Under the pieces are notes generated by a model that saw only the letters and a list, made by a program, of their open reading frames with translations, made no database searches and had not been told where the DNA came from. DNA of 64,000 nucleotides from Lachnospiraceae bacterium. Its GTDB lineage: Bacteria; Bacillota; Clostridia; Lachnospirales; Lachnospiraceae. The translations under genes were made by a program, and so were the position numbers. Location of the stretch: positions 1 through 64,000 of the forward strand of contig SVFB01000085.1 in assembly GCA_015057085.1 (NCBI GenBank). Direction: 5' to 3'. Shown here piece by piece: positions 1 through 64,000 of the stretch (position 1 is its first letter; every line of letters begins with the position of its first letter).

Positions 1-5
1 AAAAA

Positions 6-134
6 GCATGTTGCTCGCAACATGCTCGCGCCGAGCGCGGTTGCATTTATGCAACATATACCTTACGCGCGAGTGCGCATCCATAGCGGAGCGTTTTTTG
101 TTTAATAGGAAATTCGGAGGAATTTCCTATTAAA
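6..134. repeat. Multi-hairpin palindromic element, copy 1 (diverged)
   Basis: Three structured blocks in order. Block A (6-25) is a perfect 9-bp stem around the dinucleotide TC. Block B has an outer stem 25-31/67-73 (CTCGCGC with GCGCGAG) enclosing a 7-bp hairpin 40-46/49-55. It is followed by a box at 74-93 that reads TGCGCATCC..AGCGGAGCG. Block C (101-134) is a perfect 15-bp stem around GGAG. The copies at 45297-45424 and 53524-53651 show the same order, the same TC centre in block A and nearly the same box, but different stem sequences. The architecture is read directly; calling this one family is inference from three examples. Confidence 0.7.
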
Positions 135-202
135 TAAAAAAGTTTTTATAAAACTTTAATATTTCGCCAACCCCTTATTTTTCGCCTGTTCGCGCCTTCT
201 TG

Positions 203-229
203 TTAGCACTCATTCAAAAAGAGTGCTAA
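203..229. promoter_or_regulatory. CIRCE operator (HrcA binding site)
   Basis: TTAGCACTC, nine bases, GAGTGCTAA: a perfect match to the CIRCE inverted repeat bound by the heat-shock repressor HrcA. It lies 138-112 bases before the htpG start codon. HrcA itself is not encoded in this window. Confidence 0.97.
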
Positions 230-236
230 TTTTCTA

Positions 237-265
237 TTGACTTTAAAATTATAGGGTATTAATAT
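237..265 (+). promoter_or_regulatory. Predicted sigma-A promoter of htpG
   Basis: TTGACT at 237-242 and TAATAT at 260-265 with a 17-base spacer, just downstream of the CIRCE element. The operator ends seven bases before the -35 box instead of overlapping or following the transcription start, which is an unusual placement for CIRCE. Confidence 0.7.
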
Positions 266-340
266 TTTTAATGTACGAAAAAACCATTCGGTTTTTCTTT
301 AAAATTAGTCAATCAATGATCTAATAAAGGAGTGAATATA

Positions 341-2431
341 ATGGCAGAAAAACATGGTACACTTTCAATCGACAGCGACAACCTATTTCCGATTATTAAG
401 AAGTGGTTGTATTCTGATCACGACATCTTCTATCGTGAGTTAATCTCAAATGGTTGCGATGCCATCACAAAATTAAAGAAGCTTGATATGATGGGTGAAT
501 ATTCCCTTCCAAATGATTACAAAGCAAAGATTCAAGTGCTTGTAAATCCGGAAGAAAAGACCATCAAAATCATCGACAACGGACTTGGTATGACTGGCGA
601 AGAAGTCGAAGAATACATTAGCCGAATCGCATTTTCCGGTGCTACCGATTTCATTGAAAAATACAAGGATAAGAGCAATGATGACCAAATCATCGGTCAT
701 TTCGGACTCGGCTTCTATTCTGCTTTCATGGTTGCAGATGAAGTTACAATTGATACTCTTTCTTATCAGAAAGATGCACAGCCTGTTATGTGGTATTGTG
801 ACGGTGGCACAGATTACACCATGACAGAAGGTTATCGTACTGAAGTAGGAACTGAGATCACACTTCACTTAAATGAGGATTGCCTGGAATTTGCAAACGA
901 ATACCGCGCAAGAGAAATCATCGAGAAATACTGCTCTTTCATGCCGACAGAAATCTATCTTGCAAAAGAAAATGCGCCTGAAGAATACGAAACCATCGAT
1001 AAGGATGACAAGCGCGATACCGATACTGTCATCGAAGAAATTCATGAAGAAGCAAAATTCGAGGAAAAAGAAAAGGAAGATGGAACCAAAGAAAAGGTTG
1101 AAGTCTCTCCTGCAAAGGATAAGTTAAAGATTGTAAAGCGTCCAGTTCCGTTAAATGATATCCATCCTCTTTGGGCTAAGAATCCAAATGATTGTACAGA
1201 TGAAGAATACAAAGCTTTTTATCGCAAAGTCTTTTTGGATTACAAGGAGCCTTTGTTCTGGATTCACTTAAATATGGACTATCCATTTAATTTAAAGGGT
1301 ATTCTTTACTTCCCTAAGATTAATACGGAATACGAATCCATCGAAGGTACAATTAAACTTTACAACAATCAGGTATTCATCGCAGATAACATCAAAGAAG
1401 TGATTCCTGAATTTTTAATGTTATTAAAGGGTGTCATCGACTGTCCTGATTTACCGCTGAATGTATCACGTTCTGCGCTTCAAAATGACGGATTTGTAAA
1501 GAAAATCTCTGAATATATCACAAAGAAGGTTGCAGACAAACTTTCCGGATTATGTAAGACAGATAAAGAAAATTACGAAAAATACTGGGATGATATCAGC
1601 CCATTCATCAAATTCGGTTGCTTAAAGGATGGAAAATTCTGCGACAAGATGAATGATTATATTCTCTTTAAAGATATCAATGATCAATATTTAACTCTTC
1701 CGGAATTATTGGTTCCGGTCGAAGAAGAATCAAAAGATGATTCTAAAGATGATTCAAAAGATAAGCCAAAAGAAGAAGCAAAAGATGAAGCAAAAGCTGA
1801 TTCTAAGGATAACGATGAGCCGAAACAGGAAACAGTATATTATGTCACTGATCCGGTTCAGCAAAGTCAGTACATTAATATGTTTAAGGAACAGGGAATG
1901 AATGCGGTCATCCTTGACCAGGCAATCGATACTTCCTTTATCACTCAGTTAGAGCAAAGAAATGATCACTATCGCTTCGAGCGCATTGATGCAGATGTAA
2001 CGGATTCCTTAAAGGATGAAAACAGCGCTGATTTGGCTGAAGAGACCACTACTCTCTCTGAGCTCTTTAAAAAGACCTTAAACAATGATAAGCTGACAGT
2101 TACCGTCGAAGCGCTCAAGAATGCGGATGTAGCTTCTATGCTTACACTTTCTGAGCAAGGTCGCCGTATGCAGGATATGATGAAGATGTATGCAGCAGGC
2201 GGTATGGGTGGAATGGATTTAAATATGTTTGCTGCCGACCAAACCCTGGTATTAAACGCAAACAATGCTCTCGTGAAATATATCTTTGAACATAAGGACT
2301 CAGAGCATGTTCCAATGTTTGTAGAGCAACTCTACGATTTAGCTGTTCTTGCAAATCAGCCATTGGCTCCTGAAGCAATGACAAAATTCGTACAGCGCAG
2401 CAACAATATTATGTTACTCTTAACAAAATAA
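341..2431 (+). CDS. htpG: Molecular chaperone HtpG (Hsp90)
   Basis: Cytoplasmic ATP-dependent Hsp90-family chaperone. The N-terminal GHKL ATPase is clear: ELISNGCDA, DNGLGMT and GHFGLGFYSAFMVAD near residues 30-130, with NGCDA where NASDA is usual. The middle domain (NVSR motif) and C-terminal dimerisation domain follow. At about 696 residues it is longer than the usual 620-640. The extra length lies in a charged linker near residues 235-260 and a D/K/E/S-rich low-complexity stretch near 463-495. The ATG at 341 is chosen because AAAGGAG at 326-332 is well placed for it; the in-frame GTG at 332 overlaps that Shine-Dalgarno. Regulation is probably by HrcA through the CIRCE upstream. Confidence 0.97.
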   Translation: MAEKHGTLSIDSDNLFPIIKKWLYSDHDIFYRELISNGCDAITKLKKLDMMGEYSLPNDYKAKIQVLVNPEEKTIKIIDNGLGMTGEEVEEYISRIAFSGATDFIEKYKDKSNDDQIIGHFGLGFYSAFMVADEVTIDTLSYQKDAQPVMWYCDGGTDYTMTEGYRTEVGTEITLHLNEDCLEFANEYRAREIIEKYCSFMPTEIYLAKENAPEEYETIDKDDKRDTDTVIEEIHEEAKFEEKEKEDGTKEKVEVSPAKDKLKIVKRPVPLNDIHPLWAKNPNDCTDEEYKAFYRKVFLDYKEPLFWIHLNMDYPFNLKGILYFPKINTEYESIEGTIKLYNNQVFIADNIKEVIPEFLMLLKGVIDCPDLPLNVSRSALQNDGFVKKISEYITKKVADKLSGLCKTDKENYEKYWDDISPFIKFGCLKDGKFCDKMNDYILFKDINDQYLTLPELLVPVEEESKDDSKDDSKDKPKEEAKDEAKADSKDNDEPKQETVYYVTDPVQQSQYINMFKEQGMNAVILDQAIDTSFITQLEQRNDHYRFERIDADVTDSLKDENSADLAEETTTLSELFKKTLNNDKLTVTVEALKNADVASMLTLSEQGRRMQDMMKMYAAGGMGGMDLNMFAADQTLVLNANNALVKYIFEHKDSEHVPMFVEQLYDLAVLANQPLAPEAMTKFVQRSNNIMLLLTK

Positions 2432-2459
2432 AAGCAATCAAAAACGGTTGTTAAAACAC

Positions 2460-2488
2460 AAAAAGCCTTGCAAACGCAAGGCTTTTTT
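2460..2488. terminator. Bidirectional intrinsic terminator
   Basis: Stem AGCCTTGC/GCAAGGCT with loop AAAC, flanked by A and T runs on both sides. It lies between the convergent htpG and GH3 genes and can serve both. Confidence 0.92.
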
Positions 2489-2493
2489 GATTC

Positions 2494-4206
2494 TTATAAA
2501 TGTGCATCCCAAAATCCGCAGAATGCATCCACCGGACTCTTTCCTTTGAACTGACTTCTTCCCATCAATTTATCGATGAGTGCATCTAAAATATTATCCG
2601 ATGAACCATAAGTATTAATATAGGTTCGAATTCTTGGAACATCTGCCAAATGATATGGATTTTCGAGAGAAATAAAGACATTTGGCATATCATCCAAAAA
2701 GGCCAAGCAATCTGCGCCCATTGGCTGTGCCCACTCCATTCTCACAACTGTCTGATTGGATTTGGTTGCATAATTTGCAACATAGATAATCAAATCATAA
2801 TTGTCTGTGACATCGGACATCGGGGCCTCTATTCCTTCAAATCCCTTTGCCGGTTGCCACACAGTCACTTGAAAACCTTCTTTTTGCAGGCGTTCCACAA
2901 CAGCGCCAACTCTACTTTCAGCACCGAATGCTAAATCAGTAGCTCCAGCCTCCTTTGGATATAAAAGAATTCTCGGGTAACGCTCCGGTGTAATCGGGAA
3001 TACCCCCTTCTCTTCTTTTACCAAAGTAATCGAAGCATCAGCAACTTCTTTTGAAACTTCATTGTGATTTGCATTGCATACCACCTGATTCACATGCTCC
3101 AAAGTCGGATATAATTCACCGCTTTTTTGCTTTTCAGGAAGCTTTAACGCAGCCTTCAAAGCCAAAATACGAACAATACTTTCATCTAATCTTTCTTGCG
3201 AAATCACGCCGCTTTCTACCGCATCTCGAATATATCCAAGATCCTCTTCCATATTCTTTGCAAACAAAATCATATCGCAGCCTGCATTGATACAGGTTGG
3301 AAGCGCATCTTTTCTTTTCATTGCAGAAGTAAGTCCGGCCATTGCAGAAGAATCAGTAATAATTGTACCGTTAAAACCTAATTCCTTTCGCAACAAATCG
3401 GTCAAAAGCTCTTTTGAAAGTGCGCCCGGCAGAATTTCTTCATCCTTCAAGGATGGATTTAATTTTCGAGACCAGGCCGGTTGCATAATATAACCTGCCA
3501 TTACGGTTAAAGTACCTGCGTCAATACAGGTCTTATATGCTTTTCCATAGGTATCCATCCATTCTTCGGCAGATAAAGAATTCACAGATGTGACAAGATG
3601 TTGATCTCTCTCATCCACTCCATCTCCCGGGAAATGCTTGATAGAAGCTGCGACACCATGCTTTTGCACCTCTGAGACATAAGCGGCTCCCATCTGAGCA
3701 ACACGATTTGCATCAGAGCCATAGGTTCTGGTATTCGTAATCGGATTACGCCAATTGTTGTCGATATCAATAACCGGTGCAAATGCCCAGTTCATACCGA
3801 GCGCATCCGCTTCCTCTCCTACGATGCGACCCAATTCAGAAGCATAATGAACATCCTCTGTCGCAGCGATTGCCATCTGGCATCCCACATGAGTTCCGGT
3901 AACAGAGCATGTATTCATTCCTGCTTCCATATTTCCGGCAATAAACATCGGGATTTTCGAATGCTTTTGCATATAATTTACAAGATTTACCAACTCTTCA
4001 TTTTTCATGGCACGGCACATCAGTCCGCCGTATTCACCAGATGCAATATGAGAAAGATAGCCCTCATCATCCGTATATGCAATGGTACAAAACAGCTGAT
4101 GAATCTTTTGCTCTTGCGTCATTTGATCTTTTGTTTGATAAACCCAATTCACTTGTTCATCCGTCAAATGATACGGTGCTCTTTGAATCAGTTCCTTTAA
4201 TTCCAT
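2494..4206 (-). CDS. Glycoside hydrolase family 3, beta-N-acetylhexosaminidase-like
   Basis: A 570-residue GH3 enzyme with no signal peptide, so probably cytoplasmic. The motif KHFPGDG followed by D-Q-H near residues 190-204 matches the NagZ-type loop carrying the Asp/His general acid pair. The predicted nucleophile is the Asp of IITDSSAMAG near residue 284. A C-terminal alpha/beta domain follows, which NagZ lacks but longer Gram-positive homologues carry. The start is preceded by AGGAG. It lies 18 bases after a sugar-type ABC permease gene, last in the apparent operon, so it probably cleaves the imported glycoside, perhaps a GlcNAc-containing one. GH3 specificity varies, so the substrate is inferred. 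Confidence 0.88.
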   Translation of the reverse strand: MELKELIQRAPYHLTDEQVNWVYQTKDQMTQEQKIHQLFCTIAYTDDEGYLSHIASGEYGGLMCRAMKNEELVNLVNYMQKHSKIPMFIAGNMEAGMNTCSVTGTHVGCQMAIAATEDVHYASELGRIVGEEADALGMNWAFAPVIDIDNNWRNPITNTRTYGSDANRVAQMGAAYVSEVQKHGVAASIKHFPGDGVDERDQHLVTSVNSLSAEEWMDTYGKAYKTCIDAGTLTVMAGYIMQPAWSRKLNPSLKDEEILPGALSKELLTDLLRKELGFNGTIITDSSAMAGLTSAMKRKDALPTCINAGCDMILFAKNMEEDLGYIRDAVESGVISQERLDESIVRILALKAALKLPEKQKSGELYPTLEHVNQVVCNANHNEVSKEVADASITLVKEEKGVFPITPERYPRILLYPKEAGATDLAFGAESRVGAVVERLQKEGFQVTVWQPAKGFEGIEAPMSDVTDNYDLIIYVANYATKSNQTVVRMEWAQPMGADCLAFLDDMPNVFISLENPYHLADVPRIRTYINTYGSSDNILDALIDKLMGRSQFKGKSPVDAFCGFWDAHL

Positions 4207-4224
4207 AAAATAAAACTCCTAATC

Positions 4225-5229
4225 TTATACATTTTCCGGAGCAGCCAATCTTGCCTTCTTTGCTCTTGCAGCCTTGATACGTGGCAACTGCGCCATGAAG
4301 GTATAGAACAACAGCATAAAGGTTCCTACAATAATCTGCTGCCATCCGCCTGAGCCATATCCGATTGCACTCAAACCATAATTTAGAATTTCCATTCCCA
4401 ATGCCGCCAATACGACACCAAGGGCATCAACAGACATTGCGCCTACAAAAACACCCATGTATGCAGGAATGATATTTGAAAACAATGTATTCGCAGTAGA
4501 AAGGCCGGACTGTGGAGCAACTGTATTATTAGATCCGTAAATACATGCTGCACAACCAAGTAAAATTCCACATACAATAAATGTTTGTATTACATTTTTG
4601 TTTTCTTTTACACCGATGTTAACAGAAGCCTGTTGGTTGTTTGCAAGAAGTTTTGAACGCTTTCCTGCAACCGTAAAATAGCAATAGCCTACAAATACGA
4701 AAAGTGCAATTGCAAGTACAATTAAAATATATGGCATTCTACCAAATACTGTTAATTTTGTGTTACTCATCATATTGAGTCCCTGTGCATCATAGATTAA
4801 ATATGTAATTGACTCATATAACAAGGCCACACCGATGGTACAAATCATAATCGGTAATCTTCCCACGATGTAGATTGTGCCTGTAATCACGCAAAGTACA
4901 ACTCCAATGGCGATACATAAAACCAAATAGAACACCGGTCCAAAATTTAGTTTCAATGCCATATTTCCGGCAATAATCGCTGTCAGAACCATGGTTGCGC
5001 CACCCGAAAAATCAAATCGGCCATTCTTTACCTGTAGCCAAATTGCCAGAGCAGCTACCGAAGTCATGGATGTGTTGACAAGTACAGTTCGCCACATATC
5101 AATGGTCAATCCATAATAGGTAACCCCTTTGCTCTTTGCCAGAATGTACATCACGACATAGATTACAAGTGGAAATAATATTGTCAGTAAAAATCTTTTT
5201 ATAAAATTAACCGCCTTATTTGTCTTCAT
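4225..5229 (-). CDS. Sugar-type ABC transporter permease (RbsC/BPD_transp_2 family)
   Basis: A 334-residue polytopic membrane protein with about eight to ten hydrophobic segments and the small-residue-rich pattern of RbsC-type permeases (FDFSGGATMVLTAI early; GVFVGAMSVDALGVVLAALG late). It would form the channel with the second permease encoded at 6486-7448. The C-terminus is short and basic (AARAKKARL). It is fourth of five co-directional genes. Family assignment is secure; the substrate cannot be read from the sequence. Confidence 0.9.
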   Translation of the reverse strand: MKTNKAVNFIKRFLLTILFPLVIYVVMYILAKSKGVTYYGLTIDMWRTVLVNTSMTSVAALAIWLQVKNGRFDFSGGATMVLTAIIAGNMALKLNFGPVFYLVLCIAIGVVLCVITGTIYIVGRLPIMICTIGVALLYESITYLIYDAQGLNMMSNTKLTVFGRMPYILIVLAIALFVFVGYCYFTVAGKRSKLLANNQQASVNIGVKENKNVIQTFIVCGILLGCAACIYGSNNTVAPQSGLSTANTLFSNIIPAYMGVFVGAMSVDALGVVLAALGMEILNYGLSAIGYGSGGWQQIIVGTFMLLFYTFMAQLPRIKAARAKKARLAAPENV

Positions 5230-5263
5230 AATAGCTGCTCCGTTTAATTAATCTAACTTACTT

Positions 5264-6427
5264 TTAGAGACCAAGTCCCTGTAATTTTTCAACAAGTGCT
5301 GCATAAGTTGCATCTGAGTTATAAGATGCACACATCTTTACAATATCTGCGCCTGTGATTACTGCATCCTTATAATCAGCAGTAAAATACAACTTTGTCT
5401 TCATCTGTTCCATATCTTTATCAGAAATAACTTCATAAGGTGTACAATCTACTCTTTCTGATTTTTCAGGAAGATCTGCATAGGTTGTTCCATTTAGCTT
5501 ATCAATCAGTAAACATAATGGATATACAATTGCTTCAGGTGCTGAGCACATGATTCCCTTAAATACACCATTTCCTGCTGAACCAAAGTTTTCTACATCA
5601 TCTGTTGCTTCAAATCCTGTTGTATAAAGTGCAATATCGGTACGACCTGCAGCAACAATTACCGGATATACAAAATTAGCACCGGCTGCCAATGAGAAGA
5701 TGCAATCGATATCCTGATGCTCGCTCAGATAAGTATCCTCTAATGGTGCGAACTGCAATTCTACAGTATCAACCAATGTGATTGGCTCTTCTGCTGTCTT
5801 ATTGTATTCTTCAATGGTTGCACGGAAAGCCTTATCTGTATCTGCCTGATTTGGATATGCCCATGAAGGGAAGGTGATTACGCCAACATTCTTATAACCG
5901 TTTTCGATGATAGAATTTGCTACATCGATTCCGTACTGTGAAGAATCCTGCCATCCATCACATACTGTTCCAAGGAAATATTCGCTTCCGAATACCTCAT
6001 CATATGCAGTTGTATAACTGGTGTTGTAATCGCAAAGAAATCCTGCCATATATACGCCTGCAGAAGTACATTCCTGCAAAATAGAAGTGGTTCCCATATC
6101 TGCAGTTAAAATGATTCCCTCGCATCCTGATGAGATCAAATTCTGAACTTCTGACAGGTTTGTAGCCTCATCATAAGTACTCAATGTTACATAAGAGAAT
6201 TCACAATCAACTTCAGAAGAAATGCCTTCCAAATATGCTTTGATTGCATCAACTGCTCTTCCTGAGTCAGTATAAAGACCTACACCAATTTTATGGTGCT
6301 TTGTTTCCACACCGGTGGTATTTCCACCCTGTGTGCTTGAACTACCGTTTGATCCACAACCAACCAATGTTGTGATTCCCATTACGGCAGCCAATCCAAG
6401 TGCTGCTAACTTTTTGAAATTAATCAT
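5264..6427 (-). CDS. Substrate-binding lipoprotein of sugar-type ABC transporter
   Basis: A 387-residue type I periplasmic-binding-protein fold anchored as a lipoprotein: the signal peptide ends in the lipobox TTLVGC with Cys24, then a Ser/Gly/Thr-rich linker. The body has the Rossmann-like pattern of Peripla_BP_4 proteins (KIGVGLYTDSGR, SSGCEGIILTADMGTT). It is translated from a strong AAGGAGG site, consistent with excess synthesis of the binding subunit. A partly paired GC stretch and T-run lie between the upstream permease and this gene and could be a weak attenuator. An unusual point is its place between two permease genes. The ligand is unknown. Confidence 0.92.
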   Translation of the reverse strand: MINFKKLAALGLAAVMGITTLVGCGSNGSSSTQGGNTTGVETKHHKIGVGLYTDSGRAVDAIKAYLEGISSEVDCEFSYVTLSTYDEATNLSEVQNLISSGCEGIILTADMGTTSILQECTSAGVYMAGFLCDYNTSYTTAYDEVFGSEYFLGTVCDGWQDSSQYGIDVANSIIENGYKNVGVITFPSWAYPNQADTDKAFRATIEEYNKTAEEPITLVDTVELQFAPLEDTYLSEHQDIDCIFSLAAGANFVYPVIVAAGRTDIALYTTGFEATDDVENFGSAGNGVFKGIMCSAPEAIVYPLCLLIDKLNGTTYADLPEKSERVDCTPYEVISDKDMEQMKTKLYFTADYKDAVITGADIVKMCASYNSDATYAALVEKLQGLGL

Positions 6428-6485
6428 TTCTTTTTTCCTCCTTTTTATAAAAACCCCTAAGGGAAGTTACCGGTTTTGCTGTTTT

Positions 6486-7448
6486 TTATCTAGGAAGGAC
6501 ACCATCCTTCTTGCGACAGGTAATCATAATAACTGCCAAAAATACAATTGCTTTAATCACATATCCGTATTTCACATCTACTCTTGAAAGTGTTAATCCA
6601 TTCGAAAGAATCACATAGGTAAAAGCTCCCACAAGCGAGCTGGAAATCTTTGATTTCATTCCACCGGATAAAGGCATTCCTCCTAATAAAAGTGCAACCA
6701 TGATATCCATAGCATATCCTGTTCCGGTTCCTTTTCCCGCAGCCCCTGTTCTCGCAGTCAGTAAGAATGCACCAACTGCCACACAGACTCCGAAAAATGC
6801 ATAAGCGAAAACTTTCCATTTTACGGTATTGATTCCGGAAAATTCAGTGGCCAGTTCGTTGGCTCCGATGCTCTTTACGTATTCACCTAACTGTGTAAAT
6901 TTGTAAAGATAAATAGAAATCAATGCCAATACAATGATGACTCCAATCATAAATCCGGTGCTTTTAAATAATGTCATATCCGCCTGAATCGCAATGCTGT
7001 TTACAGCCAGCTTTTCCATCATAAGCACCTGGACTCCGCCGAAGATGGACATCAGGAAAATAGAAGTAACAATAGATGGAAGTCCCAACATTACTGCCAC
7101 ATAACCATTGATTAAACCGCTAATTAAAGCCAATGCCAGAATAACTGCGAATCCCGCTAACAACGATCCTGTTTGATTGGTGACAAGAATCATCAAAATA
7201 CAGTACACTCCAACCTGAGCACCAACACTGATATCCATATAACCCATAGAATAAATAAAAATGGCTCCCATGGATAATACTGCATATACGCAAACGGATT
7301 GAATCAAAATTCTGAAGTTATAACTACTCCAAAGTAATCCTTTACTGGTAATAGAAAAGATTAAAATACATAAAATCAATCCACCATAGCTTAAGATGTC
7401 GGCTCCATGATTGGAAATCCATTCTTTTGTCGATATTTTTTTCATCAT
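6486..7448 (-). CDS. Sugar-type ABC transporter permease (RbsC/BPD_transp_2 family)
   Basis: A 320-residue integral membrane protein with around nine hydrophobic helices and typical family segments (GYMDISVGAQVGVYCILMI; DIMVALLLGGMPLSGGM close to the C-terminus). It lies seven bases downstream of the ATPase gene, so the two are probably translationally linked. With the protein of 4225-5229 it would give a heterodimeric translocation pore. The start shown has the cytoplasmic leader MMKKISTKEW before the first helix. Confidence 0.9.
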   Translation of the reverse strand: MMKKISTKEWISNHGADILSYGGLILCILIFSITSKGLLWSSYNFRILIQSVCVYAVLSMGAIFIYSMGYMDISVGAQVGVYCILMILVTNQTGSLLAGFAVILALALISGLINGYVAVMLGLPSIVTSIFLMSIFGGVQVLMMEKLAVNSIAIQADMTLFKSTGFMIGVIIVLALISIYLYKFTQLGEYVKSIGANELATEFSGINTVKWKVFAYAFFGVCVAVGAFLLTARTGAAGKGTGTGYAMDIMVALLLGGMPLSGGMKSKISSSLVGAFTYVILSNGLTLSRVDVKYGYVIKAIVFLAVIMITCRKKDGVLPR

Positions 7449-7455
7449 GCGCCTC

Positions 7456-8958
7456 CTAAATCATGTATTCAATCACATCTGTCTCTGACAGGTTCTTAGA
7501 TCTGGTAAATTCTTTGTTGATTTTGAAGTCTTTCATTACAATCAATCGATCTGACATTCCAATCAGCTCTGACATTTCCTCACTAATCATCAAAATCGCT
7601 TTGCCTTCGTGTTTCATCTTGTTAATCAAATCATACATTGCCTGCTTAACTCCGATATCTACGCCTCGTGTTGGGCAATCCATGATAATGATCTCGGATC
7701 CTTTTGCAATCCATTTTGCAAATGATACCTTTTGCTTATTACCACCGGATAAGGTATTAACCCATTGTTTTCCTTTATTGCATTTAATCTCTAATAATTT
7801 AATCTGCTCTTCCGATAGTTTTTTTCGTTTTCTAGGAGAAACATATCCAAATTTGCTTAAATCACTTAATGAAGGAAGCACGATATTGTTTTCGATTGGT
7901 CCTTGCAAAATCAAGGCTTCCGAATCACGGTTTTTAGAGATATATCCGATTTTATGCGCAATTGCTTCTTTTGCTGAAGTAATTTCTTTGCCTTCACATT
8001 TAATATGGCCTTTGTCAACCGGCTCCATTCCGAATGCCATTCTACCGATGTCATGCATACCGCATCCGGACAATCCACCGATTCCAACGATTTCACCTCT
8101 GTGAAGTTCCAATGAGAAATCATTTACATTCGGTCCGCTCACATGAGAAAACTCAAGGGCGATTTCCTTTCCGCTGCTCGGCTCTGAATCTTCGCGATAG
8201 AATCGATCTCCGATATCTCTTCCAACCATCAACTGACGAATCACGCTGATGCTACCTGCTTCATCCATCTCTTTTGCAGTAATCGTTCCTCTGATTTCTC
8301 CATCTCGAAGAACTGTCAGAATTGTGCATTTATCCATAATCTCATCCATATCATGAGAGATAAAAATCACTGCCTTGTCGCGCTTTACCATATCATCCAC
8401 AAGCTTATAGAGAATTTCACGGCCCTCCATGGAAAGTGCGGTTGTGGTCTCATCTACAACCAAAATTTCCGTCTCGTCGGATACCGCTCTTGCAATTTCG
8501 ACAAGCTTTCGATCTTCAAAGCCAAACTGATCAATTGAATCTTTCCCTCTCATATGAGTGATTCCAAAACGATCAAGCAACTTGTCAGCATCCTCATTCA
8601 TCTTCTTTCGATTCACAATTCCGAAAGTTGCATATTCATTTTCTTTTCCGGCGAATAAATTCTCTGCCACAGTACATCCCGGAATGGTATTTGCTTCCTG
8701 AAGAATCATCGACATTCCCTTATGCTGGGCTTCAATCATAGAAGCCGGCTTCCACGGCTCGCCCTTGAAAAACATTTCTCCGGAAGTTGCCGGTTGCATT
8801 CCTGCCGCAATGGAAGTGATGGTGGACTTCCCGCTTCCGTTCTCTCCAACCAATCCATGCACTTGACCCCTGCAAACTTTGAGATCTACATTTTTCAAAG
8901 CAGTAATTGGTCCGTAGTTTTTACACATCCCTTTGATTTCAAGTAACACTTCGCTCAT
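7456..8958 (-). CDS. Sugar-type ABC transporter ATP-binding protein, two NBDs (RbsA/MglA-like)
   Basis: A 500-residue ATPase with two fused nucleotide-binding domains. NBD1 has a canonical Walker A (GENGSGKST, residues 38-46) and Walker B with Glu (LVVDETT), but its signature loop is degenerate (QFGFED where LSIGD or LSGGQ is expected). NBD2 has a degenerate Walker A (GLSGCGMHD), a canonical signature (LSGGNKQK) and Cys428 in place of the Walker B glutamate (MDCPTRG). Composite ATP site 1 is therefore intact and site 2 looks dead. The ATG at 8958 is chosen over an in-frame codon at 9018 because AAGGAG lies eight bases before it. It is the first gene of the operon. Confidence 0.92.
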   Translation of the reverse strand: MSEVLLEIKGMCKNYGPITALKNVDLKVCRGQVHGLVGENGSGKSTITSIAAGMQPATSGEMFFKGEPWKPASMIEAQHKGMSMILQEANTIPGCTVAENLFAGKENEYATFGIVNRKKMNEDADKLLDRFGITHMRGKDSIDQFGFEDRKLVEIARAVSDETEILVVDETTTALSMEGREILYKLVDDMVKRDKAVIFISHDMDEIMDKCTILTVLRDGEIRGTITAKEMDEAGSISVIRQLMVGRDIGDRFYREDSEPSSGKEIALEFSHVSGPNVNDFSLELHRGEIVGIGGLSGCGMHDIGRMAFGMEPVDKGHIKCEGKEITSAKEAIAHKIGYISKNRDSEALILQGPIENNIVLPSLSDLSKFGYVSPRKRKKLSEEQIKLLEIKCNKGKQWVNTLSGGNKQKVSFAKWIAKGSEIIIMDCPTRGVDIGVKQAMYDLINKMKHEGKAILMISEEMSELIGMSDRLIVMKDFKINKEFTRSKNLSETDVIEYMI

Positions 8959-9035
8959 GTGTTTATTCTCCTTGCACGAAATCTGTTTGTTTGATAATTG
9001 AAATATAACAAATATCATTTACAAAAACGAAAAAT

Positions 9036-9064
9036 TGGTATGAATTGCAAAAATATGGTATGAA
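9036..9064. promoter_or_regulatory. Paired direct repeat, candidate LytTR binding site
   Basis: TGGTATGAA occurs at 9036-9044 and again at 9056-9064, 20 bases apart start to start, roughly two helical turns. LytTR regulators bind paired direct repeats of about nine bases with a period near 21. A third partial copy (TGGTATAAT, 9090-9098) overlaps the -10 box of the regulator gene. The repeats lie between the divergent ABC operon and the LytTR regulator, next to weak -35 regions on both sides. Binding is inferred. Confidence 0.55.
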
Positions 9065-9092
9065 ATGTGAGACAAATGATTTCAAGTCTTGG

Positions 9093-9098
9093 TATAAT
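9093..9098 (+). promoter_or_regulatory. Predicted -10 box of the two-component operon
   Basis: TATAAT 45 bases before the response regulator ATG. There is no good -35 at 17-19 bases (TGAGAC or AGACAA only), as expected for a promoter needing an activator bound at the repeats just upstream. Confidence 0.5.
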
Positions 9099-9142
9099 CG
9101 TTTTATAAGTTATAAAGAGAAAAATCAGAAAGGGTTTGGATT

Positions 9143-9865
9143 ATGTATCAGGCTGCAATTTGTGAAGACGAACGTGATATCGCTCAGTATATAGAAAAAA
9201 CACTTGCTGAAGAATTTTCCAAAAACGGAATGCAAGTTGCATTTGATGTATTTAACCAAGGCGAACAATTACTGGGGATGATTCATGAACACTACCATTA
9301 TGATATTGTATTTATGGATATCGAAATGCCGGGAATTGACGGAATTTCGATTTGTAAAGAGATTCGAAAAGTAAATTCGGAAACCTTAGTGATTTTTATT
9401 TCAAATAAAGATGAATTAGTCTTTTCTACTTTTGAGGTACAACCATTTCGTTTTATTCGTAAAAGCCATTATGATGCTTTACTAAGCGAATTGGTTCCTG
9501 CGATTCAAACAGAGCTTAACCGTCGCCAACCGAAATTGATTCAAATTACAGAACCGGGTTCTAAGGATTTGTTTTCTTTTGATTTAAATCAAATTACTTA
9601 TATCGAAGCACAGGGAAAAAACTGTTGTATTTATACCCCAAACGGCCCTGTTATAATCAAGACAAAATTAATGGATTTAGAAGAACAGCTTCAAGCGCCT
9701 GATTTTATCAAACCGCATCGAAGCTATCTCATTCACAGTAAATATATTGCCACCATTCACAAAAACGAGGTAAATCTGACTGACGGCTCAATTATTCCAA
9801 TCAGCCGCGGCCGTCTCGATATGATCAAACACGAATTCTTACAATACACAAATAGGAGTCTATAA
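9143..9865 (+). CDS. LytTR-family response regulator
   Basis: A 240-residue two-domain regulator. The receiver domain (1-125) has acidic residues ED at 8-9 and phospho-acceptor Asp59 in FMDIEMPGIDG; the position after IRK carries the switch Lys (RKSHYD). The LytTR DNA-binding domain spans about 135-235 (DLNQITYIEAQGKNCCIYT, FIKPHRSYLIHSKYI). This is the AgrA/ComE kind of regulator. Its stop codon overlaps the start of the kinase gene by one base (TAATG), so the two are translationally coupled. Divergence from the ABC operon and the repeats between them suggest that it controls the transporter as well as itself; that is inference. Confidence 0.95.
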   Translation: MYQAAICEDERDIAQYIEKTLAEEFSKNGMQVAFDVFNQGEQLLGMIHEHYHYDIVFMDIEMPGIDGISICKEIRKVNSETLVIFISNKDELVFSTFEVQPFRFIRKSHYDALLSELVPAIQTELNRRQPKLIQITEPGSKDLFSFDLNQITYIEAQGKNCCIYTPNGPVIIKTKLMDLEEQLQAPDFIKPHRSYLIHSKYIATIHKNEVNLTDGSIIPISRGRLDMIKHEFLQYTNRSL

Positions 9866-11187
9866 TGCCGGATATTATATATCATCTATATCAATACACA
9901 AGCAACGCTTCCTACCTTGTATTTCATTTATATGCCATGCAAAAGATGTTTGGCAGAAAGCGTTTTGCAAATAAATTTGTATATTATGGGGTACCAACTC
10001 TGCTTTTCTGGGCAATTTACTATTTCCCGCAGTATGCGCTAAAGCATAAAACAATTCCATACTACTATTACTTTATGGTCTTAATGATCATTTCTTTGAT
10101 TTGGATTTTGTTTTTCGTGAAAGAAAAATTGATTCATAAGCTTCCGTATTTTTCATTTCATTATGCGCTATATAAATGTATGGTAACCTTTATCGGTTCA
10201 TTTATTTATCAAAACGAATTTAATATGAATCATGATCTTTATGAATATTTGGATGTGCTATCCTATTTTTTCATATTCACAACGATTGTACTTTTCGCGC
10301 GGTTATATATGAATCGTCCGCTTAGCTATACATTGCAATTGACTACTCGACAAACAGTACTTTTGCTATTTAGCCCAATCAGCTTTTTTGTGCTTTTCCA
10401 GATGACAGATCCTTCCATAAAGGTTCCTTACGAGCAAGCGCAGACAGTCACCGCCTTTATACTTGCCATCAATATTGCAATTATTTATTTTCTATACTCT
10501 ACCATTGGAGAACAATATGAATCCAGATATCAATTAGGAAAGGCGCTCACTGAAACCTCTGCCCAATTAACCCGATATCGATATACCATTTTGATTGAGG
10601 AACAGGCACGAAAAGAAAGACATGAATTAAAGAATCGCTATTTCTATATTCAAACCCTTTTACGCGAGAAAAAATATGAACAATTGGATGCATTTTTGTC
10701 CGAACATATCGGCGAACTGTCAGATCAATTTAGTGGTATTAAAACCAATAATGTATTGATTGATCATATTATCAATACCAAATTGCAACAGGCTCATAAA
10801 TATCATATCAAAACCTATACAGAGATTTTGATTCCGGAAGAATTATTGATTGATGAAAACCGCTTCTGCACGATTCTATTAAATCTATTGGATAATGCAA
10901 TCGAAGCAAGTCAAAAAGAGTCTAATGCGGACATTCAAGTTAAAATGAATATCCGAAACCAGTATCTGGTTTGTGTTGTTAAAAACAAGGTTTCATCTAA
11001 CATTTTAGAAAACAATCCGAAATTCCATACGACCAAGAGCGATGTTAAAAACCACGGACTCGGAATGCAAATCATACAAGAGTCTGTCAAAAAATCAAAT
11101 GCTATATTCGATATAAAAATGGAAGGCAATTATTTTACTGCAACTGTTATGTTGCCAATTGAAGTACAAAAAATCCCAAGCAATTAG
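9865..11187 (+). CDS. GHKL sensor histidine kinase (AgrC/HPK10-like)
   Basis: A 440-residue membrane kinase. About six hydrophobic segments fill residues 1-215 with little extracytoplasmic sequence, as in AgrC-type sensors that detect peptides or small molecules within the membrane. A short helical linker leads to the phospho-acceptor motif KERHELKNRY (His253), then an ATPase domain with N-box LLDNAIEAS and G-box HGLGMQII. It partners the LytTR regulator with which it overlaps. No AgrD-like peptide or AgrB-like protease gene lies alongside, so the signal is not evident. Its stop codon lies in the loop of the downstream terminator. Confidence 0.93.
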   Translation: MPDIIYHLYQYTSNASYLVFHLYAMQKMFGRKRFANKFVYYGVPTLLFWAIYYFPQYALKHKTIPYYYYFMVLMIISLIWILFFVKEKLIHKLPYFSFHYALYKCMVTFIGSFIYQNEFNMNHDLYEYLDVLSYFFIFTTIVLFARLYMNRPLSYTLQLTTRQTVLLLFSPISFFVLFQMTDPSIKVPYEQAQTVTAFILAINIAIIYFLYSTIGEQYESRYQLGKALTETSAQLTRYRYTILIEEQARKERHELKNRYFYIQTLLREKKYEQLDAFLSEHIGELSDQFSGIKTNNVLIDHIINTKLQQAHKYHIKTYTEILIPEELLIDENRFCTILLNLLDNAIEASQKESNADIQVKMNIRNQYLVCVVKNKVSSNILENNPKFHTTKSDVKNHGLGMQIIQESVKKSNAIFDIKMEGNYFTATVMLPIEVQKIPSN

Positions 11188-11198
11188 CTTGGGATTTT
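11170..11198. terminator. Bidirectional terminator containing the kinase stop codon
   Basis: A perfect 12-bp stem AAAATCCCAAGC/GCTTGGGATTTT around a five-base loop that contains the stop codon of the kinase gene and the 3' end of the convergent PAP2 gene. T-runs are present in both directions. Confidence 0.9.
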
Positions 11199-11747
11199 GT
11201 TTTCGTTATTTTGAATTTTATTTCTCCAGAATCGGAAAATCAAATGCATGCAGATTGCTGAAACGATTCCAATTACAACACCTGCAATCACATCTGTCGG
11301 GAAATGACAATAATTGTACATTCTTGAGAATGAAATCAATACTGCGATAATCACTGCCGGAATTCCCATTCTCTTATCATTAAATAGTAATACCAGCGAA
11401 GCAGTGATACTATTCATAGTATGTCCTGACGGAAATGAAGCATCGCCCGGAAGCTTAAGTCCCGCAGGGAATTGATCAAATCCGGTTACAACCCATGGTC
11501 TGGTTCGGTCAAAGACATTCTTTAAAATCAGATTGCCGATGATAAATGTAACGAGCATCGCACAGATGCATTCAAATCCTGTCCATCTGGTCTTCTTTGG
11601 AATCAATAATATCAAAGCAATCACAATCCAGAAAATCCCGGCATTCCCGAGTGTCGAGAAGAAAACCATTATTTTATCCAGGATCGGATTGCGAATGTTT
11701 TGCAATGCATTTAGAAAATCAATTTCCCAAGGCATATACCAGGTCAT
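11184..11747 (-). CDS. PAP2-family membrane phosphatase
   Basis: A 187-residue polytopic protein with the full PAP2 signature: K-x6-RP (KNVFDRTRP), PSGH (PSGHTMNS) and SR-x5-H-x3-D (SRMYNYCHFPTD). Such enzymes dephosphorylate lipid phosphates such as undecaprenyl pyrophosphate or phosphatidic acid at the outer membrane face; which one is not clear. Its Shine-Dalgarno (GGAGG) lies in the last codons of the upstream PpiC gene, so the two are coupled. The 3' end overlaps the convergent kinase gene by four bases. Confidence 0.93.
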   Translation of the reverse strand: MTWYMPWEIDFLNALQNIRNPILDKIMVFFSTLGNAGIFWIVIALILLIPKKTRWTGFECICAMLVTFIIGNLILKNVFDRTRPWVVTGFDQFPAGLKLPGDASFPSGHTMNSITASLVLLFNDKRMGIPAVIIAVLISFSRMYNYCHFPTDVIAGVVIGIVSAICMHLIFRFWRNKIQNNENKIPS

Positions 11748-11750
11748 ATA

Positions 11751-12746
11751 TTATTCCTCCATGTAACTTTGATATTTTGAAAAGAAAGTAGATGTTTCCA
11801 ATTCATAATCGGAATCAATTGAAATCGATTCCCAAACATCCGAATTAAAATGATATACCGCTTCAGATATAAACGCATCGTATGAATCATCAAATTGTGC
11901 TTTCTGCTTCTGAACACGAATCTTTTCGATATTCTCCTCAGTCTTTTCTTCATCAAATTTATTAATCACTTTGACAAAGTAATATCCCTCTGATGTCTCT
12001 ATCATTCCGGATTCTTCATCATCATCCAAGGAAAATACCACATCCTCCACTTCCTGCGGATATTCACCTCTGGCAATAAAGACATCCAGCGAATCGTTTT
12101 CGTTATAACTTGAACCAATTGCAGCGAAATCACTTGATCCTTCCAACTTTTCAGCTAAAAGTGTTGCAGTATCACGATCTGTGACATAAATCATCAGAAC
12201 TTCCATAACCCGCGCTTCGTCATCGCTGACTTCCTCATTTACACCCTCTGTCATATTCTTATATACTTTTTCTGCCAGTGCATAATGTTGATATGCTGTT
12301 GTAATATTTTTTAAGGATGCTCCAATGAATTTAATCTCATCATCGGTTAAGGAATTATAATATTCTTCCGCCATTTCGTTGACTGTAGACAATTCGCTTT
12401 CCGAAAGGGTGATTCCTTGCGCTTCTGCCATTCCGTTAATGGCATAAATCCGCTGAATTTCTGCAAGTGTAACATCTTTGATGTATTTCACCAGAGAAGC
12501 TTCATCATATTCCTTATCCCATAATTCAATTCCATATGAAGTTCCATACAAATTGCGATAATTCGCAAGATATAATTTTGCTTCTTCTATCCCACAGGAT
12601 GTGTCATTTAATGTGAACAAAACATTTGATTTCATCTTCTTTTCTTTCAAGATGTATTCTGTGTTTCCAATGCGACAACCTGCAAGAGATGACATACTAA
12701 GGCATGCGACCAACACAATCGCAGCTCGTTTCATCATTGATTTCAT
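11751..12746 (-). CDS. PpiC/parvulin-type peptidyl-prolyl isomerase lipoprotein (PrsA/SurA-like)
   Basis: A 331-residue exported lipoprotein. The signal peptide ends in SSLAGC (lipobox Cys24). Residues 40-165 form a helical SurA_N-like chaperone region, and residues 170-270 match a parvulin domain (EVMEVLMIYVTDRD, FSLDDDEESGMIETSEGYYFVKV). PrsA-type proteins fold secreted proteins outside the membrane, a fitting role for a secretor of large glycosidases. The parvulin domain is poorly conserved at its catalytic positions as far as can be judged by eye, so isomerase activity is uncertain. It precedes the PAP2 gene in a minus-strand run. Confidence 0.85.
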   Translation of the reverse strand: MKSMMKRAAIVLVACLSMSSLAGCRIGNTEYILKEKKMKSNVLFTLNDTSCGIEEAKLYLANYRNLYGTSYGIELWDKEYDEASLVKYIKDVTLAEIQRIYAINGMAEAQGITLSESELSTVNEMAEEYYNSLTDDEIKFIGASLKNITTAYQHYALAEKVYKNMTEGVNEEVSDDEARVMEVLMIYVTDRDTATLLAEKLEGSSDFAAIGSSYNENDSLDVFIARGEYPQEVEDVVFSLDDDEESGMIETSEGYYFVKVINKFDEEKTEENIEKIRVQKQKAQFDDSYDAFISEAVYHFNSDVWESISIDSDYELETSTFFSKYQSYMEE

Positions 12747-12755
12747 AATATACTT

Positions 12756-13019
12756 TTATCCTTCTACGATCAGATAACGTCCGTCCCCAACCGGAAAAAC
12801 CTCATCTGCTTCTAAAATTTCTTCTTTCGACATTCCGGAAATGTCGCTTCCTGTTTCCTCGAAATATTCCAGGACCTCTTTCGCATTTTGGCATACTGTT
12901 GCCATGCAATCTTCCAGGAAATATTCTGCTGCTTCCATACTATCAGCAACCGGTTCCGGAAATAGCTTATCCTGTTGCTTCAGAAAAGCCTTTAATACAG
13001 CTTCATCATACTCGTTCAT
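12756..13019 (-). CDS. Small acidic protein of unknown function
   Basis: An 87-residue, strongly acidic, mostly helical protein with no signal peptide or membrane segment. I do not recognise a family. The ATG at 13019 is preferred over the in-frame codon at 13037 because AGGAG lies eight bases before it. It lies between the PpiC lipoprotein and Maf genes on the same strand, nine bases from the former, which suggests cotranscription. The 14-base motif AGCGAGACTTGAAT-like (13058-13072, sense to this gene) lies just upstream. Confidence 0.75.
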   Translation of the reverse strand: MNEYDEAVLKAFLKQQDKLFPEPVADSMEAAEYFLEDCMATVCQNAKEVLEYFEETGSDISGMSKEEILEADEVFPVGDGRYLIVEG

Positions 13020-13094
13020 ACTGATTACTCCTAACATTCCATATACTTTTTTTAATATTCAAGTCTCGCTCGAAAGCCTATAGAAATTTTAATT

Positions 13095-13721
13095 TTACCA
13101 CTCTAGTATGTCAATGCCTACTTTCTTTAATTCGGCATAAAATCTTGCAACCGGAAATCCGACCACATTTTGGTAATCACCTTCAATCCCTTTTATATAT
13201 GCGCCAAAGGCTCCCTGAATGCCGTAAGAACCGGCTTTGTCCATTGGATCACCTGTTGCAATATAACGATTGATTTCCTCATCGGACATTTGTGCCACAA
13301 AAACTTTAGTCTCCTCAGCAAAAGATATTTTGCCGCTTCTTCCGTCCGGAGCCATTATGATGACTGTAACACCTGTATAAACCTTATGCGCTCTTCCGGA
13401 TAAGGATTTTAACATTTGAAAAGCTTCTGCTTCATCCTTCGGCTTTCCAAGGATTTTGCCATCTACGGATACAACGGTATCTGCACCGATTACCATTGTA
13501 TCTGTCACAAGCATGCGCTCTAAACTAGTTTGTGAATATTGATAAATATTGGTTGCCACTTCTATTGCCTTTTGTTCCGACAATTCCTGCACAACCTCCT
13601 CCGGCACAGAACTTGTAATCACTTCTTCGCCCTGTGCGGGAATGATTTCAAATGTTAATCCTATATTTTCTAATATTTCCTTGCGACGTGGCGAACCGGA
13701 AGCAAGAATGATCATACTCAT
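13095..13721 (-). CDS. maf: Maf-family nucleoside triphosphate pyrophosphatase
   Basis: A 208-residue cytoplasmic house-cleaning enzyme hydrolysing non-canonical or certain canonical NTPs to NMP and PPi. The N-terminal ILASGSPRRKEIL motif, the central GADTVVSVDGKILGKP motif with catalytic Asp, and the GRAHKVYTGV motif are all present. The end carries GSYGIQGAFG and VVGFPV. The start overlaps the end of addA by four bases (ATGA), so translation is coupled. Dispensable in most bacteria; the link with AddAB here is positional only. Confidence 0.95.
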   Translation of the reverse strand: MSMIILASGSPRRKEILENIGLTFEIIPAQGEEVITSSVPEEVVQELSEQKAIEVATNIYQYSQTSLERMLVTDTMVIGADTVVSVDGKILGKPKDEAEAFQMLKSLSGRAHKVYTGVTVIIMAPDGRSGKISFAEETKVFVAQMSDEEINRYIATGDPMDKAGSYGIQGAFGAYIKGIEGDYQNVVGFPVARFYAELKKVGIDILEW

Positions 13722-16700
13722 ATTGATATAACCTCCTTCAATCGGTATGAATAAATTAAAGTCCCTTTCACGGTTCCAAACAAACGCTCAAGCGCATCTT
13801 TATAAAGGAGCAACTGATCTTTATATCGTATAATCAGCTCTTCTGACGAATCTACACGATCTGTCTTATAATCCAACAAGACAATTCCATCCTCATCTCT
13901 CCAGAATACATCGATGATTCCCTGAATCAAAGTCCCGTCTTCCTGCGACATGACAAAAGGCTTCTCTCGATATAACTCACCTCTTGCCGCAGCTTTTGCC
14001 ATCGGTTCTGCGATTTCGCTCTTTAAAAATGTAATCAGTTCATTTCCTCTCAGGCGATTATAAAGTTCCTCTTCCATTTCACCGGAGTCACAGATACGTT
14101 GCAACTCTTGCTTTGCAAAATTTTCGAGTTCCTCTTCCTTCGAAAAATCCACCTTTGCAAGAGCTGCAAAATCCAACACTTCCATCATGCGGTGAACTGC
14201 CGTACCAAATAGCGCACCGGCCGGTGTTTCCTGTGTTTTCGCCTGTTGCAATTCCACGCCCAGGCGACTTGCAAACTTTGGAATATAAGGATCCTTTTCG
14301 TGCAAAATAAAGGATGCCGCCTCGACTTCACCTTCTAATTCATCATATCGCTGTTTCATAGAAGCATGCTTAATCTCCGAAACGGAATATTTGCTTTTGC
14401 GATGCAAATCGGACTGATAAGGATAAACAAATTTCAGCGCAGTTTTAATCTGTTCTGTTTGTTCAGAATCCGCTCCGACTATCTTATCACAAAGTTCATG
14501 ATATGCCACCATTTTTTCCGCACTTTGCTGTGCTTCTTGCAATACAAAATAATCCCGGTCTACTTCTTTGACCAAATCCTGCTTTCCTGCGGCATATAAG
14601 GCCGGCACAATCCAGTCAATAAAGCATTTTGCAGATGCTCGTCTTGCGAAATCAAAATAACCTCCGGATTCGATTTTTTCAGGAATTGAACTACCTGTAA
14701 TTACAAGCTTCTCCTTTGCTCTTGTAAGTGCCACATAAAGCACTCTCATTTCTTCGCCTAAGGTCTCGAGCTTTGTATAATTTTTGATTGCTTCAAGCAT
14801 TAAAGAAGATTTCTTTGCTCTTGGCTCTCCTGATATTTCCATAAGGCCGGCGCCCAAATCCGAATGCAAAATAAATTGTTGTTTTGTATCCTGATCATTG
14901 AAGTTCGAACCCATTCCGGATACAAATACAATCGGATATTCCAATCCCTTGCTGGCATGAATCGTCTTTATATGAACCAAATCTCCGCCTTCGCCATTTG
15001 CTTCAGCTTCACCAAAGTCTTTTTCGTACTTTCGCATCTGATGAATATAACGCAAAAAGTGAAATACACCTTTATAGCTTGTTTTCTCGAAATCAATCGC
15101 TTTTTCTACAAGCATTTCCAAATTTGCGCGTCTTGTCTTGCCTCCCGGTAATGATGCCACATACAAATCATATCCTGTGCGTGCAAAAATCATCTGAATC
15201 ACTTCATGCACCGGCAAATCATTTCGTTCTCTTAAATCCAACAGCAATTGATAAAAAGGTGCCTCGTTTTCTTTCAAATAACGCATCGCTGATTCTGCAA
15301 ACGTGATTTTTTCTTCTTGATATGTAACGCGCATTTCAGCCAAATCTTCATCCGTATATCCGCCAATCATAGATTTTAATACAACCGCCATCGGAATATC
15401 CTGATAAGGATTATCAATTAATGTCAAAAGATTCAAAACCACATTAACTTCCATCGCATCGAAATAACCTGTTGTGGAATCTACATGGGCAGGAATTCCA
15501 TTTTGTTCCAATACCTCCTGAAATACAGGTCCCAGCGTCTTAATCGAACGAAGCAAAATGACAAAATCCGAAAAAGCCGGTTCCCTTAACTCCTTTGTCT
15601 TTTTGTCTGTCACCTTCATGGATTCTTTTAATTCCAAGATGCGATGCGCAACCACAGCCGCTTCTCTTTGAAGCTTTGTGTTGTCATCATTGATGGACTT
15701 ATTGTCGAACAGTAAGACCTCCGCACATGGTTCATCCGTTTCCGGATAATCTTTATTTCCGGGATAAAGGGATGCAGCTGCATCATAATCCACACCCCCA
15801 AGCTCTTTTTCCATAAGATTTTCAAAAATGCTATTGCAAAATTCCAGCACTCCGGCTCTGCTTCGATAATTCATCTGCAAATCAATGCGCTGCTTTTCGC
15901 TATCATCCTTAGAATAACTTTCGTATTTTCCGATAAAAAGCTCCGGTTTTGCCATGCGGAAGCGATAAATACTCTGCTTAACATCACCAACCATAAACAT
16001 ATTATAATTTCCGTTTTCATGGCCTGAGATAGACTTTAAAATCACTTCCTGCACTTCATTGGAATCCTGATATTCGTCAATCATGATTTCCTTGAACTGC
16101 TTCTGAAACACCTCTGCCACAGGACGAGGCTGATGTGTTTCCTCATCCACCAAAATGCGTAACGCAAAATGCTCCATATCTGAGAAGTCTATCATTATTC
16201 TTTTGGTTTTTTCTTTTTCGATTTGATCCATTAATAAGAGCGCAAGACGCACTAATTCCTTTATATATGGTGCAACCCGTTTCTGCTGGTTTTGCACTTC
16301 TTCTTTTGAGAGCACATAGTATTTCTTTATTAAATCCGTTATGCTTTTCTTATATTTATCTCGTGCATTTTTGACTGCAGTCTTTTCCTCATCCGAAAAT
16401 GAATTAGAAGGCTTTTTCTTAGATAAATCTACAAATGAAAACGACTGCAGATATTCGTATAAAGCCCAGTAGCCTTCACATTTTAAGGCATCGCTTATGC
16501 TTTGTATATCACTTTCAAAGGCCGGGATGTAGGTATCCGGTCCAATTCCATTCAAACTCATCTGATGGATTCTCTTCGCCTCCATCAATGCGCTTTCCAA
16601 ATTTGCTTTGGTTAAATCCGCGATTTTATCCAGCGCCATGACGCCGGACTGGTCATTTAACAGGCCTTCAATCCATTGCTTTGGCCAAGGTGAAGATAGA

Positions 16701-17248
16701 GATGTTTTATAGATTTTTTCTACCATATCCCTCACCTTTTGATCATTTTTCGCGCCTGAATAGGTATTAATCAAATCAAAGAACTGTTTGTTCTCTTGTT
16801 TCTGATATTCTGCCTCAAAAAGCACATCAATCATATCCTTGATTAGCAATTCAATCTCCACTGTATCAGCCACGCGAAAAGTCGGATCCAAATTGATTTC
16901 TTCAAAATAATTCCGCACCACGAACAAACAAAAGCCATCTATGGTGGTAATCATGGCATGCTGAACCAATGCACATTGCTTTTGAAGATTAATATCATCC
17001 GGATGCTGTTCCAACTCAGCCTCTAAGGCTGCAGCGATACGCTCTTTCATTTCCGCCGCTGCAGCTTTTGTAAATGTAACAACCAATAATTGATCAATAT
17101 CAATCGGATTCTTCTCATCGGTAATTCTTCTAATGATTCTTTCCACCAACACCGTAGTTTTACCGCTTCCGGCTGCCGCAGATACCAATATATCTCTGTC
17201 TCGTAAATTGATTACTTTTAATTGATCTTCTGACCAGTTAATTCCCAT
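13718..17248 (-). CDS. addA: ATP-dependent helicase/nuclease subunit AddA
   Basis: A 1176-residue UvrD-like helicase fused to a RecB-type nuclease, one half of the AddAB enzyme that processes double-strand breaks for recombination in Gram-positive bacteria. Walker A is AAAGSGKTTVLVERI at the N-terminus; further helicase motifs are IDEYQDSNEVQ, MNYRSR, VHIKTIHASKGLEYP and EEMRVLYVALTRAKEKL. The nuclease catalytic motif is LLDYKTDRVD near residue 1125. Length is near the family norm. It follows addB with a 64-base gap and overlaps maf by four bases. No LexA box is visible before the pair. Confidence 0.98.
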   Translation of the reverse strand: MGINWSEDQLKVINLRDRDILVSAAAGSGKTTVLVERIIRRITDEKNPIDIDQLLVVTFTKAAAAEMKERIAAALEAELEQHPDDINLQKQCALVQHAMITTIDGFCLFVVRNYFEEINLDPTFRVADTVEIELLIKDMIDVLFEAEYQKQENKQFFDLINTYSGAKNDQKVRDMVEKIYKTSLSSPWPKQWIEGLLNDQSGVMALDKIADLTKANLESALMEAKRIHQMSLNGIGPDTYIPAFESDIQSISDALKCEGYWALYEYLQSFSFVDLSKKKPSNSFSDEEKTAVKNARDKYKKSITDLIKKYYVLSKEEVQNQQKRVAPYIKELVRLALLLMDQIEKEKTKRIMIDFSDMEHFALRILVDEETHQPRPVAEVFQKQFKEIMIDEYQDSNEVQEVILKSISGHENGNYNMFMVGDVKQSIYRFRMAKPELFIGKYESYSKDDSEKQRIDLQMNYRSRAGVLEFCNSIFENLMEKELGGVDYDAAASLYPGNKDYPETDEPCAEVLLFDNKSINDDNTKLQREAAVVAHRILELKESMKVTDKKTKELREPAFSDFVILLRSIKTLGPVFQEVLEQNGIPAHVDSTTGYFDAMEVNVVLNLLTLIDNPYQDIPMAVVLKSMIGGYTDEDLAEMRVTYQEEKITFAESAMRYLKENEAPFYQLLLDLRERNDLPVHEVIQMIFARTGYDLYVASLPGGKTRRANLEMLVEKAIDFEKTSYKGVFHFLRYIHQMRKYEKDFGEAEANGEGGDLVHIKTIHASKGLEYPIVFVSGMGSNFNDQDTKQQFILHSDLGAGLMEISGEPRAKKSSLMLEAIKNYTKLETLGEEMRVLYVALTRAKEKLVITGSSIPEKIESGGYFDFARRASAKCFIDWIVPALYAAGKQDLVKEVDRDYFVLQEAQQSAEKMVAYHELCDKIVGADSEQTEQIKTALKFVYPYQSDLHRKSKYSVSEIKHASMKQRYDELEGEVEAASFILHEKDPYIPKFASRLGVELQQAKTQETPAGALFGTAVHRMMEVLDFAALAKVDFSKEEELENFAKQELQRICDSGEMEEELYNRLRGNELITFLKSEIAEPMAKAAARGELYREKPFVMSQEDGTLIQGIIDVFWRDEDGIVLLDYKTDRVDSSEELIIRYKDQLLLYKDALERLFGTVKGTLIYSYRLKEVISI

Positions 17249-17312
17249 TTATATATCCTTCCTGTTTTTGCTTCCATAGATAACGCATTCCATACATAAT
17301 GCACTTTGAGCT

Positions 17313-20300
17313 TTAGCGAGACTTGAACGCAGCAAGTTCTACTTCCATGCGCTGCATGATTTCATCTTCTTTTCCAAGTTTTTTTAATTTATGGAACTGA
17401 TAGCCCGGAATCTTTTTGTCAAATCCACAGATTCCTTTATATGAGCACCAATCGCACGCAGTTTTTTTATCATTCTGATATGGATTTACAGAAACATCAC
17501 CATCATAAATCTGATTACCACTACGCTTCATCATTTCAATCGCATATTCTCCAATCATCTGAAGTTGTTCCTTTTCCATCACAGAAGTTCCCTGACTCGC
17601 TAATGCGCCATCCGTTTTTAATGCCACCGGAATCACCTGAGATTTCGTTCCCGGCTCTTCTAAATTATGATCCATAGCGATATATACATCCGAATCATTC
17701 AGAATTTTACCATTTGGCTTTAATGCCTTTAAATACTCCTCAAAACCTTCATTGCCTTCAGAAAGAACCGGATCATCGATATGCTGATATAATACTCCCG
17801 CCGGAATCACTTCTTTTCCTTCCGTTGCCTGCTTATGCTTTAATGCCGCATTTAAGTACACTGACAGCTGCAACTGCAAACCGTAATAGATAGATTCTAA
17901 ATCAAAGCTTGTATTTCCTGATTTATAATCCACAATTTTCACATACAATTTCCCGTTACTTCTGAATGTATCCAATCGGTCAATGGTGCCTCGAATATTC
18001 AATACTCGATTATCTTTCAAAGAATATTGCAGCATTTGTTCATTCGTTCCATCAAATTTAATTTCGAAATCTTCCGGAACAAATTCACCCTGTGCAATTT
18101 GCGTGGTGATAACCCATGCGTTCTTGCGGAAAATCTCCTGCATACGCTGCAATTGATAGGTATCAGAACCGCTTTCTTCAATAAATTCCGTATGTCCCAA
18201 ATCAGACAATGCTTCATTCATAGACTCTTTTGCAAATGCATCTGCATCCGGTTTGCGAATATTCTTCCACTCAAATTCAGATTCGTTTATCTTTCGGCCA
18301 TAAAGTTCCATTGCCTTATGATAAAGTTCACCCACATCCATTGCGGATAATCCTGCTTCATCTCTTTCTTTTAACTTTAATCCATAAGATAAGAAATGCG
18401 CATAAGCACAAGCAAAATATTTCTCAATTCTGGTGACGCTTCCGTATAAGGTATCTCCATAAAGTTCACGAGCCACATTCTTGCTGATTGGCTCTATTTC
18501 GTAGCATGTATATGGCGCTTTCGTCAAGCGTTCTACCGCTTCCGCATCCACTTCTTCCAAAGCTTTAGCAGTTGCATACCACAACTTGTCTTGATTACCC
18601 TGGGCAAGGTATTCCATTGCAACCTGTTCAGACGAAAAATCCGGTGTGGCCGACAATTCATTGCAGAATACTTCCTTGATTTCAGGGAACATTCTGGTAA
18701 TCACCTTTACAAAATAGGAAGCCTGCAATACTTTACCATCGCTGCCGCTTCTCGCATAGCTTAGATATAAACGATCCGATGGTTTAGTCACATTTCGATA
18801 CAGATAAAATCTCTGAATAAATGCCTTTTCCTTCGCACCCGGTGCAATATGAACATCCGCATCTAAAAGTGCCTGTCGCTCATATTCTGATATAATTCCG
18901 CCATTATTTGTATTCTTTGGAATGACCCCGTCATTTAAACCGATGAAAAATAAAATCTTGGCGCCGTTTAATCTTGTTCGCTCAATATCTCCCACTGTAA
19001 CCGCATCATATCCCGGTGGAATCGCCGCAAGGGAAATCGCAGATAGACCCGCATCAAACAATTCCGAGAATGTATTTATATCATACGGCTCTTCTCCTAA
19101 CAGTTCTGTATATTTCTCGAATAATTGCATTGTCTTTTCATATATCTGATCGCATTCCTTGGCTTTTGTTTGCAAGCCTAATTCCAGATAACGCGCAGAC
19201 ATTTGCATTAATCGATTTGCCGCATCAATCTGCACCAAAATTTCATAGACCGCAATCACTGCATCCGCAATGGTGGAGCTTTTTTTCGAATCTACATGCT
19301 CTAACGGAGCAAGGATATCCATAAATGAAATACGCACTTCCTCCACTCTGGCGAGGTTGAAATCCTTGCTCTTTCCTCTTCTTCCCAACCATGATTTCTT
19401 CCAGGTGTTTTTGCCACGAATTCCTGTTGCAAGAAGATAATTATCCAAATAATCAATTTCTTCCTGTTCAATTCCTGAAAAACCGGTTCTCATAAATCGC
19501 ATAATGGATTCGTAGGAATAATTGGAATCGATGATTTGCAACAACGCACGTATTGCTTCTATAAATGGTGAGAATGCAATTTCGCTTGTGGCATCAATGA
19601 AACAGGGAATTCTATATTTTGCAAACAATTCCTCCGCATATACGCGGTAAGCTTCAATATTTCCGGTTACGACTGCAATATCTTTATATCGATAATCATG
19701 CTCTCTTACCAATCGATTGATTTCACGCGCAACAAATACGACTTCCTCCTTGGGATTGGAAGCTTGCACCAATTGTATATCCTCTGATTGTTCATGAAAT
19801 TTTTTATATGTGGTGCGGAATAAATTTTGCTCCAAATGAGCCAATGCCGGTGCATTGGCGAATCGTCTGTTTGCAGGCGATTCAAGCACAATCGGTTGCT
19901 TGATTTCCACATGAAGTTCTGTGGCAATATCCGACACTTTTTTAATGGTTGTCTTGGATAAATCAAATAAATCTTCCATTCCACGGGATGGTTTCATGGA
20001 TTCTTTCTCGTCAATTGCCAATGAAATATAGATTGCCTCAGTCACCTTTAGCAATTCACTTAATAAGCCATATTGGATTGGCGTAAAGCCGGTAAATTCG
20101 TCAAGAATAATCACAGCATCCTGTAATAGAAGCGAATCTTTCACATGATCCCTTAGAATATTTAAAATTTCTTCCGCCATGACATAATGATCCTGCATGT
20201 AAGACAAAAATTTCTCATATAAAAGATTTACGTCTTTCAATTTTGAAACAAAACTCCCGGAGAAATTTGGATTCTGCTCCAAGGCTTTAATATGATCCGG

Positions 20301-20705
20301 GGTAATATTGTATTGCACAAACTCTGAAATCAAAGATTTCAATTGTTCTACATATCCCATCCTGCTCATATTGTGTTTCAGAACGGTTAACTTTTCATCT
20401 TCCTCTTGTGCGATACGCCTTAGAAGCAAATTCTTACCGGTTTCTTCCAATACAGAAATATCCGACATTCCCATATCATCAAAGACACGATAAGCCAATC
20501 TCTTAAAACTTAAAATATCCACGTTCATAATCGCACCATTCGGCGATAATGATACCATCTTTTGCTGTGTGGAAAGTGTAAATTGCTCCGGCACAATTAC
20601 AAGATAGTTTTTCTTCGGATGCTTTGCAGCTTCTTCCGTAATCCTACGATATAAATATTCACTTTTTCCGCTTCCGGATCCACCTAAAATAAATTGAACA
20701 GACAT
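17313..20705 (-). CDS. addB: ATP-dependent nuclease subunit AddB
   Basis: A partner of AddA. The N-terminus has a helicase-like ATP site (GGSGSGKSEYLYRRI); the C-terminus has a second nuclease domain with IVDYKSG. Cysteines in YFACAYAHF and the terminal CDWCSYKGICGF fit the four-Cys iron-sulfur cluster known in AddB. The start is taken at the ATG giving MSVQFILGG, the usual family N-terminus. An ATG seven codons earlier (20726) lacks a Shine-Dalgarno, while GGGAG precedes the chosen one at a long spacing. The final codons and stop consist of the dispersed motif AGCGAGACTTGAAC read in reverse (17315-17328). Confidence 0.97.
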   Translation of the reverse strand: MSVQFILGGSGSGKSEYLYRRITEEAAKHPKKNYLVIVPEQFTLSTQQKMVSLSPNGAIMNVDILSFKRLAYRVFDDMGMSDISVLEETGKNLLLRRIAQEEDEKLTVLKHNMSRMGYVEQLKSLISEFVQYNITPDHIKALEQNPNFSGSFVSKLKDVNLLYEKFLSYMQDHYVMAEEILNILRDHVKDSLLLQDAVIILDEFTGFTPIQYGLLSELLKVTEAIYISLAIDEKESMKPSRGMEDLFDLSKTTIKKVSDIATELHVEIKQPIVLESPANRRFANAPALAHLEQNLFRTTYKKFHEQSEDIQLVQASNPKEEVVFVAREINRLVREHDYRYKDIAVVTGNIEAYRVYAEELFAKYRIPCFIDATSEIAFSPFIEAIRALLQIIDSNYSYESIMRFMRTGFSGIEQEEIDYLDNYLLATGIRGKNTWKKSWLGRRGKSKDFNLARVEEVRISFMDILAPLEHVDSKKSSTIADAVIAVYEILVQIDAANRLMQMSARYLELGLQTKAKECDQIYEKTMQLFEKYTELLGEEPYDINTFSELFDAGLSAISLAAIPPGYDAVTVGDIERTRLNGAKILFFIGLNDGVIPKNTNNGGIISEYERQALLDADVHIAPGAKEKAFIQRFYLYRNVTKPSDRLYLSYARSGSDGKVLQASYFVKVITRMFPEIKEVFCNELSATPDFSSEQVAMEYLAQGNQDKLWYATAKALEEVDAEAVERLTKAPYTCYEIEPISKNVARELYGDTLYGSVTRIEKYFACAYAHFLSYGLKLKERDEAGLSAMDVGELYHKAMELYGRKINESEFEWKNIRKPDADAFAKESMNEALSDLGHTEFIEESGSDTYQLQRMQEIFRKNAWVITTQIAQGEFVPEDFEIKFDGTNEQMLQYSLKDNRVLNIRGTIDRLDTFRSNGKLYVKIVDYKSGNTSFDLESIYYGLQLQLSVYLNAALKHKQATEGKEVIPAGVLYQHIDDPVLSEGNEGFEEYLKALKPNGKILNDSDVYIAMDHNLEEPGTKSQVIPVALKTDGALASQGTSVMEKEQLQMIGEYAIEMMKRSGNQIYDGDVSVNPYQNDKKTACDWCSYKGICGFDKKIPGYQFHKLKKLGKEDEIMQRMEVELAAFKSR

Positions 20706-20731
20706 ATTATGTTTTCTTACTCCCATATCGT

Positions 20732-21832
20732 TTATATATTTGATATATTAATGGCACAGTCGATGCTGGATTGCATGACTTTTTCAGATATTTGATGCGC
20801 AACTTCTGTGATTTGATTTGCCTTAACCCATGCCAGAATATCCTCATCCGGTTCCCCTTTGAGACATTGGGCATGATATGCATTCAGATGATTAAAATAA
20901 TGCATCAAATCATGAAAATCAGAGATTCGAGACAGAATATTCTCTCCATATGCTTGCTGCTCCATTCCGGCAGTCACAATCACTTGCATACATAAATGTA
21001 ATTCTCCTGTCACATCACTGGCTTCCATCAAAATATCCGGCCGCTTTTGCTTACATTCTAAAAAGTATCTCTTTGCGCCTTCAAAATCACCGCGCTTGAA
21101 ATATTCCGCCAAACGGTTCTTGACCTCTTTTGTTTCTGCTTTTTCGCCCAGCATTCCAACCATGCATTCATAAACCTTTAGATGATGATGCTTTACCCAG
21201 ACGAATTGCAAGAATTCAGAAATAAATCCAAAGATCCTACGATGATAACTATCCTCTTCATCAATCGTAATTCTTCGTTCCAACTCAAATAAGGTTTCGA
21301 ACAAGAAATCCATATAGGAATCATAAAGAGGCTTTTGGCAGATCATCATATTTCCAAAATAAGTATGCTTTTGATGAACCAATTCCAGGAATGTCTTAGC
21401 ATACTCCGGATACAAATCCTCTAAAACCTTTATGGTTTCATCCAGATAATATCGCTTATGATTCTCTCCGAATCCATAATAATAAGAGAAATTAAGATCA
21501 AGTGTCTTCGTTGTAATAAAATCATACGACTTTAAAATTTCCCGGATCTCATCCTCTCGAAACATATAACCGCTGTGATTCAGCAGATATCGCCTGTAAT
21601 GGCAGGTTCCCACTATATCCACATCCTTTACATTCTTCCAAACCCAATATAATCCAGTCAATTCGCTGTAATAACAATTTCTTTCGGAAATAGAATCACC
21701 CGAATCATCTCCGAGATAATTAAGAAGTTCCGGATTTGGATTTTCGGCTCTTCCTACGTGCACGGGAACGTACATGGAATCATGCGGAATTTCAAATTTT
21801 TTGTGCGTCATAACATAAATTTTCGTTTTCAT
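20732..21832 (-). CDS. DUF4422 protein, glycosyltransferase-like
   Basis: A 366-residue protein whose N-terminal 230 residues match the DUF4422 pattern (KIYVMTHKKFEIP, YLGDDSGDSISERN, GLYWVWKN, VGTCHYRRYL, FGNMMICQKPLYDSY). The domain occurs in capsular and exopolysaccharide loci and is thought to be a glycosyltransferase. Residues 240-366 form an extra helical tail. It starts a minus-strand run ending with PAP2 and shares an intergenic region with the divergent phosphofructokinase gene. Start chosen by homology; ATGs at 21832 and 21835 are adjacent. It lies isolated from other polysaccharide genes, so the acceptor is unknown. Confidence 0.8.
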   Translation of the reverse strand: MKTKIYVMTHKKFEIPHDSMYVPVHVGRAENPNPELLNYLGDDSGDSISERNCYYSELTGLYWVWKNVKDVDIVGTCHYRRYLLNHSGYMFREDEIREILKSYDFITTKTLDLNFSYYYGFGENHKRYYLDETIKVLEDLYPEYAKTFLELVHQKHTYFGNMMICQKPLYDSYMDFLFETLFELERRITIDEEDSYHRRIFGFISEFLQFVWVKHHHLKVYECMVGMLGEKAETKEVKNRLAEYFKRGDFEGAKRYFLECKQKRPDILMEASDVTGELHLCMQVIVTAGMEQQAYGENILSRISDFHDLMHYFNHLNAYHAQCLKGEPDEDILAWVKANQITEVAHQISEKVMQSSIDCAINISNI

Positions 21833-21860
21833 CATACCTTTAATTATACACAATTCAGCC

Positions 21861-21889
21861 TTGACATACTCGAATTTTTTTTGCAAAAT
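21861..21889 (+). promoter_or_regulatory. Predicted promoter of the phosphofructokinase gene
   Basis: TTGACA at 21861-21866 and CAAAAT at 21884-21889 with a 17-base spacer, about 50 bases before the pfp start. The -10 is imperfect. Confidence 0.55.
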
Positions 21890-21938
21890 ACCCTTTGGAC
21901 GTCTTTTTCGGAAAAACGAAAAATGAAAGGAAATTATC

Positions 21939-23159
21939 ATGAAAAATTGTTTTGTAGCACAATCCGGCGGACCAACTGCCGCAATCAATTCATCTTTGGC
22001 AGGTGTAATCGATGCCGTAAAAGCAAGTAATCAATACGATTGCATTTATGGACTTCTCAATGGAATCACCGGCTTGTTCGAGGATCGATATATCAATCTC
22101 AGCGAACAATTTTCTACCGACAAATCAATTGAACAATTAAAGACCACTCCGGCCATGTTCTTAGGTTCCTGTCGTTTCCAGCTCCCTTCTATCGAAGAAG
22201 ATCGAAATACATACGAAAAAATCTTTGAATTCTTCCGCGAGCATCAGGTCGCAGCATTTTTCTATATCGGTGGAAATGATTCCATGGATACCGCGATGAA
22301 ATTGGCCGCTTATGCGAAAGAAATTCAATCTAATATTAAAATCATTGGTGTTCCAAAGACCATCGACAATGATTTGGTCGAAATCGACCATACTCCGGGC
22401 TTTGGCTCAGCTGCCAAATATGTAGCTGCCAGTATGCTTGAGATGGCCTATGATACAGCAATCTATAAACTTAACAGCGTAACTATCGTAGAAATCATGG
22501 GACGCGATGCCGGTTGGTTAACAGCCGCTTCTGCCCTTGCGCGCACAGAATTCTCCGATGCGCCGCATTTAATCTATCTTCCGGAAGTACCTTTTGATAA
22601 GGATCAATTCCTCGAGGATGTCAAACAAAAAGTTGTAGAATACAATAATGTTTTGGTCGCAATTTCTGAAGGAATTCGCGATAAGGATGGCAATTATATC
22701 AGCGCCACAGAAGCTTCTGTGGATCAGTTCGGTCACAGCCAGCTCAGCGGTGCGGGAAAAACCTTAGAGCGCTTGGTTTCAAGAGAACTCAGAATCAAAG
22801 TACGCTCTGTTGAAATCAATATCTTACAGCGTTGCGGAGGCCATTTCGCTTCACGCACTGATATAGAAGAAGCCTTCTTGCTTGGAAAAAATGCTGTAAA
22901 ATATGCCGAGGATGGCATTACCGGAATGATGTCCACATTGACTCGCGAAGCCGGTGATGACTATAAAGTTTCGTACGGCTATGCTGATTTAAATCAAATC
23001 GCAAATAAAGTAAAATCAGTACCGCTCTCATTTATCAATGAAGCGCATAATGATGTCACGAAAGAGGCATTGGAGTATCTTTCACCTCTGATTCAAGGGG
23101 AATATGAGACAATCTTTAAGAATGGTCTTCCGTCCTATACTCCGATTTATCGCGGATAG
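21939..23159 (+). CDS. pfp: PPi-dependent 6-phosphofructokinase
   Basis: A 406-residue glycolytic enzyme phosphorylating fructose 6-phosphate. The phosphate-donor motifs are FYIGGNDSMDT and GVPKTIDND. ATP-dependent enzymes have GGDGS and a Gly before TIDND; GGxDS with Lys marks pyrophosphate use, and GGND is a known variant of this clade. NSVTIVEIMGRDAGWL and ISATEASVDQFGHSQLSGAG are substrate regions. AAAGG precedes the ATG. Using PPi makes the step reversible and saves ATP, common in fermentative anaerobes. The phosphate donor is inferred from motifs. Confidence 0.93.
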   Translation: MKNCFVAQSGGPTAAINSSLAGVIDAVKASNQYDCIYGLLNGITGLFEDRYINLSEQFSTDKSIEQLKTTPAMFLGSCRFQLPSIEEDRNTYEKIFEFFREHQVAAFFYIGGNDSMDTAMKLAAYAKEIQSNIKIIGVPKTIDNDLVEIDHTPGFGSAAKYVAASMLEMAYDTAIYKLNSVTIVEIMGRDAGWLTAASALARTEFSDAPHLIYLPEVPFDKDQFLEDVKQKVVEYNNVLVAISEGIRDKDGNYISATEASVDQFGHSQLSGAGKTLERLVSRELRIKVRSVEINILQRCGGHFASRTDIEEAFLLGKNAVKYAEDGITGMMSTLTREAGDDYKVSYGYADLNQIANKVKSVPLSFINEAHNDVTKEALEYLSPLIQGEYETIFKNGLPSYTPIYRG

Positions 23160-23236
23160 CTTATGCGATCCAACTGAATTTGCTATTTTCTTTATAACGG
23201 GTATGTTACTTCTTTTGAAGTGCATATCCGTTCTGT

Positions 23237-23341
23237 TTATGATGCTTCAAACATGTCACGATAATCCTGCTCATCTGCAAATAATTGATAAGTTCCATCT
23301 AAAAATCCCATATATCCGTTTGCTGTGTAATATCCCTTCAT
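23237..23341 (-). CDS. 34-residue small protein (MKGYYTANGYMG... type)
   Basis: A complete short reading frame with a good Shine-Dalgarno (AAAGGAG) starting MKGYYTANGYMGFLDG and ending DYRDMFEAS. It is rich in Tyr, Gly and Asp, has no membrane segment, and ends in an acidic helix. Very similar short proteins with the pattern M-x-GYY-x-x-GYMG-x-x-x-G-x-Y-x-LF-A occur, to my recollection, as hypothetical proteins in Lachnospiraceae; a search would settle this. Its Shine-Dalgarno lies in one arm of a 9-bp inverted repeat (23348-23356/23383-23391), and the 239-bp inverted repeat lies upstream, so expression may be controlled by RNA structure. Confidence 0.72.
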   Translation of the reverse strand: MKGYYTANGYMGFLDGTYQLFADEQDYRDMFEAS

Positions 23342-23347
23342 AAATGT

Positions 23348-23391
23348 ATGCTCCTTTCAACTTGTGTCCTGTCCTTTGATGTAAGGAGCAT
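23348..23391 (-). promoter_or_regulatory. Hairpin sequestering the Shine-Dalgarno of the 34-residue gene
   Basis: A perfect 9-bp inverted repeat ATGCTCCTT (23348-23356) and AAGGAGCAT (23383-23391) with a 26-base gap. On the minus-strand transcript the proximal arm holds the AAGGAG ribosome site of the small gene. Pairing would hide it; a translational switch is inferred. Confidence 0.5.
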
Positions 23392-23431
23392 AACAATTTT
23401 TCAGTCCCATAAGTGGGCTCTGTGAAGGAAT

Positions 23432-23670
23432 TTCGTTACCATTCACAGCATGTATTGTCTAGTATCCTCAGCCCATAAACCCGGTACCCCCTTCACTTTG
23501 CAAGAATATTTTGGTTTTCATATATGCAAAAGCTCGCATCCTGATAGACATGTGTGATGCTCACCTTTTGCATATTGAAAACCTAAAATATTCGCAAAAT
23601 TGTGAAGAGGGGGTACCGGGTCTATGGGCTGAGGATGTTTATCATAATACAGACTGTGAATGGTAACGAA
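23432..23670. repeat. Long imperfect inverted repeat (239 bp)
   Basis: Two arms of about 100 bases around a 30-base loop. The outermost 17 bases (23432-23448 and 23654-23670) are perfect complements. The middle section is nearly perfect (CAGCCCATAAACCCGGTACC against GGTACCGGGTCTATGGGCTG), and the innermost part pairs ATATGCAAAAG with CTTTTGCATAT. A transcript would form one very long hairpin. No reading frame spans it and no flanking duplication is evident. It lies between the purine pair and the 34-residue gene, upstream of the latter. It could be a MITE-like relic or a structured RNA. Confidence 0.85.
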
Positions 23671-23702
23671 AAAGACCTATCTTTTTCAAGATAGGCCTCT
23701 TT
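23669..23702 (-). terminator. Terminator of the purine pair
   Basis: On the minus strand AGGCCTATCTT, loop, AAGATAGGTC then TTTTTC, 37 bases past the stop codon of the AICAR formyltransferase gene. Its T-run touches the outer arm of the long inverted repeat. Confidence 0.8.
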
Positions 23703-23738
23703 CTGTAACTATATAACTAATTATTCTAATTGCCAAAA

Positions 23739-24920
23739 TTAGTGATGGAACAAGCGAATTCCGGTAAAGCTCATAACCATATCGTACTTATTGCAGGTAT
23801 CGATTACATGGTCATCTCTTACAGATCCGCCCGGCTGAGCAACATATTTTACACCGCTCTTATGTGCGCGCTCAATATTGTCTCCGAATGGGAAGAATGC
23901 ATCTGAACCAAGTGCCACATCAGTATTCTTATCCAACCATGCGCGCTTTTCCTCTGCTGTAAATACAGCCGGCTTGGTCTTAAAGATTTTCTCCCATGCA
24001 CCATCTGCAAGAACATCCATATAATCCTCACCCATGTAGAGATCGATGGCGTTGTCTCTGTCTGCTCTCTTAATTCCATCCACGAAAGGAAGGTTTAACA
24101 CCTGAGGAGACTGACGAAGCCACCAGTTATCTGCCTTTGAACCTGCAAGTCTTGTACAATGAATTCGAGACTGCTGTCCTGCTCCGATACCGATTGCCTG
24201 TCCGCCCTTTACATAGCATACAGAATTTGACTGTGTATACTTTAAAGTGATCATAGCAATTGCAAGGTCAATCTTTGCCTGCTCTGTTAAAGTCTTGTTT
24301 TCTGTTACGATATTGTCGAAGAAATTATCATCGATTACAAGCTCGTTTCTTCCCTGTTCAAAGGTGATTCCAAATACTTCCTTGCGCTCTGTTTTCTTAG
24401 GAACATAATCCGGATCAATCTGGATTACACAATAATTTCCTTTCTTCTTCTCCTTTAAGATTGCAAGCGCTTCGTCGGTATATCCCGGAGCAATGACACC
24501 GTCTGAAACTTCTCTTTTGATCACCATTGCAGTGGAAGCATCGCAAACATCTGATAAAGAAATAAAATCACCGAAAGAGGACATTCTGTCTGCGCCTCTT
24601 GCTCTGATATAGGCATTTGCAAGTGGGGTGAATTCAATATCCATATCCTCAACCCAATAAATCTTCTTTTCCACGTCTGAAAGTGGAAGTCCAACTGCAG
24701 CACCGGCCGGTGAAACATGCTTAAAAGAAGTTGCTGCCGGAAGTCCTGTTGCCTTCTTTAACTCAGATACCAGCTGCCAGCCGTTAAACGCATCCAGAAA
24801 ATTGATGTATCCAGCTCTTCCATTGATGACCTGGATTGGAAGTTCACTTCCATCTTCCATATAAATTCTTGATGGCTTCTGATTTGGGTTACAACCATAT
24901 TTTAATTCATATTCATTCAT
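23739..24920 (-). CDS. AICAR formyltransferase (PurH transformylase domain only)
   Basis: A 393-residue protein corresponding to the transformylase part of PurH (YGCNPNQKPS, TSFKHVSPAGAAVG, NSVCYVKGGQAIGIGAGQQSR, VKYVAQPGGSVRDD). It catalyses formyl transfer from 10-formyl-THF to AICAR, step nine of IMP synthesis. The N-terminal MGS-like IMP cyclohydrolase domain of normal PurH (about 200 residues) is absent; the next step is supplied by purO immediately upstream. The ATG at 24920 is chosen because TAGGAG lies eight bases before it. Key Lys-His (SFKHVSP) and downstream His/Asn residues are present. Confidence 0.94.
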   Translation of the reverse strand: MNEYELKYGCNPNQKPSRIYMEDGSELPIQVINGRAGYINFLDAFNGWQLVSELKKATGLPAATSFKHVSPAGAAVGLPLSDVEKKIYWVEDMDIEFTPLANAYIRARGADRMSSFGDFISLSDVCDASTAMVIKREVSDGVIAPGYTDEALAILKEKKKGNYCVIQIDPDYVPKKTERKEVFGITFEQGRNELVIDDNFFDNIVTENKTLTEQAKIDLAIAMITLKYTQSNSVCYVKGGQAIGIGAGQQSRIHCTRLAGSKADNWWLRQSPQVLNLPFVDGIKRADRDNAIDLYMGEDYMDVLADGAWEKIFKTKPAVFTAEEKRAWLDKNTDVALGSDAFFPFGDNIERAHKSGVKYVAQPGGSVRDDHVIDTCNKYDMVMSFTGIRLFHH

Positions 24921-24947
24921 GATTTGATCTCCTATTTTGCTTTCCAA

Positions 24948-25661
24948 TTACTTGTTTTTGTTCACAATACGAGTTTCGTATTTACCTGTTTCAATATCAA
25001 TATAACGAACAAACAATGAAACCTTATTGTCTTCGTTTAAGTTGCTCCATACGGTATTGGTAAAGGTATCAATATCTCCGGAAATGTCTACCCAGGTAGG
25101 CTCTCCTTCAAAGCTTGGAAGCGGATTTCCGTCCTGCATATAAGTGTGAATAAAACGACCTTCTCCTGCCTTTGGATTCTCGTATGCAAATGTATATCTG
25201 TTGCAGGAATCAGGATCTCCATTATTGCTCTTTAAAATAGACATAGCATAATTGTACTGTCCGTTTTCGATTTCCATTACGCCTGAAATGCGCGGTGTGT
25301 AATTCGGTCCATCCGGCTCGAATTCGCGGCTGCGCAATGATACTTCAAATGTGGCTCCTGCGCCCATCCCATCATAAACTGTATCTGTCTGATCTCCGTT
25401 TGTAACGATGGTTTTATTTCCCAAAACACGAACCGGAGCATAGATAATCAAGCTTGGATCTGTTAATTTGCTTGGATCAAAGGCCTCTGTGCGGATACCT
25501 TCTCCTTCCTCAACGAATACACGGTTGCGGCTGTTTTCGCTGCGTCCCATAATAAAATATGCGGTTACAGCATACTTTCCGTCTTCAGAACGTCCTATTA
25601 CGATCCCACGTCCCGGATAAGTGGTTGCAGATAATTCTGCTGCCAAAGATACTTTGTTCAT
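24948..25661 (-). CDS. purO: IMP cyclohydrolase, PurO type
   Basis: A 237-residue enzyme matching the archaeal-type IMP cyclohydrolase family (YPGRGIVIGRSEDGKYAVTAYFIMGRSENSRNRVF near the start, then LSTxxx-type beta strands ending VRYIDIETGKYETRIVNKNK). It closes the FAICAR ring to give IMP, the last de novo purine step. The ATG at 25661 follows AAAGGAG at proper spacing; an upstream in-frame ATG at 25679 overlaps the site. First gene of a two-gene operon behind a ZTP riboswitch, 27 bases from the formyltransferase gene. Together they replace bifunctional PurH. Confidence 0.92.
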   Translation of the reverse strand: MNKVSLAAELSATTYPGRGIVIGRSEDGKYAVTAYFIMGRSENSRNRVFVEEGEGIRTEAFDPSKLTDPSLIIYAPVRVLGNKTIVTNGDQTDTVYDGMGAGATFEVSLRSREFEPDGPNYTPRISGVMEIENGQYNYAMSILKSNNGDPDSCNRYTFAYENPKAGEGRFIHTYMQDGNPLPSFEGEPTWVDISGDIDTFTNTVWSNLNEDNKVSLFVRYIDIETGKYETRIVNKNK

Positions 25662-25757
25662 GTTTGTTCTCCTTTTCATATGACTTATTGCTACAAAACA
25701 ATTGATTTCGAAGAAGTTTCAATTTCCAGAGGAGGAAATATGTCATTCAAAAAGTAA

Positions 25758-25882
25758 CAAAAAAGCCGACCTCTGAACAACAATTACAGAAACTCCTTCA
25801 AAATAATTGGTGCCCAGACGGTCGGCAAATATAAATGTTATACTTCATGTGGTATACTCCACTTTCCGTCAGTCATATAACA
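25758..25882 (-). ncRNA. ZTP (pfl) riboswitch with terminator
   Basis: On the minus strand the leader shows stem GTTATA/TATAAC (25876-25881 with 25837-25842), the conserved GACTGACGG segment, a small GTGG/CCAC hairpin and then GCCGACCGTCTGGGCACC (25826-25809), matching the 3' conserved part of the pfl motif. GCCGACC then pairs with GGTCGGC at 25771-25765 followed by TTTTTT, a terminator exclusive with the aptamer pseudoknot. ZTP signals folate shortage at the AICAR step, so binding should switch on the downstream purO and formyltransferase genes. Recognition is by motif; one core base (CTGACG for CTGGCG) differs from what I recall. Confidence 0.92.
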
Positions 25883-25887
25883 TGGTT

Positions 25888-25917
25888 ATTATAATCTCAG
25901 ATGACATCAAATGTCAA
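25888..25917 (-). promoter_or_regulatory. Predicted promoter of the ZTP riboswitch-purO operon
   Basis: On the minus strand TTGACA (25917-25912) and TATAAT (25893-25888) with an 18-base spacer. Transcription would start a few bases before the aptamer. Confidence 0.8.
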
Positions 25918-25990
25918 TTGAGAATCATCTTATTTCTTGCAAATCAGCCTGCATGAATGTAGCATTTTTGCAAGATTGCTTTCAGCATCA

Positions 25991-26034
25991 TTCAAGATTA
26001 TGTGGTTTGTATCATAATACAAACCACATCTTGA
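25991..26034. repeat. Inverted repeat downstream of the UPF0210 gene
   Basis: A 12-bp perfect stem TGTGGTTTGTAT/ATACAAACCACA (26001-26012, 26017-26028) extended by TTCAAGA/TCTTGAA. It lies about 40 bases past the stop of the UPF0210 gene and probably ends its transcript, though no clear T-run follows. A weaker pair CTTGCAAA/TTTGCAAG (about 25937-25972) lies next to it. Confidence 0.6.
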
Positions 26035-26074
26035 AAAAATCAAAATATAATTCAAAAACCAAAAATGCAACATT

Positions 26075-27439
26075 TTAGTTCTTAAAACTATGAATCGGAG
26101 CAGGAATTCTGCCACCGCGATTAATGAAATCAGCACAAGAATACTGATTTACCGGCATGATTGGCGCATATCCAAACAAACCGCCGAACTCAACCTGATC
26201 TCCTACTTTCTTTCCGATTGCAGGAATGAGTCTTGCTGCAGTGGTTTTTTGATTGACCATACCAAGTGCCATTTCATCTGCAATGATTCCGGAAATTGTG
26301 GTTGCCGGTGTATCTCCCGGAATTGCAATCATATCCAATCCAACTGAACAAACACAGGTCATGGCCTCTAATTTTTCTAAATTGATTGCACCTGCTTCTA
26401 CTGCATTTATCATTCCCTGATCTTCTGATACAGGAATAAATGCGCCGGAAAGTCCGCCGACGTAAGAAGATGCCATAACGCCGCCCTTCTTTACCTGATC
26501 ATTTAACATTGCAAGTGCTGCGGTTGTTCCCGGAGCACCGGCATATTCAAGTCCGATTGAGCAAAGAATATCTGCAACAGAATCTCCAACTGCCGGAGTC
26601 GGTGCAAGTGATAAATCCACAATTCCAAATGGAATTCCAAGCTTCTTGGATGCTTCCTTGGCCACCAGCTGTCCTACTCTGGTTACCTTAAATGCAGTCT
26701 TTTTAATAGTCTCACAAAGAACTTCGAAGTTTTCTCCCTTAACCTTATCAACTGCGCGAAGCACAACACCCGGTCCTGAAACTCCGACATTGATTACAGC
26801 ATCTGTTTCTGTCACACCATGGAATGCGCCGGCCATAAACGGATTGTCATCAGGAGCATTGCAAAATACAACAAGCTTCATACAATCTGCCGAATCATTA
26901 TCCTTTGAAATTTCAGCTACCTGAAGGATGATTTCTCCCATTAGCTTTACCGCATCCATGTTGATACCTGTCTTTGTGGAAGCTAAATTAACAGATCCAC
27001 ACACACGCTCTGTTCTGTGAAGTGCCATTGGCATAGAACGAATCAGCATTTCATCAGCCTTTGTCATGCCTTTTGAAACAAGTGCGGAATAACCACCGAT
27101 TAAGTTAACACCCACAGTCTTTGCTGCCCGATCCATCGTATCTGCAATCGTAGCAAAATCTTCCGGAGAATGGCAGGCTGCGCCACCTACAATTGCAATT
27201 GGAGTTACGGAAATACGCTTGTTTACGATTGGAATACAATACTCTGATTCGATTTCATTTCCGACTTTTACCAAATCTTTGGCAACTGTTGTGATTTTAT
27301 TATAAATATTTTCGTTTAACTTCTTTAAATCAGAATCGATACAGTCTAACAAGCTGATTCCGATTGTGATGGTTCTGACATCAAGATTTTCTTTTTCGAC
27401 CATCTCATTGGTTTCTAATACTTCACCAATATTTATCAT
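26075..27439 (-). CDS. UPF0210/DUF711 (PFL family) protein
   Basis: A 454-residue cytoplasmic protein of the UPF0210 family ([40 protein letters not shown], DISLAPTPAxGDSVA-like segment [16 protein letters not shown]). The family is widespread in Firmicutes and always next to a UPF0237 ACT protein, as here (22 bases upstream). Its structure resembles a glycyl-radical/PFL-like barrel in annotation, but its biochemical role is not established. Full length for the family. Confidence 0.93.
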
Positions 27440-27461
27440 GATAATCCCTTTCTGAATATAA

Positions 27462-27734
27462 CTAAATACGATGCATCATTTGGAAGATTTCTTCCTTTTG
27501 GCATTTGATTACAACACCGATTGATTCACCGAGTTCATCGAGTTCGTCTGAAATTTCAGCAAAGCTTTTCTTTGCATCTGTGGTATCCACAATCATCATC
27601 ATGTTAAAATAACCGGATACAATGGTCTGGGAAATGTCTAATACATTGACTTTTGAATTAGCAAGATAAGTACATACCTTTGCAATAATTCCTACAGTAT
27701 CCTTTCCTACTACAGTAATAATTGTTTTGTTCAT
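27462..27734 (-). CDS. ACT domain protein, UPF0237
   Basis: A 90-residue single ACT domain ([22 protein letters not shown], then FNMMMIVD). Free-standing ACT proteins of the GcvR/UPF0237 type bind amino acids and regulate partner proteins. It is the fixed partner of the downstream UPF0210 gene. The ligand is unknown. Confidence 0.93.
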
Positions 27735-27754
27735 GATTCTCTCCTCTTATTTAC

Positions 27755-28558
27755 TTAACCTACTTGAATCATCGGTGAAACACTGTCGCGTCTTGCCACT
27801 GTCAGGCAGAAATCATCAGCCCGATACGGATTATCTGCCGCATTAACTTCGATGCGTACTGTTTCGTATGCCAATTCCTCAAGATTGTTCTCTTTACTCA
27901 AATGACCAAGCACTACATTGGTCATATTATCATTTAGCAGTTCACTTAAGAACTGTCCGCTTCTTTCGTTTGAAAGATGTCCCTTATCTCCAAGGATTCT
28001 CTGCTTCAGCGGATATGGATAAATGCCTGTTTCAAGCATTCTCACATCATGATTTGACTCCAAAAGAATCGCATCAAGATTCTGAAGTTCCGAAACCTGA
28101 TGCGAATCATAGATACCCAGATCTGTCACCACTGCAAAGCGGTGGCTTCCATCTGTAAAACGATAACAAACAGGATCGGCGGCATCATGAGAAATCGCCA
28201 ACGGATGAAAGGTCACATCTCCGATTTCAAAGTCCACTTCTTTTTCGATTGGATGAAACAATTCCTCATCAATCTTCCCCAATGAAGACATTCGCTTCAT
28301 GGCTTCGATGGTAAGTGGAGTCGCATAAATCGGCAGATGATAACGCCGCGCCATCACACCAAGTCCGGCCACATGATCGATATGTTCATGTGTAATCAAA
28401 ATACCGGACATGTCCTTTGCTGTCATATCAATGGCATTTAACCCGTTTTCTATTTTCTTGCCGCTGATTCCTGCATCAATCAGCACATGTGTGGAATTGC
28501 TTCCCACACAAATACAATTGCCGCTACTTCCGCTGGCAATACTGCAAAGCTGTAACAT
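27755..28558 (-). CDS. MBL-fold metallohydrolase, WalJ/YycJ-like
   Basis: A 267-residue metallo-beta-lactamase-fold enzyme. The metal motif is THEHIDHVAG (HxHxDH); further ligands are in FHPLAISHDAADP and VVLGHLSKENN. The N-terminus MLQLCSIASGSSGNCICVG is typical of WalJ/YycJ exonuclease-like proteins linked to DNA replication and cell-wall regulation. The ATG at 28558 overlaps the stop of the FtsA-like gene (TAATATG), so the proteins are probably made together. No walRK genes are nearby. Confidence 0.9.
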   Translation of the reverse strand: MLQLCSIASGSSGNCICVGSNSTHVLIDAGISGKKIENGLNAIDMTAKDMSGILITHEHIDHVAGLGVMARRYHLPIYATPLTIEAMKRMSSLGKIDEELFHPIEKEVDFEIGDVTFHPLAISHDAADPVCYRFTDGSHRFAVVTDLGIYDSHQVSELQNLDAILLESNHDVRMLETGIYPYPLKQRILGDKGHLSNERSGQFLSELLNDNMTNVVLGHLSKENNLEELAYETVRIEVNAADNPYRADDFCLTVARRDSVSPMIQVG

Positions 28559-28559
28559 A

Positions 28560-30668
28560 TTAATTCTCTTTCCAATAAATTTCGATGTTGTCACCCTCAT
28601 TTAATATTTGAGAGTACTGTGCATCCTGACCATTGACTGTAGTCACAACGGCTCTTCCGCCGCCTGCCTTTAAATCAAAATCAATATAGTCAAAGACATC
28701 CACAAAAACATAGGAATCTTTTCCTTTTAAGGTAATCTCATCCTGATTTACGCGGACAGTCAAAGGCTGACCGACTTCTTCCGGTTCAGGTTCTGATTCC
28801 TGCTGTTCCTGTTCTTTTTGTTCTTTGCGCTGTCCGATTGTCTGCTTTTTATCTTCTGTTGCTTTTGCTTCTTCTGATTCTTCTGATTTTTCAGAATCTG
28901 CAGTTTCTTCCTCAAATAATGGATCCGAATCAAATGTGCAATCCAATGAAAAGTTTTCATAAACCAGCGTATCCATAGTCGCAGGCTTATTATTTACCAG
29001 GATTTCATGATTTTCATCAATGACAACATCCAAAAATTCTGCAACCTGAGCTACCGTATAATAGCCCCTTGTTTCAATGGCATCGCCTTCTTTGATATTA
29101 TAGCTTTCCGGCTCTAATACGCCATTGACTTCCACAAACTTCGGACAGGTGACACGCTTGCCGTTTACCACAAAACTCATAGCGGAATTTCTGAATTCCT
29201 CTAACTGTCCGACCGTATAGATTGCATCTTCTCCTGCTGAAGAAGGTGTGATTGTGATTTCGCAATTCGGTTCAAGCGGTGTATTGATATTGGCCGGCTG
29301 ACCGTTCATTGTAACTACCGCGGAGTCTCCGGCTTCACCTCTTGCAATTCTCTGTGCACCATTAACTGTAAAGTTAATTGGAGTTCCACGCTTCGGGAAC
29401 AATGCGTCATTCGGGAATCCTGCAGTCAAAGCAGCATCAACTACGGTCAAATGATTATTGTCATATAACTTCAAACGCTCACCATTAAAGTGAACCATAA
29501 TGAAGTTATTCTTTTGATCATAATAATTTAAACAAATACCAACCGGTGTGACAATTAACGGATCCTTTTTGATTTCTGGCTGTTCAAAGATAACTTCACC
29601 CAATACTTCCTCGCCGCGTAATGCAACACGCTCATAAGCAAGTTCAAGATGATCTGCCAAATGCTCTGTAAATCCATGAACCTTTCCGCCACCGCCGACT
29701 ACAAAGCAAGCACTTACTGTCTTATCCCCGTTTAATTCGCGGATTTTCTCTGCGACCTCAGATGTAATGCGATCCACAACCGGTTCTACCAAATCCCAGA
29801 TTTCCTTTGACGGGATGGTATGGGAAATGCTCATAATATCCTTATAGGTAACTTCTTCATCAACCGTGGAAGCAAGCTTCATTGCCTCCGCCGTCTTAAA
29901 GTCAACCAGATATTGCTGCACAATGACTTCTGTCAGTTCATCACCTGCATGTGGAATCATGCCATATGCAATGATACTGCCATCTCTTGTGATAGAAATA
30001 TCGCTTGTACCTGCGCCCACATCCACAAGGGCAATATTTAACAGTCTAAAGTTTTCCGGAATGGCCACATTGATTGCGGCAATAGGCTCGAGAGTCATAT
30101 TTGCAACAGTCAAATTTGCCTGTCCCACTGCGGAATAAAGTCCGTCTACAACATCCTCCGGAAGGAATGTTGCGATAATATCCTCACCAATCTTCATTGC
30201 CTTATGCGCCTCAAGATTGATAAAGACTTCGTCATTCAAATAATATTTTATGGTAGAATAGCCTACACAATAAAATTTGTATTGCGTATCATTATTTTCT
30301 TTTAATATGCTCTGTGCCTTTTCCACTCCAAGAAGATCCAAAGTATGGATATCCTCATCCGTAACAACGCTCTCCTCCGGATATTCGTATTCAATATGGG
30401 TGGTTACCGTCTTTAATACACGACCAGCGGCTGCGATACATACTTCTGATAAGGTTTCGCCGGTTTGTTCTTCCAATGCTTCCTTCACCTTATTGATGGT
30501 GCGTCCGACACGTCCGATATCATGAATCTGACCATCAAGCATTGCACGGGTTTCATGTTCTTTGTTATACTGAGCAACTACTACGAATTGCTCATCTTCA
30601 TTTTTGTATCCAACTGTTCCCACAACATTTCTTGTTCCAATATCAAGACCAAATACATTGTTACTCAT
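28560..30668 (-). CDS. FtsA-like actin-fold ATPase with extended C-terminus
   Basis: A 702-residue protein. The first 390 residues form an FtsA/PilM-type actin fold: phosphate loop 1 LDIGTRNVVGTVG, an SHS2-like insert, phosphate loop 2 LVDVGAGTSDISI (about 213-225), and adenosine motif CFVVGGGGKVHG. FtsA is normally about 420 residues and ends in an amphipathic membrane helix. Here residues 390-580 are beta-rich with repeats like FTVNGAQRIARG and FVVNGKRVTCPKF, then an acidic E/S/K linker (about 583-632) and a final beta-grasp-like module ending NEGDNIEIYWKEN. No ftsZ is nearby. Its role in division is therefore not assured. Overlaps coaE by eight bases. Confidence 0.85.
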   Translation of the reverse strand: MSNNVFGLDIGTRNVVGTVGYKNEDEQFVVVAQYNKEHETRAMLDGQIHDIGRVGRTINKVKEALEEQTGETLSEVCIAAAGRVLKTVTTHIEYEYPEESVVTDEDIHTLDLLGVEKAQSILKENNDTQYKFYCVGYSTIKYYLNDEVFINLEAHKAMKIGEDIIATFLPEDVVDGLYSAVGQANLTVANMTLEPIAAINVAIPENFRLLNIALVDVGAGTSDISITRDGSIIAYGMIPHAGDELTEVIVQQYLVDFKTAEAMKLASTVDEEVTYKDIMSISHTIPSKEIWDLVEPVVDRITSEVAEKIRELNGDKTVSACFVVGGGGKVHGFTEHLADHLELAYERVALRGEEVLGEVIFEQPEIKKDPLIVTPVGICLNYYDQKNNFIMVHFNGERLKLYDNNHLTVVDAALTAGFPNDALFPKRGTPINFTVNGAQRIARGEAGDSAVVTMNGQPANINTPLEPNCEITITPSSAGEDAIYTVGQLEEFRNSAMSFVVNGKRVTCPKFVEVNGVLEPESYNIKEGDAIETRGYYTVAQVAEFLDVVIDENHEILVNNKPATMDTLVYENFSLDCTFDSDPLFEEETADSEKSEESEEAKATEDKKQTIGQRKEQKEQEQQESEPEPEEVGQPLTVRVNQDEITLKGKDSYVFVDVFDYIDFDLKAGGGRAVVTTVNGQDAQYSQILNEGDNIEIYWKEN

Positions 30669-31266
30669 GGATTTTTCTCCTTAAAACATCAGAAATTTTG
30701 TTTTCTAGTTCTTCTGTCGTTCCGTTATTATTAATTTCTTCCTTGCAAACTGCGCGAAATTGCGCATCCGACTTCTGGCTTGCAAGAATTTGAGTGATTT
30801 TCTCGTCCGAATAGCCTCTTGAAGCTTTCAATCTGACCCGACGAATTCCCTCATCTGTATAAATATACCAAAGTTCGTCGCAAATTGCATCATAATGTTC
30901 TTCAATTAATAAAGCTGCTTCGAAAAAAAAGAATAAAAGCTCGCCTTTTCTACGTTCTTCTTCCACAGCATCCACCACATATTGCTTCACTGCGGGATGT
31001 ACAATGCCATTTACGATTGCTCGTTTTTTTTCGTCCGAAAAAATAATTTTTGCCAACTGCTGGCGGTCAAAGGAGCCATCCTCCGACAATAGCGCTTCCC
31101 CCGGAAAGGCTTCCAAAATCTTTTGATAACAGGGTTGCCCTTTCTCCATTAACAGATGCGCCACCTCATCAGCCAAAAGAACTTTCGTATCTTCTCTTGC
31201 ATTTAAGATGCGCAGCACCTCAGATTTTCCGGCTCCCACACCGCCTGTAATTCCAATGAAATACAT
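30661..31266 (-). CDS. coaE: Dephospho-CoA kinase
   Basis: A 201-residue P-loop kinase for the last step of CoA synthesis. Walker A is GITGGVGAGKSEVL; LLADEVAHLL and IVHPAVKQYV are the substrate-binding segments; RRVRLKASRGYSDEKI is the lid. It lies between polA (20 bases) and the FtsA-like gene (eight-base overlap). The polA-coaE order is common in Firmicutes. Confidence 0.97.
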   Translation of the reverse strand: MYFIGITGGVGAGKSEVLRILNAREDTKVLLADEVAHLLMEKGQPCYQKILEAFPGEALLSEDGSFDRQQLAKIIFSDEKKRAIVNGIVHPAVKQYVVDAVEEERRKGELLFFFFEAALLIEEHYDAICDELWYIYTDEGIRRVRLKASRGYSDEKITQILASQKSDAQFRAVCKEEINNNGTTEELENKISDVLRRKIHE

Positions 31267-31286
31267 GACAGCCTCCTCTATTTAAT

Positions 31287-33950
31287 TTAATGTGCCTCAT
31301 ACCAATCTTTTCCGATTTTGGTATCGACGATTAAATCTACTTTCAGTTCAACCGCATGGCTCATTTCTTCTTCTAACAAAGCTACCACACGGTCCTTTTC
31401 TTCTTCCGGCGCTTCAATCAAAAGCTCATCATGAACCTGTAACAGCACTCTTGCCTTTAATCCTTCTTCTAAAAGTCTGTCATGCACGCGTATCATTGCA
31501 ATCTTGATGATATCTGCTGCAGTTCCCTGAATCGGCGAATTCATAGCAACACGCTCGCCAAATTGACGAGTCATAAAGTTTCCGCTGCTCAATTCCGGAA
31601 TCGGGCGAATGCGTCCGAATAAAGTGGTAATATACCCCTTTTCCTTCGCATCTTCAACTGTCTGATCCAAAAAAGCTTTAATCTTAGGATATGTTTCAAA
31701 ATAACTGTCGATATATTCCTGTGCCTCTTTTCTGGAAATATCCAAATCCTGAGACAAACCAAAGGCGCTGATTCCATAAACAATACCAAAGTTTACAGCC
31801 TTTGCATTTCTTCTTTGAAGCGGGGTAACTTCATCAAATGGTGTATGGAACACCTTTGAAGCCGTGGAAGTATGAATATCTTTTCCTTCCCGGAAATCTT
31901 CAAGCATATTTTCGTCACCGGATACATGTGCCAATACACGAAGCTCAATCTGAGAATAATCCGAATCGATAAATATGCTGCCCGGCTTCGGATAAAATAC
32001 TTTTCGAATCTGTTTTCCCAATTCGATACGAATCGGAATATTCTGCAGATTCGGATCTGTACTGCTCAAACGTCCGGTGGCTGTTACCGTTTGATTATAG
32101 CTTGTATGAATTCGACCGTCTTCTTTTACAAAGTTCGATAATCCATCTGCATAAGTTGATTTTAATTTCGAAAGCTGGCGATATTCCAGAATATCCGCAA
32201 CAATCGGATACTCGCCCTTTAACTTATCCAGCACTTCCGCGGATGTGGAATAACCGGTTTTCGTCTTCTTACTTCCGGGAAGTTCTAATTTTTCAAACAA
32301 AATCACTCCAAGTTGTTTTGGAGAATTGATATTAAATTCTTCCCCTGCGGCTTCGTATATTTTCTTTTCCAACGCATCAATCGAAACAGATAAATTTTCT
32401 CCGTACTTTTGAAGCGTATCTTTGTCCATTAGAATTCCTTCGCATTCCATATCTGAAAGGACAAAAGCCAATGGCATCTCGATATCTGTGAAAAGATTTT
32501 TCATATTCTGTGCCGATAATTCTGTCATCATCTTTTCGTAGGACTGCTCTGTCACATAAGACTCATATGCCAAAACTTCCGCAAACTTATCGGGATTTTC
32601 CTCTGCTGCTGCAGCATAAGGCTTCTTTCCAATCAATTCTTCTTTTGACGGAAGGAATTGACCCAACACATCCTTTGCAATATTTTCATACGGATAAGCT
32701 CCTGTGGTCGGATTCAAAAGGTATGCGCATATGGTACGGTCATAGAATTGTTCTCTTTTATTCGACGGATCAACCTGATATTTTTTCAGAACACGAAGTG
32801 CAGTTTTCACATCTGCCGTTTTAAAGACATCTTCAGCTTTTGCACGATTAAATGCTTGGCCCAGCGCATTGGCGATCTGTTCTCCTGTATATTCCTCATT
32901 TGCCGGAATGTAAACCACATGTTCCTTTGTTGCCACAGAAAGCCCTAAAAGTTCAAATTCTGAATCTGCTGCAATTTCAAATGAAAAGCTTCCGGAAAGA
33001 TTCATCATATGTGCATTTGCAATCAACGGCTCAGAAAGAACCGTAAACTGAAACGCTTCTGCCGGAGCAGCTGTCGTTTCGAAACGGGATAAGAGATTTT
33101 TGAATTCTAATCTCTTACACATCTTATAGGCTTCTTCCGTATAAAGTGCTTGATTGTTTTCGATTTTCGCATCAGCAAAATCATATTCCAAAGGTGCGTC
33201 TAAAATAATTGTTGCAAGTTCCTTGCTCATGACTGCCTGGTCCCAGAATTCCACAATATTTTTGGAAGCACGCGGTGGCTTTACATTTGCCGCATCCGCA
33301 TGTACCGCTTCGATATTGTGATACTGAGCAATCAAACTTTGTGCGGTCTTTTCTCCGATTCCCGGAACACCCGGGATATTATCAGAGGTATCACCTTGCA
33401 AAGCCTTCACATCAATAAATTCTGTCGGCGTTACCTGATATTTTTCCTGCACATCTTTTGCATAATAGTTTTCGATTTCGGTACCGGTCTTTTTCGTCTT
33501 CGGAATTCTGATTTGAACATGGTCCGTTGCCAACTGAAGCAAATCTCGATCTCCGGATATTACAGAGACTTCCATACCGGCCTGCTCCCCTTTTCTTGAA
33601 AGCGTACCTAAGATATCATCCGCCTCATATCCCGGCAATTCCACCACTTTCACACCCATGGCTTTCAGCATCTCTTTCATAAGTGGAACCTGCTGGCGCA
33701 GTTCCTCTGCCATTGGTTTTCGAGTGCCTTTATAGCCTTCGAACATCTCATGGCGAAAAGTTGGATGATGGACATCAAATGCCACAGTCAAATATTGTGG
33801 TTTCTCTTCTTCTAAGATTTTAAACATAATATTTAAAAATCCGTAAACCGCATTTGTATGTAAGCCTTCTGAATTTGTCAAATCCGGCAATCCAAAGAAA
33901 GCTCTGTTTAATATACTATGTCCATCGATCAGGACCAACTTTTGTGCCAT
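31287..33950 (-). CDS. polA: DNA polymerase I
   Basis: An 887-residue repair and Okazaki-fragment polymerase. The 5'-3' exonuclease (1-290) has GHSILNRAFFG, YEADDILGTLS and GDTSDNIPGVPGIGEKTA. The polymerase domain (480-887) has SDYSQIELRVLAH, RRNAKAVNFGIVYGIS and QVHDELLIEAP. The central 3'-5' exonuclease-like domain (about 310-470) lacks the metal-binding DxE (FEIAAD where FDTET is expected), so proofreading should be absent, as in Bst Pol I. Confidence 0.98.
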   Translation of the reverse strand: MAQKLVLIDGHSILNRAFFGLPDLTNSEGLHTNAVYGFLNIMFKILEEEKPQYLTVAFDVHHPTFRHEMFEGYKGTRKPMAEELRQQVPLMKEMLKAMGVKVVELPGYEADDILGTLSRKGEQAGMEVSVISGDRDLLQLATDHVQIRIPKTKKTGTEIENYYAKDVQEKYQVTPTEFIDVKALQGDTSDNIPGVPGIGEKTAQSLIAQYHNIEAVHADAANVKPPRASKNIVEFWDQAVMSKELATIILDAPLEYDFADAKIENNQALYTEEAYKMCKRLEFKNLLSRFETTAAPAEAFQFTVLSEPLIANAHMMNLSGSFSFEIAADSEFELLGLSVATKEHVVYIPANEEYTGEQIANALGQAFNRAKAEDVFKTADVKTALRVLKKYQVDPSNKREQFYDRTICAYLLNPTTGAYPYENIAKDVLGQFLPSKEELIGKKPYAAAAEENPDKFAEVLAYESYVTEQSYEKMMTELSAQNMKNLFTDIEMPLAFVLSDMECEGILMDKDTLQKYGENLSVSIDALEKKIYEAAGEEFNINSPKQLGVILFEKLELPGSKKTKTGYSTSAEVLDKLKGEYPIVADILEYRQLSKLKSTYADGLSNFVKEDGRIHTSYNQTVTATGRLSSTDPNLQNIPIRIELGKQIRKVFYPKPGSIFIDSDYSQIELRVLAHVSGDENMLEDFREGKDIHTSTASKVFHTPFDEVTPLQRRNAKAVNFGIVYGISAFGLSQDLDISRKEAQEYIDSYFETYPKIKAFLDQTVEDAKEKGYITTLFGRIRPIPELSSGNFMTRQFGERVAMNSPIQGTAADIIKIAMIRVHDRLLEEGLKARVLLQVHDELLIEAPEEEKDRVVALLEEEMSHAVELKVDLIVDTKIGKDWYEAH

Positions 33951-33980
33951 AATTTTCCCTCAATTCTATTTGTTTATGAT

Positions 33981-35777
33981 TTAGATGGTTCTGGTTGCTT
34001 CCTTCAACCATGCAAGTTCTTCACCCTCAAAATGTGGTGCAAGCACTTCATAAACCATCTTATGATAAGCATTCAAATATCCTACCTCACGGTCGGTCAT
34101 CTGGTTTTTGTCGATTGCATCAAGATCAAACGGTACATAAGTGATTGGCTCAAAATACATAAACTGTCCGTATTCGTTCTTCTCTCCTTTTCTGCAAACC
34201 AACTCGTTCTCCAAACGGATTCCAAATTCTCCTTCCAGATAAATTCCCGGTTCATCCGTAGTAATCATGCCTGCTTCCAAAGTGCTATCCTCATGACGTC
34301 CCTGAGAAGTTCTCCAGCGGAACGCATTCGGTCCCTCATGCACATTTAATACATAGCCTACACCATGACCTGTTCCATGATTGTAATCCATTCCAATCTC
34401 CCAGAACGGTGCACGCGCCAAAATATCCAGATTAATACCGGAGCATCCATGCAAAAATCTTGCATTCAACAGATTCATGTGGCTTCTCATACATCTGGTA
34501 TACATTTCAATTTCTTTTTCGGTTAATTTGCCAAGTGCTATGGTTCTGGTGATATCCGTGGTTCCTTCCAGATAATGTCCGCCGGAATCCACCAGCAAGA
34601 AGCTTCTCGGCTCAAGAGGAATATCCGTCTCCGGTGTAGCTTCATAATGCACAATTGCGCCATGTGCCGCATAGCCGGAAATCGTATCAAAACTGATTCC
34701 TAAGAAACCATCCTGTTTAGCACGCAAGGATTCCAAATAATCTGAGACAGAGATTTCTGTCATTGGGATCTTGCCGATGTTTTTCTTTAACCAATAGATG
34801 AATTTTGTAACTGCAATACCGTCTTTGATATGTGCCTGAATATTATTCTTTAATTCGGTTTCATTCTTTACCGCCTTCATCAAAGTGGTTGGTTCTACCG
34901 CATTGATGACCTTCACATCCTTTGACAATCCCGCATTGGTTCTGTAATTTGCATTTCCCTTATTTAAAAGAACCACTTCAGAGGAATTGATTGCATCCAC
35001 GAAATCATAAAAATCATTGTATGGACGTGTCGTGATTCCATTTGCACTTAAATATTCTAAAACTTCCTCATTCAGCGCTTCCTCCTGCACAAACCAAATG
35101 CATTCCTCTTGTGATAATGCCAGATAAGAAAGCACCACCGGTACACAGGCGATATCATTGCCTCTGACATTCAACAGCCATGAAATGTCATATAAAGAAG
35201 TGAGCAAGTGAAGACTTGCACCTTTCTTTTTCATTTCTTCTCTCACTGCGGATAATTTGTCTTTTGTGCTTTGTCCGCTGTATTTTTCATCTAAAATCCA
35301 AACAGGTTCCTTCGAAAGAGCCGGACGATCTTCCCAAATCAGATTAATCAAATCCTCATCGACCTTTAATGCGCCATTCTTTTCCTCTACAATCTTCGCA
35401 AAGGTATTTCCTGTATCCGCATCGATGACTCTTCCATCAAATCCAAGGATATCCTTTTCTTTTAATACAGATTTTAAATACTCAGGGATGGTTGGCACGC
35501 CTTCCTCTCCCATCTTGCGCAGAATCACAGAACTATTCTTTAATTGCTCCGCAGCCTGCAAAAAATATCTTCCGTCGGTCCAAAGATTTGCCTCTTCCAT
35601 GGTGATGACTGCGCATCCTGCGGAACCGGTAAATCCGGTAATAAACTCCCGGGCCTTGAAATGATCTCCCACATATTCCGAATTATGAAAATCGGAAGTC
35701 GGCACCACATATGCTGCGATATTTCGCGCCTTCATCTCCTTTCTTAGATTTGCAATTCTTGTGTCCACTGTTACCAT
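33981..35777 (-). CDS. Xaa-Pro aminopeptidase (M24B, aminopeptidase P family)
   Basis: A 598-residue three-domain metallopeptidase removing N-terminal residues before proline. The M24 metal ligands appear in VDSGGHYLEGTTDITRTI, GTGHGVGYVLNVHEGP, TDEPGIYLEGEFGIRLEN. The two N-terminal creatinase-like domains start at RIANLRKEMKARNIAAYVVP. Its length resembles the eukaryotic cytosolic XPNPEP1 form more than the 440-residue E. coli PepP. No signal peptide. It lies 30 bases upstream of polA. Confidence 0.95.
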   Translation of the reverse strand: MVTVDTRIANLRKEMKARNIAAYVVPTSDFHNSEYVGDHFKAREFITGFTGSAGCAVITMEEANLWTDGRYFLQAAEQLKNSSVILRKMGEEGVPTIPEYLKSVLKEKDILGFDGRVIDADTGNTFAKIVEEKNGALKVDEDLINLIWEDRPALSKEPVWILDEKYSGQSTKDKLSAVREEMKKKGASLHLLTSLYDISWLLNVRGNDIACVPVVLSYLALSQEECIWFVQEEALNEEVLEYLSANGITTRPYNDFYDFVDAINSSEVVLLNKGNANYRTNAGLSKDVKVINAVEPTTLMKAVKNETELKNNIQAHIKDGIAVTKFIYWLKKNIGKIPMTEISVSDYLESLRAKQDGFLGISFDTISGYAAHGAIVHYEATPETDIPLEPRSFLLVDSGGHYLEGTTDITRTIALGKLTEKEIEMYTRCMRSHMNLLNARFLHGCSGINLDILARAPFWEIGMDYNHGTGHGVGYVLNVHEGPNAFRWRTSQGRHEDSTLEAGMITTDEPGIYLEGEFGIRLENELVCRKGEKNEYGQFMYFEPITYVPFDLDAIDKNQMTDREVGYLNAYHKMVYEVLAPHFEGEELAWLKEATRTI

Positions 35778-35792
35778 TTTCTTATGTCCTTT

Positions 35793-37757
35793 CTACGAAT
35801 ATTTGAACCCCCAATGTTCGTCCCTTAGCTTGCTACATCTTCTGCAAAGTCTTGTTGGTGAATCAATTGGCAGAATCTTTCCGCAATACTTACAGCGAAG
35901 AATATATTCGTCCTTATCCAGGGCCAAAAGTTCCATAATATGGTCCTGGGTAGCTTCTCTCTCTTCCTCCAGCCAGCGCGCATCATAAAGCTTACCCATG
36001 CGCATGGAGAACTGATAATACAAATCCAGCTTTTTATAATAGGATTCGTATTTGTGAAGTCCCTCATAGCGGCTTTGCTTTGACGGACGTGTCAGCATAA
36101 TATCCGCAGTATATGTCTCACAATAACGATTCCACAGTTTTACAACTTCCCGATCTTTGATATCAATCGGACAGGTAATCATTTTATAGAGCACATATTT
36201 GTCATCGAAATCCACAATATATCTGCGGTTTTTATATGCTTCGTTATATAAGAACATCATCTCTTCGATGTTGATCTTCTCAAATGGTTCGGAAGGTTTT
36301 ACCTCCTTCCACAAATGAATGATGACATCAAGCGGCGCTTCCATACTCAAAAGCACCTGTGGGAATCCAAGGGTTACTTTTTGAATCGGCTGCTCTTCCT
36401 TTGCCAATTGACGTTTTAAGAAATTAAGTTTCCCCTCATCCATTGCTGTGATATAGCCATTTTCATAGATGCCATACCGTCCGGCGCGTCCGGCAATCTG
36501 CTTAATCTCAGATAGTTCCAGCGCTCGAACCTGTTTTCCATCATATTTGTCCACTTCCATAAAGACGATTCGTCGAACAGGAAGATTCAATCCCATACCG
36601 ATGGCATCTGTGGATACGACCACCTTTGTCTCGCCTTCCAAAAACATTTCCATTTGGCGGCGTCTGATTTCCGGCGGCAAGCTTCCATAGATAACGCTGG
36701 CGCCGATTCCGTTTTGTTCCAAACGTCCTGCCACATTTAATACGGCTTTCTTTGAGAATACGATTAATGCATCGCCTTCTTTGACATCCTCCGGGAAAGA
36801 AATCGGAGTATCCTCCAACTCAAGCCCCGTCATTCGCTTATATTCTTTGATTTCATAATCAGAATTTTTGCACAGACGAATCAAATGTGTGATAACCTCT
36901 GTTGCTGCAGGGCTCATACAAACATGAATTTCTTCCGCTTTAACACCTAAGATTGCTCTGGTCCAGGAATGACCGCGGCTTTCATCTGCAACCATCTGTG
37001 CCTCATCAATGACAGCAACTTCATAGGTTTTATCAATATCGAGCATTTCTACAGTGGAGGCGGTGATATTGGCGCCCTCCACTTCCAAGCACTCCTGGCC
37101 TGTCAACATGGTACAAGGTACGCCGGCTCCGTTCATCTTCTCATATACTTCCAAAGCCAGCAGACGAAGCGGTCCCAGATAGACTCCGGACTTGGCCACC
37201 TTCAACCGCTCCAGTGCATGATAGGTTTTCCCGCTGTTCGTTGGTCCCACATGAAGCACAAAATGTCGCTTCATATTATGTGTTTCCGCAAATTCCATTT
37301 CCGGTTTTGCCGGTACCAATTCTACGATTTGCTTTCTTAAGATGCGTGATACATATCCTCTGTAAACCATCGAAAACGGCTGGTTTGTCAGTGCCCCGCC
37401 ACTTTCTTTTTTTATCTTTTTTAAGGTTTCTTCCGTGATATAAGAAAGCTCGGAAGCACTCATATCAAATAGATCCAACCGCATCAACTCCGGAAGGAGT
37501 TCGCGATTAAATCTTCCGATTGCCTTTTTGTCATTATGATAATATACGGTCTCCGACAGCATCTTTACATCCTTGTGATGCTTCAACAGACGCTCGTAAG
37601 ACGCACTTCTTGTATTTTGCAATTCCCTGATTTTAGAATTCATGCGATGCAAGTACTTATTAATACGCGCCGGCCGTTTTACCCCACGCGCAGCCGTACG
37701 AAATTGATCCACATAAAAGTCCAAAATCAAATTCATATCCAAATATTCGTTACCCAT
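35793..37757 (-). CDS. Suv3-like superfamily 2 RNA helicase with C-terminal zinc ribbon
   Basis: A 654-residue helicase. Walker A is VGPTNSGKTYHALERL (about 170-185), motif II is IDEAQMVAD (a DExQ box typical of Suv3), and motif VI is QIAGRAGRYG. The C-terminus carries C-x2-C-x12-C-x2-C (CKYCGK...LCRRCSK), a zinc ribbon not present in Suv3 itself. Mitochondrial Suv3 unwinds RNA for degradation; a similar role in RNA turnover is inferred. The ATG at 37757 overlaps the end of the GT2 gene by eight bases; an ATG at 37736 is the alternative and neither has a strong Shine-Dalgarno. Confidence 0.87.
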   Translation of the reverse strand: MGNEYLDMNLILDFYVDQFRTAARGVKRPARINKYLHRMNSKIRELQNTRSASYERLLKHHKDVKMLSETVYYHNDKKAIGRFNRELLPELMRLDLFDMSASELSYITEETLKKIKKESGGALTNQPFSMVYRGYVSRILRKQIVELVPAKPEMEFAETHNMKRHFVLHVGPTNSGKTYHALERLKVAKSGVYLGPLRLLALEVYEKMNGAGVPCTMLTGQECLEVEGANITASTVEMLDIDKTYEVAVIDEAQMVADESRGHSWTRAILGVKAEEIHVCMSPAATEVITHLIRLCKNSDYEIKEYKRMTGLELEDTPISFPEDVKEGDALIVFSKKAVLNVAGRLEQNGIGASVIYGSLPPEIRRRQMEMFLEGETKVVVSTDAIGMGLNLPVRRIVFMEVDKYDGKQVRALELSEIKQIAGRAGRYGIYENGYITAMDEGKLNFLKRQLAKEEQPIQKVTLGFPQVLLSMEAPLDVIIHLWKEVKPSEPFEKINIEEMMFLYNEAYKNRRYIVDFDDKYVLYKMITCPIDIKDREVVKLWNRYCETYTADIMLTRPSKQSRYEGLHKYESYYKKLDLYYQFSMRMGKLYDARWLEEEREATQDHIMELLALDKDEYILRCKYCGKILPIDSPTRLCRRCSKLRDEHWGFKYS

Positions 37758-38703
37758 TTTTTTCACATTCTTCGTTATTTGTTTCGCCCACGATATAATG
37801 CGGACGATGCTTGACTTCCATATAGGTTTTGGAGATATATTGCCCCATGATTCCCATACAGAACAGCTGAATTCCACCTATAAAAGTAATGATACATACA
37901 AGACTCGGCCAGCCTGCAACCGGATCATGATAGAGCAACGCTCTAATGATTTCAAAAATAATCGCAATAAAAGAAACCATGGTCATAATGATTCCCATCA
38001 CTGATGAAATACGAATCGGAGCATTCGAAAAGTTCACCATTCCATCGATGGAATAGCGCAACAACTGCCAGAAATTCCACTTTGTCTCTCCTGCAGAGCG
38101 CTGTACATTTTCGAATTCCAACCACTTTGTGCGATATCCTACCCACGCAAAGATTCCTTTTGAAAACCGATTGTATTCTCCTAAAGCAATAATGGAATCC
38201 ACCATTGCGCGATTCATCATCCGAAAATCCCTTGCCCCATCGGCAATTTCAATTTCGGTCATCTTTCTCATCATCTTATAAAATCTGCGTGCAAAGAAGG
38301 AGCGAATCTTCGGCTCTCCCTTACGAGTCACCCTACGGCTTGCCACATTATCATAATCGCCGCTTTCTAAAATCTGCGCCATCTGCGGTAAAAGTTCCGG
38401 CGGATCCTGCATATCAGCATCCATGGTGACAACATAATCTCCGGTGGCATTTTTCAGTCCGCACAACAATCCGGCCTCTTTGCCGAAATTGCGCGAAAAA
38501 GAATAATAAAATACTCTTGCATCCTGTTGTGACAGCATGCGCATTGTCTTTAAAGTGTCATCCGTCGAGCCATCATTGACAAGAACAAATTCAAACTCGT
38601 AGTCTGTCATTTTTTGTGTGATATCCATCAATGCCCGATACAGAATCGGTAGCGCTTCCGCTTCATTATAACACGGAACAACTATGCTGATTTTCTTTTG
38701 CAT
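37750..38703 (-). CDS. Membrane GT2 glycosyltransferase (DPM1/GtrB-like)
   Basis: A 317-residue inverting transferase that probably makes polyprenyl-phosphate-sugar. The GT-A domain shows SIVVPCYNEAEALP, VNDGSTDDT, FSRNFGKEAG and MDADMQDPPE (DxD-type); two hydrophobic segments near the C-terminus anchor it, as in GtrB and YkcC. Start at 38703 has AAGGAG nine bases before it. It overlaps the YfhO-like gene by 22 bases. In Gram-positives such GT2 genes pair with YfhO proteins that move sugars onto teichoic acids. Confidence 0.93.
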   Translation of the reverse strand: MQKKISIVVPCYNEAEALPILYRALMDITQKMTDYEFEFVLVNDGSTDDTLKTMRMLSQQDARVFYYSFSRNFGKEAGLLCGLKNATGDYVVTMDADMQDPPELLPQMAQILESGDYDNVASRRVTRKGEPKIRSFFARRFYKMMRKMTEIEIADGARDFRMMNRAMVDSIIALGEYNRFSKGIFAWVGYRTKWLEFENVQRSAGETKWNFWQLLRYSIDGMVNFSNAPIRISSVMGIIMTMVSFIAIIFEIIRALLYHDPVAGWPSLVCIITFIGGIQLFCMGIMGQYISKTYMEVKHRPHYIVGETNNEECEKNG

Positions 38704-41171
38704 GCCACGAATCTCCTTCCTACTAACAATAGCAGAAAAATCAGGATACATAAAGCACTAATTATTGCACCGGTTTTCAGTGCCGGAGTCTCATATTGCA
38801 AGGAAATCTGATGTGTTCCGCTCTCCAATTGTACAGAAATAAATGCATCACAAAAAGCAGAAATCTCTGTTTCCTCCCCATCTACTTTCAAAGTCCAACC
38901 CGGAACATATGGAATCGAAAGTACCAATCGACCTCCGTTTTCTGTTGTAATCGTGCCTTCCACACTCGTATCGCTGTAATCAGTCACTTCCAATTGCTCC
39001 TGCAACAGGTTCTCGCAGGCGGAAATGGCAGCGGATTCATCTAATCGAAACAGATTAAATTGCAATGTATCACCGCCGCTGTTTGTGATTGTGATTGTTT
39101 CGCCGGCCTCGCACTGTCCGATATCGAGAAGATATCTGTGAGATGTCTTCGAAAAACTTCTGTTATATCCGCTTGAACTGTACATCGATAATCGATCGTT
39201 TGAATTATTAAAATAAGCTGCATAATAATATCCATCTTCCGGAATGGTAATGGTGGTGGAGCCTGCGTCCTGTTCCTCCTCGTGCTTTACGATGGTCAGA
39301 TATTGCTCACTTGCACCAAGTAATTCTGCCAGCTCATTTAAATTCATAATGCGTTCACTGGTTGATACATAAGTATTGTCCCAATCCGCAATCACTTCTT
39401 CGTCTAACACAAATCCCAAAGATGCTGTATAAGTGTTTTTATACAGATATAGATTTCCGGATTGCTTCACCAATGTGCGATATGGACTTTCCGCCAACTC
39501 ATCCTTTGAAATCACATAAGAAACGGACAGCATCGCTGAAGTCATCGGAGTTGCGCCATTGAAGCAATAATAATTTTTGCCGCCCTCCATATAAACGCTC
39601 TGGTAAAAATGACTGACATCCAGATTCATCAATGATGAGAACACCGTAGCGGATGAATAGGTATGATAACTGCTATCATTTTTGGTCAAGCGGCTATAAT
39701 CTTCTACTCGATAGAACTGATTGCCCTCTTCTTCCTCGATATAATCTATTAAAGCATCATAATCCGCATCATTTTGCGTATAGACAGTTCTGCTTGTAAC
39801 TCCGATTCCCGTAACTGTCATATTGATTATCAATTCTGCGATAACAACCACAAACAAAAGAGTTTTCATGCCTCTTGCACGAATCAACAGATAAATCAGC
39901 AAATACAATAGCATAAATAAAGCTGTCACCGTATAACTCCAATATGCTGTCACTTCCGGATCGGCGGTGAACAAAGCTGCTATCATTAACGCCACTGCGA
40001 TTCCAAAGGCAACGCATACCTGCCAGATTTTATAAACTTTGCGCTCTTTCCATGCTGCAAATGCCATCATCAGCACCAACAGCGCAAACAAGAAGGATTG
40101 TCTTCCCGGAAGGGACTCCGGAAAATGCAGTCCATGCCAGGCAAAATCCAAAATATTATTCGAAAAGCTTAAGAAGAAAAATACCACCATCAGGTAGGCA
40201 GGAATTTTTCTCTTTAAAGAAATATTGCGATTGAAGCCATATAAAATCATCAGCAAAAATGCAAAAATGCCACAATATAAATTCGGCCAATGCTCCGTTC
40301 CCGTATATACCTCAGTCACAACAGACATACGCGAGATTTCTGCAAGGATATTGAAATACCATTCCATAGCCTCCGGGAATCCTCCGCCCATGGAAGAACC
40401 GGAATAGGAAAGAACGACAATCTCCGGGAGAATCAAAACCGCAGACATACCGCCCGCCAGAAGTGAATATAATCCAAAGTGAGCCAGCGCCCATAGCTTA
40501 TCCTTGATTCCTTTTGTTGCTGTAAAAAACAGCCATCCAAAATAAAACACCAAGAAAATGCAAAGCATAATAGCGATGTAATAATTGGACCAAATAGAAA
40601 TGGCAAGGGCAATTGCATATAATGTCGGCTTCTTTTCTTTGACAAGCTTCTCCAGTCCTAGCAACACAAGTGGAGCCAATGCCACCGTGTCCATCCACAT
40701 AATGTCCCAGCTGTAGGCTGCCACAAATCCGCTCAAAGCGTAGGCTGTCGCAAATACCAATCTCTCCTTTTCCATCAATCTCACATTGAAATGATATCCG
40801 AGAAATTTGTACATAAACAGACCGCACAAACCGATTTTGATTATGATCGTCAATTCCATAAATTCGATTACGAAGCTCTTCGGCAGAAGAATCAAAAACC
40901 AGTTAAACGGACTGGCCAAATAATATGCATACAAAGAGACATAGTCTGATCCCAGTCCCAGATTCCAGGTATAGAACAGACTTTGCCCATTTTTAAGCTT
41001 CTCTAAAAATTCCGTAAAAAACGGACAATATTGATGGTACATATCAATATGCAACATACATTGATTGCCAAATGGATATACCCGATTCCCAATGCAAATC
41101 ACTACGACTGCCAAAAAAGGAATCAGGAATGCAAATAATTCATATTTGTATTTTGCAAAAAAGATTTTCAC
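38682..41171 (-). CDS. YfhO-family multi-pass membrane protein, predicted GT-C glycosyltransferase
   Basis: An 829-residue membrane protein with about 13 hydrophobic helices in the first 450 residues, a large extracytoplasmic region (about 460-790) and a last helix before a basic tail. The N-terminus (GNRVYPFGNQCMLHIDMYHQYCPFF) with acidic residues in the first loop is typical of YfhO. Family members glycosylate lipoteichoic or wall teichoic acid using a polyprenyl-phosphate sugar. Neighbours support this: GT2 downstream and an LTA-synthase-like gene upstream. The start is GTG, overlapping the TAG stop of that upstream gene. Confidence 0.92.
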   Translation of the reverse strand: MKIFFAKYKYELFAFLIPFLAVVVICIGNRVYPFGNQCMLHIDMYHQYCPFFTEFLEKLKNGQSLFYTWNLGLGSDYVSLYAYYLASPFNWFLILLPKSFVIEFMELTIIIKIGLCGLFMYKFLGYHFNVRLMEKERLVFATAYALSGFVAAYSWDIMWMDTVALAPLVLLGLEKLVKEKKPTLYAIALAISIWSNYYIAIMLCIFLVFYFGWLFFTATKGIKDKLWALAHFGLYSLLAGGMSAVLILPEIVVLSYSGSSMGGGFPEAMEWYFNILAEISRMSVVTEVYTGTEHWPNLYCGIFAFLLMILYGFNRNISLKRKIPAYLMVVFFFLSFSNNILDFAWHGLHFPESLPGRQSFLFALLVLMMAFAAWKERKVYKIWQVCVAFGIAVALMIAALFTADPEVTAYWSYTVTALFMLLYLLIYLLIRARGMKTLLFVVVIAELIINMTVTGIGVTSRTVYTQNDADYDALIDYIEEEEGNQFYRVEDYSRLTKNDSSYHTYSSATVFSSLMNLDVSHFYQSVYMEGGKNYYCFNGATPMTSAMLSVSYVISKDELAESPYRTLVKQSGNLYLYKNTYTASLGFVLDEEVIADWDNTYVSTSERIMNLNELAELLGASEQYLTIVKHEEEQDAGSTTITIPEDGYYYAAYFNNSNDRLSMYSSSGYNRSFSKTSHRYLLDIGQCEAGETITITNSGGDTLQFNLFRLDESAAISACENLLQEQLEVTDYSDTSVEGTITTENGGRLVLSIPYVPGWTLKVDGEETEISAFCDAFISVQLESGTHQISLQYETPALKTGAIISALCILIFLLLLVGRRFVACKRKSA

Positions 41172-42910
41172 TATGGTGTTTCCTCCGCTTGATAATCAAA
41201 CAAATAATAATACTGCAGCATTTGATATTCCTTGAGCATTTCTTCGCTTGCATCATCACTTTCTTCCAATCTTGCTGCCGAGATAATCGGATACTCCTTC
41301 TGCAGTTTGAGCAGGAAATTCTGATATGCACTTGTCGGAAGTCCCAAGGTCTCCATCATATTTGCTGCCAGATAGTTTGCACTGGTATCAGAGCCTGTTT
41401 CTTCTTCAATATCGTAATTTGCCCAGATAAAATAAGGCACCTCATATCGAATATAGGACTCGGTCGCCTGATTTACAGGGCGAACAGTCGCATCGTTCGG
41501 CTGATGATCTCCAAAGAAGACAATCACAGTCTTCTCATCCTCGCTTGCAAAATAATCCACAAGTTCCTGAATTTCAGAATCTGTGATTTTAATCAGCGAT
41601 AAATATTGTGAAAGTGCAAAACTGTTTGCCCCCTCCACTGTCACATCCGGCGTGAAATTATCATAGGCATCTGTGTAGCTGCCATGATTTTGCATTGTGA
41701 CATTAAAGATAAATAAAGGATTATCATCTTTTTCCTGATAGATTTTCTTAATCTGCTCGAAATCGCATTCATCACTGATATAGCTTCTGATATAGCTGCG
41801 ATAAGACCATTGCGGTAAGAACAAATTATTTTCCAATCCCAGAAGCGGGTAAACCGTATCCCGATTCCAGCCGCTTGCATTATATGGATGCATTCCGTAG
41901 GTTGTATATCCAAGTCCGCTCAAGCAGCTGGCCAAAGATGGCAATTCTTCTTTGACATACTGCTGATATGGAATGCTTCCCATCGGCAAGAAATACATAC
42001 TGTTTCCTGTCAGAAATTCAAATTCCGTATTGGCGGTATTGCCGCCACATACAGAAACATTTAAATATCCGGAGACTGTATTTTCCACTTCTCCGTCCAT
42101 AATGCTATGCACAAACGGCATATAATCCTCGCTGGCCGTAAAATCAGACAACAATCCCACATCCGAAAATGCTTCATTCATAATGACAATGATATTTGGA
42201 TAATCATTAGAAGCAGATGTATCAGATGTCTCCTCATAGGATTCCAAAATTTCCTCAGCCTTGCTTGCGCTATAACCTGATGGCTTATCCACATGGACAT
42301 ACTCAAGATCCATCACAAACGTTACTGTCATTCCATTCACCTGTGTCATATAAGACGGAGTAAATAAAAACGGATACAGATAATGTCTGGTTTGAAACGA
42401 ATCATCCTGCAGACATTTGCCAAACAGGAACAAAATCAAAAAACTGGCCGCAAATGGAATCAGTCGAAAATAAAATCTAAGCTCGATTTCAAATTTGAAG
42501 AATTGTAGTGCAACGAAGATTGCAATGAAGATTAAGCTGACAATAATTATCCGACGATCCGGAGTGAAATCATAATTTCCGGCAACGCTGGATGCTGTCT
42601 TAATCGAAAAGATATCCCAGGGAACAAAAGGCGTGGATCGAAATTTCATCACATAATGATTTGTCAATCCAAAAATCATAGAAAGTCCGATTAAAATTCT
42701 AAGAGAAATCATAGCCTTTTTACATACGAAAAAAAGTCCCCATCCGATTAACTCAAAGATCAGGACATTAAAAAGCTGAGCCTCTGCGCGTACTTCCACA
42801 AATGGATTATGCTCATAGAACTCCATCAAATAAAACAACATAGCCGGAATCAAAAAACCTATGGTAATTTTACCGGCCAGCTGTAATTTCTCTTTGTATT
42901 CTTTTTTCAT
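41171..42910 (-). CDS. LTA-synthase-like sulfatase-fold membrane protein
   Basis: A 579-residue protein with five N-terminal hydrophobic helices, then an extracytoplasmic alkaline-phosphatase-superfamily domain: NIIVIMNEAFSDVG (metal Glu), NTANTEFEFLTGNS (catalytic Thr region), MHPYNASGWNRD and FFGDHQPND (metal Asp/His). LtaS polymerises glycerol phosphate from phosphatidylglycerol. It overlaps the YfhO-like gene by one base. Together with GT2 and YfhO it looks like a unit making and decorating a phosphoglycerol-type polymer. Other phosphotransferases share the fold, so the exact product is inferred. Confidence 0.9.
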   Translation of the reverse strand: MKKEYKEKLQLAGKITIGFLIPAMLFYLMEFYEHNPFVEVRAEAQLFNVLIFELIGWGLFFVCKKAMISLRILIGLSMIFGLTNHYVMKFRSTPFVPWDIFSIKTASSVAGNYDFTPDRRIIIVSLIFIAIFVALQFFKFEIELRFYFRLIPFAASFLILFLFGKCLQDDSFQTRHYLYPFLFTPSYMTQVNGMTVTFVMDLEYVHVDKPSGYSASKAEEILESYEETSDTSASNDYPNIIVIMNEAFSDVGLLSDFTASEDYMPFVHSIMDGEVENTVSGYLNVSVCGGNTANTEFEFLTGNSMYFLPMGSIPYQQYVKEELPSLASCLSGLGYTTYGMHPYNASGWNRDTVYPLLGLENNLFLPQWSYRSYIRSYISDECDFEQIKKIYQEKDDNPLFIFNVTMQNHGSYTDAYDNFTPDVTVEGANSFALSQYLSLIKITDSEIQELVDYFASEDEKTVIVFFGDHQPNDATVRPVNQATESYIRYEVPYFIWANYDIEEETGSDTSANYLAANMMETLGLPTSAYQNFLLKLQKEYPIISAARLEESDDASEEMLKEYQMLQYYYLFDYQAEETP

Positions 42911-42925
42911 GATATCAGTACTTCC

Positions 42926-43210
42926 TTAGTAATTACTAAGAACAAGCCTATCCTTTATATTTTGCTCCAAACTATCCAATGCTCTTCGTGCCTGACTATA
43001 GCGATGCGGATTGGTTTCTATGATATAGACTTTTTGGGCGCCCCTGTATTTATCCCTTTGAAAGAAAGGAATCTTTTTGCAGTTCTTTGTAAAAGGAATT
43101 TGCTCGTCCAATAACAGTTCTACTGTTCGATTACCGACGCGCTCATTTGTCGTTCTACATAACTCGATATTGTTTCCGGAAAAATTTGACAATTCTTTTT
43201 TTGTACGCAT
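42926..43210 (-). CDS. Small conserved-looking protein of unknown function
   Basis: A 94-residue basic soluble protein (FSGNNIELCRTTNERVGN, then FFQRDKYRGAQKVYIIET and RRALDSL). I do not recognise the family. The ATG at 43210 is preferred because GGGAG lies five bases before it; a longer frame to 43240 lacks such a site. It lies 15 bases before the LTA-synthase-like gene, so it probably leads that operon. It has no signal peptide or membrane segment. Confidence 0.72.
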   Translation of the reverse strand: MRTKKELSNFSGNNIELCRTTNERVGNRTVELLLDEQIPFTKNCKKIPFFQRDKYRGAQKVYIIETNPHRYSQARRALDSLEQNIKDRLVLSNY

Positions 43211-43378
43211 TTCCACTCCCAAGATATAGTTTTGTTTCACATGTTTTGATAGGTTTTATCCCCTACATATAGTACATCGGTATTTCTATATATACCTTAA
43301 CCCATTTCACGAAAAAAAACAGTATTTTTTCAAAATTTTTTTGTTTTTTTTGCTTTTAAAAAAACTTTAAAATAATCC

Positions 43379-43407
43379 TTGCAATAGAAAGTATGTTGTG
43401 TTAGGAT
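43379..43407 (+). promoter_or_regulatory. Predicted promoter of tRNA-Leu
   Basis: TTGCAA at 43379-43384 and TAGGAT at 43402-43407 with a 17-base spacer, 25 bases before the mature tRNA. An A/T-rich tract lies just upstream and could act as an UP element. Confidence 0.6.
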
Positions 43408-43432
43408 ATTAAACGTGCTTGAAAGAAGCTAT

Positions 43433-43516
43433 GCCGGCATGTCGGAATTGGCAGACGAGACAGACTCAAAATCTGTTGGCTGTATGGTCGTGTGGGTTCA
43501 AGTCCCACTGCCGGCA
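43433..43516 (+). tRNA. tRNA-Leu (anticodon CAA)
   Basis: A class II tRNA of 84 bases. The 7-bp acceptor GCCGGCA pairs with TGCCGGC plus discriminator A. The anticodon loop CTCAAAA is closed by ACAGA/TCTGT, giving anticodon CAA that reads UUG. A long variable arm follows and the T-arm has GGTTCAAGTCCC. No CCA is encoded. A terminator follows at once. Confidence 0.96.
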
Positions 43517-43520
43517 TTAT

Positions 43521-43550
43521 AAAAGGACATCCATTCGGATGTCCTTTTTT
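43521..43550. terminator. Terminator after tRNA-Leu
   Basis: Stem AAAAGGACATCC/GGATGTCCTTTT with loop ATTC and a T-run; A and T runs on both sides make it usable from both directions, for the tRNA and the convergent lysA-like gene. Confidence 0.92.
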
Positions 43551-43567
43551 GTAGTTACGTTTTGTAG

Positions 43568-44836
43568 TTACGGCAAAATCTGTATGTCATCAAAACAATC
43601 AAAAGTTGCAAAATAATCTGCCGGTGTTTCCGCACGGCGAATCAGCTTCACACTTCCATCTTCTTTTAGCAAAAGTTCTGCCGAACGAAGACGTCCGTTA
43701 TAATTATATCCCATGGAAAAACCGTGCGCTCCTGTATCATGGATAAACAGATAATCTCCGATTTCAATCTTTGGCAATTTGCGATCGATTGCAAATTTAT
43801 CACAGTTTTCACAAAGTGACCCCACCACATCATATACATTCGTACAAGGCTCATCTTCCTTTCCAAGTACAGTCAAATGATGATAAGAGCCATAAACTGC
43901 CGGTCTCATCAGGTTTGCTGCACATGCATCCACACCAATGTATTCCTTGTAGATGTGTTTTTCATGGATGGCCCTGGTGATCAATGCCCCATACGGACCT
44001 AGCATAAAGCGTCCCATCTCAGCATATATCTTGATATCGCCCAATCCCGCCGGCACCAGAATTTCTTCAAACGCCTGTCGCACGCCGTCACCGATTGCTG
44101 CAATATCATTCGCAGTTGCATCAGGTGTGTATGGGATGCCCACTCCTCCTGAAAGATTCACAAATGAAAACTCGCATCCGGTCTCCTGCTTTAATTCAAC
44201 AATCAGCTGAAACAATTGCGCCGCAAGCTTCGGATAATACTCATTGGTCACAGTATTGCTTGCCAAGAATGCATGAATTCCGAATCTCTTTACGCCTTTT
44301 TCGGCTAACGTTTTGTATGCGCAAACAAGCTGTTCCCTTGTCATTCCGTATTTCGAATCACCCGGATTATCCATAATTCCGTTTGAAAGAGAAAATACGC
44401 CACCCGGATTAAATCGACAACTCATCTCCTCCGGAAAAGCTCCAACTTCTCGCTCGAAAAAGTCAATATGTGTAATATCATCCAGATTGATAATGGCATT
44501 TAATTGGTTGGCATATACATATTCCTCTGCCGGAGTCTCATTTGAAGAAAACATAATATGTTCCCCGTCAAATCCGCAGGACTTCGCCAGCATCAACTCC
44601 GTATAGGAAGAACAATCACATCCAAAATCATACTCTTTTAAGATTTTTAAAATATATGGATTTGGATTCGCCTTAACCGCAAAATACTCCCGAAAGCCCT
44701 TGTTCCAGGCGAACGCATCTTTGACAGCTTTTGCATTCTCACGAATTCCTTTTTCATCATAAATATGAAAAGGTGTTGGATAGTCTTTTACAATTTCTTC
44801 TACCTGTTCCTTTGTTATAAAAGGTGTTTTTTTCAT
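43568..44836 (-). CDS. lysA: Diaminopimelate decarboxylase-like PLP enzyme
   Basis: A 422-residue fold-III decarboxylase that makes lysine from meso-diaminopimelate. The PLP lysine is in EYFAVKANPNP. NLSGGVGIPYTP is the phosphate-binding glycine loop and GSLCENCDKFA contains the catalytic cysteine. The usual C-terminal GAY is GAHGFSMGYNYNG here. Specificity within this family (DAP, arginine, carboxynorspermidine) is not certain by eye. The ATG at 44836 follows GAGGTAG. The leader has a small hairpin (44865-44883) but no lysine riboswitch. A 13-bp tandem repeat (43547-43572) overlaps the stop codon. Confidence 0.85.
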   Translation of the reverse strand: MKKTPFITKEQVEEIVKDYPTPFHIYDEKGIRENAKAVKDAFAWNKGFREYFAVKANPNPYILKILKEYDFGCDCSSYTELMLAKSCGFDGEHIMFSSNETPAEEYVYANQLNAIINLDDITHIDFFEREVGAFPEEMSCRFNPGGVFSLSNGIMDNPGDSKYGMTREQLVCAYKTLAEKGVKRFGIHAFLASNTVTNEYYPKLAAQLFQLIVELKQETGCEFSFVNLSGGVGIPYTPDATANDIAAIGDGVRQAFEEILVPAGLGDIKIYAEMGRFMLGPYGALITRAIHEKHIYKEYIGVDACAANLMRPAVYGSYHHLTVLGKEDEPCTNVYDVVGSLCENCDKFAIDRKLPKIEIGDYLFIHDTGAHGFSMGYNYNGRLRSAELLLKEDGSVKLIRRAETPADYFATFDCFDDIQILP

Positions 44837-44965
44837 TTCTTCTACCTCACACTTTATCCAATTACAGTGCCGCCGTAGCACTGTTATTCGCTATCTTACA
44901 GTAGAAAAAACGGAAATTCAACCGCGCAAGCAATTTACTTAATAAAATAAAGTGAAAAAATGCAC

Positions 44966-44994
44966 TTTACTTTTCGAACAAATGTTCGTATAAT
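44966..44994 (+). promoter_or_regulatory. SOS promoter with perfect LexA box
   Basis: TTTACT (44966-44971), 17 bases, TATAAT (44989-44994). The spacer ends with CGAACAAATGTTCG (44975-44988), a perfect CGAAC-N4-GTTCG LexA/DinR operator of Gram-positive type that abuts the -10. LexA bound here would block polymerase. The only downstream gene before a long hairpin repeat is the 87-residue frame at 45028. Confidence 0.93.
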
Positions 44995-45027
44995 AAAACA
45001 AAGATTTTGGAATTAGGAGGCGATAGT

Positions 45028-45291
45028 TTGGCAGTTATAAAATCATATCAATCCTTTGATTGGAAGCCTTGCACGATTGTTCCTGTCATTGCCTCATTTG
45101 ACACGGAAGGACATATCCGACCGCTTTATGTTCGTATCAACAATGCTTCTTTTCGCATAGAATCCTATTGGGAAAAGAAAAGCTATGCAAATATATCAGA
45201 ATTTATGTGTCATATTTTGGATGGAGACTGCATGCGCGCAATTGCCTTGACTTATTATCATGATTCACAGACCTGGACCATTCCGCGATAA
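45028..45291 (+). CDS. SOS-controlled small protein of unknown function
   Basis: An 87-residue soluble protein starting at TTG with a strong AGGAGG seven bases upstream; another in-frame TTG at 45007 has no ribosome site. The sequence begins MAVIKSYQSFDWKPCT and contains GHIRPLYVRINN, CMRAIALTYYHDSQTW and a WTIPR end: a beta-rich pattern, no signal peptide, no helix-turn-helix, no known SOS domain that I can name. The gene stands alone behind a LexA-box promoter and is followed six bases later by the 128-bp hairpin element. Function is unknown; a role in the DNA damage response is inferred from the promoter. Confidence 0.82.
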   Translation: MAVIKSYQSFDWKPCTIVPVIASFDTEGHIRPLYVRINNASFRIESYWEKKSYANISEFMCHILDGDCMRAIALTYYHDSQTWTIPR

Positions 45292-45296
45292 TCACT

Positions 45297-45424
45297 TTTA
45301 TCTCAGTCGGAGTTACAATCTCCGACTGAGATAAACGCTCCGCGAGGATGCGCAGAGATTTGCATATGAAATATGTCAGCTACGCTGACGCAAATCTCGC
45401 GCCAAGTCTCGCGAGCGAGACTTG
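45297..45424. repeat. Multi-hairpin palindromic element, copy 2
   Basis: A 128-bp element that is the reverse complement of 53524-53651 with only two mismatches, both in the loop-proximal part of the first hairpin. In this orientation the order is hairpin C (TTTATCTCAGTCGG with its complement), box CGCTCCGCGAGGATGCGCA, a stem GAGATTTGC/GCAAATCTC enclosing GTCAGC/GCTGAC, and hairpin A (CAAGTCTCGC-GA-GCGAGACTTG). It starts five bases after the stop codon of the SOS-controlled gene. There is no T-run, so it is not a simple terminator. Confidence 0.93.
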
Positions 45425-45514
45425 AACCCTCGTTTGCGATTTTTCCATTGTTTCTTTATAATTATGACTGAAGTTTTTTAGTATAGCACGGCATATTCAT
45501 TTTTTTTAAATCAT

Positions 45515-45522
45515 GTCGATAT
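45515..45522 (+). promoter_or_regulatory. Possible SigD (sigma-28) -10 box
   Basis: GTCGATAT differs by one base from the sigma-28 -10 consensus GCCGATAT and lies 39 bases before the transglycosylase start. The expected -35 TAAA is not present at the right distance, so this is weak on its own. Confidence 0.3.
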
Positions 45523-45560
45523 AAATTTAAATGGGGATTGTTTAGAAAGGAAGTGGCAGG

Positions 45561-46367
45561 ATGGATGTAAAGGTATATTCTTATCTCAATCCTGAAGCCG
45601 TAGAGGCTCATAAAGCAAAAGCGCAGAAACTTGCTGAAGCCAAAAGCGCTTCAGATGTTTCTGCACTTGATTTTGATGAGACATATGATTTGGCAAAAAA
45701 AGCTTTAAAGGCAATGAATGTGGATGCAGCCTTAGAGGCGTTAAAAAATTCCGGCGAAAACGGATTTCGCCTGGACTCCAAACTTGCATATGAATTAGGT
45801 CTGACAAATTCATATTCCGGTGTCGATTCCGCTTCCGGTTCATCCGGCAGCTCCGATTCCGGTTCGACTTCCTCCGGCAGCAAGACTTCCGTAGATTTGT
45901 CTTCTCTTCCGGTAGATGTCACCGGACATACAACTAAGAATTGTCCATCCCACAGTGGTACCAGCGGATATTCAAATTCCGGTACGTTACAGTGTTCAGA
46001 TGAATTACAAGCTTACTTCGAACAGGCTGCGGCTGCAACCGGTGTAGATGTGAAGCTTTTAAAAGCAGTTGCTTATTGCGAATCCAGCTTTAATCCAAAT
46101 GATTTAAGCAGCGCCGGCGCAATGGGTGTCATGCAGCTGATGCCATGCAATGTCGAAGATTACAGTATTTCCGATCCATATGATGCAGAGCAGAATATTC
46201 TTGGTGGCGCATGTGAATTAGCTGATTATTTAAATAAATACGACGGCGACTTAGAGCTATCTCTGGCTGCTTATAACGCAGGAAGCGGAACCGTCCGTAA
46301 ATACGGCGGGGTTCCATCCTTCTGCGAAAATTACATTAATAAAGTAATCACTTTATATAATAGCTGA
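45561..46367 (+). CDS. Soluble lytic transglycosylase-like protein (SLT domain) without signal peptide
   Basis: A 268-residue protein whose C-terminal 125 residues form an SLT lysozyme-like domain: catalytic Glu174 in AVAYCESSFNP, then GAMGVMQLMP and LAAYNAGSGTVRKYGG. Such enzymes cut peptidoglycan with formation of anhydro-muramic ends. The N-terminus (MDVKVYSYLNPEAVEAHKAK) is charged and has no Sec signal; residues 20-70 are helical and 85-110 are a Ser/Gly/Asp linker. A signal-less SLT suggests flagellar or another non-Sec export, as in FlgJ/SltF-type enzymes. Its 3' end overlaps the convergent GH2 gene by 15 bases. Confidence 0.9.
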   Translation: MDVKVYSYLNPEAVEAHKAKAQKLAEAKSASDVSALDFDETYDLAKKALKAMNVDAALEALKNSGENGFRLDSKLAYELGLTNSYSGVDSASGSSGSSDSGSTSSGSKTSVDLSSLPVDVTGHTTKNCPSHSGTSGYSNSGTLQCSDELQAYFEQAAAATGVDVKLLKAVAYCESSFNPNDLSSAGAMGVMQLMPCNVEDYSISDPYDAEQNILGGACELADYLNKYDGDLELSLAAYNAGSGTVRKYGGVPSFCENYINKVITLYNS

Positions 46368-48857
46368 TTGAATCTGATTATCCTGCGCTTTCACTTCCAG
46401 TTTTACTTGCGCAGACTTCTTCATTCGAATCACTGCCAATGCGGTTCCGCGGTATGTTGTGGCTTTTCCTGAAGCATAGCAATCCTCTGTAATCGGATTG
46501 GCAGATCCGAATCCCAGCAAACTTCCATCTCCTGTTACAATGGCTTCCAATTCTTCCGTCGCATTTGTAACAACATTTTGATGCTCATCCACAATTTCTA
46601 CTTTTACATACAATAAACATTCGTCATCCTTTGGAGCAGGCATTTCTTCTTTGATCAGGCGGATTGCTTTCGGTGTCGATGCTGAAGATAACATATCCTG
46701 TGAATCTCCGTCAGCATCCTTTCCAACCACGCGCAAAGTTCCGGCTTGATAGGTGGTATCCAGCTTTGCAATATGATCAGAAGTTTCAACATTCCCAATC
46801 AATTCATCATTCAAATAAAATTCCACTGAAGATGCCGAAGAATATGCCACAATCTGAATCGGCTTTCCTTCATATCCCTTCCAATCCCAGGAAGGAGTCA
46901 CATCCGGCCAGCCCCACATGCTAACCAATTCTGCTTTTCCATAGTCCTTCGGATCAACCGTAAAGACTCTTGTAACCTTTTGCCCCCAAAGGATTTGACG
47001 CATCACGCCTTGCGGCAAAACAGTTCCGTTAATATCAATATCCGCATCATTTGCCAGTCTCCATGGATATTTTGAAGAATGTGACATCAAAGAAAACGGC
47101 CCTGCTTGAATTTCCGGACTGTCAGGCTCTCCAAAAACAGACTTTCCGATTCCTGCTTCTCCGATATAATCAAATGCAGTCCAGGTGAAATCACCGATCA
47201 CATGAGAAAGCTTCTGCGTCAATGACCAAACCTCTTCCATCTTGTTCGGATATGACTCCGTACCTACAATCACACGTTCCGGATATAATTTATGATCCAG
47301 TTCATAATGATCATCCATGTAATTGTATCCAACCACATCAAGATGTCCAACGAATGCTTCTGACCGTTCTTCCCAACTGGTATCTTCACTATCACCGGAA
47401 GCGTTTTGCATCTGCGTCACTTCTCCTGACATTGCTGCAAGAAATGCTTTTGCACCTTCCTCTGCTGTTCGATCATCGAGTCCTGACCAATAGGAGCATA
47501 AACCATTGGTAATCAATCCGTTCGGGACCAACATGCGCATATATTCAGCCAGTTCCATTGCGATTTGATAACCATCACCAAGACCGCCGCGCTCCACAAT
47601 TTCATTTCCGGTGGACCACAAAATAATCGAAGGATGATTCCTGTCGCGCTTTACAAAAGAAGCCATATCCGCTTTCCAATCCGTATCGAAAAATTGGCTG
47701 TAATCTCCCGGTTGCTTTGCCATTCCCCAGGCATCAAAAGCTTCCGTGAATACATAGATTCCCAGACGGTCGCAAGCCTCCATCAGCTCTTTCGAAGGCG
47801 GATTATGCGCCATGCGAACCGCATTGTAACCCAACTCCTTCATCTTCTTGATTCTGCGATATTCACTATCATAAAATGAAACCGCGCCAAGAATACCATG
47901 ATCATGATGAATACAGCCGCCTTTTAATTTCACAGTTTCTCCATTAATGCGCAAACCGTTTTTCGCATCTGCTGTAACTGTACGAATACCAAAAAGCACC
48001 TGCTGTTTGTCATAGGCCGGCTCTGCCTCACAGGCTTCCAGGCGCACACCGAAGGTTCCTATTTCTGTCATTTCAGCTGCAACGATATATAAATTTGGAT
48101 GCAGGGCGTCCCACAGTTTCGGATTTTCCACCGTCATCGGAATCCTGGCAACCGTCTCGCTCTGCTTCTTTACAAAAACTTTTGCAGTTCGAACCGGTGC
48201 TGCTTTTGCATCCTCTTCCGAATTCAAAGAAAGCTTTACTTCCACCATTCGATCTTTCAAAGTCTCGTTTACTACTGTTACCTCTGCCATGAGATAAGCA
48301 CAATTTTCCCCATCCTGCGATTGTTCCACACGCTTGGTATATGTATAGATTCCATCTGTTGCAATATGTAAAAAAGGCCGATGTTCAATTGTGACATGTC
48401 GATAGATTCCAGCGCCGGTATACCATCTGCTATTTGGTTGCATTGACGGATTACAGGTCACCGTGATGCGATTCTCACAGCCGAAATCCAGTCGCTCTGT
48501 CAAATCCACATCAAAAGGTGTGTAGCCATAATGATGCAAAGCCACGCGACTTCCATTCACTTCTACAGTGGCATTCATCATCACGCCATCAAAATGCAAT
48601 ATCACCTGTTGATTTTTCCACTCCTCTGGAATTACCACATGTTTGGTATAATTTGCAATTTTTCCATCGAAATAGCCCATTGCAGGTCCTGCCGGAGCAT
48701 CCTTTGTCACCGGTTGCTCTATCATATAGTCATGCGGCAGACAAACGCATTTTCCGCGATTGCCCTGCAAAAATGAAAGCGCATCATACATGCCCTCTTT
48801 CCAATACCATTCCTCATCAAATGATTGTACTTGTTTCTTTACATCTAATTTTTGCAT
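46353..48857 (-). CDS. Glycoside hydrolase family 2, beta-galactosidase-like
   Basis: An 834-residue enzyme with no signal peptide, so cytoplasmic. The order is sugar-binding jelly roll (1-170), Ig-like domain (170-285), TIM barrel (285-590), and C-terminal Ig-like domains (DUF4982-like, 600-834). Acid/base is Glu419 in WSTGNEIVERGG and nucleophile Glu534 in VVGTESYP. KLKGGCIHHDHGILGAV and NAVRMAHNPPS are typical GH2 motifs. It probably degrades galacto-oligosaccharides from galactan; beta-glucuronidase or other activities are less likely but possible. It is divergent from an AraC regulator that probably controls it. Confidence 0.92.
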   Translation of the reverse strand: MQKLDVKKQVQSFDEEWYWKEGMYDALSFLQGNRGKCVCLPHDYMIEQPVTKDAPAGPAMGYFDGKIANYTKHVVIPEEWKNQQVILHFDGVMMNATVEVNGSRVALHHYGYTPFDVDLTERLDFGCENRITVTCNPSMQPNSRWYTGAGIYRHVTIEHRPFLHIATDGIYTYTKRVEQSQDGENCAYLMAEVTVVNETLKDRMVEVKLSLNSEEDAKAAPVRTAKVFVKKQSETVARIPMTVENPKLWDALHPNLYIVAAEMTEIGTFGVRLEACEAEPAYDKQQVLFGIRTVTADAKNGLRINGETVKLKGGCIHHDHGILGAVSFYDSEYRRIKKMKELGYNAVRMAHNPPSKELMEACDRLGIYVFTEAFDAWGMAKQPGDYSQFFDTDWKADMASFVKRDRNHPSIILWSTGNEIVERGGLGDGYQIAMELAEYMRMLVPNGLITNGLCSYWSGLDDRTAEEGAKAFLAAMSGEVTQMQNASGDSEDTSWEERSEAFVGHLDVVGYNYMDDHYELDHKLYPERVIVGTESYPNKMEEVWSLTQKLSHVIGDFTWTAFDYIGEAGIGKSVFGEPDSPEIQAGPFSLMSHSSKYPWRLANDADIDINGTVLPQGVMRQILWGQKVTRVFTVDPKDYGKAELVSMWGWPDVTPSWDWKGYEGKPIQIVAYSSASSVEFYLNDELIGNVETSDHIAKLDTTYQAGTLRVVGKDADGDSQDMLSSASTPKAIRLIKEEMPAPKDDECLLYVKVEIVDEHQNVVTNATEELEAIVTGDGSLLGFGSANPITEDCYASGKATTYRGTALAVIRMKKSAQVKLEVKAQDNQIQSAII

Positions 48858-48972
48858 AGTTCAGCCCTCCTAATCTCATCATATCAGCATTGAGGCGATT
48901 TTCCCATAAGATAATTTTTATGCAATCCGAGATTTTTTGACATTTTTATTTTATTTCGATATATTGTTTACA

Positions 48973-48986
48973 AGCGAGACTTGAAC
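48973..48986 (+). repeat. Dispersed 14-base motif AGCGAGACTTGAAC
   Basis: The exact motif lies 22 bases before the AraC start codon. The same 14 bases occur at 17315-17328 (end of addB) and at 45414-45427 (hairpin A of the element and its flank); close versions lie at 13058-13072 and 53522-53537. This is far above chance for 64 kb. Confidence 0.75.
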
Positions 48987-49007
48987 ATAAAATGCGGAGG
49001 ATGAGCA

Positions 49008-50123
49008 ATGGCATTTTTACTCTATGGTGATATTATGAACACCATATATTTATACTATCTTAAGCATGGGCACGGAATCACCATTCAAAAAGCTGCTGAA
49101 CTATTAATCGCAAAACAAAAAGTGCGAAACGGACTGCCACAGCAACCGGATTTTTCCAAATGGGATACTACAAATCTCACACAATTAAAAGAATTATCCT
49201 ATAACCTTGGTTTTTCTGTTGATGAAATTCACAAGGTTGAGACAGATTATGCACCCCAGAGCAAAATCCGGACATATCATCTGCGAAATCGTGTCCAGAT
49301 TTCTACCGAAACAGAATATAATACTGATGAATATGTTTCGCTTCCCTATATCACAGTTATATATATATTGAAAGGGAAAGCAGACTTTTTCACAGAAGAG
49401 GAATCTATGGTGTTGCACGAAGGTGATTTATTGATTTTGCCGGAACATCTTCCCTTCCGCCTATTTGTAACAAAGGATGATATCGCCTTAAATATCGTAA
49501 CCGGAAAGGATTTGTTTCAGCAAAATTTTACCGGACTTCTCTCTGACAATGCTGTGCTATCAGATTTTTTCCACCGCGCACTATTTGAAACCAATCCGGA
49601 AATCCTTCGCTTTTATCTTCCGATATCCGAGGAAATTTTAGATATCATCCGCCACCTTTTCATCGAATTCACAATGCAAAAGGATTTTTATATCGATGTG
49701 TTTTTAAATTACCTGCAGATCTTTTATGCAGAAATATTTCGAAACGGCGATGCGCAACCGAAGCATATCAGCCGAAAAGATACTTCGCGAGTGAATCTGG
49801 TATCCTCCTTGCTGATGTATATTCAAGCCAACTACCGCACAGTCACCCTACAGGAATTGGCAGAACAATTCCATTATACGCCGGCTTATCTGAGTCGGCT
49901 CATTCACAGCGAAACCAAAATGACGCTAAACGAACTAAAGACGCAGCTAAAAATGAAGACCGCAAAGGATTTGCTTCATAATACAGCCTTAACCATCGAA
50001 CAAATATCGGAATTGTCAGGCTACAACAGTGCCGACCATTTTACACATATTTTCAAGAAAGAAACAGGAATTGCACCAAGCTTATATCGGAAGCAACATG
50101 TCTCTTCCGGTTTATCAAACTAA
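49008..50123 (+). CDS. AraC-family transcriptional regulator with cupin domain
   Basis: A 371-residue regulator. Residues 95-190 form a cupin sugar-sensing domain (YITVIYILKGKADFFTEEE, LHEGDLLILPEHLPF); residues 265-365 hold two helix-turn-helix motifs (LQELAEQFHYTPAYLSRLI; IEQISELSGYNSADHFTHIFKK). The ATG at 49008 has GGAGG in front. It is transcribed away from the GH2 gene with a 150-base shared region, the usual arrangement for an AraC activator of a glycosidase. It may respond to galactose-containing sugars (inference). Confidence 0.93.
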   Translation: MAFLLYGDIMNTIYLYYLKHGHGITIQKAAELLIAKQKVRNGLPQQPDFSKWDTTNLTQLKELSYNLGFSVDEIHKVETDYAPQSKIRTYHLRNRVQISTETEYNTDEYVSLPYITVIYILKGKADFFTEEESMVLHEGDLLILPEHLPFRLFVTKDDIALNIVTGKDLFQQNFTGLLSDNAVLSDFFHRALFETNPEILRFYLPISEEILDIIRHLFIEFTMQKDFYIDVFLNYLQIFYAEIFRNGDAQPKHISRKDTSRVNLVSSLLMYIQANYRTVTLQELAEQFHYTPAYLSRLIHSETKMTLNELKTQLKMKTAKDLLHNTALTIEQISELSGYNSADHFTHIFKKETGIAPSLYRKQHVSSGLSN

Positions 50124-50133
50124 AATTTTTGAT

Positions 50134-50160
50134 TAATATTTTCAGCAGATCTGCCGATAT
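50134..50160 (+). promoter_or_regulatory. SigD/FliA-type (sigma-28) promoter
   Basis: TAAT (50134-50137), 15 bases, GCCGATAT (50153-50160). The consensus is TAAA-N15-GCCGATAT, so only one base differs. A 10-bp palindrome GCAGATCTGC (50145-50154) overlaps it and could bind a regulator. It would transcribe the structured leader and the EF-hand-like gene, tying that gene to motility-type regulation. Confidence 0.72.
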
Positions 50161-50291
50161 ATATTTTGCGAACATGAAAGGGAATACATGTGAAGCGAAC
50201 CGGGACATGTGGTCATTCCGGTAGGAACTCAAACAATTACATACGTAACGCCAGGGACGGAAGCGCATTTAGTGTTCTTTCGTCCTTTTTT
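50160..50291 (+). ncRNA. Structured leader with intrinsic terminator, unknown class
   Basis: After the sigma-28-like promoter the leader has a possible closing stem TTGCG/CGTAA (near 50166 and 50244), hairpin ACATG-N10-CATGT, hairpin ACCGG-N14-CCGGT and then a terminator GGACGGAAGCGC...GTGTTCTTTCGTCC plus TTTTTT (50255-50291). GGGAAT in the first loop can pair with ATTCC of the second hairpin. The gene starts 70 bases after the terminator. The layout fits a riboswitch or attenuator, but it does not match c-di-GMP, cobalamin, FMN or other classes I know. The terminator could instead just end the araC transcript. Confidence 0.45.
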
Positions 50292-50359
50292 GTTTCTTTC
50301 TTGAACGGACTCAACAACAGAAATAATCGTTACTCAATCTTAACAAAGGAGTGAAGTAA

Positions 50360-51460
50360 ATGATTATCACATCAAGTAATGTAAACATGGCTTCTAATCG
50401 AAGCTACCGAAAACACGAGCTATCCTACACGGCATATCAACGTTCCATGACCTCTCTCGGAGTTCAAACAACTCCGGAAGGTTTTCAGAATCTGATAGCG
50501 GATAAAAGCGCACAGGATGATACATCCACATCCGGCCAGGCCTCAGAAACGCCTAGTTCTCTGGAGGATATCAAGGAAATGCTCTCCTCTACTTCCGAGA
50601 CCATGCGCGCCAATCTCTACCAAAACCAGTTAAAGCAGGTTGAAGATGTGCGACGAAAAATTATCCAATATCTGATGAAGTTACTCTTCGGTCAAGATGA
50701 AGTTTACGATTTAGACGAAAACCTGCAGTCTTCTGCCAATCAATCATCTTCTGACGCGACCTACAGCATCGGAGTGCAAACCAATCGTTATACAACCTAT
50801 TACGAATTTCACGAAGATGAATCGGTAAGCCTTTCTACCACAGGTACTGTGCAAACGGCAGATGGACGCAGCATTGATTTCGGTGTCAATCTAAATCTCA
50901 CGCGTTCTTTCACAGAAGTAACTTCAACACAGGTTGATTACAGTCAACCGATTTTAATTGATCCTCTGGTAATCAATGTTGATGCCTCTTTTGTCGGGCT
51001 ATCTGACCAAACCTTTACTTTTGATCTAGATTCGGATGGCACGGCAGATGAAATGAAAGGTCTCGCACAAGGAAGCGGATTCCTTGCTCTGGACCAAAAT
51101 GAAAATGGCATCATCGACAACGGCTCCGAACTTTTCGGCACAACCACTGGAAACGGATTCGAAGAACTGGGGGAATATGATGAAGATGGTAATGGTTGGA
51201 TTGATGAGGCAGATTCTGTCTTTTCGAAATTAAAGGTTTGGTGTAAAGAAAAAGACGGAACCGACAAATTAATCGACCTAAAAGATGCAGGCGTAGGCGC
51301 TATTTACCTAGGCAGTGCCGCCGGAGACTTCTCTCTTACCGACGAAAACAATCAGACCGATGCGATTGTGCGCAGACATGGAATCTTTTTGTATGAAGAC
51401 GGTAATGTAGGAACCATCCAACAAGTGGATATGGCCGCACAAGCCGACTACTCTGCATAA
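50360..51460 (+). CDS. EF-hand-like acidic protein without signal peptide
   Basis: A 366-residue acidic protein. The N-terminus MIITSSNVNMASNRSYRKHE has no Sec signal. A helical charged region (70-115) is followed by a beta section (130-215) and then Ca-binding-like loops FDLDSDGTADE (222-232), LDQNENGIIDNGSELFG (245-261) and YDEDGNGWIDEADSVFSKLKVW (273-294). The last two loops with SELFG are a motif of many Firmicute surface or secreted proteins. AAAGGAG precedes the ATG. The sigma-28-like promoter suggests export by the flagellar apparatus or a motility link. No family function is known to me. Confidence 0.85.
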   Translation: MIITSSNVNMASNRSYRKHELSYTAYQRSMTSLGVQTTPEGFQNLIADKSAQDDTSTSGQASETPSSLEDIKEMLSSTSETMRANLYQNQLKQVEDVRRKIIQYLMKLLFGQDEVYDLDENLQSSANQSSSDATYSIGVQTNRYTTYYEFHEDESVSLSTTGTVQTADGRSIDFGVNLNLTRSFTEVTSTQVDYSQPILIDPLVINVDASFVGLSDQTFTFDLDSDGTADEMKGLAQGSGFLALDQNENGIIDNGSELFGTTTGNGFEELGEYDEDGNGWIDEADSVFSKLKVWCKEKDGTDKLIDLKDAGVGAIYLGSAAGDFSLTDENNQTDAIVRRHGIFLYEDGNVGTIQQVDMAAQADYSA

Positions 51461-51494
51461 AACCAACTGTACACCATTCACAAATTGACCACGC

Positions 51495-51525
51495 AAAAAG
51501 GCTGTCCATTCGGACAGCCTTTTTT
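51495..51525. terminator. Bidirectional terminator
   Basis: AAAAAGGCTGTCC, loop ATTC, GGACAGCCTTTTT between the convergent EF-hand-like gene and trpF; A and T runs serve both. Confidence 0.92.
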
Positions 51526-51531
51526 GCATGA

Positions 51532-52179
51532 TTATTTTAAATTTGCCTCTTTACTATTTTCAATGAATCTTTGGACTTTCACAGCACTTTTCCCGCAATC
51601 GCCCTCTACTCCGCTACTGACATCTACCACATTAGGCGCAAACATTGAAATCGCCTGTCCCACATTTTCCGGATTCAAACCGCCTGCAAATACCAGCAAT
51701 TTCTGTGTCTTTTTTAAGGAATTCAAATACTGCTGTATCGCATCGCGCTTTGCGATTTCTTCATCCCAGCCGGATGTTCTTCCACTGCCATATTTCGCAG
51801 CATCCACAACATAAGCCTTGATTTTCTTATCTTCACACAACTGCATGCTTGCATCATCAGCTCCAAGATTTACGGCTTGCCAGATATCACCATCCCAGGC
51901 TTGCAATACTTCTGAAGATAATGTTCCATGTACTTGAATCACAGAGAAGCCAAGGCTTTTCAAACGTTCCAACAAGGAAAGCGTCGGACTTACGCATACT
52001 GCCACCGGCATAATTGCCGAATCCAAACAAGAAAGCAATTCCTTTGCCTTTTCATCGCTTAAGTTCCGCTTGCTTTTCTCAAAAAATACAAATCCGGCAT
52101 ACTCCGGGCGATATTGATTGATTAAATTTATATCCTCTAATGTGGTAATCCCACAAATTTTCACTTCTGTTTGTTTCAT
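51532..52179 (-). CDS. trpF: Phosphoribosylanthranilate isomerase
   Basis: A 215-residue TIM barrel for the third step of tryptophan synthesis. VKICGITTLEDI contains the catalytic Cys, YVVDAAK is near the catalytic Asp (DAAKYGSGRTSGWDE), FAGGLNPENV is the phosphate-binding loop, and VDVSSGVEGDCGKSA the second phosphate site. No other trp gene is in the window, so it is an orphan, 10 bases downstream of alr in the same direction. A dual role (HisA-like) cannot be judged. Confidence 0.95.
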   Translation of the reverse strand: MKQTEVKICGITTLEDINLINQYRPEYAGFVFFEKSKRNLSDEKAKELLSCLDSAIMPVAVCVSPTLSLLERLKSLGFSVIQVHGTLSSEVLQAWDGDIWQAVNLGADDASMQLCEDKKIKAYVVDAAKYGSGRTSGWDEEIAKRDAIQQYLNSLKKTQKLLVFAGGLNPENVGQAISMFAPNVVDVSSGVEGDCGKSAVKVQRFIENSKEANLK

Positions 52180-52189
52180 CTTTCATCAA

Positions 52190-53368
52190 TTAATGGTTGT
52201 CCATAATTTTCAGTTTCAATTCACGATCGACTTCTTTTCCGTCCTTATAGAACACACGCGGTACGCGCTTTGAAACCGCACAAGTTAATTCATATGGAAT
52301 CGTTCCTGCGGCCGCTGCCATATCATCCAGAGAATTATGTTCTCCGAAAACAGAAACCTCATCACCCACGCCCACATTTGGCGCATCTGTCAAATCAATC
52401 ATGCACATATCCATACAAATGCGGCCTCTGATTTCGGCCGGGCCATCCGCTGTATAAAAAGCATAATGATTTGATAAAGAGCGAAACAAACCGTCCGCAT
52501 AACCGATTGGAACCACGCCCATTCGTGTTTTCCGCTCACTGGTCCAGGTGGCTCCATAGCTTACGCAAGTGCCCGGCTCATAAATCTTAATGGTACTAAT
52601 GGTTGTCTTTAATTCCATCACAGGCTTTAGCCCTAAGCGCTTCGCCTCCGGGCCGTATCCATAGAGCAATAATCCCGGGCGAACCATATCTAAATAGGTC
52701 TCCGGATAATTTGCAACTGCCCCTGTATTGGCACAATGCTTAATTCGAAAAGTAAAACCTTTCGCCTCCACCGCATGAATCACATCGCAAAACAATTGAA
52801 ATTGCTTCTTGGTATATTCTTTTGCAAAATCAGTATATTCATCAGATAACGAAAAATGAGTAAAAACACCTTCCGTATCCAGATAAGGCAATGTCACTGC
52901 ATGATAAACAGCTTCCACACCATGGGAAAAATGATCTCCGTCACACAAAAATCCCAGTCGGGACATTCCGGTATCAAGCTTGATATGGACACGTAATTTC
53001 TTTCCGATTTTTTGAGCTTCTTCATTGTATTCTAACGCTTTGCTCTCGCAGGTAACCGCCTGGGTAATATTGTATTTGATCAAAGTTTCCACTTGATCCT
53101 TTGGTGTATGTCCCAGCACCAAAATCGGCATCGTAATTCCGGCATCTCTTAACTCGCGTCCCTCATCTGTACTGGATACCGCAAGATAATCCGCGCCTAA
53201 ATTCTGTAACTCTTCCGCCACCTGTGTCGCACCATGCCCATAGGCATCCGCCTTTACAACGCCAAGGAATTTGCAATTTGCGCCGATGCGCTCTCTCAAC
53301 GTGTTGTAATTATATTTTAAATGGTCTAAATTGATTTCTGCCCATGTTCTTCTTAATTCCGTATACAA
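52190..53368 (-). CDS. alr: Alanine racemase
   Basis: A 392-residue PLP enzyme making D-alanine for peptidoglycan. The PLP lysine is in FLGVVKADAYGHGA; the second catalytic base is Tyr in CVSYGATW; MDMCMIDLT and RPGLLLYGYGP are family motifs. The start is uncertain. AAGGAG lies nine bases before a TTG at 53368 that gives MYTELRRTWAEINLDH; an ATG five codons before the final TTG region (53377) lies directly on the ribosome site. TATAAT is present upstream near 53405. It is followed by trpF. Confidence 0.95.
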   Translation of the reverse strand: MYTELRRTWAEINLDHLKYNYNTLRERIGANCKFLGVVKADAYGHGATQVAEELQNLGADYLAVSSTDEGRELRDAGITMPILVLGHTPKDQVETLIKYNITQAVTCESKALEYNEEAQKIGKKLRVHIKLDTGMSRLGFLCDGDHFSHGVEAVYHAVTLPYLDTEGVFTHFSLSDEYTDFAKEYTKKQFQLFCDVIHAVEAKGFTFRIKHCANTGAVANYPETYLDMVRPGLLLYGYGPEAKRLGLKPVMELKTTISTIKIYEPGTCVSYGATWTSERKTRMGVVPIGYADGLFRSLSNHYAFYTADGPAEIRGRICMDMCMIDLTDAPNVGVGDEVSVFGEHNSLDDMAAAAGTIPYELTCAVSKRVPRVFYKDGKEVDRELKLKIMDNH

Positions 53369-53463
53369 GATCTTCATCTCCTTAATTAACAATTGCTTTT
53401 CCTATTATAGCACTCTTTTCCGAAACTGTTACCACTAAATCCAAGATATAGAAACGCATGTGC

Positions 53464-53513
53464 AAAAAAACACCCGAAAACATACTTTATAGATACGTTT
53501 TCGAGTGCTTTTT
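53464..53513. terminator. Terminator between alr and the esterase gene
   Basis: Stem CACTCGAAAAC/GTTTTCGGGTG (one G-T pair) with T-runs in both directions. On the minus strand it ends the esterase transcript after the hairpin element copy 3. Confidence 0.85.
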
Positions 53514-53523
53514 GTAGAGGTTT

Positions 53524-53651
53524 CAAGTCTCGCTCGCGAGACTTGGCGCGAGATTTGCGTCAGCGTAGCTGACATATTTCATATGCAAATCTCTGCGCAT
53601 CCTCGCGGAGCGTTTATCTCAGTCGGAGATTGTAATCCCGACTGAGATAAA
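53524..53651. repeat. Multi-hairpin palindromic element, copy 3
   Basis: A 128-bp element, 126 of 128 bases identical to the reverse complement of 45297-45424. Order on the plus strand: hairpin A 53524-53545 (10-bp stem, TC centre), stem GAGATTTGC/GCAAATCTC (53550-53558, 53585-53593) enclosing GTCAGC/GCTGAC, box TGCGCATCCTCGCGGAGCG (53594-53612), and hairpin C 53613-53651. Relative to the esterase gene it starts 23 bases after the stop codon, the same placement and orientation as copy 2 has to the SOS-controlled gene. Confidence 0.93.
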
Positions 53652-53674
53652 TTTGTATTGTTTTCAGATTCGGC

Positions 53675-56107
53675 TTACTTCACCTTAATCGTAACAGTTT
53701 TGCTTGCTGCGCTATAGTTTGAAGTTGCGGCAGCTTTTACAGTAATCTTATAGGTTCCCTTCGGTGCTCCCTTTTTCACTGTTACTTTTCCGCTTGAGGA
53801 AACAGTCACATATTTTGAACTAGACTTATATGTCACCTTTCCGCTTGCACCTGAAACTTTTAATTTAAAACTCTGTGCCTTTGATTTTACAGTAGAATAC
53901 TTGTAAGTCTTTGAAGTTGTATTTACAGTAATCTTCTGTGTCGCCTTTGTCACCTTAATGGTTACTGTTTTGGTGGCAGATGCATTGTAATTTCCGGTTG
54001 CAGAAGCCTTAACAGTTACTTTGTAGGTTCCAACAGGCGTTCCCTTCTTCAAAGTTACCTTACCGGAAGAATTCACAGTAATATACTTTGAATTTTCGGA
54101 ATATACAACGCTTCCCTTTGCACCGGTTGTTCCGATTGTGAAACTGCAGGCCTTTGCCTTTGTGGTGGCATAGTTATAGCTCTTTGAAGATACTTTCACT
54201 GAAATTGCCTGAGAAGCCTTTTTAATTTCGAAAGTCTTTCTGATTGTACCTGTATATTCTCCTGCTCCTGTGATGATAACAGATGCAGTTCCGGCATTTG
54301 TGTTGTTCTTGTAGGTTACAATATAATCTGTGCCTTCTTTTAAGCACTTCGCGCCAATTTTCACAGAAACAGCAGGTGTATATGCACTACCGGTATAAGT
54401 CTTTGCAGTAAAATCGCCGGAAATTTGTGCTTTTGCAATACGTGTTTCTTCGCTGGCAATTGTGATACTGCCATCCTCATTTCTTGAGAACTGGCTAAGG
54501 AAATCCCATGCAGCCCAGCAGTTTTCAGCATAAACTTCATGTGACTGATTGGAAACATCACACAATACTGTATAATCATTGCCATCTTCGCTGGTGTAAT
54601 AGCTTAAGGTCAAAACACAATTTTTAAATGTTCTGTTTTGAATTGTCTCTGTGTAATCTGCTTCAATTCCCCAGATTCCGTCATTCGCATCATATTCGTA
54701 AGAATCGGTCACCTGATTCACTGATAATACGGTTGCTACTCGTGCATCAATATTATTTGCCTCTCCAGACTGATGAGGAAGTTCAGGAAGCGGAGATGCA
54801 TCTCCTGCCACAAAGAATACCGGTGTAATCAAATCCACATACTCTGATGAATTTGCAAAAGATCCATCCATCGGAGCCACTCCTGCAAAATACTGCGGAT
54901 ATTCTTCCATCAATGACCATGATTTAACAGAGCCCATAGAGAAACCGGATGCATATACTCTTGTAGTATCAATACAAGGATATTCTGCCTCTAATTGCTC
55001 TAAGAAGTGAACCATCGTAGTTGCATCATAAGCCACATGATTATTGACAGCAACAACCATAAAACCATACTGTTTTGCAATCAATGGCCATTCAGAAGCC
55101 CAAGCCTGATATTCCGCAGTATTTCCACCACCATGGAAAGTCATCACAAGAGGAATGCTTCCTGCAGACTCTGATGCAGGCGAAATTTCACTTGGAATAT
55201 ACTCGATATATTCGATTTCCTGGTTATCAACCGTCTTATACTTAGTTGTTTCCGAGATTCCTAAGGCATCATAATCCGGAATTTCAAGGATAATACCATT
55301 TTGTCTTCTGAGCGTTCCTGTCAGATTATGATAGGTACTCTCTACGATTTCTGAATCAAAGCCATCCGTTGTCGCACTGGTTAATAATTGATAATGCTGA
55401 TAGCTTGGATTTAATGCTGCAACAGCAGTATCTGTACCTTCTACGCCATTTACAACAACCATCGGGATGTCATAATTTTCGTACTCTCCACTTGGAACTA
55501 CGGTTGGATTAAATAACGAAATCGCAGTTGCAGTTCTGTCAAATGACATTGTAAATCCGTCACCGTAAGTAACAGATGTAGATACTTCTTTTGCCAAATT
55601 TTCAGCAACAAAATCAGCACCGCTTCCCTCAGCATACAAATAAATACGACCTGTCGTACCTGCATAAAGTCCATCAGCAGTTTTACCATTTGTGTACACA
55701 TTTGTACTCGAATCAGAATATTGAGAAATAATTGCAGTATAAGCATTCACATCATCTGCTGCCCAATCATCTCCTTTTGAATTTACGAATACAAGCGGAC
55801 ATCCCTCTTCACATGCAATTTCCGCCAATCCCGAATCAATTGCAACACTTCGTGCAGTCACATCTGTATAATCCTCATCACCAAATACCATAATGATAGG
55901 ACTGGTGCATGATCTTTTGCCCAACAGTTCGCTATCAGGCACATACACATACATCTCTGTGTCGTTTACGGTTATGGCATCTACAGACAAAGTGTAACTA
56001 TCACTTGCATAAACCTCTGTCGGTGCCATCCATCCTGTCATCGGCAATGCGCTTATTCCCATTAAAGCTGCCAATGCGGATGCAATCATAGAATTTTTTC
56101 TTTTCAT
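53675..56107 (-). CDS. Secreted alpha/beta-hydrolase esterase with Ig-like C-terminal repeats
   Basis: An 810-residue exported protein. Signal peptide 1-34 (ALAALMGISALPMTGWMAP...VYA). Residues 40-560 hold an alpha/beta hydrolase of the PHB-depolymerase/feruloyl-esterase type: oxyanion motif MTFHGGGNT, nucleophile Ser390 in ASGFSMGS, and His likely in SNQSHEVY. Residues 570-810 are an MBG-like YTG...FEIKKA unit followed by two tandem 80-residue repeats (SYNYATTKAKACSF / TYKYSTVKSKAQSF), very Lys/Ser/Thr-rich, probably wall-binding. A role in removing feruloyl or acetyl esters of pectin is inferred from the neighbouring galactanase. Confidence 0.85.
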   Translation of the reverse strand: MKRKNSMIASALAALMGISALPMTGWMAPTEVYASDSYTLSVDAITVNDTEMYVYVPDSELLGKRSCTSPIIMVFGDEDYTDVTARSVAIDSGLAEIACEEGCPLVFVNSKGDDWAADDVNAYTAIISQYSDSSTNVYTNGKTADGLYAGTTGRIYLYAEGSGADFVAENLAKEVSTSVTYGDGFTMSFDRTATAISLFNPTVVPSGEYENYDIPMVVVNGVEGTDTAVAALNPSYQHYQLLTSATTDGFDSEIVESTYHNLTGTLRRQNGIILEIPDYDALGISETTKYKTVDNQEIEYIEYIPSEISPASESAGSIPLVMTFHGGGNTAEYQAWASEWPLIAKQYGFMVVAVNNHVAYDATTMVHFLEQLEAEYPCIDTTRVYASGFSMGSVKSWSLMEEYPQYFAGVAPMDGSFANSSEYVDLITPVFFVAGDASPLPELPHQSGEANNIDARVATVLSVNQVTDSYEYDANDGIWGIEADYTETIQNRTFKNCVLTLSYYTSEDGNDYTVLCDVSNQSHEVYAENCWAAWDFLSQFSRNEDGSITIASEETRIAKAQISGDFTAKTYTGSAYTPAVSVKIGAKCLKEGTDYIVTYKNNTNAGTASVIITGAGEYTGTIRKTFEIKKASQAISVKVSSKSYNYATTKAKACSFTIGTTGAKGSVVYSENSKYITVNSSGKVTLKKGTPVGTYKVTVKASATGNYNASATKTVTIKVTKATQKITVNTTSKTYKYSTVKSKAQSFKLKVSGASGKVTYKSSSKYVTVSSSGKVTVKKGAPKGTYKITVKAAATSNYSAASKTVTIKVK

Positions 56108-56291
56108 GAAAACCCTCCTTTGTTAATCAATTACAAAGGGAATCATATCATTCTAAACAAATAAAATTAATGCATTATCTTAATTAGTTAATTATTTATT
56201 TTTTGTTGTTATATTAATTTTTCTCATATAAAATAGATACTGAGATTTATTTTTTACATCTGAAATCAAACATACAATTGTGGAGGCTTTT

Positions 56292-58727
56292 ATGATTCAT
56301 ACAGATTACGCACCATCTATCACATACCGGATTGTGACCACATCTTCTGACCACCTGTGTTGGAGCAATTCTCCTATGATTTTCCTACAGTTAAACGGCT
56401 TCGGAAACATCAATATAAACGGACAACAATCACCTTTGCCGGCGGATTCTATCGCATTTATCAATCAATATGATTTGTATTCCTATGATGCATCTTCAGA
56501 TAGCATCGTCCTTCAATTCGAGATAAACGCGGATTGCATTTCCGGCCATTTAGACCTTCCAGAAGATGCAGACATCTCATATTTGCTCAGTCTATTGGCA
56601 GAATATGTCATTTCTAAAAATACAAGAAGAAAATATGCCCTTTTGCACCAGCAGGCCATAGAAAAAGAAATCATTTATCACCTTGCAACCTTTTATTCGT
56701 TGCAGGAAGTACAGTTTTCATCAGCTGAGGAGGAATCCATTACACCGGGAAAGCTTTTGTCTTTTATCGATTCCCACCATACTGAGAATCTTTCATTAAA
56801 CCAGATTGCATCGGCATTTTATGTTACACCACAATATTTTTCACTGAAATTCAAGGAGCTGATTGGCAAAAACTTCCATGCATATCTGCGTGAAGTGCGA
56901 CTCAGCCATGCATGCAATCTGTTAAGCAATACCACCGATTCCATCGAACGAATTGCAGAGACCTGCGGTTTTCCTTCCGCGCGAGCCCTTGGGCAAACAA
57001 TGAAAGAGCATCTTAATGTATTGCCAAAGGAATACCGACTCGCGCATCAGGTTTCCGGCGTTTTCGAAGAGATGCAAACAGATTTATCGCATTTAAATCA
57101 CTACCTAAAGCGCAAAAATTCTAACCTTTTTATGCCTCCTCTTCCGAGCCGCTTCGAAATTGAGCGTATTAGCATTCCGAATGTTTCTGTAAAAGAAAGC
57201 GGGCTTGAGCTCAAACACGCTTCAAATCTAATCATTAGTGTGGAAAACGCTTCGGATTTGCTTTTATCTTCGATTCGCGAGCGTCTGGCGGAAGCTTGTC
57301 AATACAACGGATTTAAGTATGTGCGATTTCACGGAATCCTAAACGACAGAACCTTATACTGCAACAAGACCAAAACCAATGGTAAAACCACCCTCACGCT
57401 AAATTTGTACAGCGTCTTCTCAATTCTCGACTTTGTGCTCTCTCTCGGTGCAAAACCAATGTTGGAATTATCTTATCTGCCAAGCTGTCTTGTGCCAAAT
57501 GATTATGTACCGGATAACTATTTACCTTACAATATCTGTTTCCCTGAAGACGATTCCGATTGGGCGCAGCTGATTGGCAACTTTATGAATCAGTTAGTGA
57601 TGCAATATGGTCTCACTGAGCTTAGGACCTGGCTGTTTTATCCATGGAATCAACCGGATAACTTTATGCCTGCTTTCAAGCAAATCAAGCAGGAGAAATT
57701 TGAATCAATTTACAAGATTACCTATGACATTATCAAAGCAACGGATCCGGGCCTTTGCGTAGGCACTCCAACCATGATGGATTATCAGCTCGAAAGCGGT
57801 GTCTGGTTTGATCACTTTATGGATTTTTGCCATGAGAACGACTGCATCCCGGATTTCATGCAATATGCGTTTTATTCCATGGTTCCGGCAAACAGCGGCG
57901 AACCGGGCATTCCATTTAAAAGCACAAAGGTGGATGCTGATGCATTGAAAAACAGCTTATATCATGTGATTAAACAAAACAAAGCCAAATGGCATATCAA
58001 AGATATCTATCTTCCGGAATGGCATTTCAGCCTCGGTTATGACGAATTGCATGATACCATGTTCAGCGCCTGCTATGTCATCCGAAATATGATAGAAAAC
58101 ATAGAACGCATTTCCGGATTTGGTTATAACATGTTAAGCGATGATTCCGACACCTTTGCAAACAACTATAATCATTTTCAAAACGCGATGGGAATGTATA
58201 CCTATTCCGGAATTAAAAAGCCTGTTTTTTATTCCTATTTGTTTTTATCGAACCTGGGAAAACAAATGATTGCACAAGGTCCCGGATATTTGATAACCAA
58301 AACAGACAGCACAATCAATATTTTGCTGTGCCATTACATCCATTTTTCGGATGCATATTCGCGAGGCGAAGTATTTGACCGCACTCCCGGAAGCACCTAT
58401 AACATGTTTGATACCAATACTCTGCTTCGCTTCGAGATTCCGCTTACGGATTTATCCGATCGACTTTATCGGCTGACTCGAATCTCTGTCAATCGGGAGC
58501 ATGGCAGCTCTTATGACGCATGGCTTCGCGGAATGCGTGAAGACTCCGGTCCCATGGAGATCGATGTTCAAATGCAGGCAAATCTGTCCACCAAAGATGA
58601 GCTGAAATATTTAGAAGATAGCGCACAACCCCTCATTGAAAAATCCGGTATCCGTCCGAAAAACGGTTGTTTCACACTTGTTGAGGAATTGATGCCCTTA
58701 GAAATTCGTTCTATTACAATTCAATAA
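56292..58727 (+). CDS. AraC-family regulator fused to a GH39-like domain
   Basis: An 811-residue protein. Residues 1-140 form a cupin-like sensor; residues about 150-255 an AraC helix-turn-helix (LNQIASAFYVTPQYFSLKF, IERIAETCGFPSARALGQ); residues 290-811 a GH39 beta-xylosidase-like barrel. At the acid/base site the motif is YPWNQPDN with Gln454 where GH39 has WNEP; the nucleophile position keeps Glu576 (LPEWHFS). No signal peptide is seen, so it is cytoplasmic and probably a sugar sensor rather than an enzyme. The ATG at 56292 follows GGAGG. It is divergent from the esterase and convergent with the galactanase, which it probably controls. Confidence 0.88.
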   Translation: MIHTDYAPSITYRIVTTSSDHLCWSNSPMIFLQLNGFGNININGQQSPLPADSIAFINQYDLYSYDASSDSIVLQFEINADCISGHLDLPEDADISYLLSLLAEYVISKNTRRKYALLHQQAIEKEIIYHLATFYSLQEVQFSSAEEESITPGKLLSFIDSHHTENLSLNQIASAFYVTPQYFSLKFKELIGKNFHAYLREVRLSHACNLLSNTTDSIERIAETCGFPSARALGQTMKEHLNVLPKEYRLAHQVSGVFEEMQTDLSHLNHYLKRKNSNLFMPPLPSRFEIERISIPNVSVKESGLELKHASNLIISVENASDLLLSSIRERLAEACQYNGFKYVRFHGILNDRTLYCNKTKTNGKTTLTLNLYSVFSILDFVLSLGAKPMLELSYLPSCLVPNDYVPDNYLPYNICFPEDDSDWAQLIGNFMNQLVMQYGLTELRTWLFYPWNQPDNFMPAFKQIKQEKFESIYKITYDIIKATDPGLCVGTPTMMDYQLESGVWFDHFMDFCHENDCIPDFMQYAFYSMVPANSGEPGIPFKSTKVDADALKNSLYHVIKQNKAKWHIKDIYLPEWHFSLGYDELHDTMFSACYVIRNMIENIERISGFGYNMLSDDSDTFANNYNHFQNAMGMYTYSGIKKPVFYSYLFLSNLGKQMIAQGPGYLITKTDSTINILLCHYIHFSDAYSRGEVFDRTPGSTYNMFDTNTLLRFEIPLTDLSDRLYRLTRISVNREHGSSYDAWLRGMREDSGPMEIDVQMQANLSTKDELKYLEDSAQPLIEKSGIRPKNGCFTLVEELMPLEIRSITIQ

Positions 58728-58738
58728 TATATAACAAA

Positions 58739-58766
58739 GAGGACATATCATAATTGATATGTCCTC
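58739..58766. terminator. Hairpin between convergent genes, probable terminator
   Basis: A perfect 12-bp stem GAGGACATATCA/TGATATGTCCTC with loop TAAT. T-rich but no long T-run on either side, so termination strength is uncertain. Confidence 0.65.
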
Positions 58767-58773
58767 AAACATT

Positions 58774-61700
58774 TTAAATCTTGTATCCATGCCATGCGGA
58801 ATAATATTTCTTTCCATTCACAACCTTATAGGTTCGAATTCTGACATAATATTTCTTTCCGGCCTTTAATCCGGTCACAGTTTTAGAAGTGGTTTTGGAT
58901 CCTTTTACGGTCAATGTTTTCACATTGCTTGCATAAGTCTTACTGGTTGAATACTGAATCTGATATCCGGTCACTTCCGCAGTCTGCTTTTTCCAGGTAA
59001 TTTTGTATCCACCGCGGATTGCTTTCACCTTACTGATATTAGTCGCCTTCGGCAAAATCTTAAAGGTTTTCTTAACTGTACCTGAATATTTTCCGCTAAA
59101 TTTAACAGTAACTGTTGCAGTTCCAACTTTTTTATTATTTGTATATGTTACCTTGTAGTTCTTGCTGCTAATGGTTTTACCGTTTGCATCCTTAACAGTA
59201 ACTGAAGGAGTCTGACTCTTTCCGTTATAGGTCACACTGGTCTTAGAAAGTGCAACGGATTTAATCTTCTTAATAACAACGGTCTTTGTATTCTTATCAC
59301 CATTATAAGTCGCTGTATATACGATTTTACCATTGCTCTTTGTTGTTGCAGCTGTAACCTTTTTCGTTACTTTTGCCTGATAAGTTACAGTATGAGATGC
59401 ATCATGTGTACAGGTATAAGTCACGGTACATGTGCTATAATCACTGCTCCATTTAAATACCGGATTTGCATAGTCATGGCCGCTTGCTTTAACTACAATT
59501 GTCTCGCGACTAAGTTCTTCGCCACATTCCTCACAATAAACAACGCTATCATAGGAGCCATTTTCGGTGCAACTCGGAGCAACTTCATTTTCTTTCACTG
59601 CTTCTGCAGCTGTATGTGTATGCACTGCATAATCTCCGGTTCGATACAAGGTCACATCATCAAATGAACCCCAAACACCGGCTGTAGTATTTGCCAAAGA
59701 TAATGTCACAGTAAGAACTGTCTGATCTTCTGTAACCAAAATATCATTCACTGTTGGATTTGACCATACCTTCCAACCAGACAAAACTGCATCACTATTG
59801 GAATAAATCTCATCTCCAACGGTTGCAGAAACAGTGATGACATCCACATCCTCTGTGCTTCCGCCACCCTGAACAAAAGCTGATAAACTATAGATTCCCG
59901 CATCTACAGTCACCTGGTAGGTTGCAGTCATTGTAACGCCTGCACTTGCAGTATAGAAATGCATGCATCCGCTTCCCGTACGCGAATTAGATGAAGCATC
60001 TGAAGTATTAAAATCTGTTACTGACCAACCATCCAATCCGGACTCAAAGCTTCCGTTTTCGATCAGATTATTTGGTGTAATTGTTAAATTCAATACCACA
60101 TCATAATTTTCATTCAATGCAGTGACACTACCATTTATCTGATAGGTTCCGACTCCGCTTGCAATTGCTGCCTCAAGCGCGCCTTCTTCCCATGTCACAG
60201 CAACGCTTTCTGTGGTTCCTGTGCTATAGGTAACAGTTGCTGTCTCAGGAAGTGCCAACTCCGATGCATCTCCGATTTCGATTGTGATATCATCCACCTT
60301 AACAGAAGATACATTCACCGGTGTTGTTGCTCCGGTTCTGATTAAATTATAGATTGAGGCGGTTACAATCGGATGTCCGGTAAAATCAAACCAAGCCTGA
60401 TTATCCACTGCCGAACCGCCATACCACTTACCGGCATCATCTGCATCATATTCTGCAGCTGATGATGATGCCCATCCGGATCCGTTGGTCTCCCATGCAA
60501 TTTTGTTTGATGCTAAGATTTCATCATCCAAATTTCCGTTCTCATCATATGCATATTGAACAGGAATCCATGCAGCTTCCCAATAGAATACGCCGATTCC
60601 ATTTGTGGTATTTGCAATGGTATTTACAACAGAACGAATCTCGTTTGCCTGTCCCTGCTCTGTGAAATCATAGCTCTGACCGGTATCATTGCTTCCCTCA
60701 CGAACGGTATTATCATGGCCATCTCCATCTTCGAGGGTATATGCCCAAGAGGTTTCAGCCACCATCACCTTCTTGTCATAGGTGGTTGCAATATTTGATA
60801 ATACAGATTGTAAATTGCTTAAAGTTCCATGCCAGTATGGATAATAGGATGATGCAAATACATCATAATCCACACTATATTTATCTAACTGAGCTGCAAA
60901 ATTTGCATAATTTCCGCTTCTCTCCGGATTGGTGAAATGAATTGCAATCAAGATATCCTCATCAATTGCACGAACCGCATTTGCACCGGCGCTAAATAAG
61001 GTGCAACGGTTTTCCCAATTGGATTCACCGCAGAAAGAATTGGTGGTCTCATTTCCAATTTGAACCATTCCTACGTCAACACCGGCATCCAAAAGAGCAT
61101 TTAAGGACTCTGTTGTATAATTTGTGATTGCGGTTGTCTTTTCTTCTAAATTCATATCAGCCCAGGCTTTTGGAACTTGCTGTTTTCCCGGATCTGCCCA
61201 GAAATCAGAATAATGAAAATCGATCAGCACACGCATGCCTGCGTTGGTCGCCCATTTTCCCATCTTTATTGCAGCAGCTAAATCATTATTTCCGCCGCCG
61301 TATCCAACGCCTGTTTCAGAATTATATGGATCATTCCAAACACGAAGTCTGATCCAATTGGTTCCGTTGGCAGCAAGAAAATTAAAGAAGCCCTGAGGAT
61401 CAAGTTCATTTCCCTCGTAATCATAGAACTTCGCACCGCTGTTATACAATGAAAGATAAGATGACACATCCGCACCGGTAATGAAATTATCTGTCAAATT
61501 CACTTTCTCTACATAGACAGAGGATTCCACTGCAGTATCCTCTTGCTCCGGTGAATCAGCTGTATATGCATATAAAACGATATCATCAATATCGCCCCAG
61601 TATTCTGCACTCAAATCCCCGGTAATAGAAATGCTTACAACAGACTCAGAATCCAAGGTGAATTCTTCTGTTTCCACTGTATTCCAAATATTATAACCTG

Positions 61701-62595
61701 TTGTCTGACCAGCCCCGATTGAGTTTGTTCCGGCTGTAAGCGTTAGGTTTGTATCGCCTTCTGCCCCCTCAAATTTTGCAGATACTTTATAAGTTCCTGC
61801 AGGAAGAGTAATCTCCTGAGACATTCCAAAATGTGCACTTTCAGAATTTCCGTTATAGAGATTCAGGAAGTTGGTGGCATTTTCTGTCATCCAGCTATCG
61901 GTCTTAACTGCATATGTCACACCGTCTGCAACATCCATGCTCCAGCCTGTCGTATCAGCGCTTTCAAAATCCCCATTTGTAAGAACATCAGACGCTTTCC
62001 AGCTGTAGGTTACAGAGCTGCTTTCTGTATCAGCAGATGCGATTTCGATATGATCAATATAGCCATATCCATCGGCTGATACATCAACAGAAAAACCAAT
62101 TGGCACATCGGTTTGATCTTCTGAAACCGTAAAGGTATTTGTTATTTTGTTCCATGTGTTATAGCCTCCAAGGGATGTGGCTTCTGATTCATCAGTGCCT
62201 AAAGTCAATGATACATCAGCCGATTCTCCCATCACATAGGAGGTCACTGTATAGCTTCCCTGTGGAAGTGCTGCAATAATCTGCGTTAATGTAAAATTCC
62301 CTTCATCCTGCATCCAAAAGTGAAAGGCCGTGGTTCCCTCTTCCTCCCCGGTGGTCAACCACTCATCATCCGCATATGTGAATATGTCAAAACTTGTGTT
62401 GTCCCGAGTGCTTGGAGTCAGTGTCCAAACCCCATCATTCCAAAAATCCCCTGTAAAATCAGCATCTGACAGGGTAACAGATGTTGCTTCATCTGCAAAC
62501 ACATTTTCCGCAAATCCCGTAGTTGCAAATTGTGCGACTACAAGAGCAGCTGCAAGAGTCGTGCTACAGATTCTTGAAAGCTTTTTCCTTCTCAT
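58774..62595 (-). CDS. Secreted GH53 endo-beta-1,4-galactanase, multidomain
   Basis: A 1273-residue exported enzyme. Signal peptide 1-36 (RRKKLSRICSTTLAAALV...FAENVFA). Residues about 40-360 are two CBM-like jelly rolls, each starting with LTNGDFES or the like; 370-745 the GH53 barrel with acid/base Glu516 (QIGNETTN) and nucleophile Glu614 (VAETSWAY); then a Big_4 Ig domain, a third CBM-like domain (NLIENGSFESGLDGW), a Cys-rich HTHTAAEAV module, an MBG-like unit and a final Fn3 domain (GYKITWKKQTAEVTGYQI). It cleaves beta-1,4-galactan of pectin side chains. The ATG at 62595 follows AGAGGA. Confidence 0.95.
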   Translation of the reverse strand: MRRKKLSRICSTTLAAALVVAQFATTGFAENVFADEATSVTLSDADFTGDFWNDGVWTLTPSTRDNTSFDIFTYADDEWLTTGEEEGTTAFHFWMQDEGNFTLTQIIAALPQGSYTVTSYVMGESADVSLTLGTDESEATSLGGYNTWNKITNTFTVSEDQTDVPIGFSVDVSADGYGYIDHIEIASADTESSSVTYSWKASDVLTNGDFESADTTGWSMDVADGVTYAVKTDSWMTENATNFLNLYNGNSESAHFGMSQEITLPAGTYKVSAKFEGAEGDTNLTLTAGTNSIGAGQTTGYNIWNTVETEEFTLDSESVVSISITGDLSAEYWGDIDDIVLYAYTADSPEQEDTAVESSVYVEKVNLTDNFITGADVSSYLSLYNSGAKFYDYEGNELDPQGFFNFLAANGTNWIRLRVWNDPYNSETGVGYGGGNNDLAAAIKMGKWATNAGMRVLIDFHYSDFWADPGKQQVPKAWADMNLEEKTTAITNYTTESLNALLDAGVDVGMVQIGNETTNSFCGESNWENRCTLFSAGANAVRAIDEDILIAIHFTNPERSGNYANFAAQLDKYSVDYDVFASSYYPYWHGTLSNLQSVLSNIATTYDKKVMVAETSWAYTLEDGDGHDNTVREGSNDTGQSYDFTEQGQANEIRSVVNTIANTTNGIGVFYWEAAWIPVQYAYDENGNLDDEILASNKIAWETNGSGWASSSAAEYDADDAGKWYGGSAVDNQAWFDFTGHPIVTASIYNLIRTGATTPVNVSSVKVDDITIEIGDASELALPETATVTYSTGTTESVAVTWEEGALEAAIASGVGTYQINGSVTALNENYDVVLNLTITPNNLIENGSFESGLDGWSVTDFNTSDASSNSRTGSGCMHFYTASAGVTMTATYQVTVDAGIYSLSAFVQGGGSTEDVDVITVSATVGDEIYSNSDAVLSGWKVWSNPTVNDILVTEDQTVLTVTLSLANTTAGVWGSFDDVTLYRTGDYAVHTHTAAEAVKENEVAPSCTENGSYDSVVYCEECGEELSRETIVVKASGHDYANPVFKWSSDYSTCTVTYTCTHDASHTVTYQAKVTKKVTAATTKSNGKIVYTATYNGDKNTKTVVIKKIKSVALSKTSVTYNGKSQTPSVTVKDANGKTISSKNYKVTYTNNKKVGTATVTVKFSGKYSGTVKKTFKILPKATNISKVKAIRGGYKITWKKQTAEVTGYQIQYSTSKTYASNVKTLTVKGSKTTSKTVTGLKAGKKYYVRIRTYKVVNGKKYYSAWHGYKI

Positions 62596-62656
62596 CTCGT
62601 TGTCCTCTTTTCTCTGATCGGCATCAGAAATTAAAATTTTTGTGCGCAACTTTTGC

Positions 62657-62668
62657 GCAACCGGTTGC
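62657..62668. promoter_or_regulatory. LacI/GalR-type operator of the galactanase gene
   Basis: GCAACCGGTTGC is a perfect palindrome with central CG, as in LacI-family operators. It lies about 10-20 bases downstream of the predicted transcription start, where a repressor would block elongation. A further TTGCGC half-site is at 62643-62658. No LacI-family gene is in the window. Confidence 0.6.
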
Positions 62669-62684
62669 TCACTTTTGTAATTCA

Positions 62685-62713
62685 AGTATAGCATTCCGAT
62701 TTTTTCATTTCAA
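62685..62713 (-). promoter_or_regulatory. Predicted promoter of the galactanase gene
   Basis: On the minus strand TTGAAA (62713-62708) and TATACT (62690-62685) with a 17-base spacer, 90 bases before the start codon. Confidence 0.7.
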
Positions 62714-62835
62714 TTATCACGAACTCCCAAAGTTAAAGGACATTTTTTAGTAAATATTTTTGTTTAAAATTTATCAAATCCTACTTTCTTCCCATCTGAT
62801 ATGCGCAACTCCGACTAATTTAGTACTATTTTCAC

Positions 62836-62872
62836 AGAAAAAGTGCGCAACAAATATGTTTTGTTGCGCACT
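62836..62872 (-). terminator. Terminator of carB
   Basis: A 13-bp stem AGTGCGCAACAAA/TTTGTTGCGCACT followed on the minus strand by TTTTTC, 13 bases past the carB stop codon. TGCGCAAC also occurs in the galactanase operator region nearby. Confidence 0.88.
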
Positions 62873-62884
62873 CCGGTCATCTAA

Positions 62885-64000
62885 TTACATTTGAATTTCA
62901 GCATGCCATTCCTGAAGAGATTTAATATCATCATCTCCATTTACATTCACGTATTTGATTCCTTCTGCAGCTGCCTTTGCTCCTGTCATGGTCGTGATAT
63001 AAGGAACATGTGCCTTAATTGCAGTCTTTCTGAGATAACTGTCATCATGAATACTTTCTTTCCCGCTTGGAGTATTGATTACCAAATCAATATCTCCGTT
63101 TGTAATCATATCCATGATATTCGGTCTTCCTTCATAGAGCTTAAGCACTTTCTGTGCAGGAATATTCGCTTCCACAATCTTCTCATAGGTTGTTCCTGTA
63201 GCAACAATCTTAAATCCTGCCTCATGAAGAAGCTTTGCTACTTCAGGCGCTTCCGGCTTATCTTTCGAATTCACGGAAATCAATGCTGTGCCACTGACAG
63301 GAAGTTCTGCCTTCGCAGCCTCTTGCGCCTTGAAGAATGCCTCTCCGTTTGATTTTGAAATGCCAAGCACTTCTCCGGTCGAACGCATTTCCGGTCCTAA
63401 TAAAGGATCTACCTCCGGGAACATATTAAATGGAAATACTGCTTCTTTCACGCCATAATACGGAATCTTTCTCTCTCCTAAATTCTTAACCGGAGATGGT
63501 CTTCCTGTTAATTCTGCAGTCACAATATCCACTGCCAAAGGCACCATGCTGATTCCACAAACCTTTGATACCAAAGGAACCGTGCGGGATGCACGTGGAT
63601 TTGCTTCGATTACAAATACCTTATCATTTTCAATTGCATACTGCATATTCATCAAGCCTACAACATGCATTTCCTCTGCAATCTTTCTGGTATATTCCTT
63701 AATCGTTTCAAGATTTTTCTCTGAAATATGCTTAGATGGAATGATGCAAGCAGAATCTCCTGAATGAATTCCGGCCAATTCGATATGTTCCATTACAGCA
63801 GGAACATATGCGGTCTCTCCATCGCTGATGGCATCCGCTTCACATTCCATCGCATGATTCAAAAATCTGTCGATTAGAATTGGTCGATCCGGGGTCACGC
63901 CTATTGCAGCAGCCATATAGCCTTCTAAGCTCTCATCATCATATACCACTTCCATTCCGCGTCCACCCAATACGAAGGAAGGACGAACCATGACCGGATA
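62885..64000 (-). CDS. carB: Carbamoyl-phosphate synthase large subunit, C-terminal part (runs off the window)
   Basis: The last 372 residues or so of CarB, which normally has about 1070. The second ATP-grasp domain is visible from PVMVRPSFVLGGRGMEVVY on, with DRFLNHAMECEADAISDG, GLMNMQYAIENDKVFVIEANPRASRT and STGEVLGIS; the final MGS-like allosteric domain carries LHEAGFKIVATGTTY, DLVINTP and ends at a stop codon (62885). It makes carbamoyl phosphate for pyrimidine and arginine synthesis. The frame is open to the edge, so the 5' part lies outside. Confidence 0.97.
   Translation of the reverse strand, partial: YPVMVRPSFVLGGRGMEVVYDDESLEGYMAAAIGVTPDRPILIDRFLNHAMECEADAISDGETAYVPAVMEHIELAGIHSGDSACIIPSKHISEKNLETIKEYTRKIAEEMHVVGLMNMQYAIENDKVFVIEANPRASRTVPLVSKVCGISMVPLAVDIVTAELTGRPSPVKNLGERKIPYYGVKEAVFPFNMFPEVDPLLGPEMRSTGEVLGISKSNGEAFFKAQEAAKAELPVSGTALISVNSKDKPEAPEVAKLLHEAGFKIVATGTTYEKIVEANIPAQKVLKLYEGRPNIMDMITNGDIDLVINTPSGKESIHDDSYLRKTAIKAHVPYITTMTGAKAAAEGIKYVNVNGDDDIKSLQEWHAEIQM

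Follow-up and report, generated by a model that had tools for sequence, protein, structure and literature searches.

The window, the whole 64,000-nucleotide stretch of Lachnospiraceae bacterium DNA analysed here, contains three copies of a structured element of ~130 bp with no gene inside (Table 1). Its existence had been predicted from the sequence as a three-part hairpin element, and a covariance model, R1, finds all three copies. R1 was built from 19 copies that included copy 1 but neither of the inverted copies 2 and 3, so the scores of the latter two are independent of its training. The inverted pair, initially delimited as 45297-45424 and 53524-53651, is real but extends slightly further, to 45297-45431 and 53517-53651, with arms of 135 nt each that are 98% complementary and are spaced by 8,085 nt. 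The remaining copy, placed at 6-134, was likewise correctly recognized and is slightly longer, since the R1 match covers positions 3-140. Both the sequences and the R1 alignment agree with the proposal that all three copies have their parts in the same order, with differing stems in copy 1: hairpin A, a closed domain with an inner hairpin and a one-sided bulge, a box of the form TGCGCATCC-N-GCGGAGCG, and a long hairpin C. Two features had been overlooked: the right half of the box is a small hairpin in itself, and the three copies are part of a family of dozens in the same genome.

Table 1. Copies of the element in the window and their parts.
Feature	Position	Strand	Basis
Copy 1 (subfamily F3), whole element	3..140	+	R1 134.5 bits, E 1.9e-29; box at 74-93
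Copy 1 hairpin A, 10 bp, TC centre	5..26	+	sequence; helix 1 covaries, 98.1% paired
Copy 1 domain B	28..78	+	sequence, R1 alignment, helices 2-4 of covariation test
Copy 1 domain B, GCGC clamp	28-31/75-78
Copy 1 domain B, tandem G-A	33-34/71-72
Copy 1 domain B, stem	35-39/66-70
Copy 1 domain B, inner hairpin	40-55
Copy 1 domain B, bulge	56-65
Copy 1 mini-hairpin M, GC-GGA-GC	86..92	+	sequence; tally of such hairpins
Copy 1 hairpin C, T-run to A-run	94..140	+	sequence, R1 alignment, helices 5-6
Copy 2 (subfamily F1), whole element	45296..45426	-	R1 70.7 bits, E 9e-15; inverted-pair match
Copy 2 hairpin A	45403..45424	-	sequence
Copy 2 box	45336..45354	-	box scan, sequence
Copy 2 mini-hairpin M, CGC-GGA-GCG	45344-45336 (last 9 nt of box)	-	sequence
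Copy 2 hairpin C, short form	45297..45335	-	sequence, R1 alignment
Copy 3 (subfamily F1), whole element	53522..53651	+	R1 67.9 bits, E 4.1e-14; inverted-pair match
Copy 3 hairpin A	53524..53545	+	sequence
Copy 3 box	53594..53612	+	box scan, sequence; mini-hairpin M at 53604-53612
Copy 3 hairpin C, short form	53613..53651	+	sequence, R1 alignment

The exact box occurs 80 times in the source draft genome (2.79 Mb); the same pattern read backwards, used as a control, does not occur, and the count is therefore not due to chance. At least four subfamilies can be distinguished in this genome, F1, F2, F3 and the diverged F4. The A stems of F1 and F2 are CAAGTCTCGC and CAAGACTCGC, that of F3 is AGCATGTTGC, and a diverged F4 copy adjoins the only Y1 gene of the genome. 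Many contigs of the assembly stop inside a copy, that is, the element breaks draft assemblies.

The top strand is predicted to fold into hairpin A (~10 bp, its loop in many cases CTTG or CTCG), domain B with its clamp, the C(GNA)G mini-hairpin M behind a constant CATCC, and an AT-rich hairpin C that opens with a T-run and closes with an A-run. Within domain B, a GCGC/GCGC clamp is followed by tandem G-A/G-A pairs in a CGAG/CGAG context, stem B1 and the inner hairpin B2, which carries a 3'-side bulge of ~10 nt. The tandem G-A pairs are present in 52 of 74 copies by a simple motif test and give way to Watson-Crick pairs in others.

Covariation of base pairs, the check named in the original prediction, exceeded its controls in alignments of 19 and 85 copies. 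A MAFFT alignment mixing subfamilies gave a poor consensus fold, and copies of a single architecture were used instead. In the plain MAFFT alignment of 19 copies, both sides changed at 22 of 41 pairs, compared with 10.3 in shuffles. In the 85-copy alignment, which was fitted to R1 and is hence biased in its favour, both sides changed at 40 of 41 pairs, 97.4% of the pair cells are paired, and the covariation score is 0.578 versus at most 0.095 with slid partners. The predicted selection on structure stands insofar as the paired stems covary, but part of the effect in hairpins A and C could reflect template-switch repair. The stronger proposition, that the compensatory changes in these two hairpins result from template-switch (quasi-palindrome) correction within what would still be a mobile repeat, appears doubtful. 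By eye, individual members of a near-identical family (L045, L047, L100) show paired changes, hairpin C is reversed in one copy (L077) and the F1 and F2 C hairpins are swapped in two others (L035, L076), all consistent with such correction, whereas the exchange of tandem G-A for Watson-Crick pairs and the occurrence of GNA loops on varied stems are unlike it.

The C(GNA)G hairpin was found in 103 of 114 distinct copies, 49 of which were picked up by the exact-box scan or lie in the window and so have GGA largely by construction (48 of 49). Among the 65 copies detected by the model only, 55 have the hairpin, with the loops GGA (48), GTA (3), GCA (3) and GAA (1). The stems of these model-only copies are mostly GC/GC (15), CGC/GCG (14), CCC/GGG (9) and GCC/GGC (7), and more rarely CAC/GTG (6), TGC/GCA (2), CTC/GAG (1) and TC/GA (1). 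Six of the 11 copies missed in the 114-copy tally have M by eye and failed the ATC anchor only. According to the parts of PMC4686876 that concern such structures, DNA hairpins with a GNA loop and at least two G-C pairs are extraordinarily stable and nuclease-resistant, and their use so far has been in oligonucleotide chemistry. By this analogy, the clearest hint at folding as DNA, and of the top strand, is the mini-hairpin; if this is right, the element would be a natural use of the GNA mini-hairpin. Computed fold energies of domain B point clearly to neither strand: with RNA parameters, the top strand is favoured in 46 and the bottom strand in 25 of 74 copies, and with DNA parameters, the top strand in 19 and the bottom strand in 46 of 74.

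Further copies in related genomes, which had been proposed as a check, are widespread. R1 matches were found in 28 of 60 genomes including the source genome (27 belong to the genus, the other to a different family of the order), and in 126 of 250 genomes of the family (one per genus, source genome included), or 103 of 202 when good-quality genomes are counted. Because at most 13 candidates per genome were scored under strict filters in the 250-genome scan, its copy counts are lower bounds, and its negatives may include misses. The model detects 35 copies in one genome (G034) and 24 in another (G011). An exact-box scan of GTDB contigs returned at least 117 stretches with a match. Most of the matches listed, from which the family is named, have Lachnospiraceae or other Clostridia titles, among them Butyrivibrio, Lachnospira, Coprococcus comes and [Clostridium] aminophilum, and the remaining listed matches look like chance occurrences in high-GC genomes.

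Several copies are identical in different hosts. The 91-nucleotide core of F2 is the same at 91 of 91 positions in the source genome, Lachnospira multipara ATCC 19207, Eubacterium oxidoreducens DSM 3217 (two copies) and a Eubacterium MAG, at 90 of 91 in Lachnospiraceae bacterium C10 and at 86 of 91 in L. pectinoschiza. The identical cores sit in different flanks, and the NCBI taxonomy places Lachnospira multipara and Eubacterium oxidoreducens in different families. A phage origin was considered and rejected: six of the 12 matching 'Bacteriophage sp.' records were inspected and look like bacterial scaffolds, with Pfam hits in 9 of 10 scanned ORFs from these six records, such as EPSP synthase, ThrRS, BipA, DHDPS, SpoIIE and M23 peptidase. 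R1 hits two of 14 IMG/VR stretches, one of them strongly (close to a contig end) and the other weakly; a search with one F1 query gave no plasmid match.

Copies of the element tend to lie just behind genes. A hairpin starts within 5 nt beyond the 3' end in 39% of 107 copies, whereas the figure is 2% for 106 5' flanks and no more than 1% for shuffled flanks; this test is strict, the other 61% of the 107 3' flanks falling below its threshold, and 32 of 144 hits were excluded as overlapping. On the 3' side, the adjacent gene has its end facing the element in 27 of 34 cases (L198, one of the 34, is probably a chance match within a gene), and in 23 of 25 cases in single-chromosome genomes when two exceptions to the orientation rule described below are set aside (23 of 27 with them). 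Most copies are antisense to the gene that ends towards them. Siting of F1 and F2 is looser: in eight copies of the source genome, 1-2 nt separate the element from the neighbour's stop codon, and the F1 copies of the window lie near stop codons without a clear terminator.

Filled and empty states of one such site could be compared at ilvC, which is present in 52 of 60 genomes of the genus. Among 30 loci compared, the element sits directly on the terminator stem in three (G034, G013 and G011), three have an R1 match elsewhere, and 24 have no R1 match at E 0.001. Reading along the gene, one meets its stop codon first, then the terminator stem, the T-tract and finally the element.

No direct repeats of at least 5 nt flank any of 23 F1 and F2 copies, that is, there is no target duplication, and the ends of F1 match as an inverted repeat at only 4 of 11 positions; copies lacking either end or having a long hairpin C were left out of this test. 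The two ends of hairpin C behave differently. In 32 rows of short F1 and F2 copies, from which long-form C copies are omitted and one of which is the F3 side of a nested pair, the 5' arm is the subfamily standard in 31, whereas the last 5 nt deviate in eight. Inspection by eye of G034 gave a constant 5' run in 10 of 11 copies and a varying 3' run in five (L102, which has another C, was omitted). By eye, 11 copies vary solely at the 3' end and none solely at the 5' arm (sign test, P 0.001); in F3 and G011 copies, the 5' T-run varies as well. In one nested case, reflecting a single event, an F1 copy lies within hairpin C of an F3 copy, and a single ATAAAAAA is kept. From these patterns we infer a pairing between the T-run after M and the A-run, which would itself be mostly target sequence.

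These observations bear on the possibility that the element is a functional structured RNA or terminator accessory under selection that spreads mainly by duplication with host DNA. Strong covariation, the position at gene ends and the wide range are what such an RNA would show. Yet the flanks differ, the ilvC terminator site is filled in only 3 of 30 species, identical cores recur across genera, one copy is nested in another and most copies are antisense to the gene they face, and we regard this explanation as highly improbable. The undescribed structural family put forward in the original prediction is supported by Rfam 15, which at gathering thresholds gave no family matching the element in the window and 12 further loci; no description of it was found in open-licence PMC papers, and publication elsewhere is possible. 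The two findings named in advance as counting against it, a scarcity of further copies and a lack of covariation, were not observed. The accompanying suggestion of an RNA or DNA family holds for a structural family and can be refined, because the element behaves as a mobile element rather than a fixed RNA gene.

The orientation of the copies follows replication. In six genomes with a single main chromosome contig, 92 of 97 copies are oriented as the chromosome arm predicts when the switch is placed at the midpoint, rising to 94 of 97 when the switch is optimized for each genome. The 97 copies remain after removal of 10 of the 107 chromosome hits, which were partial or overlapped a hit on the other strand, in most cases at the palindromic hairpin C; two hits on secondary contigs were also dropped. 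The origin was inspected in three of the six genomes (G034, G250 and G291), in each of which the first gene is dnaA-like by eye and the GC skew flips between the arms; the count also includes G144, G161 and G163. Copies point against the leading strand, so that the top strand is the strand made as the lagging strand. Gene orientation explains most of this bias but not all of it, and an orientation locked purely to genes was therefore rejected: in sampled stretches of the three inspected genomes, 274 of 320 genes (86%) are co-oriented with replication, over which the 92 of 97 copies represent a moderate excess (P 0.0035).

Candidate enzymes were sought among families known to move short or structured DNA. 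One explanation is a REP- or PATE-like element moved by a Y1 HUH transposase of the TnpA_REP or IS200 type, the gene having been lost from many genomes. The end hairpins, absent target duplication, replication-bound orientation and possible guide-target pairing all resemble IS200/605 elements. The only Y1 of the source genome (258 aa, NF047646 68.3 bits against a cut-off of 80) starts 444 nt from a diverged element, and among 19 Y1 loci searched, three more have an R1 hit, one weak (24.1 bits) at ~470 nt in G003 (L293) and two in G034 at ~1.4 kb (L301) and ~6 kb (L300). The literature, in the portions of PMC6006769 dealing with these genes, also suspects that tnpA_REP has disappeared from genomes in which REPs persist. 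However, Y1 genes, present in 144 of 250 genomes, show no significant link to the element: 78 genomes have both, 48 the element alone, 66 Y1 alone and 58 neither (Fisher P 0.20), and Y1 is absent from 22 of 55 many-copy genomes (at least eight listed matches), as well as from G011 with its 24 copies. RAYTs of the type found in the source genome occur in 55 of 250 genomes, 28 of which carry the element, compared with 126 of 250 overall (Fisher P 1.0). The RAYT of the source genome and, weakly, one in G003 do have a copy nearby, but none of 29 other RAYT loci has an R1 hit. Instead, 16 of these 29 have the palindrome GGGGACGG, which sits right behind the RAYT of the source genome and was found at 3 of 29 element loci and none of 30 ilvC loci; it is probably the repeat of this type of RAYT. 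No GT[AG]G foot was seen at hairpin A in the 5' flanks of 22 F1, 13 F2 and 11 F3 copies. With co-occurrence and adjacency both failing, Y1 and RAYT enzymes were set aside as movers, and transposition by a Y1 whose gene has been lost is, in our view, a tentative possibility.

A SINE-like retroelement, in which a group II intron or some other reverse transcriptase would copy an RNA of the element into the T-tracts of terminators, would share its target and strand with bacterial-C group II introns. According to the sections of PMC8919778 on their insertion, these enter immediately behind rho-independent terminators and on the lagging-strand template. Group II reverse transcriptases are present in 147 of 250 genomes and show a weak, non-significant excess with the element (82 with both, 44 with the element alone, 65 with the reverse transcriptase alone, 59 with neither; P 0.054). 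Against this, the source genome has neither a TIGR04416 nor an RVT_1 hit, RVT_1 is missing from all 11 of a set comprising it and 10 many-copy genomes chosen for lacking Y1 and group II reverse transcriptase, and no Rfam group II intron matches the window or the 12 loci. Movement by these enzymes is thus very unlikely. The genome overlaps for the Y1 and group II tests were counted from hand-entered lists.

The remaining candidates fared no better. The Y2 transposase PF04986 shows no pattern across the genomes compared, being absent from G034 (35 copies), G019, G020, G002 and G031, present in G016, which has no R1 hit, and found once each in the source genome and G011. Neighbouring genes include no cluster of mobility genes beside copies: 152 loci with 558 ORFs yielded ten neighbour-protein clusters at three or more loci, none of them mobility-like by eye. 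In genomes without Y1, group II reverse transcriptase and RVT_1, the best pairs among few copies are 95-96% identical in three (G236 with six copies, G146 with seven and G233 with four), and the two copies of G271 are 77% identical. The identity of the best copies indicates that spread in the first three genomes is not very ancient; a lost or unassembled gene is possible.

Taken together, comparison of the sequences establishes that the element is widespread, has a covarying fold and many similar copies, occupies sites that are filled in some genomes and empty in others, and has identical cores in different genera. The same comparisons establish that it leaves no target duplication, often has its 3' end at a terminator hairpin and is oriented with replication. 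We consider it likely that this is a non-autonomous mobile DNA element, probably moving as single-stranded DNA, which is not clearly associated with any of the enzyme families tested. Under this model, the element would be moved at replication forks, in the form of folded single-stranded DNA, by an enzyme acting in trans. Where it inserts, the T-run following M may pair with an A-tract (complementary to the T-tract that trails the terminator), and because of this pairing the last nucleotides of the element would be largely target. Since insertion behind a terminator would leave the gene unharmed, copies could build up. A counter-point is that the strand with the GNA loop is the complement of the lagging-strand template, and IS200/605-type elements act in the lagging-strand template, as described in the passages of PMC6006769 on their activity.

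Spread of self-folding single-stranded DNA without any known class of transposase or reverse transcriptase seems quite unlikely, and would proceed as follows. Top-strand fragments made nuclease-resistant by the GNA mini-hairpin and tandem G-A pairs would survive, their A-tract end would anneal to T-tracts exposed beside terminator hairpins in the lagging-strand template, and they would be taken up like Okazaki fragments, in the manner of laboratory oligonucleotides in recombineering. Such a route would explain why the folding strand is the nascent lagging strand, why duplication is absent and why no enzyme family tracks the element.

The preferred reading, a non-autonomous mobile DNA element, can be set against known systems. 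Like REPs and REPINs with their TnpA_REP (RAYT), the element is short, intergenic, hairpin-forming, geneless, present in many copies and probably moved in trans. In contrast to REPs of 20-40 nt, it is ~130 nt long with four hairpins, has no RAYT association and shows no GT[AG]G foot; the RAYT of its own genome adjoins a different palindrome. With the non-autonomous derivatives of IS200/IS605, which go by the name of PATEs, it shares hairpins near both ends, the absence of target duplication and of terminal inverted repeats, replication-bound orientation and a possible pairing of the inner T-run with the site; it differs in having no significant Y1 association and in that the lagging-strand template is not the strand with the GNA loop. 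Introns of the bacterial-C (group IIC) type likewise land just behind intrinsic terminators in lagging-strand orientation, as the relevant parts of PMC8919778 state, whereas the element is far shorter, has neither a ribozyme match nor a reverse transcriptase and occurs in genomes without an RVT_1 hit. A classical MITE was rejected, as direct repeats of at least 5 nt flank none of 23 copies and only 4 of 11 positions agree between the F1 ends. BOX, bcr1 and similar repeats of Firmicutes are also modular, structured and present in many copies, but their hosts differ from those of the element.

In site and in orientation to replication, the element resembles IS200/605 elements and group IIC introns, but membership in either fails on the enzyme, and for group IIC on the ribozyme too. 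We file the element as a new form of short structured mobile repeat. It is carried by half of the sampled genera in a gut bacterial family, and how such geneless short repeats spread can be tested directly, given the closed genomes, the strand rule and a site behind one gene that is occupied in some species and vacant in others. The element joins features of three unrelated kinds of mobile DNA, REPs, IS200/605 elements and group IIC introns, while clearly tracking none of their enzymes.

Hairpin C of the element has been rearranged at several loci. It lies in the reversed orientation in L077, and in L035 and L076 it is swapped between subfamilies F1 and F2; such reversal and exchange are a sign of palindrome recombination or template switching. 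In eight copies in the source genome (L037, L038, L055, L062, L066, L072, L073 and L076), the stop codon of the neighboring gene is located 1–2 nt from the element, which may therefore supply the end of the gene. The arrangement of directly adjoining copies in L365 and genome G034 is as if the landing site were the element end that carries hairpin A, whose T-tract is on the other strand.

Six matching records labelled 'Bacteriophage sp.' (MT837746, MT836815, MT839494, MT835487, MT836788 and MT838019) are scaffolds from faecal samples. They are likely mislabelled, because their scanned ORFs are for the most part bacterial household genes. Within the window, the inverted repeat near the start is one that we take to be a CIRCE operator, and the ORF that follows it looks HtpG-like, as judged by eye from its first residues.

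Coordinates of features in the window and at the fetched loci
Feature	Location	Strand	Details
Inverted repeat	window 203-229		TTAGCACTC-N9-GAGTGCTAA; precedes ORF
ORF	window 332-2431
ZMP/ZTP riboswitch	window 25805-25886	-	64.2 bits (cut-off 39)
Two elements, directly head to tail	L365:1501-1759
Two elements, directly head to tail	G034:C1:248448-248733
Diverged F4 element	L292:2-140		box CGCATCATGCACGGAGTGC; mini-hairpin stem GCAC/GTGC
Y1 gene, REP-type, then palindrome	L292:584-1436 (source-genome contig C26)		258 aa; sole Y1 of source genome

The palindrome following the Y1 transposase gene of the source genome is ~70 nt long and contains GGGGACGG; among 29 other RAYT loci, 16 also have this motif. 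Gene and palindrome probably constitute a separate REP system. On contig C1 of the single-contig genome G034, all seven Y1 matches are co-oriented with replication, as expected for IS200-type insertion.
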